A stretch of DNA of 64,000 nt. Source: Stella humosa (GTDB taxonomy: Bacteria; Pseudomonadota; Alphaproteobacteria; ATCC43930; Allostellaceae). Below, piece after piece: positions 1-64,000 of the stretch. The stretch lies in the NCBI RefSeq assembly GCF_006738645.1, contig NZ_AP019700.1, positions 4,632,001 through 4,696,000 on the forward strand, given 5' to 3'. Every line of letters begins with the position of its first letter. Within the stretch, counting starts at the first letter, position 1. The notes under the pieces were generated by a model that worked only from the letters and a program-made list of their open reading frames with translations, had not been told where the DNA came from and did no database searches. The position numbers were made by a program, and so were the translations under genes.

Positions 1-1084
1 GGGCCGACGCCAGCCCGGCCTGGCTGCCGAACGGCTGCAGGGCCATCGCCGTCGACAGCGGATTCGCCAACCCCATGCCGAAGAGGAAGATGGCGATCGC
101 CAGCACATAGGCCGGCATGGCCACCGGTCCGGCCGCCCCCAGCGCCGCCAGCAGGCTGCCGCCCAGCAGCGCGATCGCCACACCGAGTGCGGCTGCCCGG
201 CACAGGCCGAGACGCCTGGCCACCCGCGGGGCGGCCAGGCCGGCGCCGAAGACCATGAAGACGCTGGCCGCGAAGAACAGGCCAAGCTGCGTCGCCGTCA
301 GCCCGTAGCCTTGCATCAGGATCGCGGGCGAGGCCGCGAACATGCCGTAGAGCCCGCCGCTCACGAGGCCGACCGCCAGCGCCGGCAGCACGAAGCGGCG
401 GTCGCCGGCGAGCCCAAAATAGCCGCGCAGGATCGCCGGCACCGCGATCGGCCGGCGGCGGGCCGGCGGGTGCGTCTCACCGACCTGGGTGGCGTAAAGC
501 AGGCCCGCGACGATGCCGGCCAGCCCCACCAGCACGAAGGCGGCACGCCAGCCGAGCCACTGGTCGAGGGCGCTGCCCAGCAGGGGCGAGAAGCCGGGAG
601 CGGCCGCCATCGCCACCATGGTCAACGACAGGACGCGGGCCAGCGCCTCGCCCTCGAAGAGGTCGCGGGCAATGGCGCGCGACAGCACCGAGGCCGTGCA
701 CACGCCCAGCGCCTGCACGACCCGGCCGGCCACCAGCGTGCCGAGGTCGTCGGCCACCGCGCAGAGCAGGCTACCGGCCAGGAACACGACCATGCCGCCC
801 AGTACGACGTTGCGCCGACCCATTCGGTCGGACAGCGGCCCGACGACGAGCTGACCCAGGGCAAAGACGAAGAAAAAGGCGCTGAGCGTCACCCCAAGCC
901 GGGGCGTCGCCACGCCCAGCGTGGCCGCGATGCCGGGAAAGGACGGCAGGATGATGTTGGTGGACAATGCGGCCAGCGCCGCCAGGCCGCCCAGCACCGC
1001 CAGCAGGCCGGGGGTCGGCAGGCGCGCGGTGGCGACCGGAGCCGCTGCGGCGAGCGGGATGCGATCGGGGGTCGTATCGGTCAT
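1..1084 (-). CDS. Bcr/CflA-type MFS drug efflux transporter (3' end cut by window)
   Basis: Inner-membrane proton-driven exporter of the major facilitator superfamily, probably moving drugs or other small toxic molecules out of the cell. Translation shows a run of hydrophobic helices and, between helices 2 and 3, the MFS motif A as GPLSDRMGRR, with the drug:H+ antiporter-1 look of Bcr/CflA proteins. The ATG at 1084 is preceded by a strong AGGAGGG ribosome site. About 361 codons are present and the gene runs off the left edge, so the last helix or so is missing. It points the same way as the downstream-oriented thiolase gene but is separated from it by about 85 bases. Substrate unknown. Confidence 0.85.
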   Translation of the reverse strand, partial: MTDTTPDRIPLAAAAPVATARLPTPGLLAVLGGLAALAALSTNIILPSFPGIAATLGVATPRLGVTLSAFFFVFALGQLVVGPLSDRMGRRNVVLGGMVVFLAGSLLCAVADDLGTLVAGRVVQALGVCTASVLSRAIARDLFEGEALARVLSLTMVAMAAAPGFSPLLGSALDQWLGWRAAFVLVGLAGIVAGLLYATQVGETHPPARRRPIAVPAILRGYFGLAGDRRFVLPALAVGLVSGGLYGMFAASPAILMQGYGLTATQLGLFFAASVFMVFGAGLAAPRVARRLGLCRAAALGVAIALLGGSLLAALGAAGPVAMPAYVLAIAIFLFGMGLANPLSTAMALQPFGSQAGLASA

Positions 1085-1169
1085 CGGGGCGGCCCTCCTG
1101 GGCCGGTGTTCGACTGGGTTGGAAGCCGGGTCTGGACGGATGGTCCGCCCGGTCGATCAGCCCGCTAGA

Positions 1170-2360
1170 TCAGTCCGGGCGCTCGACCGCGATCGCCGTC
1201 GCCTCGCCGCCGCCGATGCAGAGTGCCGCCACCCCGCGCTTCAGCCCGCGCCGTTGCAGGGCGTGCAGCAGCGTGACGACGAGGCGCGCGCCGGTGGCCC
1301 CGATCGGGTGGCCCAGGGCGCAGGCGCCGCCATGGACGTTCAGGCGGTCGCGGGCGATGCCGAGATCGCGGGCGGCCGCCATCGGCACGACGGCGAAGGC
1401 CTCGTTGATCTCGAACAGGTCGACATCGTCCACCGTCCAGCCCGTGCGCTCCAGCAGGCGGGCGATGGCCGGAATGGGCGCGGTGGTGTACCAGGCCGGC
1501 GCCTGGGAATGGGCGGCATGGCCGCGGATTTCCGCCAGGATCGGCAGGCCGCGTGCCTGGGCGACCGAGCGACGGGTCAGGACCAGGGCGGCAGCACCAT
1601 CGGCGTTGGCCGATGCGCTGGCCGCCGTGATCGTGCCGTCGGCGCGGAAGGCTGGCTTCAGGCTGGCGATACGCTCGGGCTGGACCTTCAGCGGGTGTTC
1701 GTCGGTGTCGACGATGCGGGCGCCGCCCTTGGCCGGCACGGCGACCGGCGCGATCTCCGCCGCGAAGGCGCCCTCGGCGATGGCGGCCCGGGCCCGCATC
1801 AGCGTCTCGACGGCGTAGGCATCCTGCACGTCGCGGCCGAAGCCGTAGGCGGCAGCCGCCGCCTCGCCGAAGTCGCCCATGGGCCGGCCGGGCTCGTAGG
1901 CGTCCTCCAGCCCGTCCAGCATCATGTGGTCGAAGACGCGGTCATGGCCGACGCGATAGCCCGCGCGCGCCTTGGCCAGCAGGTAGGGGGCGTTCGACAT
2001 CGATTCCATGCCGCCCGCCACGACGATGCCGGCCGACCCGGCCAGCAGCAGGTCGTGGCCCAGCATCGCCGCCTTCATGCCCGAGCCGCAGACCTTGTTC
2101 ACCGTGGTGGCGCCGACCGCATCGGGCAGGCCGGCGCCGCGGGCGGCCTGGCGGGCGGGCGCCTGCCCCTGCCCCGCCGGCAGCACGCAGCCCATCAGCA
2201 CCTCGTCCACCGCGTCGCCCGGCAGGGTCGCCCGCTCCAGCGCCGCGCGGATGACGTGGGCACCCAGCGCCGGTGCCGCCAGCGGCGCCAGATCGCCCAG
2301 GAAGCGGCCGAGCGGCGTGCGCACGGCAGAGACGATGACGACCGGGTCGAGGCTGGGCAT
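1170..2360 (-). CDS. Acetyl-CoA acetyltransferase (thiolase)
   Basis: Condenses or cleaves acyl-CoA with acetyl-CoA in fatty-acid, acetoacetate or polyhydroxyalkanoate metabolism. The 396-residue length is standard for thiolases. The nucleophilic cysteine is C91 in NKVCGSGMKA; NEAFA, the GGACALGHPIGATG histidine motif near residue 350 and the C-terminal CIGGGE cysteine motif are all present, so the enzyme looks intact. GGAG lies 8 bases before the ATG. It is transcribed divergently from a TetR-family gene, and the shared 103-bp gap contains inverted repeats, which suggests control by that regulator. Biosynthetic versus degradative role cannot be decided from sequence. Confidence 0.93.
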   Translation of the reverse strand: MPSLDPVVIVSAVRTPLGRFLGDLAPLAAPALGAHVIRAALERATLPGDAVDEVLMGCVLPAGQGQAPARQAARGAGLPDAVGATTVNKVCGSGMKAAMLGHDLLLAGSAGIVVAGGMESMSNAPYLLAKARAGYRVGHDRVFDHMMLDGLEDAYEPGRPMGDFGEAAAAAYGFGRDVQDAYAVETLMRARAAIAEGAFAAEIAPVAVPAKGGARIVDTDEHPLKVQPERIASLKPAFRADGTITAASASANADGAAALVLTRRSVAQARGLPILAEIRGHAAHSQAPAWYTTAPIPAIARLLERTGWTVDDVDLFEINEAFAVVPMAAARDLGIARDRLNVHGGACALGHPIGATGARLVVTLLHALQRRGLKRGVAALCIGGGEATAIAVERPD

Positions 2361-2375
2361 GGCGGGCTCCGTTAC

Positions 2376-2419
2376 ATGACGATCATCATGAATATTGCGA
2401 CATAGATGTCGTCCGTCAT
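2376..2419. promoter_or_regulatory. Inverted repeats in the thiolase/tetR divergent promoter region
   Basis: The 103-bp gap between the thiolase and the TetR gene contains a 6-bp-arm palindrome, CGACAT-AG-ATGTCG (2398-2411), and an outer pair ATGACG (2376-2381) and CGTCAT (2414-2419). Such palindromes between a TetR gene and a divergent target are typical operators. This is inference; no -35/-10 pair was assigned. Confidence 0.4.
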
Positions 2420-2463
2420 ATAAAGGTCAAGGAGATTTCCATGACGGGAAGCGCAAGGCTGCC

Positions 2464-3045
2464 ATGCGGGTGACGAAGGAACAGGCGGCACGGAACCGTG
2501 ACCGCATCGTCGAGGTGGCGGGCGAACTGTTCCGCCGGCACGGCTTCGACGGCATTGGCATCGCCGATGTGATGAAGGCGGCCGGCCTGACCCATGGCGG
2601 CTTCTACGGTCATTTCGCGTCCAAGGAGGACCTGGCGGCCCAGGCCAGCGCCGCCGCCCTGGAGGCGGGCCGGGCACGCTGGCAACGCCTGGGCGAGAAG
2701 GCCGGCGACGGCGCCTTCTCTGCCTTCGTGGAGCGCTACCTGTCGCCCATCCATCGCGACGCGCCGGAGCGGGGCTGCGTCCTGGCGGCGCTGGGCGCGG
2801 AATCCGCCCGCCAGCCCGGGCCGGTGCGGGACGCCGCCGCCTCCGGCATCGACCGCCTGGCCGACGTCGTGGCCGGCATGCTGCCCGCCGCCGCGCCGGC
2901 AGAGCGGCGCCGCCACGCGCTGGCCGTGCTGGCGCAGATGGTCGGCGCCATGGTGCTGGCACGCGCAGCCGGCGATAGCGAGTTGTCGGACGAGATATTG
3001 GCAGCCGCGCGGGCGGCCCTGGAGCCCCAGGCCGACCGAGCCTAG
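2464..3045 (+). CDS. TetR/AcrR family transcriptional regulator
   Basis: One-component ligand-responsive repressor of 193 residues. The N-terminal 60 residues carry the TetR helix-turn-helix: an AARNRDRIVEVAGELFRRHG first helix region, then GIADVMKAAGLTHGGFYGHF and SKEDL, a very typical family signature. The C-terminal half is the variable ligand-binding and dimer domain, with RGCVLAALGAES resembling regulators of acyl-CoA or electrophile response. The ATG at 2464 was chosen because the conserved domain begins there; an upstream in-frame ATG at 2395 would add a non-conserved leader running through the palindromes. The divergent thiolase is the likely target. Ligand unknown. Confidence 0.9.
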   Translation: MRVTKEQAARNRDRIVEVAGELFRRHGFDGIGIADVMKAAGLTHGGFYGHFASKEDLAAQASAAALEAGRARWQRLGEKAGDGAFSAFVERYLSPIHRDAPERGCVLAALGAESARQPGPVRDAAASGIDRLADVVAGMLPAAAPAERRRHALAVLAQMVGAMVLARAAGDSELSDEILAAARAALEPQADRA

Positions 3046-3212
3046 TCCACACGGGGCCGACGCAACCACCAATCTGCCGCATGACGGCAGGCCGGAATGG
3101 GGTATGCCAGGCGCGTACCGCATGGGGAGCCTGCTTGACGATGCGCGATGTCCACGGCGAAGGGCCGGTTGACGGGCTTCCGACCCGGCCGAGCAGCGGC
3201 AGACGGCCCACC

Positions 3213-4349
3213 ATGCAGGGCATCGCAGCGTGGCTGCGGCGCGGACTGCCCGTGCTTGCGATGATCTTGCTGATCGGCTGCACGTCGCGACCGGACATGG
3301 ACATCCTGGCCGCGTCACCCGGCGCCAAGGCGGACGCCAAGGCACTGGCGGTCTACGTCGCCACCACCCGGCAACGCCAGTCACCCGACCGCAACGACTT
3401 CACCAACCGCCGGTCCGGCGCGTTGAACTACGCCCAGTATTCGATCTCCGTCCCGCCATCCCATGTCCCGGGCCGGATCGAGTGGCCAGGCACCCCCGCC
3501 GACCCGGCGACCGCATTCACGCCGGTCGGCGACCGCGTGTTGACCCAGGCTGCATTTGAGGCGGCACTCGCCGGACGCGGCTGTGGTGCGGCTGGCGCCA
3601 CCACCGCCGTCTTCGTCCATGGCTACAACACCAACTTCCCGGAGGCGCTGTTCCGGCTGGTGCAGATCACCGCCGACACCGACCCGCGCACCATCCCGAT
3701 CCTGTTCGCCTGGCCGTCCGATGCCTCGGCGCTCGCCTATGTCGCCGACCAGGACTCGGCCATGTACTCGCGCGACTACCTGGCGGATTTCCTGGTGCGC
3801 CTGACCCGGCTGTGCCCGGAGGGCGGCATCACGCTGGTCGGCCACAGCATGGGCGGCTGGCTCACCGTGGAGGCGCTGCGGCAGTTGCGCCTGGCCGGGC
3901 ACGACGCGGTGCTGCGGCGCCTGCGGGTGGCGCTCGCCTCACCCGACATCGACGTCGAGGTGTTCCGCACCCAGATGAAGGTGATCGGCCCGCTGACGCC
4001 GCCAATGATCGTGCTGGTGTCGCGCGACGACCGCGCGCTCTCTGTCTCCAGCCGGCTGGCCGGCGCCCGCCAGCGGCTGGGCCGCATCGACGTGGCCGAC
4101 CCGGAGGTGCAGGAGGCAGCCCGGGCCGCCAACCTCAACATCGTCGACATCTCCGACCTGGAAGCCTCCGACGGCTTCAACCACGACCGCTACGTCGTCT
4201 TCGCCGGGGTCTATGCCAAGCTGGCGGCCAGGGGGGCCGTCACCCCCGGACAGGGCTTGCGCCAGGCCGGCGCCTTCGTTTTCCGCACTGTCGGCACCGC
4301 CCTGTCCAGCCCATTCGTGCTGGCAGGACGGGCGCTGTCGCCGGAGTGA
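3213..4349 (+). CDS. Lipoprotein alpha/beta hydrolase (DUF900 family)
   Basis: Probable esterase or lipase-like hydrolase anchored to a membrane as a lipoprotein. Starting at the ATG at 3213, the first 22 residues form a lipoprotein signal (WLRRGLPVLAMILLIGC) with C23 as the lipidation site; longer upstream starts would bury it. The core shows VFVHGYNTNF (oxyanion-hole region) and the nucleophile elbow GHSMGG, plus a late FNHDRYV histidine, as in the DUF900/COG4782 family. 378 residues. It stands alone between the TetR gene and the convergent ParDE pair. Substrate unknown. Confidence 0.82.
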   Translation: MQGIAAWLRRGLPVLAMILLIGCTSRPDMDILAASPGAKADAKALAVYVATTRQRQSPDRNDFTNRRSGALNYAQYSISVPPSHVPGRIEWPGTPADPATAFTPVGDRVLTQAAFEAALAGRGCGAAGATTAVFVHGYNTNFPEALFRLVQITADTDPRTIPILFAWPSDASALAYVADQDSAMYSRDYLADFLVRLTRLCPEGGITLVGHSMGGWLTVEALRQLRLAGHDAVLRRLRVALASPDIDVEVFRTQMKVIGPLTPPMIVLVSRDDRALSVSSRLAGARQRLGRIDVADPEVQEAARAANLNIVDISDLEASDGFNHDRYVVFAGVYAKLAARGAVTPGQGLRQAGAFVFRTVGTALSSPFVLAGRALSPE

Positions 4350-4360
4350 CGGGAGGCGGT

Positions 4361-4681
4361 TTAGAGTTCCGCAGCTCGGAGAATCGAGAGCCAGTCCTGC
4401 CGACCACCCAGCAGACGGATGACGACCACAGGGTGCGAATCTGCCGTGTAAACGATCAGGTGGCGCTGATAGGTGTGAACGCGAACGGGCGGGTCAAACT
4501 CGTCCAGCCGTCGGGAAAGCGACGGCATGGTAGCGATCATCTCGAGCGTGTGGACGAGGCCGTCGACATATCGGTCCGCCTGCTCGATCGACCATGTCTC
4601 GGCGGTGTACCGCCATATCTCGTCAAGGTCCGCGAGCGCCCTGGGAGAAAGCCGGTACTCTCCCCGGTCACCGGAGGCCAT
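4361..4681 (-). CDS. parE: ParE-type toxin (RelE/ParE superfamily)
   Basis: Toxin half of a type II toxin-antitoxin pair, 106 residues. It has the ParE order of elements: SPRALADLDEIWRYTAETW at the N-terminus, a central helix, then the strand pair VRVHTYQRHLIVYTA and a terminal VVVIRLLGGRQDW. ParE family toxins usually poison DNA gyrase. The start at 4681 overlaps the end of the upstream antitoxin gene by 14 bases, the usual coupling. It lies on the chromosome side of the nearby island attachment site, not inside the island. Confidence 0.88.
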   Translation of the reverse strand: MASGDRGEYRLSPRALADLDEIWRYTAETWSIEQADRYVDGLVHTLEMIATMPSLSRRLDEFDPPVRVHTYQRHLIVYTADSHPVVVIRLLGGRQDWLSILRAAEL

Positions 4682-4913
4682 GAAGATCGCGCATCCGCGA
4701 TTTAAAGACAGCCGAGTCGAAGGTCACGGGTTCGCCGCTGTGCACGCCTTCGGTGATTGCAGCTTGCAGGACAGCGATGGCCTGCTTGCGCTCCTGATCT
4801 CGCCGTATGAGGTCTCGGACATAGTCGCTGGCATTGCCATAGCGACCACCCTCGGCCTGGCTTTCGACCCAAGCCTTCATCGCATCCGGCAGGGAGACAT
4901 TCATCGTTGCCAT
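4668..4913 (-). CDS. parD: ParD-type antitoxin (ribbon-helix-helix)
   Basis: Antitoxin half of the pair, 81 residues. The N-terminus MNVSLPDAMKAWVESQ followed by GRYGNASDYVRDLIRRDQ is the ParD ribbon-helix-helix DNA-binding fold; the C-terminal half would wrap the toxin. The ATG at 4913 has a near-perfect GGGAGGAG ribosome site six bases upstream, so the longer frame that continues toward 5159 is not used. The protein should bind its own promoter just upstream (4914-4960). The pair sits about 200 bases from the island's left attachment repeat. Confidence 0.88.
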   Translation of the reverse strand: MATMNVSLPDAMKAWVESQAEGGRYGNASDYVRDLIRRDQERKQAIAVLQAAITEGVHSGEPVTFDSAVFKSRMRDLHGLR

Positions 4914-5109
4914 GGCTGATCTCCTCCCGGTGGAGCTTATCGGCCGTTGGCAAACCCTGTCAAAAAACATTGAAAGCAGCCGACATGCGGGCCGATTGCA
5001 GCCCGCCATGGGACTTGTATCACTACCGGATGTGCCGCCTCGGTGACAGACGCATACCAGAAAGCGATCGACCGATAAGGTCGTCATCCAAGCATGTGAA
5101 ACACTTGGA

Positions 5110-5159
5110 GAAACTGGAGCGGGCGAGGCGATTCGAACGCCCGACCCCAACCTTGGCAA
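5110..5159 (-). repeat. Left attachment repeat (displaced 3' end of tRNA-Gly)
   Basis: These 50 bases are identical to 21762-21811. Positions 5115-5159 match the 3' 45 bases of tRNA-Gly, including CCA, the T arm and the anticodon, then the match stops abruptly. This is the original chromosomal 3' end, cut off from its 5' half when the island inserted and supplied its own copy. Confidence 0.9.
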
Positions 5160-5280
5160 TAATGGGGTCGGGGGCTTTCCCGAATTTTCCCGAGATGGCG
5201 CACCATACCTAATCCGTTGATTTTCCTGCGATCATTCTTTTCTCGTGATGGCGCGAGATTGACAGGATTGGGCTCGGTTT

Positions 5281-5324
5281 GCTTCCATCTGCTTCCGCCC
5301 TGCTTCCGCGGCTCCGGCGGAAGC
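5281..5324. repeat. GCTTCC repeat cluster near left att (candidate integrase arm sites)
   Basis: GCTTCC occurs at 5281, 5291 and 5302 (10-11 bp spacing, one DNA turn) and inverted at 5319-5324. The 20 bases at 5290-5309 recur exactly at 21681-21700 beside the right attachment site. Repeats shared by both att arms at helical spacing are what arm-type integrase binding sites look like; function is inferred. Confidence 0.55.
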
Positions 5325-5338
5325 AATTTGGTAGAGCC

Positions 5339-6589
5339 ATGCCGAAGATCACCAAGCGTATCGTCGACGCCCTGGCCCCGGACCCCGCCGGCCGCGAAGT
5401 GGCGATATGGGACACCGAGCTGAAGGGCTTCGGCGTCCGCATGATGCCGAGCGGTATCGCCTCATTCTTCGTCTACTACCGCACCGCCGAAAACCGGCAG
5501 CGCAAGCTGGTGCTGGGGCGGGTCGGCACCCTCACGCCGGAGGAAGCGCGGCACCAGGCCCGCCTGAAGCTGGCGGAGGCGTCGAAGGGTGCCGACCCCT
5601 CAGCCGAACGGCACAAGGTCCGCCGCTCGATCACCGTCACGGAGCTATGCGACCTCTACCTGGCCGACGCCGCAGCCCGCATCAAGGCGTCGACCCTGGC
5701 GATGGATCGCAGCCGCATTGAACGCCACGTCAAGCCGCTCATCGGGCGACATACCGTCCTGGCGCTGACCTCCGAGGACGTGGCGAAGCTTCAGGCCGAT
5801 GTCATCGCCGGCCGGACGGCAGCAAAGCGCGACGGCCGCGGCGGCGTGACGAGCGGGGGCAAGGGGGTCGCGTCCCGCACCGTCGGCATGCTGGGCACCA
5901 TCCTGGAGTTCGCCAGGAAGCGGAAGATCGTGAAGGAGAACGTCGCCCGCGGGATCGAGCGGCCGGCGGACGGGAAGCAAAAGCGGTTCCTGTCGACGAA
6001 GGAGATGGCCGCGCTGGGCAAGGCCATGGTCGCGGCCGTGGCCGATGGCGAGACCGATACGGGCATCGCGGCCGTCCGCTTCCTCCTCCTCAGCGGCTGC
6101 CGCCGCATGGAAGCATTGGCCCTGCCCATGGAGATCGTCGACCGCCAGGCCGGATGCATTCGCTTCAAGGACACGAAGAGCGGCGCACAGATCCGCCCGA
6201 TCGGCAGCAAGGCATTCGCCGCCCTTGACCTGGTCGGCCACCGCAACGGCTGGGCGTTCCCGGCGGCCCGCGGCAAGGGCCATTTCATCGGCCTGCCGAA
6301 GGTGCTGGATCGCCTATGCAGGCGGGCCAAGCTGTCGGACGTGACGGTTCACGTCCTGCGGCACAGTTTCGCCGCCACGGCTGCCGAGATGGGCTTCTCT
6401 GAGCTGACCATCGCCGGCCTGCTCGGCCACACCGTGTCGGGCGTGACCGCCCGCTATGCCCACGTCCCGGATAGCGCCCTGGTCATCGCTGCAGAACGGG
6501 TGTCAGCCCGCATCGCAACGGCCCTCGATGGTGAGAAGGAAGGGGCGAAGGTGGTGCAGATGCCGCGGCGGGCGCGGGCAAAACCGTAA
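5339..6589 (+). CDS. int: Tyrosine-type site-specific integrase
   Basis: Recombinase that inserts and excises the island at tRNA-Gly. 416 residues from the ATG at 5339 (MPKITKR), where family homology should begin. The N-terminal 90 residues form the DUF4102 arm-binding domain (WDTELKGFGVR, FFVYYR), a core-binding SAM-like domain spans roughly 95-200, and the C-terminal catalytic domain has all residues in place: R255 (SGCRRMEAL), K280, H338 and R341 (HVLRH), H364 (LLGHTVSG) and the nucleophile Y373 (ARYAH). P4/P22-like integrases of this kind commonly target the 3' end of tRNA genes, which is what is seen. It is transcribed inward from the left att site, and lies beside the repeats at 5281-5324 that it probably binds. 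Confidence 0.95.
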   Translation: MPKITKRIVDALAPDPAGREVAIWDTELKGFGVRMMPSGIASFFVYYRTAENRQRKLVLGRVGTLTPEEARHQARLKLAEASKGADPSAERHKVRRSITVTELCDLYLADAAARIKASTLAMDRSRIERHVKPLIGRHTVLALTSEDVAKLQADVIAGRTAAKRDGRGGVTSGGKGVASRTVGMLGTILEFARKRKIVKENVARGIERPADGKQKRFLSTKEMAALGKAMVAAVADGETDTGIAAVRFLLLSGCRRMEALALPMEIVDRQAGCIRFKDTKSGAQIRPIGSKAFAALDLVGHRNGWAFPAARGKGHFIGLPKVLDRLCRRAKLSDVTVHVLRHSFAATAAEMGFSELTIAGLLGHTVSGVTARYAHVPDSALVIAAERVSARIATALDGEKEGAKVVQMPRRARAKP

Positions 6590-6641
6590 CCACATCCGCG
6601 CGGCGGGGTATTGAAGCGGGCTGTGGCGCTAGAGGCGGCTG

Positions 6642-6668
6642 CGCCAATAGTGCCAATAGTGCCGATAG
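6642..6668 (-). repeat. Three-unit array of a 9-bp repeat (CTATTGGCA family)
   Basis: In the 204-bp gap after the integrase, reading the minus strand, three consecutive 9-mers occur: CTATCGGCA, CTATTGGCA, CTATTGGCG. The same unit appears twice more as three-unit arrays inside the gene at 14465-14986. The rest of 6590-6793 contains nothing I recognise. An iteron or regulator-binding role is possible but unproven. Confidence 0.6.
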
Positions 6669-6793
6669 GTCGGCCCGCGTCCGCCATCGCCATATGAGAG
6701 GGAGAGAAGCAGGCTATCCAGCCCTTTAACTGAGACTATCAAGCTTGGCCGTCTAGCAGCGAAATCGTGTAAAATCGGAAGGCCGCAACCCCG

Positions 6794-7684
6794 ATGGACC
6801 CCATGCCGATTCCGCTCTCTGCAACTCCTATCTCCCTGAAACAGTTTCTTGAGTCAGTGCCGCCAGGCGTGGAGCAGCGAATTGCACAGTTGGCGCTTGA
6901 GACTGGGTCAGTACTTTCAGCAAAGAAACAGTACTCCCTCAACATAGAGGATATTTCTCTGCATTGCGACAATGAAGCGTGCGGAGGCTTGCGCAATTTT
7001 CGATATTCTGACTCGACAATCGATGTTCAAGCTCGCTCGCGCCGATACTTATTTTTACGCTTTACATGTGCCAATTGCCAAAAAACCGGTAAATTGTACG
7101 CCTTGTCGATACAAATTAGCGATATTGCCACTGATGGATTTGTCGAGAAGTTGGGGGAACGACCGCAATTTGGCGACCGCCTTCCTTCGCGCTTAATGGA
7201 AATGATTGGTCCTGACAGAGACCTCTTCCTTAAAGGTCGTAGGTGCGAATCCCAAGGTCTAGGTGTCGGTGCTTTTAGCTATTACCGGCGCGTCGTCGAG
7301 GCACAAAAAGATCGAATCCTTGACCGATTAATTTCCGCCTTAGAGCGACTAAATGCAGACGAATCCGCCATTGCCGAAATTCGCGACATCAAACTACAGC
7401 CGCAGTTTTCTCAAGCAATTTCTGAGATAAAGTCCGCCCTTCCTGACCGGCTTCTCATAAACGGACAGAACCCATACTTGGTATTGCATGGAGCCCTTAG
7501 CGCTGGACTGCACAATGAAACCGATGAAAATTGTCTGGAAGTCGCCCAAGCAGTACGAAGAGTGCTCATAGAATTTTCGGAGCGGTTGAGCTTAGCGTTA
7601 AAAGACCAAGCTGAACTAGATAAGTCGGTCGAACTCTTGACGCTGCGCGGAAGACGTCCCGCCCTTTCTAAGAAAGACTCGTAG
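6794..7684 (+). CDS. Unknown zinc-ribbon protein, AT-richer cargo gene of the island
   Basis: A 296-residue protein I do not recognise. Seen: C58/C63 and C92/C95 (CDNEAC and CANC) make a likely zinc ribbon in the first third; the C-terminal 140 residues are helical, with YYRRVVEAQKDRILDRLI and LHGALSAGLHNETDENCLE, loosely recalling the helical DUF4145-type domains seen in some defence and restriction-linked proteins. Base use is visibly AT-richer than its neighbours, a sign of separate acquisition. The ATG at 6794 or 6803 could be the start. It lies between the integrase and the regulator, the position where phage satellites usually carry cargo, so an anti-phage or host-fitness role is a reasonable guess but not shown. 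Confidence 0.7.
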   Translation: MDPMPIPLSATPISLKQFLESVPPGVEQRIAQLALETGSVLSAKKQYSLNIEDISLHCDNEACGGLRNFRYSDSTIDVQARSRRYLFLRFTCANCQKTGKLYALSIQISDIATDGFVEKLGERPQFGDRLPSRLMEMIGPDRDLFLKGRRCESQGLGVGAFSYYRRVVEAQKDRILDRLISALERLNADESAIAEIRDIKLQPQFSQAISEIKSALPDRLLINGQNPYLVLHGALSAGLHNETDENCLEVAQAVRRVLIEFSERLSLALKDQAELDKSVELLTLRGRRPALSKKDS

Positions 7685-7751
7685 ACGGCTGCAATATCGG
7701 ATGGTTGGACGCTTCGATAGAGATCGAACAGGTCGCGTTTAGCGTTGCGCT

Positions 7752-8048
7752 TCAATCGTCTAAGACGGCGAAGAGGGCTACAAATCCAGCGATGGAAAGA
7801 GTGATCTTGTTGGCCTGCATCAGCTCCTGGGTTAGCCACGAGGAGCAGACCGAAGCGGCGAGTATGATCAATGGAAAAAGCGCCGTCGCTTTGGCGATTT
7901 CGACCCCCGTGGCCGCCTTGAGCAAGGGTGCCGGGTCAGTCATTTTCCGCCGCCGGTATCCCACATAGGCGATCGCGACTAGAATGGTCCCTACGTCAAT
8001 CCAGTTTCCGTCGAATCTCGAGGCTAGGCCGCCCCAAAAGTCGCCCAC
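7752..8048 (-). CDS. Small membrane protein, island cargo
   Basis: 98-residue protein with three predicted hydrophobic segments: around WIDVGTILVAIAYVGY, ALFPLIILAASVCSSW and ITLSIAGFVALFAVL, separated by a basic stretch (RRRK). It starts with GTG at 8048, nine bases after the stop of the upstream small membrane gene, so the two are probably co-translated. No family recognised. Because it is transcribed on the same strand as the island's regulator, it may be made while the island is silent, which fits superinfection exclusion or defence better than lysis; a holin-like role cannot be excluded. Confidence 0.6.
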   Translation of the reverse strand: MGDFWGGLASRFDGNWIDVGTILVAIAYVGYRRRKMTDPAPLLKAATGVEIAKATALFPLIILAASVCSSWLTQELMQANKITLSIAGFVALFAVLDD

Positions 8049-8057
8049 CGTCGGAAA

Positions 8058-8267
8058 TCAGACGGAGTGCAGAACCTGGAATAACCCCACCGCGCCGCCA
8101 AGCGTAGCTCCCAGGGCGCGGGCTATATCGGTATTGCTATCATGCCAGCCGAGCAACGCGCCGGCGATCACAGCACCAAGCAGTGCGAACGACGAAACAA
8201 TCCGTGCACGATGCACGAACGACTTCGAGCCGCCCCGCGGCTTCGTCCACATCATATCGGTCCCCAC
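8058..8267 (-). CDS. Small two-helix membrane protein, island cargo
   Basis: About 65-69 residues; starts may be GTG at 8267 or the ATGs at 8255 and 8252. A basic N-terminus (KPRGGSKSFVHRAR) leads into two hydrophobic segments, IVSSFALLGAVIAGALLGW and IARALGATLGGAVGLFQVL. It precedes another small membrane gene by nine bases in a likely two-gene unit, with a 15-bp palindrome about 45 bases upstream. No family recognised. Paired small membrane proteins may act together, for example as a pore or an exclusion system, but there is no direct evidence. Confidence 0.55.
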   Translation of the reverse strand: MGTDMMWTKPRGGSKSFVHRARIVSSFALLGAVIAGALLGWHDSNTDIARALGATLGGAVGLFQVLHSV

Positions 8268-8311
8268 AGGCGTGACGCGGCTTGTGCCAGCCGCTGGTTA
8301 ACGACGCAAAC

Positions 8312-8326
8312 GATACGGACCGTATC
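8312..8326. promoter_or_regulatory. Perfect palindrome upstream of the small membrane gene pair
   Basis: GATACGG-A-CCGTATC, 7-bp arms around one base, lies about 45 bases before the first membrane gene, in a 218-bp gap that holds no other gene. Size and position fit an operator for the island regulator or a host repressor. Confidence 0.4.
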
Positions 8327-8485
8327 TTTGTTCCGCAAGCGTCGATGTGCGGAATATGCGCACGCAAGACACGGATTCAAATCACAAATCTGCGTTTGCA
8401 TCCGCCGCTGGGTTCGTTCACGCCTGCGTTAAGCCTTAACATTCAATAACTTCGACCCAAGGCAGCCCCGGCTCGCGGTCGCCAA

Positions 8486-8989
8486 TTATCGCCGCTCCGT
8501 CCAGCCTTGCAGCCTGGCCAGTCCAAGCGCGGCCCGCTTTTCTGGCTGCTGCATCGCTTCGACCTCATCGAATTCGACCGGACGCCATGTCGCACCCTTC
8601 GCAGCCTCGGGAAGGGCGCAGCCATCCACGGCATAAAGTTCGCGAGCACCGGCCTTCCGGCCAAACTCAAGTGCCTCCGTGAAATGACGAACCGGCGGCA
8701 ATGTGACGCCTGCATCCGCGGCAAAGTATGGTGCCCTTGGTGCCCGGCCGAACTTCCAGTCCTCGATCATCCGGCGGAGGCCGTCCGCCGACAGGATCTC
8801 GCGATCATCCTGGAAAACACCCCACACATCGTATCCAGGCCGCTGTTGCAGCGCGACAACGTGCGCCAGCGCGTCTGCCCAGGACTCGAAGCTGTCAACC
8901 AGGCGATTGGCCGGCTTCACCTTCTCCCTGCTCCGGGGGTCCCGCGGGGACACAAGCGCACCATCCAGATAGATGACGTCGAACGGCAT
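8486..8989 (-). CDS. Hypothetical island protein
   Basis: 167-residue soluble protein with no recognised family. It begins MPFDVIYLDGALVSP and has an acidic, aromatic-rich middle (WADALAHVVALQQRPGYDVW, then DDREILSADGLRRMIEDWKF). No signal peptide, membrane segment or catalytic motif is evident. The ATG at 8989 has a good GGAGAGG ribosome site five bases upstream, which supports this frame over the longer opposite-strand frame across the same bases. It follows the two-HTH regulator on the same strand after 121 bases, so it is probably part of the transcript made in the integrated state. Confidence 0.65.
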   Translation of the reverse strand: MPFDVIYLDGALVSPRDPRSREKVKPANRLVDSFESWADALAHVVALQQRPGYDVWGVFQDDREILSADGLRRMIEDWKFGRAPRAPYFAADAGVTLPPVRHFTEALEFGRKAGARELYAVDGCALPEAAKGATWRPVEFDEVEAMQQPEKRAALGLARLQGWTERR

Positions 8990-9110
8990 CTTGACCTCTC
9001 CGCTGTAAGACCCTCACCGCGCCGCCGACAGATACGCGTTCTCGACCGCCCCCCTCCAGAACGCGCTCGACCAGCCCGGACACGCTGCGGTCGTCATCCG
9101 GACGGCGCTA

Positions 9111-9581
9111 TCACCTTGCTATTTCCCGCTTTTGCTTTTCAGCGTCAAGCAAGACTCGCTCAACAGGAGCAAGTATTTTCAAGTCATATTTGCTGCTATT
9201 TGGAGGCGTTGCCTCAAGGGTTTGCAGATCTTTTAAAGAGACGCCAGCCTGAGCCGCCATATCTTTTTCACTGATACCCAAACTCTCTCGCCTATACTTG
9301 AAGGTGGAGGGATGCCCTTCGCTTTCCGTGAATCCAACCTTAACCATTTCAGTTCTTCCTTTCTTGAGCTTAACGCCCGGACCCTCTCCGTTCTCGGCAA
9401 TGAACTCGACGCCAGCGGCCTCTAGGGCGGTGCGGACTGCAGCGAGAGTGGCCGCATTCGCGGGCCTATCCGCCTCGATCCTCGTGACTGTCGCCGGCGA
9501 GACATGGGCCGCTTGCGCAACGTCCCGCACGCCGAGTTTGAGGGCGGCGCGCGCCATCCGAAGTTGTGTCCCCGTTATCAT
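9111..9581 (-). CDS. XRE-type transcriptional regulator with two HTH modules (candidate island repressor)
   Basis: 156 residues. Residues 1-75 are an XRE helix-turn-helix (TQLRMARAALKLGVRDVAQ, VSPATVTRIEAD) ending in the EFIAENGEGPGVKL segment typical of short alphaproteobacterial phage regulators. A second region (residues about 80-156: RRESLGISEKDMAAQAGVS) reads as another HTH-like unit. It is divergent from the replication-packaging operon that begins at 9726, the classical place for a master repressor whose inactivation by a helper-phage protein would induce the island. The ATG at 9581 has AAGG seven bases upstream. Repressor function is inferred from position. Confidence 0.78.
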   Translation of the reverse strand: MITGTQLRMARAALKLGVRDVAQAAHVSPATVTRIEADRPANAATLAAVRTALEAAGVEFIAENGEGPGVKLKKGRTEMVKVGFTESEGHPSTFKYRRESLGISEKDMAAQAGVSLKDLQTLEATPPNSSKYDLKILAPVERVLLDAEKQKREIAR

Positions 9582-9725
9582 ATGGTGCCTTGACGCTCGC
9601 CGAAGGTGGCTTCTATCGTTAGCACCACGTTATCATTTGATCGCGATGACGGCAAGCGGCCGAGCAGGGTGTTACCAGCACTCCGCCCGGCCTGACCACC
9701 ACCCGAACGTATGAGGTTCAGGGCA
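9582..9725. promoter_or_regulatory. Divergent control region between regulator and replication operon
   Basis: This 144-bp gap separates the minus-strand regulator from the plus-strand operon. CGTTATCAT occurs at 9573-9581 and again at 9628-9636, and GGTGC (9584-9588) faces GCACC (9622-9626). These are candidate operator half-sites in the expected place; promoters could not be assigned with confidence. Confidence 0.4.
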
Positions 9726-9827
9726 ATGGCTATCCACGCCTATACCACACCACCAGCATCGGCGGCCCGAGCGGGCGCCGAAGCGATCGCGCTTCTCCGC
9801 CTGCTGGTCACCGGAGGCGGCCGTTGA
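9726..9827 (+). CDS. Very small ORF, first of the replication operon
   Basis: 33 codons (begins MAIHAYTTPP, ends LLVTGGGR) from the ATG at 9726. Its stop overlaps the next gene's TTG start as TTGA, the same coupling seen repeatedly in this operon. No family recognised and no ribosome site better than GGTTCAGGGCA upstream. It may encode a small regulatory protein or simply serve as a leader that brings ribosomes to the next gene. Confidence 0.4.
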   Translation: MAIHAYTTPPASAARAGAEAIALLRLLVTGGGR

Positions 9828-10279
9828 CCGCCCCGGCGAAGCCCTCCCGGCGCAAGCGGCCGGCCGTGAAGCCCGGGCCCATCATCCGCCTGGTGCCGCC
9901 GTTCACCGGCAAGTTCGACGCCACCATCGGCGGCGAGATCGTTCCTTGCCGCCGCGACGGCAAGCTGAAGTGGTCGTTCCTCGACTATCGGTATCAGCAT
10001 CTGGGGACGCGGACCGGCCGCACCATCACATTCCCGGGGCACCCGGGGCTAGAAGCGCCGGAGGTCATCGTCCCGACGCCCTGGGGCGACCTGCCGTCGC
10101 TGGTTTGGAATTTCGGTGGCGACGTCGTTTTCCTCGGCGGTCGCCAGTCGCTGGGCGGGATGTCGCCGGCGCCCGACAGGCGCTTCGCTGATGAGGACGA
10201 TGCACGTCGCCCCGCTCGCGGGAGGGTCCGGGCGTCCGGCCTTCCATGCCACCTGTCGCTGGTGGAGGGCCGGCCATGA
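9824..10279 (+). CDS. Hypothetical island protein in the early operon
   Basis: 151 residues from the TTG at 9824 (overlapping the previous stop as TTGA). The N-terminus is very basic (KPSRRKRPAVK), then the chain contains CRRDGKLKWSFLDYRYQH and a glycine-rich stretch around LVWNFGGDVVFLGGRQS. The basic start suggests nucleic-acid contact, but no domain is recognised. The C-terminal 40 residues are low in structure and could reflect overlap pressure. It lies at the front of the operon leading to the primase-helicase. Confidence 0.5.
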   Translation: MTAPAKPSRRKRPAVKPGPIIRLVPPFTGKFDATIGGEIVPCRRDGKLKWSFLDYRYQHLGTRTGRTITFPGHPGLEAPEVIVPTPWGDLPSLVWNFGGDVVFLGGRQSLGGMSPAPDRRFADEDDARRPARGRVRASGLPCHLSLVEGRP

Positions 10280-10286
10280 CGGGCGC

Positions 10287-10475
10287 ATGGCCTCCTACCG
10301 CCGGTGTCTCCTAGAGATAGACGAAATAGCGCGCGAGCACCCGGCACCCCCATTGCGAATATCCCCGGCATTATCCCGCGCATTTTCCCGATATGGGCTT
10401 GCATTCCAGTACCACGCCTTCTATTGGGTAAATCACTGCGAGCATCCCGGCTTTTTCTGCGAGTTGACGACATGA
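10287..10475 (+). CDS. Small hypothetical island protein
   Basis: 62 residues starting MASYRRCLLEIDEIAREH at the ATG at 10287, with an aromatic, cysteine-containing C-terminus (FYWVNHCEHPGFFCELTT). Its stop overlaps the next ATG as ATGA at 10472, the same tight coupling as other genes of this operon, which is the main reason to call it real. No family recognised. Confidence 0.5.
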   Translation: MASYRRCLLEIDEIAREHPAPPLRISPALSRAFSRYGLAFQYHAFYWVNHCEHPGFFCELTT

Positions 10476-11110
10476 AGCTGAACACCTTCTGCGGGCACCT
10501 CGTCGCCGTGCTCGACCTGCCGATGAGCGAGTTCACCGAGCTGCAACGGGCGTTGAAGGAGCAATCCGAGCACTTCAATCCCAAAAGCTCGATCAATCAG
10601 GAAGCCCGCGCCTATGCCGATGAGGTTGGGGTTGGCTTCGAGCGGAACTTGCTGAAGGGTCGCGCCGGCCCGGGCGGGGGCATCGAGGTCGATCCCTTCC
10701 GCGCCGCCTTCTTCATGCTGGCGGTCGCACTCAACGGCCCCCGGAAGGAAAGCGCCTCGTCGACGTGGATGACGTGGCACTTGATCCAGGAAGGGTCTGA
10801 GCTGTCCGGCTGGGGGGAGAACTGGCGGCCGACCTTCAGGCCTTGCCCATTGACCGGGCAGCCGCTCTTTGGCGAGGCGCTCAAGGCGATCGTCTCCGAC
10901 CCGGTGATGGCGAAGCGTGTGCAGGGTATCCGAATCACGTCGGATCGGACGGCAGAGATCCACTTCGACGGCGACAAGGTCTCCAAGTTCAATCGCGGCC
11001 GACCGGACCCCGAGCCCCCGCTGTATCGCGTTGCGGTGGTCCGCGGGCTCGTTTGGCAGATGGTTGCAAACCTGCTGGCGCGGGACGCTTTGGACACGCA
11101 GGCGGAATAG
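10472..11110 (+). CDS. Hypothetical island protein in the early operon
   Basis: 212 residues from the ATG at 10472, which overlaps the previous stop. The chain looks like a folded soluble protein with helical stretches (MSEFTELQRALKEQSEHF; FRAAFFMLAVALNG) and a C-terminal half containing GEALKAIVSDPVMAKRVQGI. No catalytic motif or DNA-binding domain is obvious. Position between the regulator and the AlpA-like gene suggests a role in island replication or control. An in-frame upstream extension to 10304 is rejected because the ATGA overlap marks the likely start. Confidence 0.65.
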   Translation: MKLNTFCGHLVAVLDLPMSEFTELQRALKEQSEHFNPKSSINQEARAYADEVGVGFERNLLKGRAGPGGGIEVDPFRAAFFMLAVALNGPRKESASSTWMTWHLIQEGSELSGWGENWRPTFRPCPLTGQPLFGEALKAIVSDPVMAKRVQGIRITSDRTAEIHFDGDKVSKFNRGRPDPEPPLYRVAVVRGLVWQMVANLLARDALDTQAE

Positions 11111-11114
11111 GACT

Positions 11115-11210
11115 CTCCCGGCGGAGATCGCGAGGCCGCGCGGCGCGGCCCACTCCAAGGGGGCGCCGGGAGGGTAGCCCGAGCATGGGATCGCCCTTCC
11201 CCCCTTGGAG
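11115..11210. repeat. Interleaved inverted repeats upstream of the AlpA-like gene
   Basis: Three perfect inverted repeats lie in a 152-bp gap: CTCCCGGCG (11115-11123) with its complement at 11164-11172; GGCCGCG (11134-11140) with 11144-11150 around a 3-base loop; and CTCCAAGGGGG (11153-11163) with 11200-11210. The first and third are interleaved and abut at 11163/11164, so in RNA they would form alternative stems or a pseudoknot. A leader switch or a replication origin are both possible. Confidence 0.6.
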
Positions 11211-11262
11211 ACGCCGCAGCTATCCGCCCGCAAGGGCTAGCACCTAGACCTAGGAGCTGAAA

Positions 11263-11553
11263 GTGACCGAGTTTTCGCAACCCGCTTCTGCGGGAACGCC
11301 CGAGGTTTGCCTGCCGCCGCACCTGCGCAAGCCGCGTCTCCGCCGCTGGGAGGCGAGCGAATACCTCGAGTTGGTGCACGGCATCCAGCAGTCGCCGGCG
11401 ACCCTGGCGAAGAAGGCCAGCACGGGCGGGGGGCCGCCGTACCACAAGTCGGTGCGGTCCCCCCTCTACCCGCGGGACGAGCTGGACCGCTGGGCTGTCG
11501 CGTACATGGGCGGGCTGGTGCGGCATTCGTCCGACACCGGCGCGGCGGCGTGA
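11263..11553 (+). CDS. AlpA/excisionase-like helix-turn-helix protein
   Basis: 96-residue small DNA-binding protein with a winged-helix/MerR-like excisionase layout: RRWEASEYLELVHGIQQSPATLAK (helix-turn-helix), then GGGPPYHKSVRSPLYPRDELDRWA, the wing and the family's usual closing 'Y..ELD.W' element. Such proteins switch on satellite or phage operons and help excision. The GTG at 11263 is supported by an AGGAG site 9 bases upstream. It sits right after the interleaved inverted repeats and directly before the primase operon, the same place that AlpA holds in Gram-negative phage-inducible islands. Confidence 0.78.
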   Translation: MTEFSQPASAGTPEVCLPPHLRKPRLRRWEASEYLELVHGIQQSPATLAKKASTGGGPPYHKSVRSPLYPRDELDRWAVAYMGGLVRHSSDTGAAA

Positions 11554-11565
11554 GGGGGGCCTGAC

Positions 11566-11967
11566 ATGGTCGCGCCAAACCCCCAAAATGTGTCGGAAGA
11601 GGACGCCAAGGCCCGCGCTCGCGCTCTTGGCGACGCCGTAATGCGCGAGCTGGACGCCGATCGCCGATACTTCGAGCGCCGTCCGCACCGATCCTATCGT
11701 CTGCGGCGATCCTTCCCGGCCGAGGGCGAACAGGTCTCGATTCTCATCGGCGGCGAGTGGCCGATGACGGTCGGTGCGCTGTTCACGGCAGTGCGACAGG
11801 TCGCGCCCGGTGTCCGCGCCCGCGCCTTCTTCCTCGCCCCGCGCAGCCTCGAAACCGACGTGTCCGACGCCGAGGCGGCGGAGTACTTCCGCCAGTTCAA
11901 CACAGCGACCGCCCTCGACGATTTCGCCGCGGCGCTCGCCGCCACACGAGCGGAGCGCCGGCTATGA
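11566..11967 (+). CDS. Hypothetical island protein
   Basis: 133 residues of unknown function. The N-terminal 60 residues are charged and arginine-rich (RRYFERRPHRSYRLRRSF); the middle has GEQVSILIGGEWPMTVGALF and the end is a helical, alanine-rich tail. No motif assigned. The stop overlaps the start of the primase-helicase gene as ATGA, so the two are translated together; a role in replication is plausible. Confidence 0.65.
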   Translation: MVAPNPQNVSEEDAKARARALGDAVMRELDADRRYFERRPHRSYRLRRSFPAEGEQVSILIGGEWPMTVGALFTAVRQVAPGVRARAFFLAPRSLETDVSDAEAAEYFRQFNTATALDDFAAALAATRAERRL

Positions 11968-14468
11968 ACGACTTCACCGGGCTCGCCCGCGCGGCCGTCG
12001 CCGTCCCGGCTATCGATCCCGCCGCACTCGATGCCCATATCCGTATGATCCACCAGCTCGCCGCAGCGTCCGGCGTCGATGGTGTGCTTGTCCTGTTCGG
12101 CGTTGGTGAGAACCCGGCGACCGGCCGAAGAGAAGGCCCACGAGTCGCGCATTTCCACATCGGAGACGCCGACGGCATGATCGAGGCCGCGAAGGGCTAC
12201 AGCTGCACACCCCACCTCAATGCCTATGCCCCTTGGGCCATCTTCCGAAAGGGCATGCCGAGCGGCAGCAAGGGCTCGGAACGCGACGTCGTCGCCGTGC
12301 TCGCGCTCGTCGCCGATCAGGACAACGACAAAGGCCAAGGTGGTACGCTGCCGCTCGCCGCGCCCTACATCGTCGAAAGCAGCCCCGGCAATTTCCAGGC
12401 CGTCTATCCGCTGTCGCGCGCGTTGCCGCCGGCCGAGGCGAAGCCCCTCAGCCAGGCGCTGGCGGAATGTGTCGGGTGCGACCACCGCACTAAGGACGTG
12501 GGCGGCGTTTGGCGCATCCCCGGCCTGCTGAACTGGCCCAACGCGACCAAAGTCGGGCGCGGGCGCTCTATCGACCCGCAGTCTGTCACCGTCGCCAGGG
12601 AATGGGGCGGCGAACTGATTGATCCGGGGGCGCTCCCGGTGCTCGCCAGCAGGCCCAAGCGGGAGGACCGCACCCCCAGGCGAGAAGACAACACCCGCCG
12701 CGAACAGGAACAAAGCCCCCACGCCGATAGAGTCGTCGAGGAATTGTTGGCGCGCTGCGGGGCCGGGCTGCGCAAGCTCATCTCCTCCGGCGCCGAACCC
12801 GGCGAGGACCGATCCGCCGTGGCCTTCAGCGTAATTTGCGGCCTGCTCACGCGGGGGTTCGCTCCCCCTGACATCCGGCGACTGATCGAGGCGCATCCGA
12901 GCGGCATTGGCGGTCGATACGCGGCAGGGAAGGATTTGGACGCCGACATCCGGCGCGGACAGGAAAAGACCCAGACGAACGATGCCGCCGAGACGCCAGA
13001 CGCCTGGCACTCGCCGGACCTGTCCCTGCTCGGCACCGGCCGCCGGCTGGCACCCGATTTCCCGCTCGACCTTCTGGGACCGTACTGGGCGCCATGGATC
13101 GAGCGGCGGGCGGGCGGTGCGTCCGCCCCGGTGGACTATGTGGCGACCTCGCTGCTGGCTTGCGTCGGCGCGATGATCGCCAACGTGCGGTGGCCGGTCG
13201 CCGGTGCGAGCTGGAGTGAGCCGCCACTGCTGTGGTGCGGAATCGTCGGGTCACCGTCGTCCAGCAAGTCGCCGGCGATGGATGCGGCCTTCGACCTGGT
13301 GCGTCATGCCGAAGATCGCATGGCCGCTGGCTTCGACCAGGATCAGCGCCAGCACGAGACGACAAAGCAGATCGCCAAGGCCAAGCGCGACGCCTGGGAA
13401 GCTGACATCAAGATCGCCTTGAGGGCGGGGGAAAGGCCGCCGAACATGCCGGAGGACGCCGTTGCGCCCGACGACCCCGTGCGCCCTCGGGTCCGCGTGG
13501 CCGATTTCACGATCGAGAAGTTGGGCGCCCTTACGGCCGCCCTGCCGCGCGGCCTCCTGGTGGTCCGCGACGAGTTGGCGGGATGGCTCGGCGCCTTCGA
13601 CAAGTACGGCGGCGGCGGCTACGACCGCGCCTTCGCGATCGAGATGTATGGTGGCCGGTCCTACATCGTCGACCGAGTGAAGAACCCGGAGCCGCTCCGC
13701 ATCCGCCATCTCAGTGTCGGCGTGCTCGGGGGCGTGCAACCCGACAAGCTGTCGACCATCATCGAGGGGCCGGACGATGGCCTCGCTTCCCGGCTCCTAT
13801 GGGCATGGCCGGACAGCCTGCCCGAGTTCTCGCTGTCTCGCATCGAGGCCGACGACACCGACGCCAGGGCCGCGTTCGCGCGCCTGGCCGACCTCGGCAT
13901 GGGAAGCGACGAGCACGGCAACCCCGAACCCAAGCGCCTCCGCCTGTCGACGGAGGCTGAGAACCTGCTCGAAGACTTCGCTCGGGATATGTCGAAGCGC
14001 GCGCACGAGGCGAGTGGCATGATGTCTGGCGCCCTCGGCAAGGCGCGCGGTCACGCGCTCCGGCTCGCCACCGTCGTCGAACATCTGTGGTGGTGTGGGG
14101 TTCGCGGCGCATCGGAGCCGACCGCAATATCCGCCGAGGCGGTGACAGCCGCCGCCGGCCTGGTCGACGGCTACTTCATCCCCATGGCCGAGCGGGTGTT
14201 CGGCGACGCCTCGATCCCGGTGGCCGAGCGCGCCGCCATGACCCTGATCCGCTTCCTCAAGCGGAACGGGCTGGCCACCTTCAACGCGCGTGACGCTCGG
14301 CGGGAAGTCGGCGGGCCGCTCCGCGATGCGGCCGCGATGGATGCCGCCTGCGATGCCTTGGTCGAGGCCGGGCTTATCAGGGGCCGCTTCAGCCGCGCCG
14401 GCAGCGTTAAGGGCCGGGCGGCGAAAAACTACGACGTGAATCCAGCAATCTTCGTGGCCGGCCGATGA
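11964..14468 (+). CDS. Island replication protein: primase fused to a DUF3987-type helicase/ATPase
   Basis: 834 residues from the ATG at 11964 (overlaps the previous stop). The N-terminal 240 residues look like a RepB-type primase domain, with HFHIGDADG, a VVAVLALVADQDNDK acidic pair and WRIPGLLNWPN. A linker rich in charged residues follows; then the DUF3987 ATPase domain with LLWCGIVGSPSSSKSPAMD (P-loop) and GLLVVRDELAGWLGAF (Walker B and following). The P-loop reads GSPSSSKS, with serine in place of the usual glycine before lysine. A C-terminal winged-helix-like end (LIRFLKRNGLATFNARD) may bind DNA. Primase-helicase fusions drive autonomous replication of phage satellites after induction. 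Assignment of the DUF3987 part is firm; the primase part less so. Confidence 0.82.
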   Translation: MNDFTGLARAAVAVPAIDPAALDAHIRMIHQLAAASGVDGVLVLFGVGENPATGRREGPRVAHFHIGDADGMIEAAKGYSCTPHLNAYAPWAIFRKGMPSGSKGSERDVVAVLALVADQDNDKGQGGTLPLAAPYIVESSPGNFQAVYPLSRALPPAEAKPLSQALAECVGCDHRTKDVGGVWRIPGLLNWPNATKVGRGRSIDPQSVTVAREWGGELIDPGALPVLASRPKREDRTPRREDNTRREQEQSPHADRVVEELLARCGAGLRKLISSGAEPGEDRSAVAFSVICGLLTRGFAPPDIRRLIEAHPSGIGGRYAAGKDLDADIRRGQEKTQTNDAAETPDAWHSPDLSLLGTGRRLAPDFPLDLLGPYWAPWIERRAGGASAPVDYVATSLLACVGAMIANVRWPVAGASWSEPPLLWCGIVGSPSSSKSPAMDAAFDLVRHAEDRMAAGFDQDQRQHETTKQIAKAKRDAWEADIKIALRAGERPPNMPEDAVAPDDPVRPRVRVADFTIEKLGALTAALPRGLLVVRDELAGWLGAFDKYGGGGYDRAFAIEMYGGRSYIVDRVKNPEPLRIRHLSVGVLGGVQPDKLSTIIEGPDDGLASRLLWAWPDSLPEFSLSRIEADDTDARAAFARLADLGMGSDEHGNPEPKRLRLSTEAENLLEDFARDMSKRAHEASGMMSGALGKARGHALRLATVVEHLWWCGVRGASEPTAISAEAVTAAAGLVDGYFIPMAERVFGDASIPVAERAAMTLIRFLKRNGLATFNARDARREVGGPLRDAAAMDAACDALVEAGLIRGRFSRAGSVKGRAAKNYDVNPAIFVAGR

Positions 14469-14986
14469 GCCGATGGCTTGCGCTCGCGCGAAACGGGGCC
14501 GCGCTGGAGCGCCGCGCCCAAGCCGCCAATCGGCCTATTGGCACTATTGGCACTAACGGCACAGTGCCGCCGACGCCCTCACCGGCCCCTGATCCCACAC
14601 CTATTGGCACTAACGGCATTAACGGCACAGCCGTCCCGATCCCTCCCGACCAAGTGCGGGCGCTGTTCGCGCTGACGGCGAGCCGCCTGGCGGAGACCGA
14701 CCGCCAATCGCCAGACACTGCCCACCGCACGGCCCTGGCGGTCGTTCGAGGGCACCTGCTCAATGACGACCGCTTGGCACCGGACCAGCCGGACCCGCAC
14801 CGCTGCCTAGTGTGTGGGCTGCCGGAGATGGCGGGCAATGTCCTACTCTCCGTCCTGGCCGCCCGCGCAGGCGAGCGGCATTGGCTGCACCACGGCGGCG
14901 ACTGCTACGTCACGCACCGGCGGTGGCAGGATGACAAGGTCAATGCCTGCCTGATCGAAGCGGGCCTAACCGATCTGGATATGTAA
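14465..14986 (+). CDS. Hypothetical zinc-binding island protein with GT-rich repeats
   Basis: 173 residues, start overlapping the previous stop as ATGA. Residues 24-60 hold two blocks of three-residue repeats (PIGTIGTNGT and PIGTNGINGT) encoded by a 9-bp DNA repeat also found outside the gene at 6642-6668. The C-terminal half has CLVCGLPE and WLHHGGDCYVTHRR, four candidate zinc ligands in the arrangement of small phage zinc-finger proteins found after DUF3987 helicases. It is the last gene before the AT-rich gap that precedes the head module. Function unknown, likely in replication. Confidence 0.68.
   Translation: MSRWLALARNGAALERRAQAANRPIGTIGTNGTVPPTPSPAPDPTPIGTNGINGTAVPIPPDQVRALFALTASRLAETDRQSPDTAHRTALAVVRGHLLNDDRLAPDQPDPHRCLVCGLPEMAGNVLLSVLAARAGERHWLHHGGDCYVTHRRWQDDKVNACLIEAGLTDLDM
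14535..14627 (+). repeat. Two three-unit arrays of the 9-bp CTATTGGCA repeat
   Basis: Units at 14535-14543, 14544-14552 and 14553-14561 (CTATTGGCA, CTATTGGCA, CTAACGGCA), and again at 14601-14609, 14610-14618 and 14619-14627. They are in frame in the gene that contains them, but the same array lies in non-coding DNA at 6642-6668 in the other orientation, so the DNA itself may be what matters. Confidence 0.65.
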
Positions 14987-15104
14987 ATAATCGCCGACAA
15001 CGCAATAATATTACTGATATTTCCTGCAAATCTAACCGCATTCTTCTCTGTACATTCTCTTTGACGTCTACGCCATATGCCTGATCTTCACCACAACGAA
15101 CCTG
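14987..15104 (+). promoter_or_regulatory. AT-rich gap before the head and packaging operon
   Basis: 118 bases clearly richer in A and T than the surroundings (AATAATATTACTGATATTT). It separates early from structural genes and is the natural place for a late promoter. A TTGACG hexamer at 15061-15066 has no good -10 partner, so the promoter may need an activator. Confidence 0.4.
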
Positions 15105-16331
15105 GTGAAGATGCTCAACCGCCTCCGTCATTTCTTCGCACCTGAGCGCCGATCGACCGGCACGCTGGGCGACCCTTGGACCGCCCTGCTGCTGGGCGGT
15201 GCCGGCCCGACCGCGTCGGGCACCCCCGTCTCGGTCGAAACGGCCATGCGCCACCCGCCCGTCTTCTCCGCGGTGCGCACGATCGCCGAGCCGGTCGGGC
15301 AGTTGCCTCTCCATATCTACGAACGCCAGGCCGGCGGCGGCCGCATCCGCGCATCCGACCATCCCGCGGCGCGACTACTGGCCGAGCCGAACGACTGGAC
15401 GTCGGGCGACAGCTTCCGCGCCGACATGACGGCCAACATGGCCGCGCGGGGCAATGCCTTCGCCTACGTCAATCGCGGCGGCGGGGGCGAGGTGGTCGAG
15501 ATGATCGCGCTTGATCCCGGTACCGTCACGGTCGAGCGGCACGCCACCACCCTGGAACCGGTCTATCGTCTCGGCGGGGCGGAGGTCGACCGGAGCCGCA
15601 TCCTGCACCTGCGCACCTTCAACGTCGGCGGTCAGCTTGGCTTGTCGCCGATCGACCAGTGCCGGGAAGCCATCGGCCTCTCGATGGTGCTGGAATCCTA
15701 CGGCGCTGGCCTGTTCGGTCGCGGCGCCCGGCCGGCGGGAGTGTTGAAGCATCCGAAGGCGCTCACCGAACCCGTCATCACCCGCCTGCGCGCATCGTTC
15801 GAGCAGCTGTATCGGGGCGGCTCGAATGCCGGCCGGGTGGCGGTGCTCGAAGATGGCGTGACGTGGGAGGCGATGCAGCTTTCCTCGGTCGATGCGCAGT
15901 TCCTGGAAATGCGGATTTTCCAGTTGCGAGAGATCGCCCGCGCCTTCCGCATTCCCGCGCCGCTGATGAACGACTTGGAGCGGGTGACGAAGTCGAGCGC
16001 GGAGGAGCTGGGGCAACAGTTCCTCGTCTGGACCCTCGCCCCGTATCTGCGCGCCTGGCAAAACGCCTTGAACCGGGCGCTGTTCACCGCCGCGGAGCGC
16101 GGTCGCTTCTATGTAGAGTTCCTGGTCGACGACCTTACCCGGGCCGACCTGGCAGCCCGGATGGCGGCCTACGCCACGGCGATCGCCCACGGTGTCCTCA
16201 ATCCCGACGAGGTCCGCGAGATGGAGAACCGCCGGCCCTATCAGGGCGGCGAGGTCTTCACGCGCCCGCAGAACGTCGGCCCGGTCGCCAACGGCCAGCA
16301 GCCGCCGGCCAACGTGGGGGCAACGCCTTGA
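15105..16331 (+). CDS. Phage portal protein (HK97 type)
   Basis: Forms the dodecameric ring at the capsid vertex through which DNA enters, and docks terminase and connector. About 408 residues, with HPPVFSAVRTIAEPVGQLPLHIYER, LLAEPNDWTSGDSFRADM, a central GNAFAYVNR and the RIPAPLMNDLERVTKSSAEEL stretch, all typical of HK97-family portals. GTG at 15105 or ATG at 15111 may be the start. Unlike most tailed phages, where the terminase genes come first, here portal opens the operon and the terminase genes close it. Its stop overlaps the protease start. Confidence 0.92.
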   Translation: MKMLNRLRHFFAPERRSTGTLGDPWTALLLGGAGPTASGTPVSVETAMRHPPVFSAVRTIAEPVGQLPLHIYERQAGGGRIRASDHPAARLLAEPNDWTSGDSFRADMTANMAARGNAFAYVNRGGGGEVVEMIALDPGTVTVERHATTLEPVYRLGGAEVDRSRILHLRTFNVGGQLGLSPIDQCREAIGLSMVLESYGAGLFGRGARPAGVLKHPKALTEPVITRLRASFEQLYRGGSNAGRVAVLEDGVTWEAMQLSSVDAQFLEMRIFQLREIARAFRIPAPLMNDLERVTKSSAEELGQQFLVWTLAPYLRAWQNALNRALFTAAERGRFYVEFLVDDLTRADLAARMAAYATAIAHGVLNPDEVREMENRRPYQGGEVFTRPQNVGPVANGQQPPANVGATP

Positions 16332-16867
16332 CCCTCCAGCATCGCGACATCCAGTTCCGCTTCGCTGGCGAGGATAGCGGTTCGATCGAGGGCTATGCGG
16401 CCGTCTGGGGTCGGCCCGATAGCTTCGGCGACGTGCTCCGCCGTGGCGCCTTCGCCGCATCGCTGGCACGCCATCGCGCCGCCGGCACCCGGCCCCTGAT
16501 GCTTTGGTCGCACGACCCGGCCGGGATCGTCGGCACCTGGGACGCGATCGAGGAAGACGACCACGGCCTGAAGGTCCGCGGCCGCCTGGTGCTCGACGCC
16601 ACGGGCGGCCGCGATGCCCATGCCCTGCTGAAGGCGAATGCGCTCGACGGCCTGTCGATCGGCTTCCGCACGGTGAAGGCGCAACGCCTCCCGCAGGGCG
16701 GTCGCCAGGTGCTCGAAGTCGAACTCGTCGAAGTCAGCCTCGTCGGTCGACCGTCGCAGCACGGCGCCCGCCTCCTCACTGTCAAATCCGCGGCCCTGGC
16801 CGCACCCGCAGCGGCCGGGCTTGCCGCGCTGATCCGCGCATCGGCGGCGAAGCTCGAAAGGAAGTGA
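16328..16867 (+). CDS. Prohead (capsid maturation) protease, HK97 family
   Basis: Serine protease that cleaves the capsid protein's N-terminal delta domain during head assembly. 179 residues from the TTG at 16328, which overlaps the portal stop (TTGA). Starts QHRDIQFRFAGED and shows GSIEGYAAVWGRPDSFGDV, the catalytic histidine in MLWSHDP and catalytic serine in LDGLSIGFRTV, followed by LEVELVEVSLVGRP, the full HK97 protease signature. It is two bases from the capsid gene. Confidence 0.92.
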   Translation: MTLQHRDIQFRFAGEDSGSIEGYAAVWGRPDSFGDVLRRGAFAASLARHRAAGTRPLMLWSHDPAGIVGTWDAIEEDDHGLKVRGRLVLDATGGRDAHALLKANALDGLSIGFRTVKAQRLPQGGRQVLEVELVEVSLVGRPSQHGARLLTVKSAALAAPAAAGLAALIRASAAKLERK

Positions 16868-16869
16868 CC

Positions 16870-18036
16870 ATGCTCGACAACCTGCACGCCAGCATCGAGA
16901 CCCGCGCCGAAGGCGACGAGCCCGAAGCCGGCACCGACGACCTGGCCGAAATCCGGACCGCCATCACCGGTTTCACCAGCACGGCGGAATCCCGGTTCAC
17001 CGCCATCGACACCGGCCTCGCGGAGATGCGGACGCGCCTGGACCGCGCCGAGACGGTGCTGCGCCGCCCAGGTGCCGCTGCTGCCACGCCGCCGGCCGCC
17101 GAGGTCGAGACCCGCGCCTTCGCCGGCTTCATCCGCCGTGGCCGCGAGGCGCTGACCGCCGACGAGGTCCGCAGCCTTCGGGTGTCCGATGACACCGCGG
17201 GCGGCTTCCTGGCGCCCGACCAGTTCATGGCCGAGCTGCTGCGCAACGTGGTGCAGTTCTCCCCGATCCGCTCGATCGCCCGCGTAATGCCGACCGGCGC
17301 ACCCGCCGTTCTGCTTCCCAAGCGCACCGGCGGATTCACCGGACAGTGGGTCGGTGAGAACGACACCCGGCCCGCGACGACGGCCACCTTCGGTCAGAAC
17401 CGCTACCCGGTCGCAGAAGCCGCGGCCTATGTCGACGTCTCGAACGTCATGCTCGAAGACGCCGCCGTCGATATCCTGTCGCTGGTCAGCTTCGAGTTCG
17501 CCGAGGAGTTCGGCCGGCTCGAAGGGGCCGCCTTCGTCAACGGCAGCGGCCAGGGCGAGCCGCTGGGCTTGATGACCTCCACCGAACTGGCCTTCACGCC
17601 CTCGGGCAGCGCTTCGGCCGTGACCGCCGAAGGCATCATCGACCTGTTCCACGCCGTGCCGACGGCCTACCGCGGCAGCGCAACGTGGGTGATGAACAGC
17701 GCCACCATGGGCGCCGTGCGCAAGCTGAAGGACGGCTCGACCGGCACCTTCCTGTTGATGACCTCGGGCATCGCCAACGCTCCGGCGACGACCCTGCTGG
17801 GCCGGCCGGTGGTCGAGGCGCCGGACATGCCGAGCATTGCCGGCGGCGCCTTCCCGATCGCCTTTGGTGACTTCGCCGCCGGCTACCGGATCTTCGACCG
17901 CGTCGCCCTCAGCGTCCTGCGCGATCCCTACAGCCAGGCGACCAACGGCATGACCCGCTTCCACGGCCGCCGCCGGGTGGCCGGTGGCGTCGGCAAGCCG
18001 GAGGCGATCCGCAAGCTGAAGATCGCCACAAGCTGA
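16870..18036 (+). CDS. Major capsid protein (HK97 fold)
   Basis: Structural shell protein, 388 residues. The first 75 residues are a charged heptad-like segment (DDLAEIRTAITGFTSTAESR), the scaffolding delta domain removed by the protease. The mature part has DDTAGGFLAPDQFMAELLRNV, IRSIARVM, FTGQWVGENDTRP and FEFAEEFGRLEGAAFVNGSG, all standard for HK97-family capsids. Having its own capsid gene is the main difference between capsid-forming satellites and those that remodel the helper's head. Confidence 0.94.
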   Translation: MLDNLHASIETRAEGDEPEAGTDDLAEIRTAITGFTSTAESRFTAIDTGLAEMRTRLDRAETVLRRPGAAAATPPAAEVETRAFAGFIRRGREALTADEVRSLRVSDDTAGGFLAPDQFMAELLRNVVQFSPIRSIARVMPTGAPAVLLPKRTGGFTGQWVGENDTRPATTATFGQNRYPVAEAAAYVDVSNVMLEDAAVDILSLVSFEFAEEFGRLEGAAFVNGSGQGEPLGLMTSTELAFTPSGSASAVTAEGIIDLFHAVPTAYRGSATWVMNSATMGAVRKLKDGSTGTFLLMTSGIANAPATTLLGRPVVEAPDMPSIAGGAFPIAFGDFAAGYRIFDRVALSVLRDPYSQATNGMTRFHGRRRVAGGVGKPEAIRKLKIATS

Positions 18037-18092
18037 CCCTGACCACGATCGGGGCGGCCGCCGCTGGCCGCCCCCAGCATCTGGAGGCATCC

Positions 18093-18521
18093 ATGCGCGA
18101 CCTTATGAACTCGATCCACCCCGTGCCGCTGATCGTCCCGGTCGCAGCCCGGACGGACAACACCGCGATCGTGTCGGCCATCATCGACCTGCTCGGCTAC
18201 GACAGCGCCACCCTGGTCGTGGTGACGGGCACGAACACCGACGCCGACGCCACCTTCGCCGCGCTGCTCGAGCATTCGGACAGCGACAGCATGGGCGGAG
18301 CCGAGGCCGTGGCTGACAGCGACCTACTCGGCACCGAGGCGCTGGCCGGCTTCGCCTTCGGCGATGACAGCGAGTGCCGGAAGATCGGGTATATCGGATC
18401 GAAGCGTTACCTGCGGCTGACCGTCACGCCGACCGGCAACAACAGCGGCAACGTCTACCTCGCCGGGGTCGCCATCCTGGGCCATCCGCACGCGGCGCCG
18501 ACCGCGAACCCGCCGGCCTGA
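18093..18521 (+). CDS. Hypothetical head-associated protein
   Basis: 142 residues. It lies between capsid and connector genes, where phages keep decoration or head-completion proteins. LVVVTGTNTDADATFAALLE and the YLRLTVTPTGNNSGNVYLAG strand-rich region resemble small hypothetical proteins commonly found behind HK97-type capsid genes. No catalytic motif or membrane segment. A capsid-surface or adaptor role is inferred from position only. Confidence 0.65.
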   Translation: MRDLMNSIHPVPLIVPVAARTDNTAIVSAIIDLLGYDSATLVVVTGTNTDADATFAALLEHSDSDSMGGAEAVADSDLLGTEALAGFAFGDDSECRKIGYIGSKRYLRLTVTPTGNNSGNVYLAGVAILGHPHAAPTANPPA

Positions 18522-18523
18522 CC

Positions 18524-19144
18524 ATGCTGACCGTCACCACGGCAGCCGAGGATTACAACCTGCTGACCCCTGCCGAGCTGCGGCAGGCGGTCGGCCTGTC
18601 CGGCGACGACGCCAGCAAGGACGCGACGCTGGCACCGCTGGGGTTGCGGGTCGCAGCGGCCATCGCGCAGGTCTGCTTCGTCGCCCCGGCCGGCGCCAGT
18701 CCGCCTACCCTGCGCATGGAGACAGTGACCGAGACGGTGCCGACCGGAATGCGCGACGGGCTGCTGCTGTCGCGGCGCCCCGTCGTCGCCATCACCAGCG
18801 TCGTCGAGGATGGTGCCGCGCTCGACCCAGGCGACTACGAGGTCGACCCGACGACCGCGATCCTGTCGCGCGTCTACGGCGGTCGCTGCGCCTACTGGTC
18901 GGCCGGCCGCATCGTCGTCGTCTATCAAGCCGGTTGGGCCGCGGTGCCGCACGACGTGAAGCAGGCCGCTGCCATGTGGGTGCAGTGGCTGTACCACCAG
19001 GCCGGCCGCGATCCGATGCTTCGTTCCGAGGAAGTGCCCGACGTCTACAGCGCGAGCTGGGCAACCCCGACCAGCCGGGACGCGCCGATGCCCGCGGGAG
19101 TGCCGGAGTTGCTGGCCGCCTATCGCAACGCTTGGATCGCGTGA
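18524..19144 (+). CDS. Head-tail connector (gp6-like)
   Basis: 206 residues. It begins DYNLLTPAELRQAVGLSGDD, then PVVAITSVVEDGAALDPGDYEVDPTTAILSR and HDVKQAAAMWVQWLYHQAGRD, the layout of gp6-like/YqbG head-tail connector proteins that sit under the portal. In a tail-less satellite this would be the surface that accepts a helper phage's tail, so it should match the helper. Starts two bases after the previous stop and ends overlapping the HNH gene (GTGATG). Confidence 0.8.
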   Translation: MLTVTTAAEDYNLLTPAELRQAVGLSGDDASKDATLAPLGLRVAAAIAQVCFVAPAGASPPTLRMETVTETVPTGMRDGLLLSRRPVVAITSVVEDGAALDPGDYEVDPTTAILSRVYGGRCAYWSAGRIVVVYQAGWAAVPHDVKQAAAMWVQWLYHQAGRDPMLRSEEVPDVYSASWATPTSRDAPMPAGVPELLAAYRNAWIA

Positions 19145-19491
19145 TGCCCCCCGCACCCATGAAGCACTGCCCTGCCGGCCATGCCGCCTACAGCACGCCG
19201 CGCTGTCCTGGCTGCACCAGGGCGCGGCGCCAGGCGCACGATGCCGTCCGGCCGAGTGCAGCCCTGCGCGGATACGATGGCGAGTGGCGCGAGCTGCGCA
19301 AGCGGTTCCTGGCAGCACACCCCCGCTGCTGCATGTGCGGGGCTGCTGCGAATGAAGTCGACCACATCGTCGCCATCGCGGACGGCGGCGCCCGCCTCGC
19401 CTGGGCCAACTTGCGCAGCATGTGCAAACCACACCACTCCCGCCGCACCATCGCCGACCAGCGGGCCAAGCGCGGGGGTCGCGTCGAATGA
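19144..19491 (+). CDS. HNH endonuclease (packaging module)
   Basis: 115-residue nuclease. C-terminal HNH domain with CCMCG, the EVDHIVAIADGG catalytic histidine, WANLRSMCKPHHSRRT (N and final H, plus zinc ligands). An N-terminal CPAGH...CPGC pair may form a second zinc site. In HK97-like phages an HNH protein next to the terminase genes is needed for cos cleavage and packaging; the gene order HNH-TerS-TerL here agrees. Start ATG at 19144 overlaps the connector stop. Confidence 0.9.
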   Translation: MPPAPMKHCPAGHAAYSTPRCPGCTRARRQAHDAVRPSAALRGYDGEWRELRKRFLAAHPRCCMCGAAANEVDHIVAIADGGARLAWANLRSMCKPHHSRRTIADQRAKRGGRVE

Positions 19492-19651
19492 CCGACATCG
19501 CCGCACAGGCGCCGCATCGGGGCCGCATCGAGGCGGCCGGCGGGTCGAAGGGGCGAATGGGGTCGCCGATTGGGGCCGTGGGGCGTGGACCGCGCGGGGG
19601 TCTCGCGCGCGACGTCGGCCCCTCCCGACATTTTTCCTGGCCGGGGCTGAT
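19492..19651. other. 160-bp non-coding gap before terminase small subunit (candidate cos region)
   Basis: No believable gene. It is G/C-rich with alternating CGCGCGGGGGTCTCGCGCGC-type sequence (about 19590-19610) followed by a C/T block and ATTTTTCC. In cos-packaging HK97-like phages the cohesive-end site lies in precisely this HNH-terS gap, so this is the best candidate for the island's packaging start. Not verified. Confidence 0.4.
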
Positions 19652-20044
19652 ATGGCCAAGCCCGCTCGCGACCCCGCCGCCCGCTTGGAGAAGGCACCTG
19701 CTGCCCCTGCGCACCTGTCCGACCGCGCCAAGGTCGAATGGCGGAAGCTGGCGCCCGTGGCGGTCGCCCTTGGCACCCTGACGCTGGCGGACCTGCGGGC
19801 GTTCGAGCTGCTGGCCGAGACGCTGGCGACCGAGCGCGAGGCGCGGGACACCATCACCCGCGAGGGCATGTCGACCCCGACCGGCGACGGCGGACTGAAG
19901 CCGCACCCGGCCGTCCGCATCATGGAAGCCGCCCGCAACCAGGCGTGCAGGTTGCTCGATACCTTCGGCATGACGCCGCGCGGTCGTGGCAATGTCGAGC
20001 GTGCCGCGGCGACCACAGACAATTGGGACGGGCTGCTGTCGTGA
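19652..20044 (+). CDS. terS: Terminase small subunit (P27 family)
   Basis: 130 residues from the ATG at 19652. It has the P27 layout: an APAHLSDRAKVEWRKLAP start, LTLADLRAFELLAETLA, the ITREGM turn and HPAVRIMEAARNQACRLLDTFGMTP. It recognises the packaging site and loads the large subunit. Its stop overlaps the TerL GTG start as GTGA. In satellites with their own TerS, this subunit directs packaging of satellite rather than helper DNA. Confidence 0.9.
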   Translation: MAKPARDPAARLEKAPAAPAHLSDRAKVEWRKLAPVAVALGTLTLADLRAFELLAETLATEREARDTITREGMSTPTGDGGLKPHPAVRIMEAARNQACRLLDTFGMTPRGRGNVERAAATTDNWDGLLS

Positions 20045-21645
20045 CCGTCGCAGGCTGCCTGACCGGCTCGCGCTTCCTGGCCGGCCCGATCGCCGATCCG
20101 ATGGGGAAGGGCGAGCGCGCCGTGCGCTTCGTCGAGAAGCTGCGCCATACCGAAGGGCCGCTCGCCGGTCGCCCGTTCAAGCTGCATGACTGGCAGGCGC
20201 GCATCGTCCGCAAGGTTTTCGGCGACGTCACCGAGGCAGGGCACCGGAAGATCCGCACCGTCTTCCTGCTGCTGCCCCGCGGCTCCGGCAAGACGTCGTT
20301 GACCTCAGCCCTGGCGCTGTTGTGCCTTCTCGGTCCCGAGCGCGATGCCGCCGGCCAGGTGATCGCTGCCGCGGCCGACCGGGAACAGGCGTCGATCGCG
20401 TACAACGCCTCCGCCCGCGCCATCCGTGCCGATGCCGACCTGTCCAAGGCAACCCGGATCGTCGACAGCCGGCGCATGATCGTTCACCCGCGGTCGGAGT
20501 CGACCTATCGGGCCATCAGCCATGAGGCGTACTCGAAGCACGGGTTGGCCGTCTCGACGCTGCTCGCCGACGAGATCCACGCTTGGCCGACGCGCGACCT
20601 TTGGGACGTGCTGGTGTCATCCATGGGTAAGCGGCTGTGCCCGCTGACCATCGTCACCACGACCGCCGGCGCCGGCCGCGGCACGCTTGCATGGGATCTC
20701 TACGACTACGCCTTGAAGGTCGAGCGCGGCCAGGTCGAGGACGAGACGTTCCTGCCGGTGCTTTACCAGGCGCCGCACGACGCCGATTGGCGCGATGAAG
20801 CCATCTGGCAGGCCGTCAACCCCGCCCTCGCCGCGGGCTTCCGGTCCCTCGACGAGATGCGGGTAATGGCGCGCCAGGCGGCCGAGATCCCTTCTGTCCG
20901 CGAGATGTTCCGCCGGCTCTACCTCAACATCTGGGGCGATGCCGCGACCGTGTCGTGGGTGGACATGGCGATCTATGACGAGAGCGCCAAGGCTCCGGTC
21001 GAGCGGGCGGATCTGGCCGGCCGATCGGTCTATGTCGGGGTCGACCTTGCGAGCGTGTCCGACCTCGCGGCCGTCTATGCCGTGGCGCAGGACGATGATG
21101 ATGGGTGGCTGGTGTGGGGTCGGCAGTACGTCCCGGCCGACACCTACCGCAAGCGGATCGCGGAGAATGCGCCCTATGCGGCCTTCAAAGAGTCCGGCCG
21201 GCTGGTGGTGACCGATGGTGCCGTGATCGACCAGGAGCGCATCATTGCCGACCTGGTCGAGCTATGCAGCGACCTGGACGTGCGCGAGATCGCGGTCGAC
21301 CGCTGGGGCGCCACGGGCTTCCTGACCAGACTGCAAGAGCGTGGCTTGCCCGTCGTGCAGTTCGGCCAGGGCTTCGCGTCCATGTCGGCGCCCTGCAAAG
21401 AGATCGAGCGGGCGGTGATCGGTCGGAAGCTGAAGGCCGGCGGCGACCCGGTGCTGCGCTGGAACATCGCCAACATCAGGGTCGAGCCGGATGCCGCGGG
21501 CAACATCAAGTTCGCAAAGCACAAGGCGCTGGGGAAGATCGACGGGGCGGTCGCGGTCGCTATGGGAATCGGGCGGGCGCTGGCCAATGAGGCGGGGCCT
21601 TCGGTCTACGAAACGGGGCGGCCGGAGGGCGTGCTGTTCGTGTAG
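20041..21645 (+). CDS. terL: Terminase large subunit (ATPase-nuclease)
   Basis: 534 residues from the GTG at 20041. Motor ATPase domain first: HDWQARIVRKVFG, Walker A at residues 79-86 (PRGSGKTS), Walker B with D177-E178 (LLADEIHAW), and coupling motif TIVTTTAG. The RNase H-like nuclease follows, beginning YVGVDLASVSD with D335. All motifs look intact, so the protein should be active. It is the last gene of the island, only about 115 bases from the right att repeat, with no tail genes behind it. Confidence 0.94.
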   Translation: MTVAGCLTGSRFLAGPIADPMGKGERAVRFVEKLRHTEGPLAGRPFKLHDWQARIVRKVFGDVTEAGHRKIRTVFLLLPRGSGKTSLTSALALLCLLGPERDAAGQVIAAAADREQASIAYNASARAIRADADLSKATRIVDSRRMIVHPRSESTYRAISHEAYSKHGLAVSTLLADEIHAWPTRDLWDVLVSSMGKRLCPLTIVTTTAGAGRGTLAWDLYDYALKVERGQVEDETFLPVLYQAPHDADWRDEAIWQAVNPALAAGFRSLDEMRVMARQAAEIPSVREMFRRLYLNIWGDAATVSWVDMAIYDESAKAPVERADLAGRSVYVGVDLASVSDLAAVYAVAQDDDDGWLVWGRQYVPADTYRKRIAENAPYAAFKESGRLVVTDGAVIDQERIIADLVELCSDLDVREIAVDRWGATGFLTRLQERGLPVVQFGQGFASMSAPCKEIERAVIGRKLKAGGDPVLRWNIANIRVEPDAAGNIKFAKHKALGKIDGAVAVAMGIGRALANEAGPSVYETGRPEGVLFV

Positions 21646-21680
21646 GGGGCCGCCGACGCCGGGAACCATCTTGCGCCGAT

Positions 21681-21700
21681 TGCTTCCGCCCTGCTTCCGC
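21681..21700. repeat. Right copy of the 20-bp repeat near att (candidate arm site)
   Basis: Exact copy of 5290-5309 in the same orientation, with GCTTCC at 21682 and 21693. It is about 60 bases inside the right attachment repeat. The pairing with the left copy suggests integrase or excision-factor binding. Confidence 0.55.
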
Positions 21701-21761
21701 CGCCCGGGCAAGGAAAAGGCCCGCCGAGGCGAGCCATCTTCAAGTCCTTGATTTTCCTGAG

Positions 21762-21811
21762 GAAACTGGAGCGGGCGAGGCGATTCGAACGCCCGACCCC
21801 AACCTTGGCAA
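21762..21811 (-). repeat. Right attachment repeat (island-supplied 3' part of tRNA-Gly)
   Basis: 50 bases identical to 5110-5159. They rebuild the 3' 45 bases of tRNA-Gly next to the native 5' half, so the gene stays functional after insertion. Crossover lies somewhere inside these 50 bases. Confidence 0.9.
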
Positions 21812-21841
21812 GGTTGTGCTCTACCCCTGAGCTACGCCCGC
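21767..21841 (-). tRNA. tRNA-Gly (anticodon GCC)
   Basis: 75 bases reading GCGGGCGTAGCTC from 21841 down. The 7-bp acceptor stem GCGGGCG pairs with CGCCCGC, followed by discriminator T and encoded CCA at 21769-21767. The anticodon loop is TTGCCAA (GCC) within a C/A-C/TTGG stem, and the T loop is GTTCGAATC. It is the insertion target of the island, whose copy of the 3' part replaced the chromosomal one now at 5115-5159. Confidence 0.96.
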
Positions 21842-21984
21842 GTACCAGTTCGTCGGCCGGTGTTTCCGGCGTCGACAGGGCGCGGATAATATCCAGGCGC
21901 GTTCGCTTTGCAAGCCCCTTTTGCGACCATCGTTCGGATGCGCGTTGATGCGGCCGGCGGGCACCCGTATATAGCCCCACGATC

Positions 21985-22524
21985 ATGACAGACCTGACCG
22001 AACCCGCCGCCCCGGCGCTCGCCCCCGGGCCGCACCACGCCACGCCCGAGCGCCTGCTGGCGCGGCTGGGCGAGCTTGGCATCCAGACCCGCACCGTGGA
22101 GCACCCGCCGCTCTACACCGTCGAGGAAAGCCGGCGGCTGCGCGGAGACCTGCCGGGCGGGCACTGCAAGAACCTGTTCCTGAAGGACCGCAAGGACCAG
22201 CTCTGGCTCGTCGTCACGCTGGAGGACCGGCCGATCGAGATGAAGAGCCTGTCCGACCGCATCGGCTCTGCCCGGCTGTCCTTCGGCCGGCCGGAGCTGC
22301 TGGTCGAGGCGCTGGGCGTGACGCCCGGTGCGGTCACGCCCTTCTCGCTGATCAATGACCCGGCGCAGCGCGTCACGGTCGTGCTCGACCGCGGCATGCT
22401 CGATCTCGACCCGCTCAACTATCACCCGCTGACCAACCGGGCGACGACGGCGATCGCGCCGGCCGACCTGCTGCGCTTCATCGCGGCCTGCGGCCACACG
22501 CCGCGCATCGTCGACCTCGCCTGA
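21985..22524 (+). CDS. Prolyl-tRNA editing protein (YbaK/ProX family)
   Basis: Trans-editing deacylase that removes wrongly attached amino acids (usually alanine) from tRNA-Pro in the cytoplasm. 179 residues. PrdX/ProXp-type features include HPPLYTVEESRRLRGDLPGGHCKNLFLKDRK, the family's K-NLF-KD block, and TPGAVTPFSLINDPAQRVTVVLD near the C-terminus, with GVTPGAVTPF being the substrate-binding loop. Single domain, typical length. It is followed by prfC after 12 bases, so two translation-fidelity genes are likely co-transcribed. Confidence 0.9.
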   Translation: MTDLTEPAAPALAPGPHHATPERLLARLGELGIQTRTVEHPPLYTVEESRRLRGDLPGGHCKNLFLKDRKDQLWLVVTLEDRPIEMKSLSDRIGSARLSFGRPELLVEALGVTPGAVTPFSLINDPAQRVTVVLDRGMLDLDPLNYHPLTNRATTAIAPADLLRFIAACGHTPRIVDLA

Positions 22525-22536
22525 GCCGGAGCCGCC

Positions 22537-24132
<1,596 letters not shown>

Positions 24133-24231
24133 AGGCGGCACGCGGGGCGACCTCGACCCTTGCTTCCGTCCCGCCGAACCGCCATCTAATCCACCACGTT
24201 TCCGCCCATTTCACGCTTGAGAGCCCCGCCG

Positions 24232-25143
24232 ATGGAACCGCTCATCGCTGCTGCCCCCGCGGCGGCCGACCTCGTCAAGAACACCGGCACGGCCACCTTC
24301 ATGGCCGACGTGGTCGATGCCTCGTTCGACCAGCCGGTCATCGTCGACTTCTGGGCGCCCTGGTGCGGCCCCTGCCGCCAGCTTGGGCCGGCGCTGGAGA
24401 AGGCGGTGAAGGAAGCGCGCGGCGCCGTGCGCATGGTCAAGGTCAATATCGACGAGAACCAGGACCTGGCCGGGCAGATGCGCATCCAGTCGATCCCGGC
24501 CGTCTACGCCTTCAAGGACGGGCGCCCGGTCGACGGCTTCGTGGGTGCCCTGCCCGACAGCCAGGTGAAGCAGTTCGTGCAGAAGATGGCCAAGCTGGCC
24601 GGCCCCAAGCAGTCGCCGGTCGAGGAAGCGCTGGTGATGGCCAAGGAGGCCATGACCGCGGGCGACATCGGCACGGCGGGCGACATCTATGCCCAGATCC
24701 TGGAGGCCGAGCCCACCAACGTGCTGGCGATCGCCGGCATCGCGCGCGTGCAGATCGAGGCCAAGGACCTGGAGGGCGCCCGCGAGGCCCTGGCCCAGGT
24801 GCCGGCCGAGCATGCCGGCCATGCCGAGATCGTGGCCGCCCGCTCGGCGCTGGAACTGGCCGAGGAAGGCGAGAAGGCCGCCGGCGCCTTCGCCGAGCTG
24901 GAGGCCAAGCTGGCCGCCAACCCGAACGACCACCAGGCGCGCTACGACCTGTCGATCGCCCTCTATGCCGCCGGCGACCGCGAAGGTGCGGTCGACCAAC
25001 TGCTCGACCTCATCCGCCGCGACCGCAAGTGGAACGACGAGGCCGGGCGCAAGCAGCTCCTGAAGCTGTTCGAGGCCTTCGGCTTCAGCGACCCCCTGTC
25101 GATGGATGCGCGCAAGCGCCTGTCCTCGATCCTCTTTTCCTGA
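24232..25143 (+). CDS. Thioredoxin-TPR protein (CnoX/YbbN family)
   Basis: Chaperone-linked redox protein. 303 residues from the ATG at 24232. The thioredoxin domain covers about 20-125 with active-site WCGPC (C45, C48), so unlike the E. coli homologue it keeps both redox cysteines. The rest consists of TPR-like helical repeats (EEALVMAKEAMTAGDIG, LAIAGIARVQIEAKDLEGAR, ARYDLSIALYAAGDRE). The family protects proteins from oxidative stress and hands clients to GroEL. An in-frame ATG at 24217 is also possible. The next gene follows after 28 bases. Confidence 0.9.
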   Translation: MEPLIAAAPAAADLVKNTGTATFMADVVDASFDQPVIVDFWAPWCGPCRQLGPALEKAVKEARGAVRMVKVNIDENQDLAGQMRIQSIPAVYAFKDGRPVDGFVGALPDSQVKQFVQKMAKLAGPKQSPVEEALVMAKEAMTAGDIGTAGDIYAQILEAEPTNVLAIAGIARVQIEAKDLEGAREALAQVPAEHAGHAEIVAARSALELAEEGEKAAGAFAELEAKLAANPNDHQARYDLSIALYAAGDREGAVDQLLDLIRRDRKWNDEAGRKQLLKLFEAFGFSDPLSMDARKRLSSILFS

Positions 25144-25171
25144 CGCCTCGCAGCCTCCGGCAGGACCGCCC

Positions 25172-25843
25172 ATGAGCCGCCATCCGTTCGACCCGGATTT
25201 CACGGCCCTGCCGCGGTCGATCCCGGTCTTTCCCCTGACCGGGGTGCTGCTGCTGCCGCACGGCAAGCTGCCGCTGAACGTGTTCGAGCCGCGCTACCTG
25301 CACATGGTGCAGGACGCGCTGGCGTCCGACCGCATCATCGGCATGATCCAGCCCCAGGAGGACGAGCGGGATGGGCACGCGCCCGCCCTCTACCGCACCG
25401 GCTGCGCCGGGCGCATCGTCTCGTTCAGCGAGACCGACGACGGCCGCTACCTGATCACGCTGTCCGGCCTCTGCCGCTTCGACGTGGCGAGCGAGGTCGC
25501 GACCACCCGCGGCTATCGCCGGGTGGTGCCGTCCTGGGACGCCTATGCCGCCGACATGGACGAGGAGCAGGCGCCGGAGCTGGACCGCGCGCGCCTGCTG
25601 AAGGCGGTCGAGGCCTATTTCAAGGCGCAGGGCCTGTCGGCCGACTGGGAGGCGATCAAGAGCACGCCCGACGGCCGCCTACTGGTGGCGCTCGCCATGG
25701 TGTGCCCCTTCGGACCCAGCGAGAAGCAGGCGCTGCTGGAGGCGGGCGACACCACCCGGCGGGCCGAGACCCTGATCGCGCTGATGGAGATGGCGGCGAT
25801 CACCCCGCCATCGGCCGACGACCCCAGCCGCGTCCGCCATTGA
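25172..25843 (+). CDS. Lon N-terminal-domain protein (peptidase S16 substrate-binding domain)
   Basis: 223 residues containing only the N-terminal substrate-binding domain of Lon, with no ATPase or protease part. [30 protein letters not shown] is the family hallmark; [17 protein letters not shown] and LSGLCRFDV follow. Stand-alone forms are widespread in Alphaproteobacteria and their job is not settled; they may bind damaged protein or modulate Lon. Start at ATG 25172 places the conserved region at residue 14. Part of a run of small plus-strand genes. Confidence 0.88.
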
Positions 25844-25892
25844 TCCGAGCCCGGCCGGAAATGTCATCCAGCCCCACCCAGCGGAGCCGCCC

Positions 25893-26108
25893 ATGACCGA
25901 GCCGCGCCCCAGCGTCGACCCCAAGCTCCTGGAAATCCTGGTCTGCCCGCTGACCAAGAACGCCCTGGAGTACGACCCCGTGCGCCAGGAACTGGTCAGC
26001 CGGCATGCCGGCCTGGCCTATCCCATCCGCGACGGCATCCCGATCATGCTGGTCGAGGAAGCCCGCCAGATGGACGAGGCGGAGAGTGGCCATGCCGGTC
26101 AGGGGTGA
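25893..26108 (+). CDS. Trm112-like protein
   Basis: 71-residue small protein of the Trm112/UPF0434 family. [18 protein letters not shown] and [18 protein letters not shown] are the typical signature (one cysteine, so the eukaryotic zinc site is not complete). Trm112 proteins activate methyltransferases; bacterial roles are poorly known. Its last 17 bases overlap the following DUF971 gene. Confidence 0.9.
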
Positions 26109-26502
26109 TAGCCCCGCCAGCTCCGCGGGCAATTTCCAGACCGCCCACTGGCCGCTGGAGATCCGTCTGCAGAAGGCCGAGCGGGCGCTGGAGATCGACT
26201 TCGACGACGGCAGCACCTTCCACTATCCGGCGGAGTTCCTGCGGGTCGAGAGCCCGTCGGCCGAGGTGCAGGGCCATGGCCCCGGGCAGAAACAGCTCGT
26301 CACCGGCCGGCGCGACGTGGGGATCCTGGCGCTGGAGCCGGTTGGCAACTACGCCATCCGCATCCGCTTCGACGACCTGCACGACACGGGCATCTTTTCC
26401 TGGGCCTATCTCTACGAGATCGGCCGCGACCGGGCGCGCCTGTGGGCAAACTACGAGGCAGCCGTGACGGCAGACGGAAAATCCCGCGATCCGCGCGCCT
26501 GA
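26092..26502 (+). CDS. DUF971 protein (GBBH-like N-terminal domain)
   Basis: 136 residues. The chain [37 protein letters not shown] and [33 protein letters not shown] match the DUF971 domain, related to the N-terminal domain of gamma-butyrobetaine hydroxylase. Stand-alone DUF971 proteins are linked to iron-sulfur cluster factors in many bacteria; the specific role here is unknown. ATG at 26092 with GGAGAG upstream; overlaps the Trm112-like gene by 17 bases. Confidence 0.88.
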
Positions 26503-26533
26503 CCGGAGTTTATCCTTCCTATTGACTAGTCGA

Positions 26534-26548
26534 CCGGATATTTTCCGG
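26534..26548. promoter_or_regulatory. 15-bp palindrome just before the lrp-family gene
   Basis: CCGGA-TATTT-TCCGG, a 15-bp dyad with an AT centre, ends two bases before the ATG at 26551. Lrp/AsnC proteins bind 15-bp dyads with AT-rich centres and usually repress themselves, so this is a plausible autoregulatory site. Confidence 0.4.
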
Positions 26549-26550
26549 CC

Positions 26551-27012
26551 ATGGACGATATAGACCGCATTCTTCTCGACGCTGTACAGGCCGATGGCCG
26601 TCGCCCGCTGGCGGCCCTGGCCGAGCTGGCCGGGCTTTCGACCTCGGCCGTCAACGAGCGGCTGCGCCGGCTGCTGGCCGATGGCACGCTGGCCGGCATC
26701 CACGGCCGGGTGGATGCCCGCCTGGCCGGGTTCGACGTCTGCGCCTTCGTCGAGGTGCTGCTGGCGGCGCCCGGGGACGATGCGGGTTTCATCGCCGGCT
26801 GCCTCGGCGAGCCCCAGGTCCAGGAGTGCCACCATGTCACCGGCGACTGGTCGTACCTGCTGAAGGTGCGGGCGCGCACGACCGGCGACCTGGAGCGGCT
26901 GATCGGGGCCACCATCAAGACCTGGCCCGGCGTGGTGCGCACGCGCACGACGCTGGCGCTCTCCTCGCCCAAGGAAACCGCGGCCCTGCCCTGCGCCGCG
27001 CGGCCGGCATGA
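26551..27012 (+). CDS. Lrp/AsnC family transcriptional regulator
   Basis: 153 residues. The N-terminal HTH is clear: DDIDRILLDAVQADGRRPLAALAELAGLSTSAVNERLRRL. The C-terminal RAM ligand-binding domain (CAFVEVLLAAPGDDAGFIAG, VQECHHVTGDWSYLLKVRA) binds amino acids. Its stop overlaps the start of a LysE-type exporter gene as ATGA, so it most likely controls export of an amino acid. It may autoregulate through the palindrome at 26534-26548. Confidence 0.93.
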   Translation: MDDIDRILLDAVQADGRRPLAALAELAGLSTSAVNERLRRLLADGTLAGIHGRVDARLAGFDVCAFVEVLLAAPGDDAGFIAGCLGEPQVQECHHVTGDWSYLLKVRARTTGDLERLIGATIKTWPGVVRTRTTLALSSPKETAALPCAARPA

Positions 27013-27629
27013 TGATCCTCTTCGCCAAGGGCTTCGCGCTGGGGCTGGCCATCGCCGCCCCGGTTGGGCCGATCGGGCTGCTCTGCATCCGCCGCACGCT
27101 GGTGGACGGGCCGGCGCTGGGCTTTGCCACCGGCATCGGCGCGGCCACGGCCGATGCCGCCTATGGCGCGGTGGCCGGCTTCGGCCTGGCGGTCGTCGCC
27201 GACGCGATGACGGCGGCCCAGGGCTGGATGGCCGCATTGGGCGGGCTCTTCCTGCTGTGGCTCGGCTGGAAGACGGCGATGGCGACACCGGCGCCGCGGC
27301 CGGCCGGAGAAGGCGCGGCGCGGCCGGCCGGGCTTGTCCTCGCCTGGGCCACCACCTTCCTCCTCACCGTCACCAATCCTGCCACCATCCTCTCCTTCGC
27401 CGCCGCCTTCGCCGGGCTGGGGCTGGCGGAATGGGCGGGCGACGGCGTGGCGGCCATGGTGCTGGTGCTGGGCGTCTTCCTCGGCTCGGCTGCTTGGTGG
27501 CTCGGCCTGTCGCTGATGGTCGGGCGCTTGCGCGACCGGGTGACGCCGGCCGGCCTGGCCTGGATCAACCGCATCGGCGGCGGCATGCTCGTCGCCTTCG
27601 GGCTGGCGGCGCTCTACGCCGCGGTCTGA
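27009..27629 (+). CDS. LysE family amino-acid exporter
   Basis: 206-residue inner-membrane protein with six hydrophobic helices. GLAIAAPVGPIGLLCIRRTL at the N-terminus (the LysE family's APVGP motif) and LTVTNPATILSFAAAFAG in the middle are diagnostic. Exports an amino acid or similar compound by proton exchange. Translationally coupled to the Lrp-type regulator. Its 3' end overlaps the convergent HugZ-like gene by 16 bases. Confidence 0.93.
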   Translation: MMILFAKGFALGLAIAAPVGPIGLLCIRRTLVDGPALGFATGIGAATADAAYGAVAGFGLAVVADAMTAAQGWMAALGGLFLLWLGWKTAMATPAPRPAGEGAARPAGLVLAWATTFLLTVTNPATILSFAAAFAGLGLAEWAGDGVAAMVLVLGVFLGSAAWWLGLSLMVGRLRDRVTPAGLAWINRIGGGMLVAFGLAALYAAV

Positions 27630-28342
27630 GCGAAGCGCGCCCGCGCGGCCCGCACCTGGCGGACCAGTTCCATCCGCACCGCGCCCGCGTCGGCACAAGG
27701 CTGGTCGAAGTCGACCCGCAGCACCTGGCCGCCCAGGCGCAGGTCGATGCCCTCGACGTCGACGCCGGTCATCCGCCAGCCCAGTTCGCGGCTGCCGCCC
27801 ATGCGGGCATAGAGCTGGATGGCAGCCGCGTGGTCCTCGTTCATGTGGGCGACGATATCGGCCTCTGCCGCCGCCACGGCGGACGGCTCGGCGGGCGGCG
27901 CCAGGTCGCCGGCCGCAACCCAGCGGATGCGCCCGAACCCCGCCACCAGATGCGCCCGCTCCGGCACCAGGCGATGGAAGCGGAAGTCGCCGAAGCCGGC
28001 ATAGAGGGCGGCGTCGGGGTGGCGGGCGAGGTAGCGATCACGCGCCGCCGGGTCGTCCGTCGCCTGGATGCGGCCCATGACCGACAGGCGCGGGCCGGCC
28101 AGCGGCCGGTCGAGCCCGGCCGTGCCGTCGAACAGCAGGCAGGCGCGGTCGTCGACGCCGAGGTTGCGGGTGTGCTCGGCCAGCCCCGACAGCAGGAGCA
28201 GCGGGCAGCCGGCCGCGTCCGTCGCCACCATCACGAGCGAGGCATAGGGCCAGCCGTCGCCGTCATGCTGCCCGGTCGCCAGCGTCGCCCGGTCGAGCGC
28301 GCGCACCAACCGACGCGCCGTGGTCGCGATGTCGTCCGTCAT
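27614..28342 (-). CDS. HugZ/pyridoxamine-phosphate-oxidase-like protein with DUF2470
   Basis: 242 residues in two parts. The N-terminal split-barrel flavin-type domain (RATLATGQHDGDGWPYASLVMVA, PLLLLSGLAEHTRNL) resembles HugZ haem-utilisation proteins. The C-terminal DUF2470 part has DIVAHMNEDHAAAIQLYAR, the family's H..EDH block that contacts haem in HugZ. May degrade haem or bind a flavin or haem; the exact reaction is not certain. Start ATG at 28342. Divergent from the FAD oxidase gene 74 bases away. Confidence 0.85.
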   Translation of the reverse strand: MTDDIATTARRLVRALDRATLATGQHDGDGWPYASLVMVATDAAGCPLLLLSGLAEHTRNLGVDDRACLLFDGTAGLDRPLAGPRLSVMGRIQATDDPAARDRYLARHPDAALYAGFGDFRFHRLVPERAHLVAGFGRIRWVAAGDLAPPAEPSAVAAAEADIVAHMNEDHAAAIQLYARMGGSRELGWRMTGVDVEGIDLRLGGQVLRVDFDQPCADAGAVRMELVRQVRAARARFAQTAA

Positions 28343-28416
28343 GGGCGGAACTGTCCCAGAACGGTGCCGGCTGGTCTACAGTCGCAACCCGAGCCTCCAA
28401 CGGAAGCCGGCCGCCG

Positions 28417-29703
28417 ATGACAGACGCCCCTGCCCTGCCGCCGTCCCTGTGGGCGGCAACCGCCCCGCCTGGACCGGCAACCCGCCCGCTGGCGGGCGAT
28501 GTCACGGCCGACGTGGCCGTCGTCGGGGCCGGATATACCGGCCTGTCGACGGCCCTGCACCTGGCCCAGCGCGGCGCGTCCGTCGTCGTGGTCGAGGCCG
28601 CGGCCGTCGGCTGGGGGGCGTCGGGGCGCAACAACGGCCAGGTCATCCCGACCCACCCGCGGTTCGACCCCGACCATTTCGTGGCGATGCTGGGCCCGGA
28701 GAAGGGCGAGGCCTATGCAGCACTCGTGCGCGATTCGGCCGGTTACACCTTCGACCTGATCCGCCGCCATGGCATGGATTGCGAGGCCGAGCAGAATGGC
28801 TGGATCCAGCCCGCCCATCGCCCCGGCCGGGTGGCGCTGAGCCGCCGCCGGGCCGAGCAGTGGGGCCGGCGCGGGGCGCCCGTCGAAGTGCTGGACCGGC
28901 AGCAGACGGCGGCCGTCACCGGGTCGGACTTCTGGCATGGCGGCTGGCTCAACCGCGACGGCGGGCACGTGAACCCGCTGGCCTATGCCCGCGGGCTGGC
29001 CCATGCCGCGGTCGCTGCCGGCGTCCGCCTGCACGAGGCCAGTCCCGCGACCGGCCTGGCGCGCGATGGCCAGCGCTGGCGGGTGACGACGCCGGGCGGC
29101 GCCGTGCTGGCCGGCCAGGTGGTGCTGGCGACCAACGCCTATTCCGACGACCTGTGGCCCGGCCTGCGGCGGACGGTGATCCCCGTCCGCTCCTATCAGA
29201 TGGCGACCCGGCCGCTGGGCGAGAATGTCCGCCGCAGCATCCTGGTCGGCAACGTCGCCCTGTCCGACACCCAGGGCGACCTGCACTTCTTCCGCTTCGA
29301 CCGGGCGGGGCGGCTCGTTTCCGGCGGCGCGCTGGTGGTCCATGCCGGGCACGACGCCCGCCTGCGCCGGCGCATCGGCCAGCGGCTGCAGAAGGTGTTC
29401 CCGCAGATCGGCGAGGTCGCGTTCGACCATCTGTGGCACGGGTCCGTCGGCATCACCGCCGACCGCATGCCCCACCTGCACGAACTGGCGCCGGGCGTCG
29501 TCGCCTGGATCGGCTGCCAGGGCCGCGGCGTCGCCCTTGCCTCCATCCTCGGGCGGGAGATCGCGCGCTGGCTCGACGGCGGCGATGGCCGCGACATGCC
29601 GTTGCCGCTGTCGCCCCTGCGGCCGATCGCGGCGCACGGCTTCGCCCGCCGCATCGCGCGCGGGATGCTGCTGCTCTATCGCTGGCGCGACGGGCGAGGA
29701 TAG
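28417..29703 (+). CDS. FAD-dependent amine/D-amino-acid oxidoreductase (DAO family)
   Basis: 428-residue flavoprotein. N-terminal FAD-binding motif VAVVGAGYTGLSTALHLAQRG, then VVVEAAAVGWGASGRNNGQ, the pattern of gamma-glutamylputrescine oxidase (PuuB) and other DAO-fold oxidases; C-terminal HGSVGITADRMPHLHEL and GCQGRGVALASILG complete the fold. It oxidises an amine or amino acid, giving an imine and hydrogen peroxide. It sits before a polyamine-type ABC transporter operon, compatible with polyamine use, though the 156-bp gap could hold a separate promoter. Confidence 0.88.
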   Translation: MTDAPALPPSLWAATAPPGPATRPLAGDVTADVAVVGAGYTGLSTALHLAQRGASVVVVEAAAVGWGASGRNNGQVIPTHPRFDPDHFVAMLGPEKGEAYAALVRDSAGYTFDLIRRHGMDCEAEQNGWIQPAHRPGRVALSRRRAEQWGRRGAPVEVLDRQQTAAVTGSDFWHGGWLNRDGGHVNPLAYARGLAHAAVAAGVRLHEASPATGLARDGQRWRVTTPGGAVLAGQVVLATNAYSDDLWPGLRRTVIPVRSYQMATRPLGENVRRSILVGNVALSDTQGDLHFFRFDRAGRLVSGGALVVHAGHDARLRRRIGQRLQKVFPQIGEVAFDHLWHGSVGITADRMPHLHELAPGVVAWIGCQGRGVALASILGREIARWLDGGDGRDMPLPLSPLRPIAAHGFARRIARGMLLLYRWRDGRG

Positions 29704-29736
29704 GCCGTTCACATAACTTAAAGGCATGCATCGGCG

Positions 29737-29750
29737 AAATCTTGCGATTT
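29737..29750. promoter_or_regulatory. Short inverted repeat upstream of the ABC transporter operon
   Basis: AAATC-TTGC-GATTT lies about 110 bases before the substrate-binding-protein gene in an otherwise empty, locally AT-richer gap (29704-29859). It could be an operator for the operon; no regulator can be assigned from sequence. Confidence 0.3.
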
Positions 29751-29859
29751 GACCGGCACGCGCCCGGGACGCACGCTCCAGACCAAGTTAATCGCCGCAG
29801 CGCAGCGTTTCCGGCATGGAAAGGCCAGCCTGTGTGCCGAACAGGCTGGGGTCCGTGAA

Positions 29860-30936
29860 ATGAAGAATCCACTATCCGGCAAGACTATCGGCAATATTTC
29901 CCGGCGCCATCTCTTGGGCACGGCGCTGGCGATCGGCGTGGTGCGGCCCGGCTGGGCGGCGGAGCCCGAGAAGCCGAAGACCCTGGTGGTGAATTCTTCG
30001 GGCGGCGTGGTGAACCGGGCCCTGCGCAAGGCGTTCTTCACCGAGTTCGAGCGCCGCTACGGTATCCGCGTCATCGACACCAGCCCGGCCGACACCGCCA
30101 AGCTGCGGGCGATGGTGGCATCCGGCAATGTCGAGTGGGACGTGACCGAGATTGCCGGGCAGGACGGCGTGCTGGTGGAGCGGCTGGGCCTGCTGGAGCC
30201 GCTTGATCATTCGATCATCGACCTGTCGCGCTTTCCCGAGAACCTGAAGAAGAACAAGTTCCTGTTCCCGCGCTCGGTCTATTCGACCGTGCTCGGCTAC
30301 CGGAAGGAGGCGTTCAAGCAGGGCCACCCGGTCGGCTGGGCCGAGTTCTGGGACGTGAAGAAGTTCCCTGGCCGCCGCTCGCTGCGCAACCACCCGGTCG
30401 ACAACCTGGAATTCGCGCTGCTGGCCGACGGCGTGCCGGCTGACAAGCTCTATCCGCTCGACCTCGACCGCGCCTTCCGCAAGCTCGACGAGATCCGCCC
30501 GCACATCAACGTCTGGTGGTCGGCCGGAGCGCAGCCGGCCCAGTTGCTGGTCGACGGTGAGGTCGACCTGGCGTCGGGCTGGAGCGGGCGTTTCTACGAC
30601 CTCGTCATGAAGGATGCGCCGATCGGCATCGAGTGGGCCGGCGGCGCGGTGAAGGAAAGCGACTTCGCCATCCCCAAGGGCGCCAAGCACCCCTACTGGA
30701 GCCAGAAGTTCCTGGCCGTGATGGCCGAGGCCGAGCGCCAGGCGATCTACACCAACGAGCTGGGCTATCCCGGCCTCAACCTCGACCTGGTGAAGTTCGT
30801 CGAGCCCAAGGTCGTGCCGCTGCTCATCACCAACCCGGTCAACCTCGCCAAGCAGTTCTTCAACGACCTGACCTGGTGGGCGGACAACCAGGCCGTGGCA
30901 CTGGATCGCTGGAACAAGTGGATGCTGAAGGGCTGA
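29860..30936 (+). CDS. ABC transporter substrate-binding protein, polyamine type, Tat-exported
   Basis: 358-residue periplasmic binding protein. The N-terminal SRRHLLGTALAIGV is a twin-arginine signal, so the protein is folded before export. The mature part (KTLVVNSSGGVVNRALRKAF, GIRVIDTSPADTAKLRAMV, NVEWDVTEI) is the class of spermidine/putrescine binding proteins (PotD-like). It supplies ligand to the transporter encoded downstream (31846-34609). Actual ligand may not be a polyamine; the operon also carries an acyl-CoA ligase. Confidence 0.87.
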   Translation: MKNPLSGKTIGNISRRHLLGTALAIGVVRPGWAAEPEKPKTLVVNSSGGVVNRALRKAFFTEFERRYGIRVIDTSPADTAKLRAMVASGNVEWDVTEIAGQDGVLVERLGLLEPLDHSIIDLSRFPENLKKNKFLFPRSVYSTVLGYRKEAFKQGHPVGWAEFWDVKKFPGRRSLRNHPVDNLEFALLADGVPADKLYPLDLDRAFRKLDEIRPHINVWWSAGAQPAQLLVDGEVDLASGWSGRFYDLVMKDAPIGIEWAGGAVKESDFAIPKGAKHPYWSQKFLAVMAEAERQAIYTNELGYPGLNLDLVKFVEPKVVPLLITNPVNLAKQFFNDLTWWADNQAVALDRWNKWMLKG

Positions 30937-30992
30937 TCCGGCCCCCAGCCATCCTTGCCGACAACCGCGATCACCAGGGCCTGGGACATTCC

Positions 30993-31856
30993 ATGATCAT
31001 CGACTATCGCGTGCGCGTGCCGATCGACGAGATCCGGCGCGTGATGATGACCGGCCACCTCAAGGGCTACAAGCGGGTCTACGGCGCGTCGGCGGGCCAG
31101 GTGGATTTCGACGCCTGGTGCGCCCGCCCGCTCGACGACTTCCTGGCCCACCTGGACGAGGCCGGCATCGACAAGGTCCTCTTCCAGGCCAAGGACGTGG
31201 AGACGACGTTCGGCGCCAAGCTGCCGAACGAGCTGGTGCACGCGGTCACCCGGCGCGCGCCCGGCCGCATCCTCTTCGGCGCCTCGGTCGACCCGCACAA
31301 GGGGCAGGCGGCACTCGACGAGATGGAGCATGCGGTGAAGGTGCTGGGCGCGGTCGAGGTGAACTTCCAGCTCTTCGAGCTGAAGCTGTTCGCCGACGAC
31401 CCGCTGATGAAGCCGTTCTACACCAAGCTGTCGGAATGGGGCGTGCCGGCCGGCCTGCATACCGGCATGAACTTCTCCGACAGCATCCCGATGGAGTATG
31501 GCGACCCGATGCGCCTCGACCGGGTGGCGTGCGAGTTCCCGGACCTGAAGATCGTCGCCTGCCCGCCTGGCTTCCCCTGGGTCAACCAGTTGATCGCGGT
31601 CGCCTGGCGGCACCCCAACATCCATATCTGCACCGCCCCGGTGCGGCCGAAATACCTGGGCAAGCCCGGCACGGGCTGGGAGCCGCTGCTGACCTATGGC
31701 GACAACGTGCTGCAGGACCGGCTGATCTTCGGCACCTCCTGGCCGCTGCTGCCCTTCAAGCGCTCGATCGAGGAAATCCGCGCCCTGCCGCTGAAGCCGG
31801 CCACGATCGAGAAGTTCCTGGGCGGCAACCTGGCGAGGCTGCTGAATGTCGGCTGA
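30993..31856 (+). CDS. Amidohydrolase-fold protein lacking the usual metal ligands
   Basis: 287 residues of the COG2159 (ACMSD-like) TIM-barrel family. The expected N-terminal HxH metal motif is replaced (MIIDYRVRVPI), the usual GH of strand 6 reads KIVACPPGFPW, and the late aspartate of the SD(Y/F)P motif reads FGTSWPLL. GLHTGMNF keeps one histidine. It is therefore either non-catalytic or uses different chemistry. It is inserted between the binding protein and the ATPase gene (which it overlaps by 11 bases), so it belongs to the transport operon and may handle the imported compound. Confidence 0.82.
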   Translation: MIIDYRVRVPIDEIRRVMMTGHLKGYKRVYGASAGQVDFDAWCARPLDDFLAHLDEAGIDKVLFQAKDVETTFGAKLPNELVHAVTRRAPGRILFGASVDPHKGQAALDEMEHAVKVLGAVEVNFQLFELKLFADDPLMKPFYTKLSEWGVPAGLHTGMNFSDSIPMEYGDPMRLDRVACEFPDLKIVACPPGFPWVNQLIAVAWRHPNIHICTAPVRPKYLGKPGTGWEPLLTYGDNVLQDRLIFGTSWPLLPFKRSIEEIRALPLKPATIEKFLGGNLARLLNVG

Positions 31857-32943
31857 TGCCGGGCGGGTGCGGCCGCCGATCCTCGTGGTCGACGGCGCCC
31901 GCAAGACCTATGGCGGCGTGGTGGCGCTGGAACGCGTCAGCCTGACCGTGCATGAGGGCGAGTTCGTCACGCTGCTGGGGCCGAGCGGATCGGGCAAGAC
32001 GACGCTGCTGAAGGCGATCGCCGGCTTCGAGGAGATCGACGAGGGCCGCATCGCGCTGGGCGGCCAGGACATCACCGACATGCCGCCGGCCGGCCGCGGC
32101 ATCGGCATGGTGTTCCAGAACTATGCGCTCTTCCCCCACCTGACGGTCGCCCGGAACATCGCCTTCCCGCTGGAGATGCGTGGGGTCGCGCGCCGCGAGA
32201 TCGACCGGCGCGTGGCCGAGATCCTGGAGCTGGTGGAACTGGGCGGCTATGGCGGCCGCCTGCCCCGCCAGTTGTCGGGCGGGCAGCAGCAGCGCGTGGC
32301 CCTGGCGCGCGCCACCGTCTTCAACCCGCGCCTGCTGCTGCTGGACGAGCCCTTCAGCGCGCTCGACCGCAAGCTGCGCGAGAGCATGCAGGTGGAGCTG
32401 CGCCACCTGCAGCAGCGGCTCGGCCTCACCACCGTCTTCGTCACCCATGACCAGGAAGAGGCCCTGCTGCTGTCCGACCGCATCGCGGTGATGAGCAACG
32501 GCCGGATCGAGCAGCTCGACCGCCCGACCGCCATCTACGAGCGCCCGGCCAGCCGCTTCGTCGCCGGCTTCGTCGGCGAGGCCAACCTGCTGCGCGGCAC
32601 GCCCGACGGCGAGCGCGACGGCCGGCCCACCGTGATGCTGGAAAGCGGCGAACGGCTGGTGGCGGGCGACCTCGCCCGCCTGGACGCACCCTTGCAGCTC
32701 GTCGTCCGGCCCGAGCGCATCCGCTGGGTCGCGCGCGCTGAGGAGGCCGACAACGCCTTTTCCGCCACCATCGTCGAGCATCTTTATCTGGGGCAGGACA
32801 GCAAGTACCGGGTGCGGCTGCAATCCGGCCTGGAACTGGTCCTGCGCACCCAGGGCACCGGCACCGACCACCACCCGGCCGCGGGCGAGAGCCGCATGGT
32901 CGGCTGGGATGCCGCCGACGTGCGAGGCGTGCCGTGCAACTGA
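31846..32943 (+). CDS. ABC transporter ATPase, PotA type
   Basis: 365 residues. Walker A GPSGSGKTTLLK, Q-loop VFQNYALFPHLTV, signature LSGGQQQRVALARA, Walker B LLLLDEPFSALD and switch histidine VFVTHDQEEA are all present. The C-terminal TOBE domain (about 270-365, with LVVRPERIRW) is typical of polyamine/iron/sulfate importers. It powers the two permeases that follow. Overlaps both neighbours (11 bases before, 10 after), so the operon is tightly coupled. Confidence 0.95.
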   Translation: MSADAGRVRPPILVVDGARKTYGGVVALERVSLTVHEGEFVTLLGPSGSGKTTLLKAIAGFEEIDEGRIALGGQDITDMPPAGRGIGMVFQNYALFPHLTVARNIAFPLEMRGVARREIDRRVAEILELVELGGYGGRLPRQLSGGQQQRVALARATVFNPRLLLLDEPFSALDRKLRESMQVELRHLQQRLGLTTVFVTHDQEEALLLSDRIAVMSNGRIEQLDRPTAIYERPASRFVAGFVGEANLLRGTPDGERDGRPTVMLESGERLVAGDLARLDAPLQLVVRPERIRWVARAEEADNAFSATIVEHLYLGQDSKYRVRLQSGLELVLRTQGTGTDHHPAAGESRMVGWDAADVRGVPCN

Positions 32944-33800
32944 CCGGTGAAAGACCGGCCGCCGGGCAGCGGCGCCTGTCGCGGGCGGGCCGCCAGCGCC
33001 TGCTCTACGCCCTGCTGGCCGCCCCCGGCTTTCTCCTGCTGGCGATCGTCTTCGCCTACCCGCTCGTCGACCTGATGCGCCTCAGCATCGAGAACGGGAC
33101 GCTGGCCCACTACGAGGAGGTCTTCTCGGGCGGGCTCTATGTCGGCGTCTTCTGGAACACGGTGCGGATCGCGGGCTTGGTCACGTTGCTCTGCGCCGTC
33201 CTGGGCTATCCCGTGGCCCACTTCCTGGCGACCGCCCCCCGGGGCTGGGCGCTGTTCGGGCTGCTCTGCGTCGTGCTGCCGTTCTGGACCAGCCTCCTGG
33301 TGCGCACTTATGCCTGGATGATCCTGCTCGGCAACAACGGCATCATCAACAAGCTGCTGGTCTCGACCGGCCTGATCCAGAAACCGCTGCCGCTGCTGCA
33401 CAACGAGTTCGGCGTCGTCGTCGGCATGGTGCACGTGCTGCTGCCTTACTTCGTCTTTCCGGTCTATGCGGTGATGCTGCGCGTCGATCGCAACCTGATG
33501 GCCGCGGCCGAGGGGCTGGGCGCGCCGATGTGGCAGGTGCTGCGCCGCATCTACCTGCCGCTGACCATGCCGGGCGTCGTCGCCGGCGCCACGCTCGTCT
33601 TCATCCTGGCGCTGGGCTTCTTCATCACGCCGGCCCTGCTGGGTGGCGGCAAGGTGATGATGGTGGCCCTCCTGATCGAGCAGCAGGTGGCGCAGATGCT
33701 GAACTGGGGCCTGGCGTCGGCCTTGTGCATGGTGCTGGTGGCGGCCATCCTCGTCTCCTACGCCGCCATCAAGCAGCTGGGCCGGAGCCGCACGGCATGA
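32934..33800 (+). CDS. ABC transporter permease, PotB type
   Basis: 288 residues, GTG start at 32934. Six hydrophobic helices and the EAA-loop region MAAAEGLGAPMWQVLRRIYLP that contacts the ATPase. N-terminal basic tail (RPAAGQRRLSRAGRQR) before the first helix. Inner-membrane half of the channel; pairs with the next gene product. Overlaps the ATPase gene and the second permease gene (ATGA). Confidence 0.93.
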   Translation: MQLTGERPAAGQRRLSRAGRQRLLYALLAAPGFLLLAIVFAYPLVDLMRLSIENGTLAHYEEVFSGGLYVGVFWNTVRIAGLVTLLCAVLGYPVAHFLATAPRGWALFGLLCVVLPFWTSLLVRTYAWMILLGNNGIINKLLVSTGLIQKPLPLLHNEFGVVVGMVHVLLPYFVFPVYAVMLRVDRNLMAAAEGLGAPMWQVLRRIYLPLTMPGVVAGATLVFILALGFFITPALLGGGKVMMVALLIEQQVAQMLNWGLASALCMVLVAAILVSYAAIKQLGRSRTA

Positions 33801-34609
33801 CCGCCCGCCGCCGAGGCAGCCGCGGCCGCCGCGCCGCGCGCATCACCCTCTATGCCTGGAGCGGGCTGGTCTTCCTGTTCCTGCTGCTGCCGCTGGTCGT
33901 GGTCTTCCCGATCTCCTTCAGCGACTCAGCCTACCTCCAGTTCCCCCCACCGCGCTATTCCCTGCGCTGGTATCGCGAGTTCCTGGCCGATCCCAACTGG
34001 CTCGACGCCACCTGGCGCAGCGTCAAGATCGGCTGCGTGACGGCGGTGGCGGCGACCATCCTGGGCACGCTGCTGGCGATCAGCCTCGTGCGCGGCACCT
34101 ATCCGGGCAAGGGGCTGCTGGAACAGTTCGTCATGGCGCCGATCGCGCTGCCCAGCATCGTCTACTCGGTCGCCGCCTATAAGCTGTTCTCGACCTTCCA
34201 GCTCGTCGGCTCCTGGCAGGGGATCGCCGTCGCCCACACCATCCATGCGCTGCCGCTGGTGGTGCTGGTGGTCGGCGCCTCCCTGCGCACGGTCGACATC
34301 GCGACCGAGATGGCGGCCCAGGGGCTGGGGGCAAGCTGGTTCACGGCCCTGCGCCGCATCACCCTGCCGCAGATCCGCCCGGCCCTGGTCTCGGCCGCCT
34401 TCATCGCCTTCATCAGCTCGTTCGACGAGCTGGTCATCGCGATGTTCCTGGGCGGGATCAACATGACCCTGCCGAAGAAGATGTTCGACAGCATCCTCTT
34501 CGAGATCGACCCGACCATCGCCGCCGTATCGGTCCTGCAGATCGCGCTCGTCGTCATCGTCCTGCTGGTCATCGGCCGCTTCGGCTCCGGCGTCCGCCCG
34601 GCCGCCTAG
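33797..34609 (+). CDS. ABC transporter permease, PotC type
   Basis: 270 residues from the ATG at 33797. Starts with an arginine-rich tail, then six helices; EAA-loop MAAQGLGASWFTALRRITLPQ; ends with VLQIALVVIVLLVIGRF. Second channel subunit of the importer. PotB/PotC-type pairs with an upstream ATPase and a separate binding protein identify a polyamine/opine/phosphonate-type (PepT) importer; ligand unknown. Confidence 0.93.
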   Translation: MTARRRGSRGRRAARITLYAWSGLVFLFLLLPLVVVFPISFSDSAYLQFPPPRYSLRWYREFLADPNWLDATWRSVKIGCVTAVAATILGTLLAISLVRGTYPGKGLLEQFVMAPIALPSIVYSVAAYKLFSTFQLVGSWQGIAVAHTIHALPLVVLVVGASLRTVDIATEMAAQGLGASWFTALRRITLPQIRPALVSAAFIAFISSFDELVIAMFLGGINMTLPKKMFDSILFEIDPTIAAVSVLQIALVVIVLLVIGRFGSGVRPAA

Positions 34610-34648
34610 GCCGCTTCCTTCTCCCCGTCATTCGCTGGTGCAGTCGCG

Positions 34649-36286
34649 ATGAAGAACGACGTTCGCCTTCAGGATCTCCCGCCCGTGGCGGAGCGGTTCC
34701 GCCGGATCGAGGCCGAGCCGCTGCCGGCCAACCTGGGGGCGCTGCTCGACCAGCTAGCGGGCGAGGTGCCCGACCGCGAGGCGTGGTGCTTCTTCGAGAC
34801 TGGCGAGCGCATCACCTATGGCGAACTGCGCCTGGCGGTGAACCGTCTGGCCAACGGGCTGCTCGCCATCGGCATCGGCCACGGCAGCCATGTCGGCATC
34901 ATGCTGCCGAACCTGCCGGCCCTGCCGCTGACCTGGCTGGCGCTGGCGCGCATCGGCGCGGTGATGGTGCCGGTCAACGTGCGCTACACCGCCCACGAGC
35001 TGGAATATGTGCTGACGGACAGCGAGGCGGCCTTCCTCGTCTTCCACCAGGAATTCCGACCCACCGTCCGCGAACTGGCCGCCGCCCGGCCCGACCTGGG
35101 GACAAGCCTGATCGCCGTCGGCGGCCCGGTCGAGGGCGCCCACGCTTGGGAAAGCCTGGCGACGGGCCAGTCGGATGCGTGGGCGGGCCAGCGCGAACCC
35201 GATGCCGACGACCTGCTGAACATCCAGTACACGTCCGGCACCACCGGCTTCCCCAAGGGCTGCATGCTGACGCAGCGCTACTGGCTGACGGTCGGCCGGG
35301 TGCATGCCCACTGCGACGCCCAGACCTACGAGCGCATCCTGATCAGCCTGCCCTTCTTCTACATGACCGGGCTGTGGCAGCTGATGATGGCCTTCAACCA
35401 GCGCGCCGCCGTCCATGTCGCCCAGCGCCAGAGCGGCAGCCGCTTCATGGACTGGGTGCGCGAGCAGGAAATCGACTTCTGCATCTACCCGACGCTGGCC
35501 TACAAGCAGCCGCCATCGGCCGAGGACGGCGGGCATCGCGTGAAGCGGGCCAACATCTACGGCTTTCCCGCCGGCGACCATGCCGGGCTGGAGGCGCGCT
35601 TCGACTTCCATGCGCGCGAGGGCTTCGGCATGACCGAGATCGGCTGCGGCACCATCGTGCCGCTGGAGGCGGTCGACATGGTGGGCACCGGCACGGTCGG
35701 CATCCCTGCCCCCTTCCGCGAATGCCGGGTGGCCGACGAGGCGGGGCGGACCGTGCCGGTCGGCCAGGTCGGCGAGCTGCTGGTGCGCGGCCCCGGCATC
35801 CTGAAGGGCTACTATCGCAAGCCCGAGGCGACGCGGGATGCCTTCTGGGGCGACTGGTTCCGCACCGGCGACCTCTTCCGCCAGGACGAGCGCGGCTACC
35901 TCTACATCCTCGGCCGGACCAAGGACATGGTCCGCCGCTCGGGCGAGAACATTGCCGCCCGCGAGGTCGAATCGATCCTGCTGGAGATCCCCGAGATCGC
36001 CGAGACCGCCGTCGTCCCGGTGCCCGACGACACGCGCGGCGAGGAGGTGAAGGCCTATGTCGTCCTGCAGCCGGGCCTGACGGCAGCCGACGTGCCGCCG
36101 GAGCGGATCGTCGCCCACTGCCAGGGCAAGCTCGCCGTCTTCAAGGTGCCGCGCTACCTCGAATACCGCACGACGCCGCTGCCGCGGACGGAATCCGGCA
36201 AGATCTCCAAGCCGCCGCTGCTGCGCGAGAAGGCCGACCAGCGGACCGGAAGCTGGGATCGCCTCGACGGCCGCTGGCGGCCCTGA
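34649..36286 (+). CDS. AMP-dependent acyl-CoA synthetase/ligase
   Basis: Activates a carboxylic acid with ATP and CoA. 545 residues. AMP-binding P-loop-like motif YTSGTTGFPKG, later EGFGMTEIG, RTGDLFRQDERGYLYILGRTKDMVRRSGENI, and the C-terminal catalytic lysine in ESGKISKPPL. Family alone does not give the substrate. Thirty-nine bases behind the permease gene, so the imported compound could be an acid, or be turned into one, that is then activated here. The convergent LysR gene ends 4 bases away. Confidence 0.92.
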   Translation: MKNDVRLQDLPPVAERFRRIEAEPLPANLGALLDQLAGEVPDREAWCFFETGERITYGELRLAVNRLANGLLAIGIGHGSHVGIMLPNLPALPLTWLALARIGAVMVPVNVRYTAHELEYVLTDSEAAFLVFHQEFRPTVRELAAARPDLGTSLIAVGGPVEGAHAWESLATGQSDAWAGQREPDADDLLNIQYTSGTTGFPKGCMLTQRYWLTVGRVHAHCDAQTYERILISLPFFYMTGLWQLMMAFNQRAAVHVAQRQSGSRFMDWVREQEIDFCIYPTLAYKQPPSAEDGGHRVKRANIYGFPAGDHAGLEARFDFHAREGFGMTEIGCGTIVPLEAVDMVGTGTVGIPAPFRECRVADEAGRTVPVGQVGELLVRGPGILKGYYRKPEATRDAFWGDWFRTGDLFRQDERGYLYILGRTKDMVRRSGENIAAREVESILLEIPEIAETAVVPVPDDTRGEEVKAYVVLQPGLTAADVPPERIVAHCQGKLAVFKVPRYLEYRTTPLPRTESGKISKPPLLREKADQRTGSWDRLDGRWRP

Positions 36287-36290
36287 CGAG

Positions 36291-37211
36291 TCAGGCTGGG
36301 GTATCGGGCGGCGCCACCGGCACGGGCCAGTCGCGGGCGGCCGCCTTCAGCATCGGCACGAAGGCGTTCAGCAGCTTGCTGCGCTCGCGCGAGCGGGGAT
36401 AGAGCAGCTTGAACTGGTAGCTGATGGCCGGGCGGAACGGCCGTGCCACCACGCCGCTGCCGGCGAAGTCCGCGGCCGAGAAGGGGTCGACGATCGCCAC
36501 CCCCAGCCCCTGGGCGACCAGGCTGCAGGCCGAGGCCGAGTTGAAGACGCGGCCGATGATGCGCCGGCGAATGCCGAGGGAATCGAACATCTCGTCGACC
36601 GCGTCCTGGATGCGCCCCTCCGACCCGAAGGAGATGAAGCGCTGGCCGGTCAGGTCGTCGGCCGCGATCCAGGGCCGCGCCGCCAGCGGGTGGTCGGCCG
36701 GCAGCGCGCACACGGCCTCGACCGTGCGCAGCGTCTCGGTCTCGATCGCGTCATGGTCGATCGAATGCATGGCGATGCCGAGGTCGATGCGGTTGGTGAC
36801 GACCCACTGCATGATCTTGTTCGAGCTGCGCACCTGGTAGGAGAAGTTGACCGCCGGCCGGGCGCGCAGGAAGCGGCCGACCACTTCCGGCAGCAGGCGG
36901 TGGCCCAGCGCCAGCAGGCTGGCGATCGCCAGCGTGCCGGAGCTGAGGGAGCGCAGCTCCTCCGCCAGGCGGGCGACGTCCGTCAGCCCGACCAGCAGGT
37001 GCTGGGATTCCTCGTAGAGGCGATGGGCTTCGGGCGTCGCCACCAGCCGCCGGTGCTCGCGCCGGAACAGCACGAGCTGGATGTGCCGCTCCAGCGTCGC
37101 CAGCAGTTTGCTGACGGCCGGCTGCGACAGATTCAGCCGGCGCGACGCCCCGGTGACCGAGCCCGTCTCGATCACCGCGCAGAGCACCTCGAGCTGGCGG
37201 AGCGTGACCAT
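36291..37211 (-). CDS. LysR family transcriptional regulator
   Basis: 306 residues. N-terminal winged HTH: QLEVLCAVIETGSVTGASRRLNLSQPAVSKLLATLE; the remainder is the two-lobe substrate-binding effector domain (LAIASLLALGHRLLPEVV, LPADHPLAARPW). It is convergent with the transporter-ligase operon and could regulate it, although LysR genes are more often divergent from their targets. The intergenic region to its upstream neighbour is only 15 bases, so it may be transcribed with the methyltransferase gene. Confidence 0.92.
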   Translation of the reverse strand: MVTLRQLEVLCAVIETGSVTGASRRLNLSQPAVSKLLATLERHIQLVLFRREHRRLVATPEAHRLYEESQHLLVGLTDVARLAEELRSLSSGTLAIASLLALGHRLLPEVVGRFLRARPAVNFSYQVRSSNKIMQWVVTNRIDLGIAMHSIDHDAIETETLRTVEAVCALPADHPLAARPWIAADDLTGQRFISFGSEGRIQDAVDEMFDSLGIRRRIIGRVFNSASACSLVAQGLGVAIVDPFSAADFAGSGVVARPFRPAISYQFKLLYPRSRERSKLLNAFVPMLKAAARDWPVPVAPPDTPA

Positions 37212-37226
37212 CGGCCGAGCGGGCGC

Positions 37227-37892
37227 CTAGCTGCGCCGGGCACCCGCCAGGAGCGCCACGTTGCCATGCAGGTGCAGCGGCTGGAACGCCAGGCCGGCGG
37301 CCGCGAACCAGGCACCATAGTCCGCCAGCGTCGCCGGCCGGTTGTCCTGCCCCAGGTCATGCTCGTAGGCGGCGAAGTCGGCGGCCGAGCGCATGCCCTC
37401 GCCATGGATGCGTTCCAGCCGGTCCCAGATGCTCTTCTGGAGGGGGAACAGCGCCGGCTCGGTCAGGCGAATGCGGTCGTGCAGCAGGAACACGCCACCC
37501 GGCGCCAGCCGGCCGGCAGCCCAGGCGATCGTGCGCGCCTTGGCCGCGTCGTCGAGATCGTGGAAGGTCAGCACCGTGACGATGAAGCGCCAGGGCCCCT
37601 CGATTCCGCCGATCGCGGCGATGTCCGACAGGTCGCCCTCGACCAGGCGTGCCGAGGCGCCCCAGGGCTTCAGGTTGGCCGCGGCCGCCGTCAGGCTCTC
37701 GCCCTTGCGGTCGACGCCGACATAGGCGAGGTCGGCGCGCCTAGCGTGCAGCAGATGGCCCAGATAGCCGGTGCCGCAGCCGAGATCGAGGACGGCGTCG
37801 CCCGGCCTGGCCAGGTCGGCGACGGCACCCGCCAGCAGGTCGAGCTGTTCTGCCCGCGTCGGGTGGCGGCGGATGGGATCTTCCATGGGCAT
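37227..37892 (-). CDS. Class I SAM-dependent methyltransferase
   Basis: 221 residues. SAM-binding motif I is clear: DAVLDLGCGTGYLGHLL, then YVGVDRKGESL (motif post-I) and a WRFIVTVLTFHDLDD motif II region. Substrate unknown; fold alone cannot tell small molecule from macromolecule. Start MPMED at 37892 (another ATG at 37886) lies 4 bases after the PBP1A stop, so it shares that transcript; a longer in-frame extension into the PBP gene is not credible. Confidence 0.85.
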   Translation of the reverse strand: MPMEDPIRRHPTRAEQLDLLAGAVADLARPGDAVLDLGCGTGYLGHLLHARRADLAYVGVDRKGESLTAAAANLKPWGASARLVEGDLSDIAAIGGIEGPWRFIVTVLTFHDLDDAAKARTIAWAAGRLAPGGVFLLHDRIRLTEPALFPLQKSIWDRLERIHGEGMRSAADFAAYEHDLGQDNRPATLADYGAWFAAAGLAFQPLHLHGNVALLAGARRS

Positions 37893-37896
37893 GCTT

Positions 37897-39888
37897 TCAG
37901 TTGCCGCTTCGCACGTCGTCGTTGCGGAAGAGCGGTTGGGAGCCCCCGCCGCGGCCGGACGGCGCCGGAGCGGGACGCGAGAAAAGTTCGCCGAACCAGC
38001 CGCCGCCGCGCCGGTCGTCGGCCACGGGCGGCGGCACCATGGCCATAGGCGGCGCATAGGACGGGAACGGCCGGGGCTGGGTGCCCTTCACCGCCTCCTG
38101 CATGAAGGCGCGCCAGATGGTGGCGGGCACCGAGCCACCCGTCACGCCCTTCATCGGCTGGCCGTCGTCGTTGCCGACCCAGACGACGGCCACCAGGTCC
38201 GGTGTCCAGCCGACGAACCAGGCGTCGCGATGATCCTGGGTGGTGCCGGTCTTGCCGGCGGCCGGCCGGCCGATGTTGGCCGCGCGCGCCGTGCCGCGCT
38301 CGATGGTGCCGGACAGCATGCGGTTCATCTCGGCCGCATAGTCCGCCTGCACCACCCGGCCGGGGCCGGAGCCGCTGCGGCGGTAGAGGATGCGCCCCGT
38401 CCGGTCGCGGATCTCGCGGATGCCATAGGGGATGGCGCCGTTGCCGTCGTTGGCGAGCGGCGCCAGCGCGCCCGCCAGCTCCACCGGCGACACCTCGCTG
38501 GTGCCGAGCGCCAGGCTGGCGTCGCGGCCGAGCTCGCTGGTGATGCCCATGCGATGGGCGACCGCGATCACCCGCTCCACGCCGATGCGCTGGACGAGCT
38601 GGACCGCCACCGTGTTGATCGACTGCGCCAGGGCGTCAGCCAGGCTCATCTCGCCGAGGTAGCGGCCGTTGAAGTTCTTCGGCGACCAGTTCTTCACCCG
38701 CACCGGCTGGTCGACCACCAGCGTCTCGGCCCGCCAGCCCGATTCCAGGGCGGCCAGCCACACGAACGGCTTGAAGGACGAGCCCGGCTGGCGCTGCGCC
38801 TGGGCCGCGCGGTTGAACTGGCTTTCCGCATAGTCGCGGCCGCCCACCATCGCCTGCACGCCGCCATCGGGCGCCATGGCGACCAGGGCCGCCTGCCCCA
38901 CCCCGCCCTTGGCCCCCTCGACCGACAGGCCGTTGGCGACGGCCCATTCCGCCAGCCCCTGCATGCGCGGCTGGAAGGTGGTGACGACCGTCAGGTCGTC
39001 GGTCGCCTGGCCGACATATCCGGCCACCTGCTCCATCGCCCAGTCGGCGAAGTAGCGGTTGCCCTGGGACGGGCCGGAGACGCGGGCGAGCTGGCTGCGG
39101 TTGGTCTTGGCGGCCTCCGCCTCGTTGCGCGTCAGGAAGCCCGCCTCGACCATATTGTCCAGCACCTCGCCCGCGCGCGCCGCCGCCAGGTCCGGGTCGC
39201 GCAGCGGGTTGAGGCGCGAGGGCGCCTTGGGCAATCCTGCCAGGACGGCCGCCTCGTAGAGGCTGAGCTTCGTTGCCGGCTTGGCGAAATAGCGCCGGGC
39301 GGCGGCGTCGATGCCATAGGTGCCCGAGCCGAAATAGATCCGGTTCAGGTAGATGGTCAGGATCTCGTCCTTGGTGAAGCGGCGCTCCAGCCAGAAGGCG
39401 AGGAGCGCTTCCTGCACCTTGCGCCGGGTCGTGCGGTCCTGGGTCAGGAACAGGTTCTTGGCGAGCTGCTGGGTGATCGTGCTGCCGCCTTCCACCACCC
39501 GGCCGGCACGGATGTTCTGGTAGATGGCGCGCGCCACGCCCAAGAGGTCGACGCCGAAATGCTGGTAGAAGCGCCGGTCCTCGGTCGCCAGCAGGGCCGC
39601 CGGCATGTGCGAGGGCAGGTCGCGGAGTTGGACGGCCTCGCCATGGACGTCGCCGAAGGTCGCCATGACGCTGCCGTCGACCGCCAGCAGGGTGACGCTC
39701 GGCCGCCGCTCCACCCCGGCCAGGTTGCGCGTGTCGGGCAAGTCGTAGGCGTACCAGGCGACGACACCCAGCACCGCCACCAGCCCCCAGATGCCGAGGA
39801 TCATCGTCCAGCGGAAGAGGAACCCCATCACCGACCGGCGCCGTTTCGGCCGCTTCGGCCCCGCTTCACCCGCCCCCTGCTCGGCCAC
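37897..39888 (-). CDS. Penicillin-binding protein 1A (bifunctional peptidoglycan synthase)
   Basis: Class A PBP building the cell wall in the periplasm, 663 residues. A basic cytoplasmic tail (KRPKRRRS) and one membrane segment (about 22-48) anchor it. The glycosyltransferase domain begins with E103 in ATEDRRFYQHFG and has GGSTITQQLAKNL. The transpeptidase has S370-x-x-K373 (SSFKPF), S423-x-N425 (SIN) and K546-T-G (KTGTT). A proline/glycine-rich tail ends the protein. All active-site residues are intact. Likely transcribed with the downstream methyltransferase. Confidence 0.95.
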   Translation of the reverse strand: MAEQGAGEAGPKRPKRRRSVMGFLFRWTMILGIWGLVAVLGVVAWYAYDLPDTRNLAGVERRPSVTLLAVDGSVMATFGDVHGEAVQLRDLPSHMPAALLATEDRRFYQHFGVDLLGVARAIYQNIRAGRVVEGGSTITQQLAKNLFLTQDRTTRRKVQEALLAFWLERRFTKDEILTIYLNRIYFGSGTYGIDAAARRYFAKPATKLSLYEAAVLAGLPKAPSRLNPLRDPDLAAARAGEVLDNMVEAGFLTRNEAEAAKTNRSQLARVSGPSQGNRYFADWAMEQVAGYVGQATDDLTVVTTFQPRMQGLAEWAVANGLSVEGAKGGVGQAALVAMAPDGGVQAMVGGRDYAESQFNRAAQAQRQPGSSFKPFVWLAALESGWRAETLVVDQPVRVKNWSPKNFNGRYLGEMSLADALAQSINTVAVQLVQRIGVERVIAVAHRMGITSELGRDASLALGTSEVSPVELAGALAPLANDGNGAIPYGIREIRDRTGRILYRRSGSGPGRVVQADYAAEMNRMLSGTIERGTARAANIGRPAAGKTGTTQDHRDAWFVGWTPDLVAVVWVGNDDGQPMKGVTGGSVPATIWRAFMQEAVKGTQPRPFPSYAPPMAMVPPPVADDRRGGGWFGELFSRPAPAPSGRGGGSQPLFRNDDVRSGN

Positions 39889-39984
39889 GTTCTGCTCCTG
39901 CCCTGGCCCCCGGCTGCGACTCCGGGCTTCATCCGGGCGATGGTATCGCCAGCCGGATGGCTATTTTCAGGCGTATCGGCGCCC

Positions 39985-40746
39985 TCAGCGCGGCTGCATG
40001 CGGATGGCGCCGTCGAGCCGGATGCACTCGCCGTTGATCATCGTGTTCTCGACGATGTGGCGGGCGAGGCTGGCATATTCCTCCGGCGTGCCGAAGCGGC
40101 TGGGGAAGGGCACGCTGGCGGCGAGGCTGTCCTGGACCGCCTGCGGCATGCCGAGCAGCATCGGCGTGGCGAAGAGGCCGGGCGCGATGGCGTTGACGCG
40201 AATGCCCGAGCGGGCGAACTCGCGCGCGGCCGGCATCGTCAGCGCCACCACGCCGCCCTTGGAGGCGGCATAGGCGGCCTGGCCGATCTGTCCCTCGAAG
40301 GCCGCGACCGAGGCGGTCGACACGATCACGCCGCGCTCGCCATCGGCCAGGGCTTCCAGCCCCTGCATGTCGGCGGCCACCAGCCGCATCATGTTGAAGG
40401 TGCCGATCAGGTTGACCTCGATCACCCGGCGGAAATCGTCGAGCGCCACCGCCCCGTCCCGGCCGACGATGCGCTGGGCGGGCGCGATGCCGGCGCAGTT
40501 GACGAGGATGCGGGCGGCCCCATGGCGCTCGCGCCCCGCCGCCACGGCGGCTGCCCCGGCCTCGGCGCTGGTGACGTCGGCGGCTACCGCCAGCCCGCCG
40601 ATCTCGCCCGCCACCTGCTCGGCCGGGCCGGCCTTCACGTCGACCACGGTCACCCTGGCACCAGCCGCCGCCAGCATCCGCGCCGTAGCTGCCCCCAGCC
40701 CCGACCCACCACCCGTGACGATCGCGGCAACCCCGTCGATTTTCAT
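39985..40746 (-). CDS. Short-chain dehydrogenase (3-hydroxyacyl-CoA dehydrogenase-like, HSD10 type)
   Basis: 253 residues from the ATG at 40746. Rossmann motif VTGGGSGLGAATARML, NCAGIAPA, catalytic serine STASVAAFEGQ and YAASKGG (Y-x-x-x-K). The GRDGAVALDDFRRVIEVNLIGTF and PGLFATPMLLGMPQ segments resemble type-2 3-hydroxyacyl-CoA dehydrogenases (HSD17B10 group), which act in isoleucine and branched fatty-acid breakdown. Divergent from the DUF3429 gene. Family firm, substrate tentative. Confidence 0.9.
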   Translation of the reverse strand: MKIDGVAAIVTGGGSGLGAATARMLAAAGARVTVVDVKAGPAEQVAGEIGGLAVAADVTSAEAGAAAVAAGRERHGAARILVNCAGIAPAQRIVGRDGAVALDDFRRVIEVNLIGTFNMMRLVAADMQGLEALADGERGVIVSTASVAAFEGQIGQAAYAASKGGVVALTMPAAREFARSGIRVNAIAPGLFATPMLLGMPQAVQDSLAASVPFPSRFGTPEEYASLARHIVENTMINGECIRLDGAIRMQPR

Positions 40747-40880
40747 GGTCCTGTTCCCCGGCCAAGTTCGATGCAGCGTCTTAGCAGCCCTGCGCGTCCC
40801 GGTCATTGTGGCACGAACGCTCGAGCACGACGCGCGGGGCGGGCTTGCGGGTGCGCGGGGCCGCCGCCTAGAACATCGCC

Positions 40881-41378
40881 ATGCCCAGATCCCACGCGGC
40901 CCGACCCAACCTCGCCGATGTCCCCCGCCCCGCCCTGATCCTGGGATTCCTCGGGCTGATCCCTTTCGTGGCGGGCGCCGCCGGCGCCTGGGTGCTGGAG
41001 GCCGGGCAAGCCGGGCTCGCCATCCCGCTGCAGTTTTTTTACGCCTCGGCGGTCCTGTCCTTCCTGGGGGCCGTCCATTGGGGCCTGGCGATCGGCGACT
41101 TCGGGCCGGAGCCAAACGGCACGAGCTGGGGCCGGCTCGGCTGGAGCGTGATCCCGGCGCTGGCCGGATGGCTGCTGACGGCGCTGGAGTTCGAGCCGGT
41201 CACCATGGGCACGGCCCTGACGATCGCCTTCCCGATCGTCCTGGTGGCCGACATAGTGGCGACGCGCCGCGGGCTGGCGCCGGACTGGTATCCGGCGCTG
41301 CGCATCCCGCTGACGGTCATCGCCACCCTGGCGCTGGCGGCGTCCACCCTGCGCTTCGTTTTCCCGCCCGGCGCCTGA
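40881..41378 (+). CDS. DUF3429 membrane protein
   Basis: 165 residues, inner-membrane protein with about five hydrophobic segments. LILGFLGLIPFVAGAAGAW, the conserved FYASAVLSFLGAVHWGLAI motif and LGWSVIPALAGWLL mark the DUF3429 family (related to mitochondrial TMEM69). Function unknown. Single gene between divergent SDR and convergent DMT transporter genes. Confidence 0.88.
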   Translation: MPRSHAARPNLADVPRPALILGFLGLIPFVAGAAGAWVLEAGQAGLAIPLQFFYASAVLSFLGAVHWGLAIGDFGPEPNGTSWGRLGWSVIPALAGWLLTALEFEPVTMGTALTIAFPIVLVADIVATRRGLAPDWYPALRIPLTVIATLALAASTLRFVFPPGA

Positions 41379-41385
41379 CGGGCGA

Positions 41386-42330
41386 TCAGGGCCGGCTGCG
41401 CGGCACCGTGGCGCTGGCGGTGGTGGCCGCCCGGACGCGGCTGACCTTGGCCTCGCGGTGGGCGATGTAGAGACCCGACAGGCCGATGATGGCCGCACCC
41501 AGGAAGGTGTATTCGTCCGGCCACTCGGCGAAGAAGATCAGCCCCAGCAGGGCCGAGAAGGGCAGCCGCAGATAGTCGAAGTTCATCACCACCGTGGCGT
41601 CGGCCACGGTGAAGCTGCGCGTCAGCGCCATGTGCCCGAGCGAGCCCATCGCCCCCATGGCAATGATCCACGGCCACATGTCCCAGGCCGGCCATTCCCA
41701 CACGAACAAGGCCGGGATGAGCAGGAAGGGCGTGTAGTAGAGCGCCATCCAGGTGACGATGGCGTTGGCGGGCTCGGTCCGCGACAGTTGCTTGATGACG
41801 ATGGTGTTGAGCGCGCTGGAGGCCGCCGACAGCAAGGCCGCGATCATGCCGGCATCGAGCGGCGTCCACCCCGGCCGCAGGATGACGACCGCCCCCAGGA
41901 ATCCCACGATGATCGCCGACCAGCGGCGCATGCGCACCACCTCGCCCAGGAAGAACACCGCCAGCACGGTCGTGAACATGGGCGCGGTGAAGCTGAGCGC
42001 GGTCGAGGTGGCGAGCGGCAGGTGGGCGATGCTGTAGAAGGACGCCAGCATGCCCAGCACCCCCACCACCGCCCGGCGCAGGTAGAGCGGGTTGTGCCGG
42101 CCGAGCCCGGCGCGGCCGCCGCGGATCATCAGCGGCACCATGAAGAGCAGCCCGAAGAAGATGCGGAAGAAGGCCGCCTGGAAGGGCGGCAGCCCGCGCT
42201 CGGCCGTCAGCCAGCGGATCAGCGTGTTGAGGCAGGAGAAGAGGATCGCCGCGATCAGCATCCAGATCGCCCCCTGGATGGGGGGCGGCAGGTCATTCAT
42301 CCAATGGTCGAACTGGCGCTTCAGGGGCAT
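41386..42330 (-). CDS. DMT superfamily (EamA) transporter
   Basis: 314-residue inner-membrane exporter with ten predicted helices in two EamA repeats: IQGAIWMLIAAILFSCLNTL at the start and MIAALLSAASSALNTIVIK opening the second half. PLATSTALSFTAPMFTTVLAVFFLGE is a typical EamA stretch. Exports small metabolites; substrate unknown. Start ATG at 42330; a longer open frame upstream is an artefact crossing the divergent DUF1349 gene. Confidence 0.9.
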   Translation of the reverse strand: MPLKRQFDHWMNDLPPPIQGAIWMLIAAILFSCLNTLIRWLTAERGLPPFQAAFFRIFFGLLFMVPLMIRGGRAGLGRHNPLYLRRAVVGVLGMLASFYSIAHLPLATSTALSFTAPMFTTVLAVFFLGEVVRMRRWSAIIVGFLGAVVILRPGWTPLDAGMIAALLSAASSALNTIVIKQLSRTEPANAIVTWMALYYTPFLLIPALFVWEWPAWDMWPWIIAMGAMGSLGHMALTRSFTVADATVVMNFDYLRLPFSALLGLIFFAEWPDEYTFLGAAIIGLSGLYIAHREAKVSRVRAATTASATVPRSRP

Positions 42331-42516
42331 GGGAACCGGGTCCGGGTCTGGGGGCGGGCAGAGCACCCTCGGATCGGGGCTTCGGGCGGGCGGGTTCAAG
42401 GCTAAGTGGTGGCGGCCGGCCGTACCAGCCTTGATCGACGCAATCCGTGGCACTTCGGCCGATTGCCCGCGGCCTGCTAGCATGGCACCCGCCCAATCCC
42501 CGCCCGGAGCATCCCG

Positions 42517-43077
42517 ATGTTTGCAGCATGCCGCTGGCTGAACGAGCCGGCCGACTGGCGGCTCGGCCCCGATGGCCTGTCCGTCACCACCGACGGCCAG
42601 ACCGATTTCTGGCGCCAGACCCACTACGGCTTCGTGCGCGACAGCGGGCATTTCTTCGGCCGCCCGGTCGAGGCGCCGTTCGTGGCGACCTTGCGCGTGC
42701 GCGCCCGCTACCAGGCGCTCTACGACCAGGCGGGCATCATGGTCCGCGTCGATGAGAGCCACTGGATCAAGGCCGGGATCGAGCAGGTCGACGGGGCCGC
42801 CACGCTGGGCAGCGTCCTGACCGCCGGCCGGTCGGACTGGGCGACCGGCCCCTTTGCCGGCGACCCCGCCGACCTGTGGCTGCGCGTGGAGGTCGGAGCC
42901 GGCGTCCTGCAACTCCACGCGTCGCCGGACGGCCAGCGCTGGCAGCTCGCCCGCATGTGCCCGTTCCCAGAGGCCGCCAGCTACGCCGTCGGGCCGATGT
43001 GCTGCACGCCCGAGCGGGCCGGGCTGGAGGCGATCTTCAGCGATTTCACGGTCGGGCGGCAGGCTGCGCCGAAGTAG
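42517..43077 (+). CDS. DUF1349 domain protein
   Basis: 186 residues of the DUF1349 family, a concanavalin-like beta-sandwich. LSVTTDGQTDFWRQTHYGFVRD, YDQAGIMVRVDESHWIKAGIEQ and FSDFTVG are family features. May bind carbohydrate, function unknown. No signal peptide. Its end overlaps the convergent GGDEF gene by about 32 bases. Confidence 0.9.
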   Translation: MFAACRWLNEPADWRLGPDGLSVTTDGQTDFWRQTHYGFVRDSGHFFGRPVEAPFVATLRVRARYQALYDQAGIMVRVDESHWIKAGIEQVDGAATLGSVLTAGRSDWATGPFAGDPADLWLRVEVGAGVLQLHASPDGQRWQLARMCPFPEAASYAVGPMCCTPERAGLEAIFSDFTVGRQAAPK

Positions 43078-44275
43078 CGGCCCGCGGCCCATCGTCCGCC
43101 GGCCGGCGCCGTATCCGCTCCTGCGTCACCCGGTTGCGCCCGGCCTGCTTGGAGCGATATAGGCACTGGTCGGCGAGTTCGAAGATCGAGCCCGGGTTCA
43201 TCGAGCCGCGGAAGAGCGCTACGCCGAACGAGGCCGTGACGACCCCGCCGGGGTTGCCGGGATGTTCGATGCGGAGCCGTTCGATCGCCGCGCGCAGGCG
43301 CTCGAACATGGCGCCGGCGCCGTCTGCCGAGCGGTGCTTGCCGATGACCACGAACTCCTCCCCGCCGATGCGGAACAGTTCGTCGTCCTCGCCGCCCAGC
43401 GCGGTGGACAGGGCTTCGGCGATGCGGACGAGGACCGAATCCCCCGCGGCATGGCCGTATCGATCATTGTATCCCTTGAAATGGTCGACATCGATGATCG
43501 CCATGCCCTTGAGGAGCCCGTCGTCGGGCCGCAGGACGAAATCGGGAAACCGCCTGGCATAGGCGCGGCGATTGGGGATGCCGGTCAGCGGGTCGCGCCG
43601 CGCGTGCCAGGCCTCGGTCACATCGGTGAATATCCAGATGCGCCCATGATCGCGCTCGGCCTGCATGAAGGGCACGCTGCGCCGGGACATGATCCGACCG
43701 TCCTTGAACGATACGAAATCCTGAGTGCGCTCGTGCGAGCCGTAGAGCCGTTCAACCTCGGCCTGGAAGGCGGCAGGATCCTCGATCTGTTCCATGGCGT
43801 GGCGCAGCAATGCGGCCTGGTCGCCCGACTGGACGAGGCCGGCCGGCATCTGCCAGAGCTGCTCGAACGCCTTGTTGGCATAGACCAGGGTCCGTTCCGG
43901 GCCGATCAGCAGGACGCCATCCGGCAACAGGTCGAGGGTACGCTCGAACACGGAGCGGATTTCCTCCGGCTCGCTGGCCTCGGGCAGCCTGGTCGCAACC
44001 GGGTCGGGCAAGCCGGCCGGTACGACCGAGATTGCAATGTCCATGTCCGGGGCGACCCGCAGAAGCAGGCGGATCAGGTGTTCCAGGTCGGTGTCGGCTG
44101 CCTTGCCACGACGGATGCGGTCCAACTGGGCAGCGGAATTGCCCGCCCCCGCATCGGCCGTCGCGGGCGACAGGCCATCGGAATCCAGCAGGGCCACGAT
44201 CCGTCGCGCCAATTCCTGCCGCAGCCGCGCCACGGCGGCATCCGTGCGCCCACCGGCGCCGGTCCGGGAGGTCAC
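43046..44275 (-). CDS. Diguanylate cyclase with N-terminal HTH-like and PAS domains
   Basis: Makes the second messenger cyclic di-GMP. 409 residues. Residues 15-80 (RLRQELARRIVALLDSD, SAAQLDRIRRGKAADTDLEHLIRLL) look like an XRE-type helix-turn-helix; residues about 115-240 form a PAS sensor (FERTLDLLPDGVLLIGP, YANKAFEQLW); the C-terminal GGDEF domain has DPLTGIPNRRAYARRFP, DVDHFKGYNDRYGHAAGD and the active site RIGGEEF. The inhibitory RxxD site is missing its arginine (GEDD), so feedback control is probably weak. The HTH start is unusual for this class. Confidence 0.88.
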   Translation of the reverse strand: MTSRTGAGGRTDAAVARLRQELARRIVALLDSDGLSPATADAGAGNSAAQLDRIRRGKAADTDLEHLIRLLLRVAPDMDIAISVVPAGLPDPVATRLPEASEPEEIRSVFERTLDLLPDGVLLIGPERTLVYANKAFEQLWQMPAGLVQSGDQAALLRHAMEQIEDPAAFQAEVERLYGSHERTQDFVSFKDGRIMSRRSVPFMQAERDHGRIWIFTDVTEAWHARRDPLTGIPNRRAYARRFPDFVLRPDDGLLKGMAIIDVDHFKGYNDRYGHAAGDSVLVRIAEALSTALGGEDDELFRIGGEEFVVIGKHRSADGAGAMFERLRAAIERLRIEHPGNPGGVVTASFGVALFRGSMNPGSIFELADQCLYRSKQAGRNRVTQERIRRRPADDGPRAATSAQPAARP

Positions 44276-44386
44276 GTCCAGCCCCTCCGAACTTCCATTC
44301 GGTATCTCCCCTTCCCGGCGCCGACTGGCCGTGGCGGGATGCTAGTGCATGTCGCCGGCCGCCGCCGACAGAATCCTCGGCGAATT

Positions 44387-44797
44387 TTATACCGACCGGG
44401 CCGCCATCATCCGGAACATCGAGCGATACGCGTCGAGCGCCAGGTCGGCGAGCGCGCAGGCGTCCTCGATGGCGTGCCATTCCAGGGCGGTATGCTCGTC
44501 GTTTGCCAACCGGGGTTCGCCGCCGGACCAGGACCGCACGACGTGCATGTGGTAGGTCGCCTCGCCCCTCGCCTGGGGACCGGTGTCCGCCACCGTGCAC
44601 AGGCTCTCCCAGGCGACTGGGACGATGCCGAGTTCCTCGGCCAGTTCCCGGCGCAGGGCCTCGTCCATGCTCTCGCCGTTCTCGACCAGGCCGCCGATCA
44701 CGTCCCATTTGCCGGCATAGGCCCGCCGGTGCGGCGACCGCAGCCCGAGCAGGACGCGCCCATCCGCCACCAGGATAGCGCACGCATAGTGCCGCAT
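44387..44797 (-). CDS. NUDIX hydrolase
   Basis: 136 residues from the ATG at 44797. The Nudix box [23 protein letters not shown] is complete (G-x5-E-x7-R-E-x2-E-E), so it should cleave a nucleoside-diphosphate derivative using Mg2+ or Mn2+. [20 protein letters not shown] and WDVIGG precede it. Substrate unknown; possibly a housecleaning enzyme for oxidised nucleotides. Divergent from the acetoacetate-CoA ligase gene. Confidence 0.92.
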
Positions 44798-44904
44798 CGT
44801 CGTCCTCGTCCCGCCAGCCACCCCGTCCGGGGTCCCTTATCGTTGCGCCTGCGGGTGGCTGGCGTCTATACCCGGTCGGGACCCGAAAGCTTGGAGGATC
44901 GGCC

Positions 44905-46866
<1,962 letters not shown>

Positions 46867-46981
46867 GCGGCGCTGCCGGGGCTGCCACAAAGATTCCACT
46901 GTGCAACCCCGGCACCGTCGCGCAATTGTCCTTTCGACGCGGGGTTCGTTGCCCCGCGCACGCATGAACAGGGAGTTCGGC

Positions 46982-48550
46982 ATGGCCTTGGCGTTCCGGA
47001 AGCTCTCCGCCGGGGTGGCGGCTGCTGCATTGCTGGTCTTCTGCACGCCGGCCGAGGCGGTCGATCAGGCGGCAATCAAGAAGGATGTCGACCAGATCAT
47101 CACGGCCGTCCGCCGTGCCGCCGGCCCCGGGCCGGGGTTGCAGTTCGACGGCCAGGCGACGGTGCGCGAGCAGGCCGGCGAGGTCGTCGTCACCTTCCCC
47201 ACCATCACCAGCAAGGGGCCGGAAGGCGGCATGGTGCTGCGGCCGATCACGCTGCGCATCAAGGACATCGATGCCGACCAGCAGCAGGTGACGATCCAGT
47301 TGCCGCCGCGCGTCGACGCGACCGGGCCGGACGGCAAGCCGATGCTGTCGCTGGTGATCGGCGCGCAGAACCTGGCCGGCGTGTGGCGCAAGTCGATCCA
47401 GAATTTCGAATCCCTCAACATGGCGCTCGACCGCGTGACGGTGCAGGACCCGGCCCAGAAGGCGCTGGTGGAGATCCAGCGCATCTCGGCCACCGGCGGC
47501 GTGAAGGAAGGCATCCCCGGCGTCTGGAGCGGGTCTATCAAGGTGGCCGTCGACGGCACTAAGGTGGCCGCCCCCGACGGCACGGCCGTCACCATCGGCA
47601 GCACCTTTTATGAATATTCGCTGAAGGACGCGCGCCTAGTGGAGCTTGCGAAGCTGACGGACGCGGCCGGCGTCTCGCTGGCCAATCCGCGCCTGCTGAT
47701 CTCCGGCGGGGCGGTCAGCCAGCAGCAGTGGCAGCAGATCATCGACATGGTGGCGCAGCTGCCGACTCTGGTCGGCGGCATGTCGATCCTCTACGGCGTC
47801 TCCGACCTCAGCATCACCCACCCGATGATGGGGCCGCAGCCGATGTTCCGGGCCGAGAACCTGGCCTTCGGCTTCGGCGTCGCCAATGACGGTGCCGGCG
47901 GCGCGTCGCTGTCGCTCGGCATCGACCTGAAGCGCATGCTGGGGCCGAGCGAGCTGCCGATCGACATCCCGGCCGTCGCCATCCCGCATTCCTTCGACCT
48001 GCGCATCGAGATCGACCAGTTGCCGACGGGCGCGGTGTGGGATGCCTTCTTCGGCACGCTGCGCCAGCAGTTCGCCCGCGCGCCCCAGGCCCGACCGGGC
48101 CAGCGCGCGCCCTCGCCCGAGGAACTGCTGGAGGGTGCCGCCGGTGCCGCCTTCGGCGCCAGCCTGCCGGTCGCCATGGACAGTTTCGCCAAGGCGCGCC
48201 CGCAGATCCATGTCCGCAGCCTATCGCTGGCGTTCCCGGAAGCGCGCATCGACGGCGTCGGCACGGTGCGCTTCGCGCCCGAGGCGCCGCAGATGGCCAG
48301 CGGCAGCTTCGACGTGAAGCTGGCCGGCCTCGACGACCTGATCGAGAAGCTGGGCCGCGCGCCCAAGAGCGACGAGGAGGCAACCGCCGTCGTGGCGCTC
48401 ACCTTCCTGCGCGGCCTGGGCAAGCCGACGCCGGGCCCGGGCGGCAAGCCGATCTACGTCATCCAGATCCAGATGGCCGAGGACGGCAAGGTGATGGCCA
48501 ACGGCATCGACGCCATGAAGGTGATCGAGCTGCTCGACAAGTCGCGCTGA
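46982..48550 (+). CDS. Large secreted protein of unknown function
   Basis: 522 residues from the ATG at 46982, which has AGGGAG seven bases upstream; starts at 46964 or 46901 are less likely. The first 26 residues are a Sec signal (ALAFRKLSAGVAAAALLVFC, then TPAEA for cleavage). The mature part has repeated beta-strand patterns (GQATVREQAGEVVVTFPTI; LRPITLRIKDIDADQQQVTI), suggesting a periplasmic or outer-membrane-associated beta-rich protein. It loosely recalls DUF2125/DUF945 proteins but I cannot place it firmly. Ends before a strong hairpin and a convergent efflux gene. Confidence 0.75.
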   Translation: MALAFRKLSAGVAAAALLVFCTPAEAVDQAAIKKDVDQIITAVRRAAGPGPGLQFDGQATVREQAGEVVVTFPTITSKGPEGGMVLRPITLRIKDIDADQQQVTIQLPPRVDATGPDGKPMLSLVIGAQNLAGVWRKSIQNFESLNMALDRVTVQDPAQKALVEIQRISATGGVKEGIPGVWSGSIKVAVDGTKVAAPDGTAVTIGSTFYEYSLKDARLVELAKLTDAAGVSLANPRLLISGGAVSQQQWQQIIDMVAQLPTLVGGMSILYGVSDLSITHPMMGPQPMFRAENLAFGFGVANDGAGGASLSLGIDLKRMLGPSELPIDIPAVAIPHSFDLRIEIDQLPTGAVWDAFFGTLRQQFARAPQARPGQRAPSPEELLEGAAGAAFGASLPVAMDSFAKARPQIHVRSLSLAFPEARIDGVGTVRFAPEAPQMASGSFDVKLAGLDDLIEKLGRAPKSDEEATAVVALTFLRGLGKPTPGPGGKPIYVIQIQMAEDGKVMANGIDAMKVIELLDKSR

Positions 48551-48558
48551 CCCGACCG

Positions 48559-48591
48559 CCGCGCCGCCGGGGCTCCACCCCGGCGGCGCGG
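48559..48591. terminator. Strong bidirectional hairpin between convergent genes
   Basis: CCGCGCCGCCGGGG (48559-48572), loop CTCCA, and its exact complement at 48578-48591: a 14-bp GC stem, 8 bases after the secreted-protein stop and 3 bases before the efflux gene's end. There is no T run, so it may pause or protect transcripts rather than be a textbook intrinsic terminator. Confidence 0.7.
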
Positions 48592-48593
48592 GG

Positions 48594-50165
48594 TCACTTC
48601 GCCTTGGGCTTGGCCCGGGGCGGCAGCACCCCGCGGCCCAGGAACCAGGCCGGCACCATCGCGCAGATGAAGATGATCGAGACCGCGATGAAGGCGTCCT
48701 GGAAGGCCATCGTGTTGGCCTGCGCGTAGATGACGCGGCCGAGGAAATTGTAGGCCATGCCCGTGCGCTCCACGCCCTGGAGCCCGGCTTCCCCCACCAG
48801 ACGCTTCAACTGGTCGATATAGGCCAGCGTGTCGGCGTTGCCCGCCGTCTGCGTCGCCGTCAGGATCTCGGCGTGGAAGGCGGTGCGGTACTCGATGATG
48901 AAGGCCAGGCCGTTCACGCCGAAGGCCGCGCCCATCATGCGGATGAAGTTGATGGCGCCCGAGCCCTGGCCGATCAGGCTGGCGGGCAGCGCCCGCAACG
49001 CGCTCGAATTGACGTTGGAGACGACGAACGCCAGGCCCGCGCGGCCGAAGGTGACGAGGAACACCATCATCCACCAGCCGGTGTTCACGTCGCAGCCGGC
49101 CAGGAAGAAGCCGGCCGTGGCGAAGGTGAAGAGGCCGAAGAGAATCGGCCCGTGCGGGCGGACATAGTCCGACAGCCGGCCGGCGATCGGGAACAGGAAG
49201 ACCAGCACGATCCCGGCCGGCATCAGCATCATGCCCGCACCGGTCGGCGTGAGCTGCAATATCTGCTGGGCGAAGAGCGGGATCAGGTACATCGAGCCGA
49301 ACATGCCGGCGCCGAACACCAGCGCCACCACCGAGGCGCAGGCGAAGCGCGGCACGCGGTAGAGCGCCATGTTCAGCATCGGCGTCGGGATGAACAGCTC
49401 CCACAGGATCAGCGCCACGGCGGCGATGATGGCGACCGTCACCAGCAGCACCAGCTCGATCGATTCCCAGCCCCAGCGCTGGCCGTTGGAGAGCGCGTTC
49501 AGCAGGCAGGTGACGGCGACCACGATCAGCGCCAGCCCGATCCAGTCGAAGCGCGTGCGCGGCGCGCTCATGTCGCGGCCCGGCAGGAAGACGAAGGCCA
49601 TCATGATGCCGAGCGCGCACATCGGCAGGCTGCCGAGGAAGACGTAGCGCCAGCCGAAGGCATCGACGATCAGCCCGCCGAAGGTGGGGCCCAGCGCCGG
49701 GCCCAGGATCACCCCCATGCCGAAGATGCCGCTCGCCAGCCCGCGGTCGTTGGGCGGGAAGAGCTGGAAGATGGTCATGAGCGCCAGCGGCTGCGAGATG
49801 CCGGCGCACGCGCCCTGCACCACGCGCGCCAGGATCACCATCTCGATCACGTCGGCCGATTCGCCGACCAGGGCCGCCACCGAGAAGATGCCCATGGCGG
49901 CGATGAAGATGGCGCGCGCGCCGAAGCGGTCGCGCAGCCAGGCGACGGTCGGCATGGCCGCCGTGCTGGCCGCCAGGAAGCCGGTCGACAGCCAGTGCGC
50001 CTTGTCCTGCCCGACACCGAAGGCGCCCATCACGTCCGGGATGGCGACGTTAGTCATGGTCGAGGACAGGATGCTGGCCAGCATCCCGCACAGCACGGTG
50101 GCCGTCGCCAGCCACTTGTAGGCGGGGCCTAGCTCGGCGCGCCCAGCCTCAGCGACCGCCGACAT
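48594..50165 (-). CDS. EmrB/QacA-type MFS efflux transporter (DHA2)
   Basis: 523 residues, fourteen predicted helices, the DHA2 layout. WLSTGFLAASTAAMPTVAWLRDRFGAR holds motif A, and VVQGACAGISQPLALMTIF plus GPALGPTFGGLIVDAF are DHA2 hallmarks (motif C). Together with the adaptor gene immediately upstream (overlap 17 bases) it forms an EmrAB-like pump spanning both membranes with TolC. Substrates usually hydrophobic toxins. Confidence 0.93.
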   Translation of the reverse strand: MSAVAEAGRAELGPAYKWLATATVLCGMLASILSSTMTNVAIPDVMGAFGVGQDKAHWLSTGFLAASTAAMPTVAWLRDRFGARAIFIAAMGIFSVAALVGESADVIEMVILARVVQGACAGISQPLALMTIFQLFPPNDRGLASGIFGMGVILGPALGPTFGGLIVDAFGWRYVFLGSLPMCALGIMMAFVFLPGRDMSAPRTRFDWIGLALIVVAVTCLLNALSNGQRWGWESIELVLLVTVAIIAAVALILWELFIPTPMLNMALYRVPRFACASVVALVFGAGMFGSMYLIPLFAQQILQLTPTGAGMMLMPAGIVLVFLFPIAGRLSDYVRPHGPILFGLFTFATAGFFLAGCDVNTGWWMMVFLVTFGRAGLAFVVSNVNSSALRALPASLIGQGSGAINFIRMMGAAFGVNGLAFIIEYRTAFHAEILTATQTAGNADTLAYIDQLKRLVGEAGLQGVERTGMAYNFLGRVIYAQANTMAFQDAFIAVSIIFICAMVPAWFLGRGVLPPRAKPKAK

Positions 50166-51291
50166 CGACGACCACCTCGACCATCATCCCGGGCGACAGG
50201 AGGATATCCTTGGTTTCGATGTCGATGCGCACCGGCAGCCGCTGGGTGACCTTGGTGAAGTTGCCGCTGGGGTTGGGCGTCGGCAGCAGCGCGAAGTTGC
50301 TGGTGGCGGTGCTGCCGATCCGCGTCACCCGCCCGACGACCGTCTTGCCGGGATAGGCATCGACCTTGATGTCGACCGCCTGGCCGGCGGCCAGCCGGCC
50401 GATCTGCGTCTCGCGGATGTTGGCCTCTATGCGCACGTCGCGCGGGTCGTGCACCATGACGATGCGCTGGCCGGCATCGACGAACTCGCCCGGGCGCATG
50501 AAGCGCCGGTCGACCACGCCGTCGACCGGGCTGCGGATGGTGCGGTCCTCGACATCGGTGCGCACCCGGCCCAGGCGCGCCGTGACCTCGGCCTCGCGGT
50601 GGCGCAGGCGCTCGATCTCCTGTTGCAGCATGCCGATCTGCAGGCGTTCGGTCTCGACCTCGGCCTGCTTGGCACGCGCTCCGGCGACGTCGGCCTGGGC
50701 GCGCGCACTGGCGTGCTGGGCCTGGAAAAAGGCGGTCCGCACGCGATCCCAGTCGCGCTGGGCCATGACGCGCGCCTGCACCAGTTGCTCGCCGCGCTGG
50801 TACTCCTCGCGCGCCAGCGCCAGCTCGGAGCCGCGCGCGGCCAGCACCGCCTGGAGGGCCTGGACCTGGGCGCGCTCGCTGTCGGCGCGGGTCTGGGTGC
50901 GCTCCTCGATCAGACGGATCTCCGCCTCGGCGCGAGCGCGCTCGGCGGCAAAGCCCGCCTGCTCGGCCGCCAACTGCTGCAACTGGAACTGTCCGTCGCG
51001 CGCATCCACCCTGGCCAGGACCTGGCCCTTGGCGATGCGATCGCCCTCCTCCACCGCCAGTTCGACCAGCAGGCCGGCAACGCGGCTGGAGATCACGGTC
51101 ATGTCGGCGACGATGCGGGCGTCGGTCTCGTAGACATGGACCGTGCGGTCATGCACCCAGTTCGCGGCGAACGCGATCAGGGCGGCGGTCGCCACCACCA
51201 CGATGCCGATCAGCAGGCGCTTGCGCCGCTGCCGGGGATCGGCGACGCGGGTCGCGGTTCCAAGCTTCAGGTCCGGGGCGATGTCGTTCAT
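50149..51291 (-). CDS. EmrA/HlyD-type membrane fusion protein
   Basis: 380 residues. A short cytoplasmic tail and one membrane helix (KRLLIGIVVVATAALIAFAAN) are followed by a periplasmic part: lipoyl half (RIVADMTVISSRVAGLLVELAVEEGDRIAKGQVLARVD), a long coiled coil (about 95-210) and the second half with DGVVDRRFMRPGEFVDAGQ. The classic adaptor for EmrB-type pumps, encoded just downstream. First gene of the pair; no regulator is adjacent. Confidence 0.94.
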   Translation of the reverse strand: MNDIAPDLKLGTATRVADPRQRRKRLLIGIVVVATAALIAFAANWVHDRTVHVYETDARIVADMTVISSRVAGLLVELAVEEGDRIAKGQVLARVDARDGQFQLQQLAAEQAGFAAERARAEAEIRLIEERTQTRADSERAQVQALQAVLAARGSELALAREEYQRGEQLVQARVMAQRDWDRVRTAFFQAQHASARAQADVAGARAKQAEVETERLQIGMLQQEIERLRHREAEVTARLGRVRTDVEDRTIRSPVDGVVDRRFMRPGEFVDAGQRIVMVHDPRDVRIEANIRETQIGRLAAGQAVDIKVDAYPGKTVVGRVTRIGSTATSNFALLPTPNPSGNFTKVTQRLPVRIDIETKDILLSPGMMVEVVVDVGGR

Positions 51292-51577
51292 CGACGTCGC
51301 TCGCCCGCGGTGAGGCGGCGGGCGCTACGCCAGCAGGGGAATGTCATCAGACCGAAGTTGTCCGCCGGCCCGGGCAGGGTCCGTGCGCCTTCCGTCATTG
51401 CAGGTCAAAAAAAGCTACACACCATGGCCCGTTTCGGTCGCGGTTTCCACTGCTTTCCCGCCGAAATCTTGTGCATGCATGCAGTCGCCGCGGGCATGGG
51501 ACGGCGCGCGGCGTTGACAGCGGGGCCGCCCGCCCGGATCGTGCGACCGCCCCTTCACCAGCCGAGCCCGGTCACCG

Positions 51578-52744
51578 ATGGACCTCTCCTTCACCCCGGA
51601 ACAGGAAGCGATCCGCGCCCAGATCGAGCGCGTCTGCGGGCGCTTCGGGCTCGACTACTGGCGCGCGCGCGACGAGGACGGGCGCTTCCCGGACGAGTTC
51701 GTGGCCGCCATCGCCGCTGGCGGCTGGCTCGGCATCGCCATGCCGCCCGACTATGGCGGGGCGGGCCTGGGCATCACCGAGGCGGCCCTCATGCTGCAGA
51801 CGATCGCCCAGTCGGGTGCGGCCATGGCGGGCGTGTCGGCGGTGCACATGAACATCTTCGGCCCGAACCCGATCGCCGTCTTCGGCACGCCAGAGCAGAA
51901 GGCGCGCTTCCTGCCGCCCTTGATCGCCGGCACCGAGCGTGCCTGCTTCGGCGTGACCGAGCCCGACGCCGGCCTCGACACCAGCCATATCGCCACCCGC
52001 GCCGTACTGGACGGCGACCGCTACATCGTGAACGGCCGCAAGATCTGGACCTCGACCGCCCAGAGCGCCCACAAGATCCTGCTGCTGGCCCGCACCACGC
52101 CGATCGACCGCTCGGCCCGCGCGATGGACGGGCTGTCGCTCTTCTATACCGACCTCGACCGCCGCCGCATCGAGGTGCGCGAGATCGCCAAGATGGGCCG
52201 CCACGCCGTCGATTCGAACGCGCTCTTCATCGACGGGCTGGAGATCCCCGTGGCCGACCGCATCGGCGAGGAGGGCCAGGGCTTCCGCTACCTGCTGCAC
52301 GGCCTCAACCCCGAGCGCATCATGGTCGGGGCCGAGGCGATCGGCATCGGCCGGGCGGCGCTGGCGCGGGCCACCCAGTATGCCAAGGACCGCGTCGTCT
52401 TCGGCCGGCCGATCGGCCAGAACCAAGCGATCCAGCACCCGCTGGCCGAAAGCTGGATGGAGCTGGAGGCGGCCGACCTGATGATCTTCAAGGCGGCCAG
52501 CCTCTACGACCAGGGCCGGCCCTGCGGCGCCGAGGCCAACGCCGGCAAGTATCTGGGCGCCGAGGCCGGCTTCCGCGCCTGCACGCGCGCCGTGATGACC
52601 CATGGCGGCTACGGCTATGCGGCCGAGTTCCACGTCGAGCGGTTCATGCGCGAGGTGATGATCTGCCGCATCGCCCCGGTCAGCCCGGAGCTCATCAAGT
52701 GCTACGTGGCCGAGCGCGTGCTGGGGCTGCCGCGCAGCTACTGA
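51578..52744 (+). CDS. Acyl-CoA dehydrogenase
   Basis: FAD enzyme of acyl-CoA oxidation, 388 residues. [56 protein letters not shown] and [24 protein letters not shown] are family signatures, and [20 protein letters not shown] closes the fold. At the place where most members carry the catalytic glutamate (YEGTSE), this reads RIAPVSPE, a subgroup whose base lies elsewhere or whose chemistry differs. Substrate unknown. Convergent with the NIPSNAP gene (overlap of 7 bases). Confidence 0.9.
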
Positions 52745-53043
52745 ACCGGCTCCAGGAACGTCCGCTCCTCCGACAGGATGAAGCGCAGGCGCTGGGCCAC
52801 GGCGAAGTTGGCCCGGCCGGCCGGGTCCTGCTTCAGGCGGGCGCGATAGGCCTCGTAGGCGGCCAGGCTGTCGAACGCAATCAGGGCGAGCGCCACATTG
52901 TTGGTGCCCTCGTGCGGCAGGAAATAGCCGAGCAGGTCGCCGCCGCAGGCCGGGATGATGGTCAGCCAGTTGCGGGCGTACTCGGCAAAGGCATCGCGCT
53001 GGAACGGGTCGATGACGTAGCGGATGCAGCAGGTGACGGCCAT
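52738..53043 (-). CDS. NIPSNAP family protein
   Basis: 101 residues of the NIPSNAP dimeric ferredoxin-like barrel family: [46 protein letters not shown] and [12 protein letters not shown] are typical. Function unclear; often near catabolic genes. Divergent from an ArsR-type regulator 81 bases away whose operator would also cover this promoter, so it is a likely target of that regulator. Confidence 0.88.
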
Positions 53044-53102
53044 GGCGGGCCTCCTCGAGCGGGTTGACGACGGGCCCGAAGATACCCCTTGGGTCGACGC
53101 CA

Positions 53103-53126
53103 ATGCTTCGACTAGGATCGAAGCAT
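53103..53126. promoter_or_regulatory. 24-bp palindrome overlapping the ArsR-type start codon
   Basis: ATGCTTCGA (53103-53111), spacer CTAGGA, then TCGAAGCAT (53118-53126): 9-bp perfect arms. The right arm contains the ATG of the regulator gene at 53125. A bound repressor would block the regulator's own expression and sits in the promoter gap shared with the NIPSNAP gene. Confidence 0.7.
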
Positions 53127-53823
53127 GAAGGTTGGACCGGACATCGCCGTGGTCGGCGCCCTGCTGGGCGACCCGGCGCGCGCCAACATGATGACGGCAC
53201 TGGCGGGCGGCGTGGCGCTGACCGCGGGCGAGCTGGCGCGCGAGGCCGGCGTCACCGCCCAGACCGCCAGCTCGCACCTGGCCCGCCTGACCGCCGGGGG
53301 CCTGGTCACGGTCCGCAAGCAGGGCCGCCACTCGTACTTTTCGCTGTCGGGGGACGACGTCGCCCGGGTGCTGGAGGGGCTGATGGGGCTGGCCCAGCGC
53401 ACCGGACATCGCCGCACCCGCCCCGGCCCGGCCGAGCCGGCGCTGCGCGAGGCGCGCGTCTGCTACGACCATCTGGCGGGCGACCTGGGCGTGGCGTTGC
53501 TGGAAGGGCTGATCGCCCGCGGCCGCATCGCCCGCGAAGGCGACGGCATCGCCCTCACCCCCGAAGGCGCCGGTTTCCTCTCCGGCTTCGGCATCGACCT
53601 GACCGCACTCTCGCGCTCCCGCCGGCCGCTGTGCCGAAGCTGCCTCGACTGGAGCGTGCGCCGCAGCCACCTGGCCGGCGCCCTGGGTGCCGCCATCCTG
53701 TCCCAGCTCTTCGCGCTGGGCTGGGCCAGACGCGTCCCGGAAAGCCGGCTGGTGGAGTTTTCGGCCAGCGGCCGAGCGCAGTTTCACCAGACCTTTGCCC
53801 TGTCTCCCCCGACCCAGGAGTGA
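53125..53823 (+). CDS. ArsR-type winged-helix regulator with extra C-terminal domain
   Basis: 232 residues. Residues 1-95 are an ArsR winged helix: [64 protein letters not shown]. The C-terminal 130 residues are additional, with [28 protein letters not shown] (two cysteines, C-x-x-C) as seen in a subgroup of ArsR-like regulators. Likely represses itself and the NIPSNAP gene through the palindrome at its start codon. Inducer unknown. Confidence 0.9.
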
Positions 53824-53827
53824 CGTG

Positions 53828-54193
53828 ATGTCCCGACTGACCGCCCTGGAAGCAGCCATCCAGGCCTATCTCGACACCATGTATGACGGCGATCTCGCCC
53901 GCTTCGACCAGGTGTTCCATCCGACCGCCCAGTTGCATGGCTGGCGAGAGGGCAAGGCGATCTGCTGGCCGCTGGCGCAGTATCGCGAGCTGACCGCCGG
54001 CCGCCCATCGGCCAAGGCGTCGGGCGCCCAGCGCGAGGAGGCGATCCTGTCGCTCGACCTCGCTTCCGACCGCTCGGCCATCGCCAAGGTGCGCGTGCGC
54101 ATGGGCAAGATGGTCTTCGTCGACTACCTGATCTTCGCGCTGCTCGACGGCCGCTGGCAGATCACCGCCAAGCAGTTCGAGCCGGACGCCTGA
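53828..54193 (+). CDS. NTF2-like (SnoaL/lumazine-binding-like) protein
   Basis: 121 residues from the ATG at 53828. [33 protein letters not shown] and [24 protein letters not shown] describe an NTF2-like cone-shaped fold, a common ligand-binding or small-enzyme scaffold. Five bases behind the ArsR-type gene and ten before a MaoC-type gene, so probably in one operon. Substrate unknown. Confidence 0.85.
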
Positions 54194-54202
54194 GGCCGGC
54201 CC

Positions 54203-54694
54203 GTGCGCACCGTCGGGCTCGGCTACTATTTCGAGGACTATGCGGTCGGCGACCGCTTCCGCACCATCGGGCGGACGGTGACGGAGACCGACATCGTCAA
54301 TTTCGTGAACTGCACCGGCATGACCGAGGTGCTGTTCACCAATGTCGAGTATGCGACCAAGGTGTCGGCCATTCCCGGCCGGCTGGCGCCGGGGGCACTG
54401 GTCTATTGCCTGGCCGAGGGGCTGCTGATGCAGTCGGTCGTGCAGGGCACGGGCATGGCCTTCCTGCACATGGATTTCGACGTGAAGGCGCCGACCTTCG
54501 CGGGCGATACCGTGCATGTCGAGTGCGAGGTGGTGGAGGCGCGGCGGGCCAGCCGGGGCGCGCGCGGGCTGGTGCGGACGCGCAACGAGATCCGCAACCA
54601 GCGCGGCGAGACGGTGATCGTCTACACGCCGCTGCGGATGGTGAAGGGCCGGCCGGATATAGCCGGATCCGCACCATCACCCAGCTATATATAA
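54203..54694 (+). CDS. MaoC-like enoyl-CoA hydratase/dehydratase
   Basis: 163 residues, GTG start at 54203. YYFEDYAVGDRFRTIGRTVTETDIVNFVNCTGM, PGALVYCLAEGLLMQ and LHMDFDVKAPTFAGDTVHVECEV form the hot-dog fold of MaoC-type hydratases that add water to enoyl-CoAs. Substrate unknown; placed in a region of acyl-CoA enzymes and behind the NTF2-like gene. Confidence 0.9.
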   Translation: MRTVGLGYYFEDYAVGDRFRTIGRTVTETDIVNFVNCTGMTEVLFTNVEYATKVSAIPGRLAPGALVYCLAEGLLMQSVVQGTGMAFLHMDFDVKAPTFAGDTVHVECEVVEARRASRGARGLVRTRNEIRNQRGETVIVYTPLRMVKGRPDIAGSAPSPSYI

Positions 54695-54776
54695 CCGTAG
54701 GTTGGGTTGCGATTGCGAGTTGGAGGCGAAGGCTCTAGCTTCCGGCCACGCTGGGAATCGGGCAGGGGGTAGCACC

Positions 54777-55550
54777 ATGGACAATCCGGTCGTGGTGGAG
54801 ACGCGCGGCGGGACCCGCATCGTCCGCCTCAATCGACCAGCCGCCCTCAATGCGGTGAACGCGCATCTGCGTCGCGCCTTCACCGCAGCCATGGACGCGG
54901 CCCAGCATGATCCGGGGGTGGCCGCGATCGTCGTCACGGGCACGGGCGACCGGGCCTTCTGCGCGGGCCAGGACATCGAGGAAGCGGCCGGCCTGGCGAC
55001 CGAGCGTGCCGTTGCCTGCTGGCTGACGGGCATGCGCGACCTCTACCAGTCGGTGCGCGACATCGAGAAGCCGACCGTCGTCGCCTTCAACGGACTGGCC
55101 GCCGGGGCCGGCATGCAGATCGGCCTGGCTGCCGACCTGCGCGTGGGCTTCCCGGAGATGCGCTTCGGCCAGCCCGAGGTGAAGGCCGGGCTCGCCAGCA
55201 TCGTCGGCACCTGGTTCCTGGCGCAGTATGTCGGGGCGGGCGTCAACGCCGAGATGTCGCTGTCGGGCGAGTTGATCACGGGCGAGCGCGCCCACGGGCT
55301 GGGCCTGCTGACCCGGCTGGTGCCGCAGGCAGCCGTGCTGGACACGGCCCTGGTCGAAGCCGCCCGCCTGGCGGCGATGCCGGCCACCGCGTATCGCCTG
55401 ACCAAGCGCCGCCTGCGCGAGATCACGCAGCCGGGCTTCGACGCCGCCTACCGCGCCGGCATCGCCGCCCAGCGCGAGGCCTATGCGGCAGGCGACCCGC
55501 AGCGCGCGATGGCGGCCTTCCTGGCGCGCCGCCGGCGCAAGCCGGACTGA
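54777..55550 (+). CDS. Enoyl-CoA hydratase/isomerase family protein
   Basis: 257 residues from the ATG at 54777. Crotonase fold: IVRLNRPAALNAVNAHLRRAF, VTGTGDRAFCAGQDIEEAAG (oxyanion hole) and VAFNGLAAGAGMQIGLAADLRVG, MRFGQPEVKAGLASIVGTW. The second catalytic glutamate position is present as QPEVKAG. Hydrates or isomerises an enoyl-CoA; exact substrate not decidable. Separate from the MaoC gene by an 82-base gap that could carry its own promoter. Convergent with the next crotonase. Confidence 0.9.
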   Translation: MDNPVVVETRGGTRIVRLNRPAALNAVNAHLRRAFTAAMDAAQHDPGVAAIVVTGTGDRAFCAGQDIEEAAGLATERAVACWLTGMRDLYQSVRDIEKPTVVAFNGLAAGAGMQIGLAADLRVGFPEMRFGQPEVKAGLASIVGTWFLAQYVGAGVNAEMSLSGELITGERAHGLGLLTRLVPQAAVLDTALVEAARLAAMPATAYRLTKRRLREITQPGFDAAYRAGIAAQREAYAAGDPQRAMAAFLARRRRKPD

Positions 55551-55560
55551 CGACCCGGCA

Positions 55561-56346
55561 TCAACCGCGATACCAGGCCGGGTGCCGCTTCTCCAGGAAA
55601 CCCGCCAGGCCCTCCGCCGCCTCCGCCGAGGCCCTCTGGGTGGCGGCAACGTCGGCCAGCCGATCGACCATGGCGTCGGGCACGAGTTGGCCTGCGATCT
55701 CCAGCGTCAGCCGCTTGGTGGCGGCCACCGCCTCCGGCCCGGCGCGCAGGAAGGCGTCGACCAGTGGTGCCGCCGCCGCGTCGAGGCCGCCGGTCGGACA
55801 GATCTCGTGGACCAACCCCATGCCCTCGGCCCGCGTGGCGTCGAATGCCTCTCCGGACAGGATCCAGCGGCGGAGCTGGGGCAGGCCGATCGCCTTCAAC
55901 ATCTGGGGGATGATCGGCGCCGGCACGACACCGAAGCGCACCTCGGTCAGGGCGAAGCGGGCCTCCTGGCTGGCGACGACGACGTCGCAGGATGCCGCCA
56001 GCCCGACCCCGCCGCCGAAGCAGGCACCGTGGACCAACGCGATGGTCGGACGGGGGAACAGGTGCAGGTCGCGCATCGCCCGCGTCGTACGGACCGAGAA
56101 GTCGCGGTTGGCCGCGGGCGGCATGGCCGCCACCTGCTGCAGCCAGGCGAGGTCGGCCCCGGCCTGGAAATGCCGGCCCTGGCCGCGCAGCAGCAGGACC
56201 CGCACCCGCGGGTCGCCCGCCAGCCGCGCCAGGCCATCCAGCAGCCCGTCAATGACCGCGCCGTCATAGGCATTGTGGACCGCCGGCCGGTTGAGGGTGA
56301 CGGTCGCCACCCCGCGATCGTCGATCTCGGTCAGGACAACGGACAT
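55561..56346 (-). CDS. Enoyl-CoA hydratase family protein (methylglutaconyl-CoA hydratase-like)
   Basis: 261 residues from the ATG at 56346. VATVTLNRPAVHNAYDGAVI, LRGQGRHFQAGADLAWLQQVA and GACFGGGVGLAASCDVVVASQ, with ALTEVRFGVVPAPIIP; the AGADL-WLQ and APIIP patterns resemble methylglutaconyl-CoA hydratases (LiuC-type) of leucine breakdown. It is divergent from a CoA-transferase operon that includes an HMG-CoA lyase, the next enzyme after this step, which supports the guess. Confidence 0.85.
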   Translation of the reverse strand: MSVVLTEIDDRGVATVTLNRPAVHNAYDGAVIDGLLDGLARLAGDPRVRVLLLRGQGRHFQAGADLAWLQQVAAMPPAANRDFSVRTTRAMRDLHLFPRPTIALVHGACFGGGVGLAASCDVVVASQEARFALTEVRFGVVPAPIIPQMLKAIGLPQLRRWILSGEAFDATRAEGMGLVHEICPTGGLDAAAAPLVDAFLRAGPEAVAATKRLTLEIAGQLVPDAMVDRLADVAATQRASAEAAEGLAGFLEKRHPAWYRG

Positions 56347-56499
56347 GGTGGGCGGGCTCCCGGGTTGGAATTCGGCCGGCGAACTCGGCCCGCGGGGGAC
56401 GGCTTCTGTCAACCCCGCGGGGCCGGCCGGTTCGGCATTGACGCTTCCGCCGGGCGGCGCCTACCGTTTGGCGATTCATTCGGAGGAAACGACCCAGCC

Positions 56500-57672
56500 G
56501 TGCAGCAGGAACAGGCCGCATCCCCATCCCAGCCCCAAGCGCTGCCCCTGGCCGGCATGCGGGTCTTCGAGATCGGCACCAGCGTGGCCGCCCCCTATGC
56601 CGGGCTGATCCTGGCGTCGCTGGGGGCCGAACTGGTGAAAGTGGAACGCCCGGAGGGCGACGACGCCCGCCACTGGGGCCCGCCCTTCTGGCATGGCGCC
56701 TCGTCGATCTTCCAGGTCTTCAACGTCAACAAGAAGTCTGTCGTCGTCGACCTGAAGGACCCCGAAGCGCTGGCCGGCCTGCGCCGGCTGATCGTCGAGA
56801 CGGGCGACGCGGTGCTGCAGAACATGCGGCCGGGCCAGGTCGAGAAGTACGGGCTGGACGCCACCACCCTGCTGGCCGCCAAGCCGGACCTCGTCTACTG
56901 CAACATCGGCGCGTTCGGCGCCGTGGGGCCGCTGAAGGACAAGCCCGGCTACGACCCCCTGATGCAGGCCTTCGGCGGGCTGATGATGATGACGGGCGAG
57001 GAGGGCCGCCCGCCGGTGCGCGTCGGCACCTCGCTGATCGACATGGGCACGGGCATGTGGTGCGCGCTGGGCATCGTCTCGGCCCTGTTGCGGCGCGAGA
57101 AGGGCGGCGGCGGTGCCCGCATCGACACCTCGCTCTACGAGACGGCGCTGGCCTGGATGACCTACCATGCGGCCGACTTCATCTCGACCGGGACGCCGGG
57201 CAAGCGCAACGGCTCGGCCACCCGCGGCATCGCACCCTACCAGGCCTATCAATGCGCGGACGGCTACCTGATGGTGGCCGCGCCCAACGACGGGCTGTTC
57301 CGCAAGCTGTCGGCCGCACTGGGCCACGCCGAATGGGCGGGCGACCCGCGCTTCGTCGACAACCCGAGCCGGGTGAAGCACCTGGCGGAACTGAACGGCC
57401 TGATCGAGGCGATCATGGCGACCCGGCCGCGGGCCGCCTGGCAGGCGGTGCTGGAAGCGGCCGGCATCCCGACCACGCCGACCCAGACCATCGACGAGGT
57501 CGTCGTCCATCCGCAGACCGCGGCACTGGGCATGCTGCAGAAGACGCCGGACGGCCGGATGGACATCTTCGGCCTGCCGATGTCGTTCGACGGGCAGCGC
57601 CCGGCCATGCGCAACGCAGCACCGGAGCTGGGCGCCGACACCGACGACCTGTTCCCCACCCCGAAGGGCTGA
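56500..57672 (+). CDS. Family III CoA transferase (CaiB/BaiF)
   Basis: 390 residues. GTG start at 56500 with GGAGG upstream (13-base spacing, longer than usual). Family III features: MRVFEIGTSVAAPYAGLILASLGAELVKVERP, NVNKKSVVVDLKDP, KPGYDPLMQAFGG (the aspartate nucleophile) and TPTQTIDEVVVHPQT. It would move CoA to a free carboxylic acid and thereby start the pathway encoded by the following genes. Acceptor likely a branched or dicarboxylic acid, by analogy with succinyl-CoA:HMG transferase; unproven. Confidence 0.92.
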   Translation: MQQEQAASPSQPQALPLAGMRVFEIGTSVAAPYAGLILASLGAELVKVERPEGDDARHWGPPFWHGASSIFQVFNVNKKSVVVDLKDPEALAGLRRLIVETGDAVLQNMRPGQVEKYGLDATTLLAAKPDLVYCNIGAFGAVGPLKDKPGYDPLMQAFGGLMMMTGEEGRPPVRVGTSLIDMGTGMWCALGIVSALLRREKGGGGARIDTSLYETALAWMTYHAADFISTGTPGKRNGSATRGIAPYQAYQCADGYLMVAAPNDGLFRKLSAALGHAEWAGDPRFVDNPSRVKHLAELNGLIEAIMATRPRAAWQAVLEAAGIPTTPTQTIDEVVVHPQTAALGMLQKTPDGRMDIFGLPMSFDGQRPAMRNAAPELGADTDDLFPTPKG

Positions 57673-57681
57673 CCCCGCTCC

Positions 57682-58476
57682 ATGCGCGACCAGTACGAAA
57701 CCCTGCTCGTCGAGACCGTCGAGCCCCACATCCTGCAGGTGACGCTGAACCGCCCGCAGGCGGCCAACGCGCTGAACACCCAGATGGGCCGCGACCTGCT
57801 CGACCTGTGGCTGTCGCTGGTCCTCGACCATGGCGACCTGCGCTGCATCGTCCTGACCGGGTCCGGCAGCAAGGCCTTCTGCGCCGGCGGCGACCTGAAG
57901 GAACGCAACGGCATGACCGACGAGGCGTGGCAGAAGCAGCACGCCATCTTCGAACAGGCGGTCTACCGCATGATGGACTGCCCGCTGCCGATCATCGGCG
58001 CCATCAATGGCGCGGCCTATGGCGGCGGCTGCGAGTTCACGCTGGCCTGCGACTTCGCCTATGCCGCGCGCTCGGCCCGCTTCGCCCTGACCGAGGTGAC
58101 GCTGGGGATCATGCCGGGCGCCGGCGGTACCCAGAACCTGCCGCGGGCGGTCGGCGTGCGCCGGGCCAAGGAGATCATCCTGACCGGGTCCGCCTTCGGC
58201 GCCGAGGACGCGCTGGCCTGGGGCATCGTCAACAAGGTCTGCGACGACGCAACCCTGCTGGAGGAGACGCTGGCGACCGCGCGCCGCATCGCCCAGAACG
58301 GGCCGGTGTCGATCCGCCAGGCCAAGCGGTCGATCGACGTGGCGACCCAGATCGACCTGAAGAACGGCTTCGCCTTCGAGATCGAGGCCTACAACCGCAT
58401 GGTGCCGACCGCCGACCGGCAGGAGGGCATCCGCGCCTTCAACGAGAAGCGGAAGCCCAACTATACCGGACGCTGA
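57682..58476 (+). CDS. Enoyl-CoA hydratase
   Basis: 264 residues. ILQVTLNRPQAANALNTQMGRDLL, LTGSGSKAFCAGGDLKERNGMTD and GAINGAAYGGGCEFTLACDFAYAA, then ALTEVTLGIMPGAGGTQNLPRAVG: the standard crotonase hydratase pattern with both catalytic glutamate positions (E in LTEVTLG; late glutamate near AGGTQ). Ten bases behind the CoA transferase, same operon. Substrate probably the CoA ester made there. Confidence 0.93.
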   Translation: MRDQYETLLVETVEPHILQVTLNRPQAANALNTQMGRDLLDLWLSLVLDHGDLRCIVLTGSGSKAFCAGGDLKERNGMTDEAWQKQHAIFEQAVYRMMDCPLPIIGAINGAAYGGGCEFTLACDFAYAARSARFALTEVTLGIMPGAGGTQNLPRAVGVRRAKEIILTGSAFGAEDALAWGIVNKVCDDATLLEETLATARRIAQNGPVSIRQAKRSIDVATQIDLKNGFAFEIEAYNRMVPTADRQEGIRAFNEKRKPNYTGR

Positions 58477-58506
58477 GCCGTCCGGCCCGACCCAGAGGAG
58501 AAACCC

Positions 58507-59433
58507 ATGGCCACCGACAGCGCGATCGTCCGCGAGGTAGGGCTCCGCGACGGGCTCCAGATCATCCCCACTTTCTTCCCCACCCCGGCCAAGATCGCCT
58601 GGATCGAGGCAGAACTGGCGGCCGGCGTGCGCGACATCGAGGTCTGCTCGTTCGTGCCGCCCAAGAACATCCCGCAGTTCGCCGACGCGCTCGAGGTCAC
58701 GGCCGCCTCGCTGGCCATGCCGGGCCTGCGGCCGTCGGCGCTGGTGCCCAACCTGAAGGGCGCGCAGCGCGCGGTGGCCGCCGGCGTGCCCGAGCTGCAT
58801 TTCGTGCTGTCGGTTTCGGAAGAACACAACCTGCGCAACGTGCAGCGCACCACCCAGCAGTCCATCGACGAGTTTCGCGCGGTGCTGGAACTGGCCCATT
58901 CGCAGCCGACGCCGGTCCGGGTCAGTGCCGCACTCGCCACGGCCCTGGGCTGCACCATCGCCGGCCAGGTCGATCCCGGCCGGGTGATCGAGCTGGCCCA
59001 TGTCGTCGTCGATGCCGGCGCCGACGAGCTGTCGCTGGCCGACACGGTCGGATACGCCAACCCCGCGCAGGTGAGGGCGATGTTCGACCGGGCGCAGCGC
59101 GAGCTGGGCGGGCGCGTGCCGATCGCGGCCCATTTCCACGACACGCGCGGGCTGGGCCTGGCCAATGCCTATGCCGCGGCCGAAGCCGGCATCCGCATCT
59201 TCGATGCCTCGCTGGCGGGATTGGGCGGCTGCCCCTACGCGCCTGGTGCCAGCGGCAACATCGTCACCGAGGACCTGGTCTTCATGCTGGAATCCATGGG
59301 CATCGCGACCGGCATCGACCTTGGCCGGCTGGTCGAGGTCCGCCGCATCGTGGCCGAGAACCTGCCCGACGAGGCCATGTATGGCCAGATCGCCAAGGCC
59401 GGCCCGCCCAAGGGCTTCGCCCAGGCGGCCTGA
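58507..59433 (+). CDS. Hydroxymethylglutaryl-CoA lyase
   Basis: Cleaves HMG-CoA to acetyl-CoA and acetoacetate (or a related tertiary hydroxy-CoA such as citramalyl-CoA). 308 residues. IVREVGLRDGLQIIP holds the catalytic Arg and metal Asp, ELSLADTVGYANPAQV, AAHFHDTRGLGLANAY with the two metal histidines, and the signature loop LGGCPYAPGASGN with its catalytic cysteine. AGAGGAG lies 7 bases before the ATG. Third gene of the operon. Confidence 0.94.
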   Translation: MATDSAIVREVGLRDGLQIIPTFFPTPAKIAWIEAELAAGVRDIEVCSFVPPKNIPQFADALEVTAASLAMPGLRPSALVPNLKGAQRAVAAGVPELHFVLSVSEEHNLRNVQRTTQQSIDEFRAVLELAHSQPTPVRVSAALATALGCTIAGQVDPGRVIELAHVVVDAGADELSLADTVGYANPAQVRAMFDRAQRELGGRVPIAAHFHDTRGLGLANAYAAAEAGIRIFDASLAGLGGCPYAPGASGNIVTEDLVFMLESMGIATGIDLGRLVEVRRIVAENLPDEAMYGQIAKAGPPKGFAQAA

Positions 59434-59476
59434 GCCGGCCCCGACCAAGAACCGACCCCTAGGGAGCACGCCCGAG

Positions 59477-60895
59477 ATGACCGAAGTGACGAAGACGCTC
59501 GCCCGTTTCGCCGCCGGCCTCCGCCACGAGGCGATCCCGCCCGCGGTGCGCGAGCGCGCCAAGCTGCTGGTCCTGGACACCATCGGCATCGCCGTGCGGG
59601 CGCGCCACGACACCGATTCGACGCCGCCGACGCTGGAGGCCGCCCGCACGCTGGGCCTCGACCACGGCCAGGCCCGCGTCTTCGGCGAGCGGGGCGGCTG
59701 GTCGCCGGCGGGTGCGGCCCTGGTCAATGGCGCGCTGGCCCACAGCCTGGATTTCGACGACACGCACGCACCGGCCTCGCTGCACCCCAGCGCGCCGGTC
59801 GTGCCGGCGGCTCTCGCTGCCGCCGAGATCGCCGGCCGCAGCAGCCAGGACGCCCTGGTCGGCATCATCGCCGGCTACGAGGTGATCTGCCGCATCAGCC
59901 GCGCCCTGATCCCGTCCGAGCATTACGACCTGGGCTTCCACCCGACCGCCACCTGCGGCGTCTTCGCCGCGGCGGCGGCTGCCGGTCGCGTGCTGGGCCT
60001 GTCACCCGAGCAGATGGAGGACGCCTACGGCATCGCGCTCTCCGAGGCGGCGGGGTCGCTGCAGTTCCTGGGCAACGGCGCCTGGACCAAGCGGTTCCAG
60101 GTCGGTCATTCGGCCATGGCCGGGCTGATGGCGGCGGTCTTCGCCAGCAAAGGCTATCGCGGGGCCGCCCCCGCCTTCGAGGGGCGCTACGGCTTCTTCC
60201 ACGCCTATGCCCGCAATGCCCGGCCGGAGCTCGCGATCGAGGGGCTGGGCCAGGCGTGGGAGACGACGGCGATCGCGGTCAAGCCCTACCCCGCCTGCCG
60301 GGCGATGCACGCGGCGGTCGACGGCGTGATCCAGCTACGCGCGCGGCACAACCTGGTGGAGGAGCGGATCAAGTCGATCCGCGTCGGCCTGTCGGAAACC
60401 GCACTCCGCCTCGTCGGCACGCCGCAGGAGCAGAAGCGCCAGCCGGCCAACGTCGTCGACGGCCAGTTCTCGTGCCATTTCGGCGTCGGCGTGGCGATGC
60501 GCGAGGGCCGCTTCGGCTGGGACGACTATGCCGGCCATATCGGCGACGCGCGCACCAACGCGCTGCTGGCCCGGGTCGAGGTCGGCCATGACGCGCGGGC
60601 CGAGGCCGAATATCCGCGCCAGTTCGCAGCCGCGGTCGCGATCGAGACGGTGGACGGGGTGAACGACAGCCTGTTCGTGCCGATCCCCAAGGGCGAGCCC
60701 GAGAACTTCCAGACCGCCGACGAGCTGCGCGCGAAGTATGCCGCCCTGGTGCAGCCGGTGATCGGAGCGGCCCAGGAGGCGCGCCTGTTCCAGGCGGTGA
60801 TGGGGATGGACAGTGCCGCGTCCGGCGGCGGCGTCGCCGCCATCTTCGACGCCGCCGCCCCCAACAGCCCGGACCCCGCGCGGAAAAGCGCATGA
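59477..60895 (+). CDS. MmgE/PrpD family protein
   Basis: 472 residues from the ATG at 59477. KLLVLDTIGIAVRARHD, ALVNGALAHSLDFDDTHAPASLHPSAPVVPAALA and QVGHSAMAGLMAAVFASKGYRG are hallmarks of the 2-methylcitrate dehydratase/aconitate decarboxylase family. Members dehydrate or decarboxylate tricarboxylic or itaconate-type acids. In this operon with CoA transferases, hydratase and lyase it may isomerise or dehydrate a branched dicarboxylate. Exact substrate unknown. Its stop overlaps the next CoA-transferase start (ATGA). Confidence 0.92.
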   Translation: MTEVTKTLARFAAGLRHEAIPPAVRERAKLLVLDTIGIAVRARHDTDSTPPTLEAARTLGLDHGQARVFGERGGWSPAGAALVNGALAHSLDFDDTHAPASLHPSAPVVPAALAAAEIAGRSSQDALVGIIAGYEVICRISRALIPSEHYDLGFHPTATCGVFAAAAAAGRVLGLSPEQMEDAYGIALSEAAGSLQFLGNGAWTKRFQVGHSAMAGLMAAVFASKGYRGAAPAFEGRYGFFHAYARNARPELAIEGLGQAWETTAIAVKPYPACRAMHAAVDGVIQLRARHNLVEERIKSIRVGLSETALRLVGTPQEQKRQPANVVDGQFSCHFGVGVAMREGRFGWDDYAGHIGDARTNALLARVEVGHDARAEAEYPRQFAAAVAIETVDGVNDSLFVPIPKGEPENFQTADELRAKYAALVQPVIGAAQEARLFQAVMGMDSAASGGGVAAIFDAAAPNSPDPARKSA

Positions 60896-62100
60896 GCCAA
60901 GCCCCCCGCCCGCTCGCCGGCCTCAAGGTCATCGCCGTCGAGCAGTACGGGGCGGCCCCCTTCGGCACCCTGCACCTGGCCCAGCTCGGCGCCGAGGTGA
61001 TCAAGATCGAGAACCCGCAGGATGGCGGGGACGTCAGCCGCACGGTCGGCCCCCACTTCATCGAAGGGGTGGACCCGACGGCGGCAAGCGGCCTCTTCCA
61101 AGCGCTCAACCTCAACAAGCGCAGCGTGACGCTCGACCTGTCGCAGGCCGGCGGCCGGGCCGTGCTGGCCCGCCTGGCGGGCACGGCCGACGCGCTCATC
61201 CACAACCTGCGCGGCGACGTGCCGGCCCGCCTGGGCCTGACCCGGGCCGACCTGGCGCCGTTCAACCCGCGCCTGGTCGTCGTCCACCTGACCGGCTACG
61301 GGCGCGAGCCGGAGCGGGCCCGCTGGCCCGGCTACGACTTCCTGATGCAGGCGGAGGCCGGGCATTTCGCCCTGACCGGCGACCCGGATGGCCCGCCCGC
61401 CCGCTTCGGGCTGCCGATGATCGACTATGCCGCCGGCCTCTCGGCGGCGCTGGGGCTGGTGTCGGCGGTGATGGCCGCCCGCACGAGCGGCCAGGGCTGC
61501 GAGATCGACGTCAGCCTGTTCGACACCGCGCTTTTCCACCTCAGCTATATCGGCCAGTGGCGGCTGACCCACGGCCATGTGCAGGGCCGGGAGCGACGGT
61601 CGGCCCATGCCGCCCTCGTCCCATGCCAGCTCTATCGCACCGGCGACGGCTGGATCTACCTGATGTGCAACAAGGAGAAGTTCTGGGGGGCGCTCTGTCG
61701 CGCCATCGGCCGCCCGGAATGGATCGAGGACGAGCGATTCCGCCGCTTCCCCGACCGCAAGCGCCATCGCGACCTGATCGAGACCATGCTGGACGATGCC
61801 CTGTCGGCGCGCACCACGGCCGAATGGATGGCGGTCTTCGCCGGCCAAGTGCCGGCCGCCCCGGTGCACGACATCGCCCAGGCGCTCGACAACCCGTTCG
61901 TGACGACGACCGGCCGGCTCCAGGACGTGGCCACCGGCGAGGGCAGCTTCCGGGCGATCGCCGGCCCTGTCCGCGTCGACGGGCAGCGGGCGCCGCTGAC
62001 GGCCGCCCCGGCGCTCGGCGCCGACACCGACGCCGTGCTGGCCGAGATCGGCTACGGTGCCGCCGAGATCGCGGAAATGCGCCGGCAGGGGATCGCCTGA
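60892..62100 (+). CDS. Family III CoA transferase (second copy in operon)
   Basis: 402 residues. LAGLKVIAVEQYGAAPFGTLHLAQLGAEVIKIENP, NLNKRSVTLDLSQAGGR and PGYDFLMQAEAGHFALTGD (nucleophile Asp) define the CaiB/BaiF family. Different in sequence from the copy at 56500, so it probably serves another acceptor acid or step. Coupled to the MmgE/PrpD gene. An MFS gene follows after 37 bases. Confidence 0.92.
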   Translation: MSQAPRPLAGLKVIAVEQYGAAPFGTLHLAQLGAEVIKIENPQDGGDVSRTVGPHFIEGVDPTAASGLFQALNLNKRSVTLDLSQAGGRAVLARLAGTADALIHNLRGDVPARLGLTRADLAPFNPRLVVVHLTGYGREPERARWPGYDFLMQAEAGHFALTGDPDGPPARFGLPMIDYAAGLSAALGLVSAVMAARTSGQGCEIDVSLFDTALFHLSYIGQWRLTHGHVQGRERRSAHAALVPCQLYRTGDGWIYLMCNKEKFWGALCRAIGRPEWIEDERFRRFPDRKRHRDLIETMLDDALSARTTAEWMAVFAGQVPAAPVHDIAQALDNPFVTTTGRLQDVATGEGSFRAIAGPVRVDGQRAPLTAAPALGADTDAVLAEIGYGAAEIAEMRRQGIA

Positions 62101-62137
62101 CGGCCGAACGGCCGACAATCGGCTAGGGGGCCCAGGC

Positions 62138-63349
62138 ATGCGCGGATTGTTCACGGTCGCCGTCGGCGTCCCCGTCCTGGCGACCGTTCTGGGCCAGTCC
62201 CTGGTCACCATGAGCGGCCTCAGCGTGCCGGTGCTGGCGCCGCGCGCGGCCGAGACCATCGGCATCGACCCCAGCAACATCGGCGCCTACACGGCCCTGG
62301 TCTATGCCGCGGCCACCGTCACGAGCCCGATCGCCGGCGGCCTGCTGGCGCGCTATGGCGGCTTGCGCATCCAGCAACTGGCACTGGTCATGGCCTCGCT
62401 CGGCCTCGTCCTGTTCGCCCTCGGCCACCCGCTGGCGGCCATCCTAAGCGCGCTGGCGATCGGCTGCGGCGTCGGCCCGGCCACGCCGGCCAGCTCGCAT
62501 ATCCTGGCCAAGGAGACGCCGCCGGTCCTCCAGCCGATGGCCTTCTCGATCAAGCAGACCGGCGTGCCGCTGGGCGGTGCGTTGGCCGGGCTGCTGGCCC
62601 CGCCGCTCGTGCTGCTGCTCGATTGGCAGGGGGCGGCCCTGGTCATGGCGGCGGGCGGCATCGCCTGCGCCGTCCTGCTGCAACCGCTGCGCGGCTGGCT
62701 CGATGCCGGGCGCAAGCCCGACGGCCCCCGCGCGCGCATCCGCATCCGCGGGCCGCTCGCCCTCATCTTCTCCGACCCGGCGCTGCGGCGGCTAGCGGTC
62801 GCGTCCTTCGTCTTCTCGGCCATGCAGCTTTCGGTCAGCGCCTTCCTGGTCGTCTATTTCGTCCAGGTGATCGGCCTCGGCCTGACCCAGGCCGGGATTG
62901 CCTATGCCATCGCCCAGGGCGGCGGGGTGATCGGCCGCATCATCTGGGGCGGATTGGCGGAGACCGTGCTTCGCACCCGAACCCTGGTCATCCTGGTGGG
63001 GATCGGTACTGCCGTCAGCATGGCGATCCTGGTACAGGCGGATGCGAGCTGGCCCTTCTGGCTGCTGGCCGCCATCGCCGCCCTGCTGGGGGCGACCGCC
63101 ATCGGCTGGACCGGGCTCTACCTGGCCGAGGTGGCACGCCTGGCGCCGCCCGGCCGGGCCGGCGAGGCCACCGGCGGGGCCATGTTCATGACGTTCGGCG
63201 GGGTGGTGTTCGGCCCGCCGCTGGTGACGGGGATCGTGGCGGCCACCGGCTCCTACCCGGCCGCCTTCCTGACGCTGGCCGCATGCAACCTGCTGGCCGC
63301 CGGCTGGCTCGCCGCCGGCCGCGACACGACGAGAAGCAAGAACGCATAG
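62138..63349 (+). CDS. MFS transporter
   Basis: 403 residues, twelve predicted helices. TIGIDPSNIGAYTALVYAAATVTSPIAGGLLARYGGLRIQQ covers the first helices and a weak motif A; FSIKQTGVPLGGALAGLLAPPLVLLL begins helix 5. The CynX/NimT-like or general anion-uptake group is likely. Placed at the end of the CoA-transferase operon, it may import the acid used by these enzymes. ATG at 62138 has GGGGGCC upstream. Confidence 0.9.
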   Translation: MRGLFTVAVGVPVLATVLGQSLVTMSGLSVPVLAPRAAETIGIDPSNIGAYTALVYAAATVTSPIAGGLLARYGGLRIQQLALVMASLGLVLFALGHPLAAILSALAIGCGVGPATPASSHILAKETPPVLQPMAFSIKQTGVPLGGALAGLLAPPLVLLLDWQGAALVMAAGGIACAVLLQPLRGWLDAGRKPDGPRARIRIRGPLALIFSDPALRRLAVASFVFSAMQLSVSAFLVVYFVQVIGLGLTQAGIAYAIAQGGGVIGRIIWGGLAETVLRTRTLVILVGIGTAVSMAILVQADASWPFWLLAAIAALLGATAIGWTGLYLAEVARLAPPGRAGEATGGAMFMTFGGVVFGPPLVTGIVAATGSYPAAFLTLAACNLLAAGWLAAGRDTTRSKNA

Positions 63350-63364
63350 ACGGGAGTGATCGCC

Positions 63365-64000
63365 ATGTTCGATACGGTCTTCCGCAACGCCACCATCGTC
63401 GACGGCACCGGCCAGCCCGCCTACACCGCCGACCTGGCCGTGTCGGCCGGCCGGATCGCCGCCATCGGCCCAGGCCTGGGGCCGGCCACGGAGACGGTCG
63501 AGGCGGACGGGCTGACGCTGATGCCCGGCATCATCGACGGCCACACCCACTATGACGCGCAGCTCACCTGGGATGCCTATGCCGACCCCTCGCCGACGCT
63601 GGGCGTGACCAGCGTCGTGATCGGCAACTGCGGCTTCACCATCGCCCCCTGCCGCCCGGCCGACCGCGACCTGACGATGCGCAACCTGACCCATGTCGAG
63701 GGCATGTCGCTGGAGGCGCTGCGCACCGGCGTGCGCTGGGATTTCGAGCAGTTCCCGGAATACCTGGAGATGCTGGAGCGCCAGGGCGTGGCCGTGAACG
63801 TGGCCGCCTTCGTCGGCCATTCCTCGGTGCGCACCTACGTGCTGGGCCAGGACGCCTCGTCGCGCGTTGCGACCGACGGCGAGATCGCGGAGATGGCGCA
63901 GCTTGTGCGCGGGGCGATGGCGGCCGGCGCCGTCGGCTTCGCGACCTCGACGGCCGAGCCGCACAATGGCGAGAACGGCATCCCCATGCCGTCGCGCCTG
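63365..64000 (+). CDS. N-acyl-D-amino-acid deacylase/amidohydrolase family protein (3' cut)
   Basis: 212 codons before the window ends. MFDTVFRNATIVDGTGQPAYTADLAVSAGRIAAIG and TLMPGIIDGHTHYDAQLTWD (metal HxH) followed by SVVIGNCGFTIAPCRPADRD are the D-aminoacylase signature (NCGF-APC includes the second metal-binding cysteine). These enzymes remove acyl groups from D-amino acids or related amides. Sixteen bases after the MFS gene, so probably in the same operon. Full length expected to be over 500 residues. Confidence 0.9.
   Translation, partial: MFDTVFRNATIVDGTGQPAYTADLAVSAGRIAAIGPGLGPATETVEADGLTLMPGIIDGHTHYDAQLTWDAYADPSPTLGVTSVVIGNCGFTIAPCRPADRDLTMRNLTHVEGMSLEALRTGVRWDFEQFPEYLEMLERQGVAVNVAAFVGHSSVRTYVLGQDASSRVATDGEIAEMAQLVRGAMAAGAVGFATSTAEPHNGENGIPMPSRL

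What the first reader, a model, noticed from the sequence alone, without database searches (positions are those of the whole stretch)
5110..21811. Self-packaging, tail-less phage satellite (cf-PICI-like) in an alphaproteobacterium
Seen: integrase, regulator, AlpA-like HTH, primase-helicase, then a full head and packaging set (portal, protease, capsid, connector, HNH, TerS, TerL) inside a precise 50-bp tRNA-Gly repeat. There is no tail, tape-measure, baseplate or lysis gene anywhere in the 16.7 kb. TerS-TerL close the element instead of opening the structural module, as they do in ordinary HK97-like phages. Known: capsid-forming phage-inducible chromosomal islands carry this set, are about this size, and use helper tails. 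Inferred: this island forms its own small capsid and spreads with a helper siphophage. I know of no well-studied example in this part of the Alphaproteobacteria.
Basis: partly seen in the sequence, partly recalled or inferred. Interest (0 to 1): 0.93.

Follow-up and report, generated by a model that had tools for sequence, protein, structure and literature searches.

The report
Capsid-making, tail-less phage satellite
A 16.7-kb island in an alphaproteobacterial chromosome carries the genes to build and fill its own virus head but no recognisable genes for a tail, and it belongs to a widespread family of such islands that probably borrow tails from other phages to spread.

Summary
Between exact 50-bp repeats in tRNA-Gly lies a 16.65-kb element: integrase, XRE regulator, excisionase-type marker, primase-helicase, portal, protease, capsid, decoration protein, adaptor, HNH, TerS, TerL; no tail or lysis gene is recognised.
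The satellite reading is well supported, with corrections. "TerL last" is not diagnostic: in 68 of 70 related loci TerL is downstream of the portal, and 60 of the 70 show tail genes. One locus of the window's portal clade, L030, has a tape-measure-like gene. For the satellite: the window's TerL lies in supported sets of 7 and 19, all without tail-profile hits; a 96-aa RdfS/AlpA-like marker finds 28 loci, 26 with the head module and none with a tail-profile hit; seven elements have precise att repeats in tRNA-Gly, Thr, Val or Arg, spanning 14.4-18.0 kb; head genes of relatives are under purifying selection.
So it is most likely a maintained capsid-forming satellite, not a random remnant. Helper, particles and transfer are inferred; four searches found no resident helper. 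New variant of a known kind (cf-PICI-like).

The parts
5110..5159 (.). att repeat, left (int-proximal)
   Evidence: exact 50-nt repeat
5290..5325 (.). putative integrase arm sites, left (TGCTTCCG x3, one inverted)
5339..6589 (+). tyrosine integrase, 416 aa
   Evidence: PF00589, PF13356, PF14659; phrog_1
6794..7684 (+). unknown protein (phrog_25239), cargo zone
8486..8989 (-). unknown cargo gene; 80% identical homologue next to the same tRNA-Gly in congener G003
   Evidence: no family hit
9111..9581 (-). XRE/HTH repressor-like regulator, divergent
   Evidence: PF13560, PF01381
9824..10279 (+). hypothetical ORF, no hit; start uncertain
10472..11110 (+). unknown protein; homologue in marker element L006
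11263..11553 (+). RdfS/AlpA-like excisionase-regulator, 96 aa; family marker (CLPPxLRKPRLRR)
   Evidence: profile hit 8dgl E=3.9e-6; fold match 8dgl; alignment
11566..11967 (+). unknown, upstream of primase
   Evidence: no hit
11964..14468 (+). primase-helicase (borderline RepB_primase, DUF3987), 834 aa
   Evidence: phrog_2373 helicase
14465..14986 (+). unknown
   Evidence: no hit
15111..16331 (+). portal protein
   Evidence: PF04860, phrog_12
16328..16867 (+). S78 prohead protease (TTG start)
   Evidence: PF04586
16870..18036 (+). HK97-fold major capsid protein; nearest solved: RcGTA capsid Rcc01687
   Evidence: PF05065
18093..18521 (+). probable capsid decoration protein (phrog_5707); 70% identical to that of a phage in congener G001
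18524..19144 (+). head-tail adaptor
   Evidence: phrog_442
19144..19491 (+). HNH endonuclease (start 19144 or 19159)
   Evidence: PF01844; phrog_589
19652..20044 (+). terminase small subunit
   Evidence: PF05119
20041..21645 (+). terminase large subunit (start near 20038-20041)
   Evidence: PF03354, PF20441; 80% identical to L002
21681..21699 (+). putative integrase arm sites, right (TGCTTCCG x2)
21762..21811 (.). att repeat, right (in tRNA)
21767..21841 (-). tRNA-Gly(gcc), integration target

Best explanation
It is a capsid-forming phage satellite. Shown in sequence: it is integrated site-specifically in tRNA-Gly and encodes its own integrase, an excisionase-type protein, a divergent XRE regulator, a primase-helicase, an HK97-type head (portal, protease, capsid, decoration, adaptor) and packaging enzymes (HNH, TerS, TerL), and no recognised tail or lysis gene. 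Inferred: a phage infection or induction relieves the XRE repressor; the RdfS-like protein turns the integrase to excision; the circle replicates with its primase-helicase; its own capsids are filled by its own terminase, probably at a cos site with HNH help; the adaptor then docks tails made by a helper phage, which also lyses the cell; the chimeric particle injects the satellite, which re-integrates into tRNA-Gly.
For: Anatomy. Seven att-bounded elements of this plan, the window included, 14.4-18.0 kb, in tRNA-Gly, Thr, Val and Arg. Marker scan: 28 loci, 24 with all six head/packaging genes and 2 more cut by contig ends; 0 of 28 hit the tape-measure, neck, terminator or major-tail profiles, none hits the tape-measure-like gene of L030, and portal and TerL are only about 4-6 kb apart in those with both. 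TerL sets of 7 (100) and 19 (97) hold tail-less rows alone. dN/dS of portal, protease, capsid and TerL 0.03-0.11 in five close pairs of relatives. Replication module varies (DUF3987, DUF927, Toprim-DUF3631, PolA, DnaB) while head and marker persist, as expected of a selected plan rather than decay.
Against: No particle, induction or transfer data. No helper prophage found in the strain by four searches. L030, one of the eight rows of the window's portal clade, carries a tape-measure-like gene. Seven ORFs besides the marker have no Pfam or PHROG hit and could hide a short tail. The window has one connector; several relatives have an added head-closure protein. Two att-bounded relatives carry a protein with a tail-labelled hit: L190 a tail-fibre J/Lambda_tail_I domain gene after TerL, L066 an 85-aa protein labelled tail fibre inside the head module. 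TerL trees put tail-less rows in at least two places among tailed phages. The dN/dS test used relatives, not the window's own copy, and five wider pairs give higher values.
Confidence: 0.82

Rival explanations
1. Remnant of an alphaproteobacterial siphophage of the portal-first, TerL-downstream type that lost its tail genes by deletion up to attR.
For: Most related loci are such phages, with neck and tail genes between HNH and TerS and the tape measure right after TerL. One locus of the window's own portal clade, L030, has a tape-measure-like gene. A second set of ten tail-less TerL rows is nested among tailed phages.
Against: From such a phage it would need two deletions (HNH-TerS interval and beyond TerL) while keeping exact att repeats. 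The reduced plan recurs in seven att-bounded elements in four tRNA types and in 26 of 28 marker loci, with purifying selection and a shared marker protein.
Confidence: 0.1
2. Autonomous small virus: one of the unknown ORFs makes a short tail or entry device, so no helper is needed.
For: Seven ORFs besides the marker have no family hit; one relative, L190, carries a tail-fibre-domain gene; no helper prophage found.
Against: All but one of the unknown ORFs lie between integrase and primase, away from the head genes; no lysis gene is recognised; the head module has an adaptor as in tailed systems.
Confidence: 0.05
3. A domesticated capsid island or GTA-like element that packages host DNA or serves the host.
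For: Capsid is closest among solved structures to the RcGTA capsid.
Against: Own integrase, att sites, primase and HNH, and mobility across tRNA sites; no tail, which GTAs have (recalled).
Confidence: 0.03

Closest known systems
[quoted passage not shown]
   Same: Encodes MCP, protease, portal, connector, TerS, TerL and HNH, and lacks tails: the definition given in PMC10690885 (passages read). Integrase and primase; 16.7 kb against a 14-kb average (PMC10803314, passages read).
   Different: Alphaproteobacterial; [quoted passage not shown] RdfS-like marker in place of an AlpA-Pfam protein; replication module varies; capsid relationship to published cf-PICI clades not tested.
cf-PISP satellite plasmids of Vibrio (PMC13230959, passages read)
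   Same: Tail-less capsid-forming plan; a 16.9-kb Roseomonas mucosa plasmid (pTT14-8) carries portal, protease, capsid and TerL 55-72% identical to the window's.
   Different: The window's element is integrated and shows no plasmid replication gene; [quoted passage not shown]
HE-PICI (helper-embedded PICIs, PMC10111431, passages read)
   Same: One subgroup of marker relatives (L132, L134, L140, L189/L135) sits inside a phage structural gene, co-oriented.
   Different: The window's element is in tRNA-Gly; in the subgroup the interrupted gene is a podoviral adaptor and the satellites carry whole capsid modules.
Alphaproteobacterial portal-first siphophages (for example loci L031 Bauldia, L073 Roseovarius)
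   Same: Homologous portal (47% and 39% identity), protease, capsid, HNH, TerS and TerL in the same order.
   Different: They add adaptor, neck, tail terminator, head closure and tape measure, L073 also a major tail protein.

Membership tests
cf-PICI | Own capsid set: MCP, maturation protease, portal | tested here: met
cf-PICI | Head-tail connectors | tested here: met
   one adaptor, phrog_442; no separate head-closure protein seen in the window, so met for one connector only
cf-PICI | TerS, TerL and HNH | tested here: met
cf-PICI | No tail or lysis genes | tested here: met
   no hit among 20 ORFs; eight ORFs have no hit in either library
cf-PICI | Integrase and specific att site | tested here: met
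cf-PICI | AlpA regulator (PF05930/PF12728, as used in PMC10803314 to find satellites) | tested here: inconclusive
   no Pfam hit at 0.01; profile and fold match RdfS excisionase; that AlpA relatives include excisionases is stated in PMC10111431
cf-PICI | Primase/replication gene | tested here: met
   DUF3987 plus borderline RepB_primase
cf-PICI | Capsid inside one of the published cf-PICI capsid clades | not tested
   no published cf-PICI sequence was in hand
cf-PICI | Induction by, and tails from, a helper phage | not testable with these tools
   no particles or transfer data
Tailed prophage (siphophage) | Tail module (terminator, tube, tape measure) | tested here: not met
   tail profiles give no hit in the window
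Gene transfer agent (RcGTA-like) | Tail genes present and no own integrase/att (recalled) | tested here: not met
   integrase and att present, no tail recognised
cf-PISP satellite plasmid | Plasmid replication/partition genes, not integrated | tested here: not met
   integrated between att repeats; no plasmid-partition hit; the RepB_primase match is a domain of the primase-helicase

The most novel reading that the evidence does not exclude
The window belongs to an alphaproteobacteria-wide satellite chassis, defined by an Arm-DNA-bind_3 integrase and an RdfS-like excisionase (CLPPxLRKPRLRR), that arose apart from the known cf-PICIs and swaps whole modules: at least five replication types and two unrelated capsid cassettes. 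HK97-type with TerL last and lambda-type with TerL first occur with integrases 83-88% identical in the same podophage gene (L134/L140 against L132/L189). A related head module also lives on a plasmid. Capsid cassettes would then be exchangeable cargo of satellites, traded with tailed phages as well.
Probability: 0.45. Interest if true: 0.82.

Novelty: new variant of a known kind. Interest (0 to 1): 0.72.

Why it matters
Capsid-forming satellites are described in the papers I saw mainly from Gammaproteobacteria and Firmicutes. This family would extend them through Alphaproteobacteria (named relatives: Methylosinus, Methylocystaceae, Rhodoblastus, Pseudoroseomonas), give a one-protein marker to find them, and show that one integrase/excisionase chassis can carry different capsid types. 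It also means that some 14-17-kb 'incomplete prophages' in these bacteria may be working satellites. The 15-kb length peak reported for prophages of animal-associated Hyphomicrobiales (PMC11080155, passages read) is worth re-reading in that light; I did not test it.

Tried and rejected
TerL-last as a satellite signature: rejected as a diagnostic, since 68 of 70 related loci have it and 60 of 70 have tail signals.

L030: I first counted it as tail-less in the portal tree. On checking, its 9.3-kb contig has, after the decoration gene, a 463-aa ORF that matches 349 phage records at E up to 0.01, some annotated tape measure, and part of tailed locus L091; a second ORF near the contig end looks like a tail-fibre start by eye, with one weak phage hit.

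Primase as a probe: 3 of 61 genomes matched, the window's own included, the others at 39% identity or less, and 6 phage records at under 32% identity; replication modules are swapped, so it is a poor family marker.

Empty site in congeners: the right flank aligns at 87-90% in three congeners, each with one att copy of 48-49 of 50 matches. In G001 and G003 some sequence just inside the element's right end is conserved too. The left flank does not lie beside the tRNA; in G003 part of it lies about 11 kb away, inverted. So no clean empty site was found. G003 has an integrase C-terminal relic and a homologue of gene 8486 there.

Resident helper: one TerL hit, one portal (both the element's own), no PhageMin_Tail and no sheath in the own genome. 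Lambda-type and podoviral prophages were not searched there. PhageMin_Tail is a weak test: it also missed the congener G001, which has a 2325-aa tape-measure-like ORF. Co-resident PhageMin_Tail in genomes of relatives: 2 of 4 (one of the two under the cut-off), 1 of 3; 0 of 6 virus records.

Salmonella phage As1, a 16.5-kb record, as a comparator: it is a partial genome with tail genes. Plasmids of Methylorubrum (two) and Paracoccus with related TerL carry tail profiles or an annotated tape measure, so they are phage-plasmids, not tail-less. PADLOC found no defence family in 7 ORFs.

Trees: joint monophyly of the two tail-less portal clades is weak (50/95). For one search I took 50 of the 87 rows and left out the long branch L041 (49 rows in the tree); L091 and L083 were not taken; besides L030, I labelled L034, L044 and L092 as tailed although their state is unresolved. 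In one search (all 87 rows) the tail-less label needs 4 changes. The TerL tree used 31 tail-less rows, two of them identical to others, and 35 chosen tailed ones; L157, L003 and L006 had too little TerL and L030 none.

Unresolved: L036, L044, L076, L092, L095 and L103, portal relatives without tail profile or marker; L036 has a weak head-closure hit after TerL. Of the weaker class-scan marker hits that I read, L191 (E=1.3e-25) is a tailed phage, L193 has the head set and no tail profile but its contig soon ends, and L192, L194 and L195 show only integrase and marker.

Decoration protein: modest model (pLDDT 75); PDB fold hits are unspecific and viral fold hits mostly unnamed, so the assignment rests on the profile hit to 8cjz (E=3e-4) and gene position.
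Full report
What is there. An exact 50-nt repeat at 5110-5159 and 21762-21811 bounds a 16,652-bp unit; the right copy lies in tRNA-Gly(gcc) 21767-21841, minus strand. Both ends carry TGCTTCCG octamers with the same 11-bp spacing: five of the six in 64 kb are at the element ends (six in all is not unusual, 11 of 100 shuffles reach it, but the placing is), as expected of integrase arm sites. Pfam and PHROGs identify integrase, XRE regulator, DUF3987 helicase with a borderline RepB_primase domain, portal, S78 protease, HK97 capsid, adaptor, HNH, TerS and TerL; nothing tail- or lysis-like was recognised in 20 ORFs, of which eight have no hit in either library.

Two genes were refined. The 96-aa 'AlpA-like' protein has no Pfam or PHROG hit, but a profile of nine homologues hits the RdfS excisionase 8dgl at E=3.9e-6, and the predicted fold (pLDDT 76) matches 8dgl best, at E=1.1e-3. 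The protein after the capsid is predicted as mostly beta strands, and its profile hits a capsid decoration protein, 8cjz, at E=3e-4. The capsid's nearest solved relative is the RcGTA capsid Rcc01687.

Relatives by portal. A scan of IMG/VR gave 23 loci and a scan of genome contigs kept 80 of 125 confirmed. Of the 80, 70 show both portal and TerL; TerL is downstream of the portal in 68, and 60 of the 70 show a tail signal: 58 by profiles built from these same loci and two more, L032 and L105, by PHROGs tape-measure hits. In 51 a tape measure follows TerL closely (families named). Ten of the 70 lack a tail signal: four (L029, L066, L069, L071) carry the RdfS-like marker; six do not and are unresolved.

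Where the window falls. In a 49-row portal tree the window sits in a clade of eight (100/98) with L002, L003, L004, L005, L006, L029 and L030; L066, L069 and L071 form a second clade (100/100); joining the two is weak (50/95). In seven of the eight no tail gene was seen, though L003, L005 and L006 are cut before or within TerL. The eighth, L030, is different: a 9.3-kb contig whose portal, protease, capsid and decoration genes are 50-63% identical to the window's, followed by a tape-measure-like gene and no TerL. An 87-row tree gives a similar picture with less resolution. In a 66-row TerL tree the window is in a starred set of seven (100) and of nineteen (97), all tail-less rows; another ten tail-less rows form a clade (100) nested among tailed phages, and L190 and L156 stand apart. 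Tail-lessness, or the head and terminase genes, therefore arose or moved more than once.

The marker. Aligning nine homologues (A2) and scanning IMG/VR gave 28 loci. Four are contigs already held (L006 itself; L141=L003, L147=L002, L152=L004), and L148 and L150 have TerL identical to L066 and L071, so they are not independent. Of the 28, 24 hold all six of portal, protease, capsid, HNH, TerS and TerL, one holds five and one four at contig ends, and two (L132, L135) lack this head type; none of the 28 hits the tape-measure, neck, terminator or major-tail profiles, and none hits the tape-measure-like gene of L030. The profiles come from the tailed relatives, so other tail types could be missed, but portal and TerL starts lie only about 4-6 kb apart in the loci that have both. 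For L134 and L151 I read the sequence beyond TerL and found no profile hit to a tail gene. In a class-wide draw of 385 genomes, 64 match at E<=0.001, but only four below 1e-30 (window, G310, G097, G326); the next best (G323) is a tailed phage.

Bounded elements. Seven have precise repeats: window tRNA-Gly 16,652; L066 Methylosinus tRNA-Thr 15,560; L069 Methylocystaceae tRNA-Val 14,415; L071 Rhodoblastus tRNA-Arg 16,035; L188 tRNA-Arg 14,802; L190 tRNA-Arg 17,973; L151 tRNA-Arg 16,404 (start-to-start). Of the 92 ORFs called in five of them (L066, L069, L071, L188, L190) I scanned 64, leaving out most core genes; PHROGs tallies list packaging, HNH, primase, helicase, adaptor and toxin-antitoxin families; 65 families matched and only the first 25 are shown. 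Two tail-labelled hits appear: L066 has an 85-aa protein (phrog_12296) inside the head module, and L190 a 159-aa protein with tail-fibre J/Lambda_tail_I similarity after TerL. These count against a strict 'no tail gene' rule for those two relatives.

Function is maintained. In five closely related pairs of marker elements, dN/dS is 0.05-0.08 for portal, 0.04-0.10 for protease, 0.05-0.11 for capsid and 0.03-0.06 for TerL (four pairs for TerL); HNH, marker and the decoration protein are higher in several pairs; five wider pairs give higher values overall, up to 0.8 for one short integrase piece. Replication genes differ between elements: DUF3987 (window, L066, L071), DUF927 (L002, L003, L029), Toprim-DUF3631 (L069), PolA (L006), DnaB (L190).

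Helper. In the own genome there is one TerL of this kind and one Phage_portal (both the element's), no PhageMin_Tail and no tail sheath; other phage types were not sought. A congener, G001, carries what reads as a siphophage (TerL-first head module and a 2325-aa tape-measure-like ORF; tail genes judged by eye): its decoration protein is 70%, capsid 47%, adaptor 41%, portal 32% and TerL 25% identical to the window's. It is a candidate kind of helper or gene source, nothing more.

Other life forms. Roseomonas mucosa plasmid pTT14-8 (16,883 bp, circular) carries portal 55%, protease 63-64%, capsid 64% and TerL 72% identical to the window, with an IS21 between two pieces of the adaptor and no integrase or marker found. 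This resembles the capsid-forming satellite plasmids reported from Vibrio (PMC13230959, passages read). In L132, L134, L140 and L189/L135, integrases 83-88% identical to each other stand after the N-terminal part of a podoviral head-tail adaptor gene (phrog_332); its C-terminal part was found beyond the element for L189, L134 and L140. L134 and L140 carry the HK97-type head, while L189/L135, and L132 by gene layout, carry a lambda-type terminase, portal and capsid. L137, with an integrase 96% identical to that of L189, has the HK97 type. Capsid cassettes thus appear to be exchanged on one chassis.

Comparison with what is known. The gene set matches the published definition of cf-PICIs (PMC10690885, passages read), which are reported primarily from groups that do not include Alphaproteobacteria (PMC10803314, passages read) and whose capsids form three radiations (PMC11389934, passages read). 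I could not place this capsid among those clades, and the AlpA feature is met only in the wider excisionase sense; so I say it works like a cf-PICI and do not formally file it as one. The listings of my searches of the open library showed no paper describing capsid-forming satellites in Alphaproteobacteria; most subscription papers are not held, and the original cf-PICI paper appeared only as a citation.

Verdict. Observation confirmed; satellite reading supported at about 0.82; helper dependence, particle formation and transfer are inferred. New variant of a known kind.

Noticed in passing
L189:2860-19719 with L196; L132; L134+L204; L140: Marker satellites with integrases 83-88% identical, inserted in a podoviral head-tail adaptor gene (phrog_332), some with an HK97-type head, others with a lambda-type head: apparent capsid-cassette swapping and a helper-embedded arrangement.
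   Followed up: partly
L030:2161-9299: MAG contig with the window's head genes at 50-63% identity followed by a tape-measure-like gene: the same head type apparently in a tail-bearing element.
   Followed up: partly
L199 (CP099479.1, Roseomonas mucosa pTT14-8): 16.9-kb circular plasmid with a head module close to the window's (TerL 72%), no integrase found, IS21 in the adaptor: a possible alphaproteobacterial satellite plasmid.
   Followed up: partly
L111+L112 (congener G001): TerL-first phage region with a 2325-aa tape-measure-like ORF; its decoration protein is 70% identical to the window's although TerL is only 25%.
   Followed up: partly
L121:5916-8529 (congener G003): At the same tRNA-Gly: relic of the integrase C-terminus and a homologue (80% over all 167 aa) of cargo gene 8486-8989, suggesting a past relative of the element at this site.
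   Followed up: partly
L190:1257-1736: Tail-less element carrying a gene with tail-fibre J N-terminal/Lambda_tail_I similarity after TerL; could it modify the borrowed tail?
   Followed up: no
L066, L069, L071, L188: Prohead protease and capsid appear fused in one 530-561-aa ORF in these elements, separate in the window.
   Followed up: no
L036, L044, L076, L092, L095, L103: Portal relatives without tail profiles and without the marker; possibly other tail-less lineages.
   Followed up: partly
L200-L202 (Methylorubrum and Paracoccus plasmids): Phage-plasmids of 16-23 kb with head plus neck/tail profiles or annotated tail genes of the same portal-first family.
   Followed up: partly
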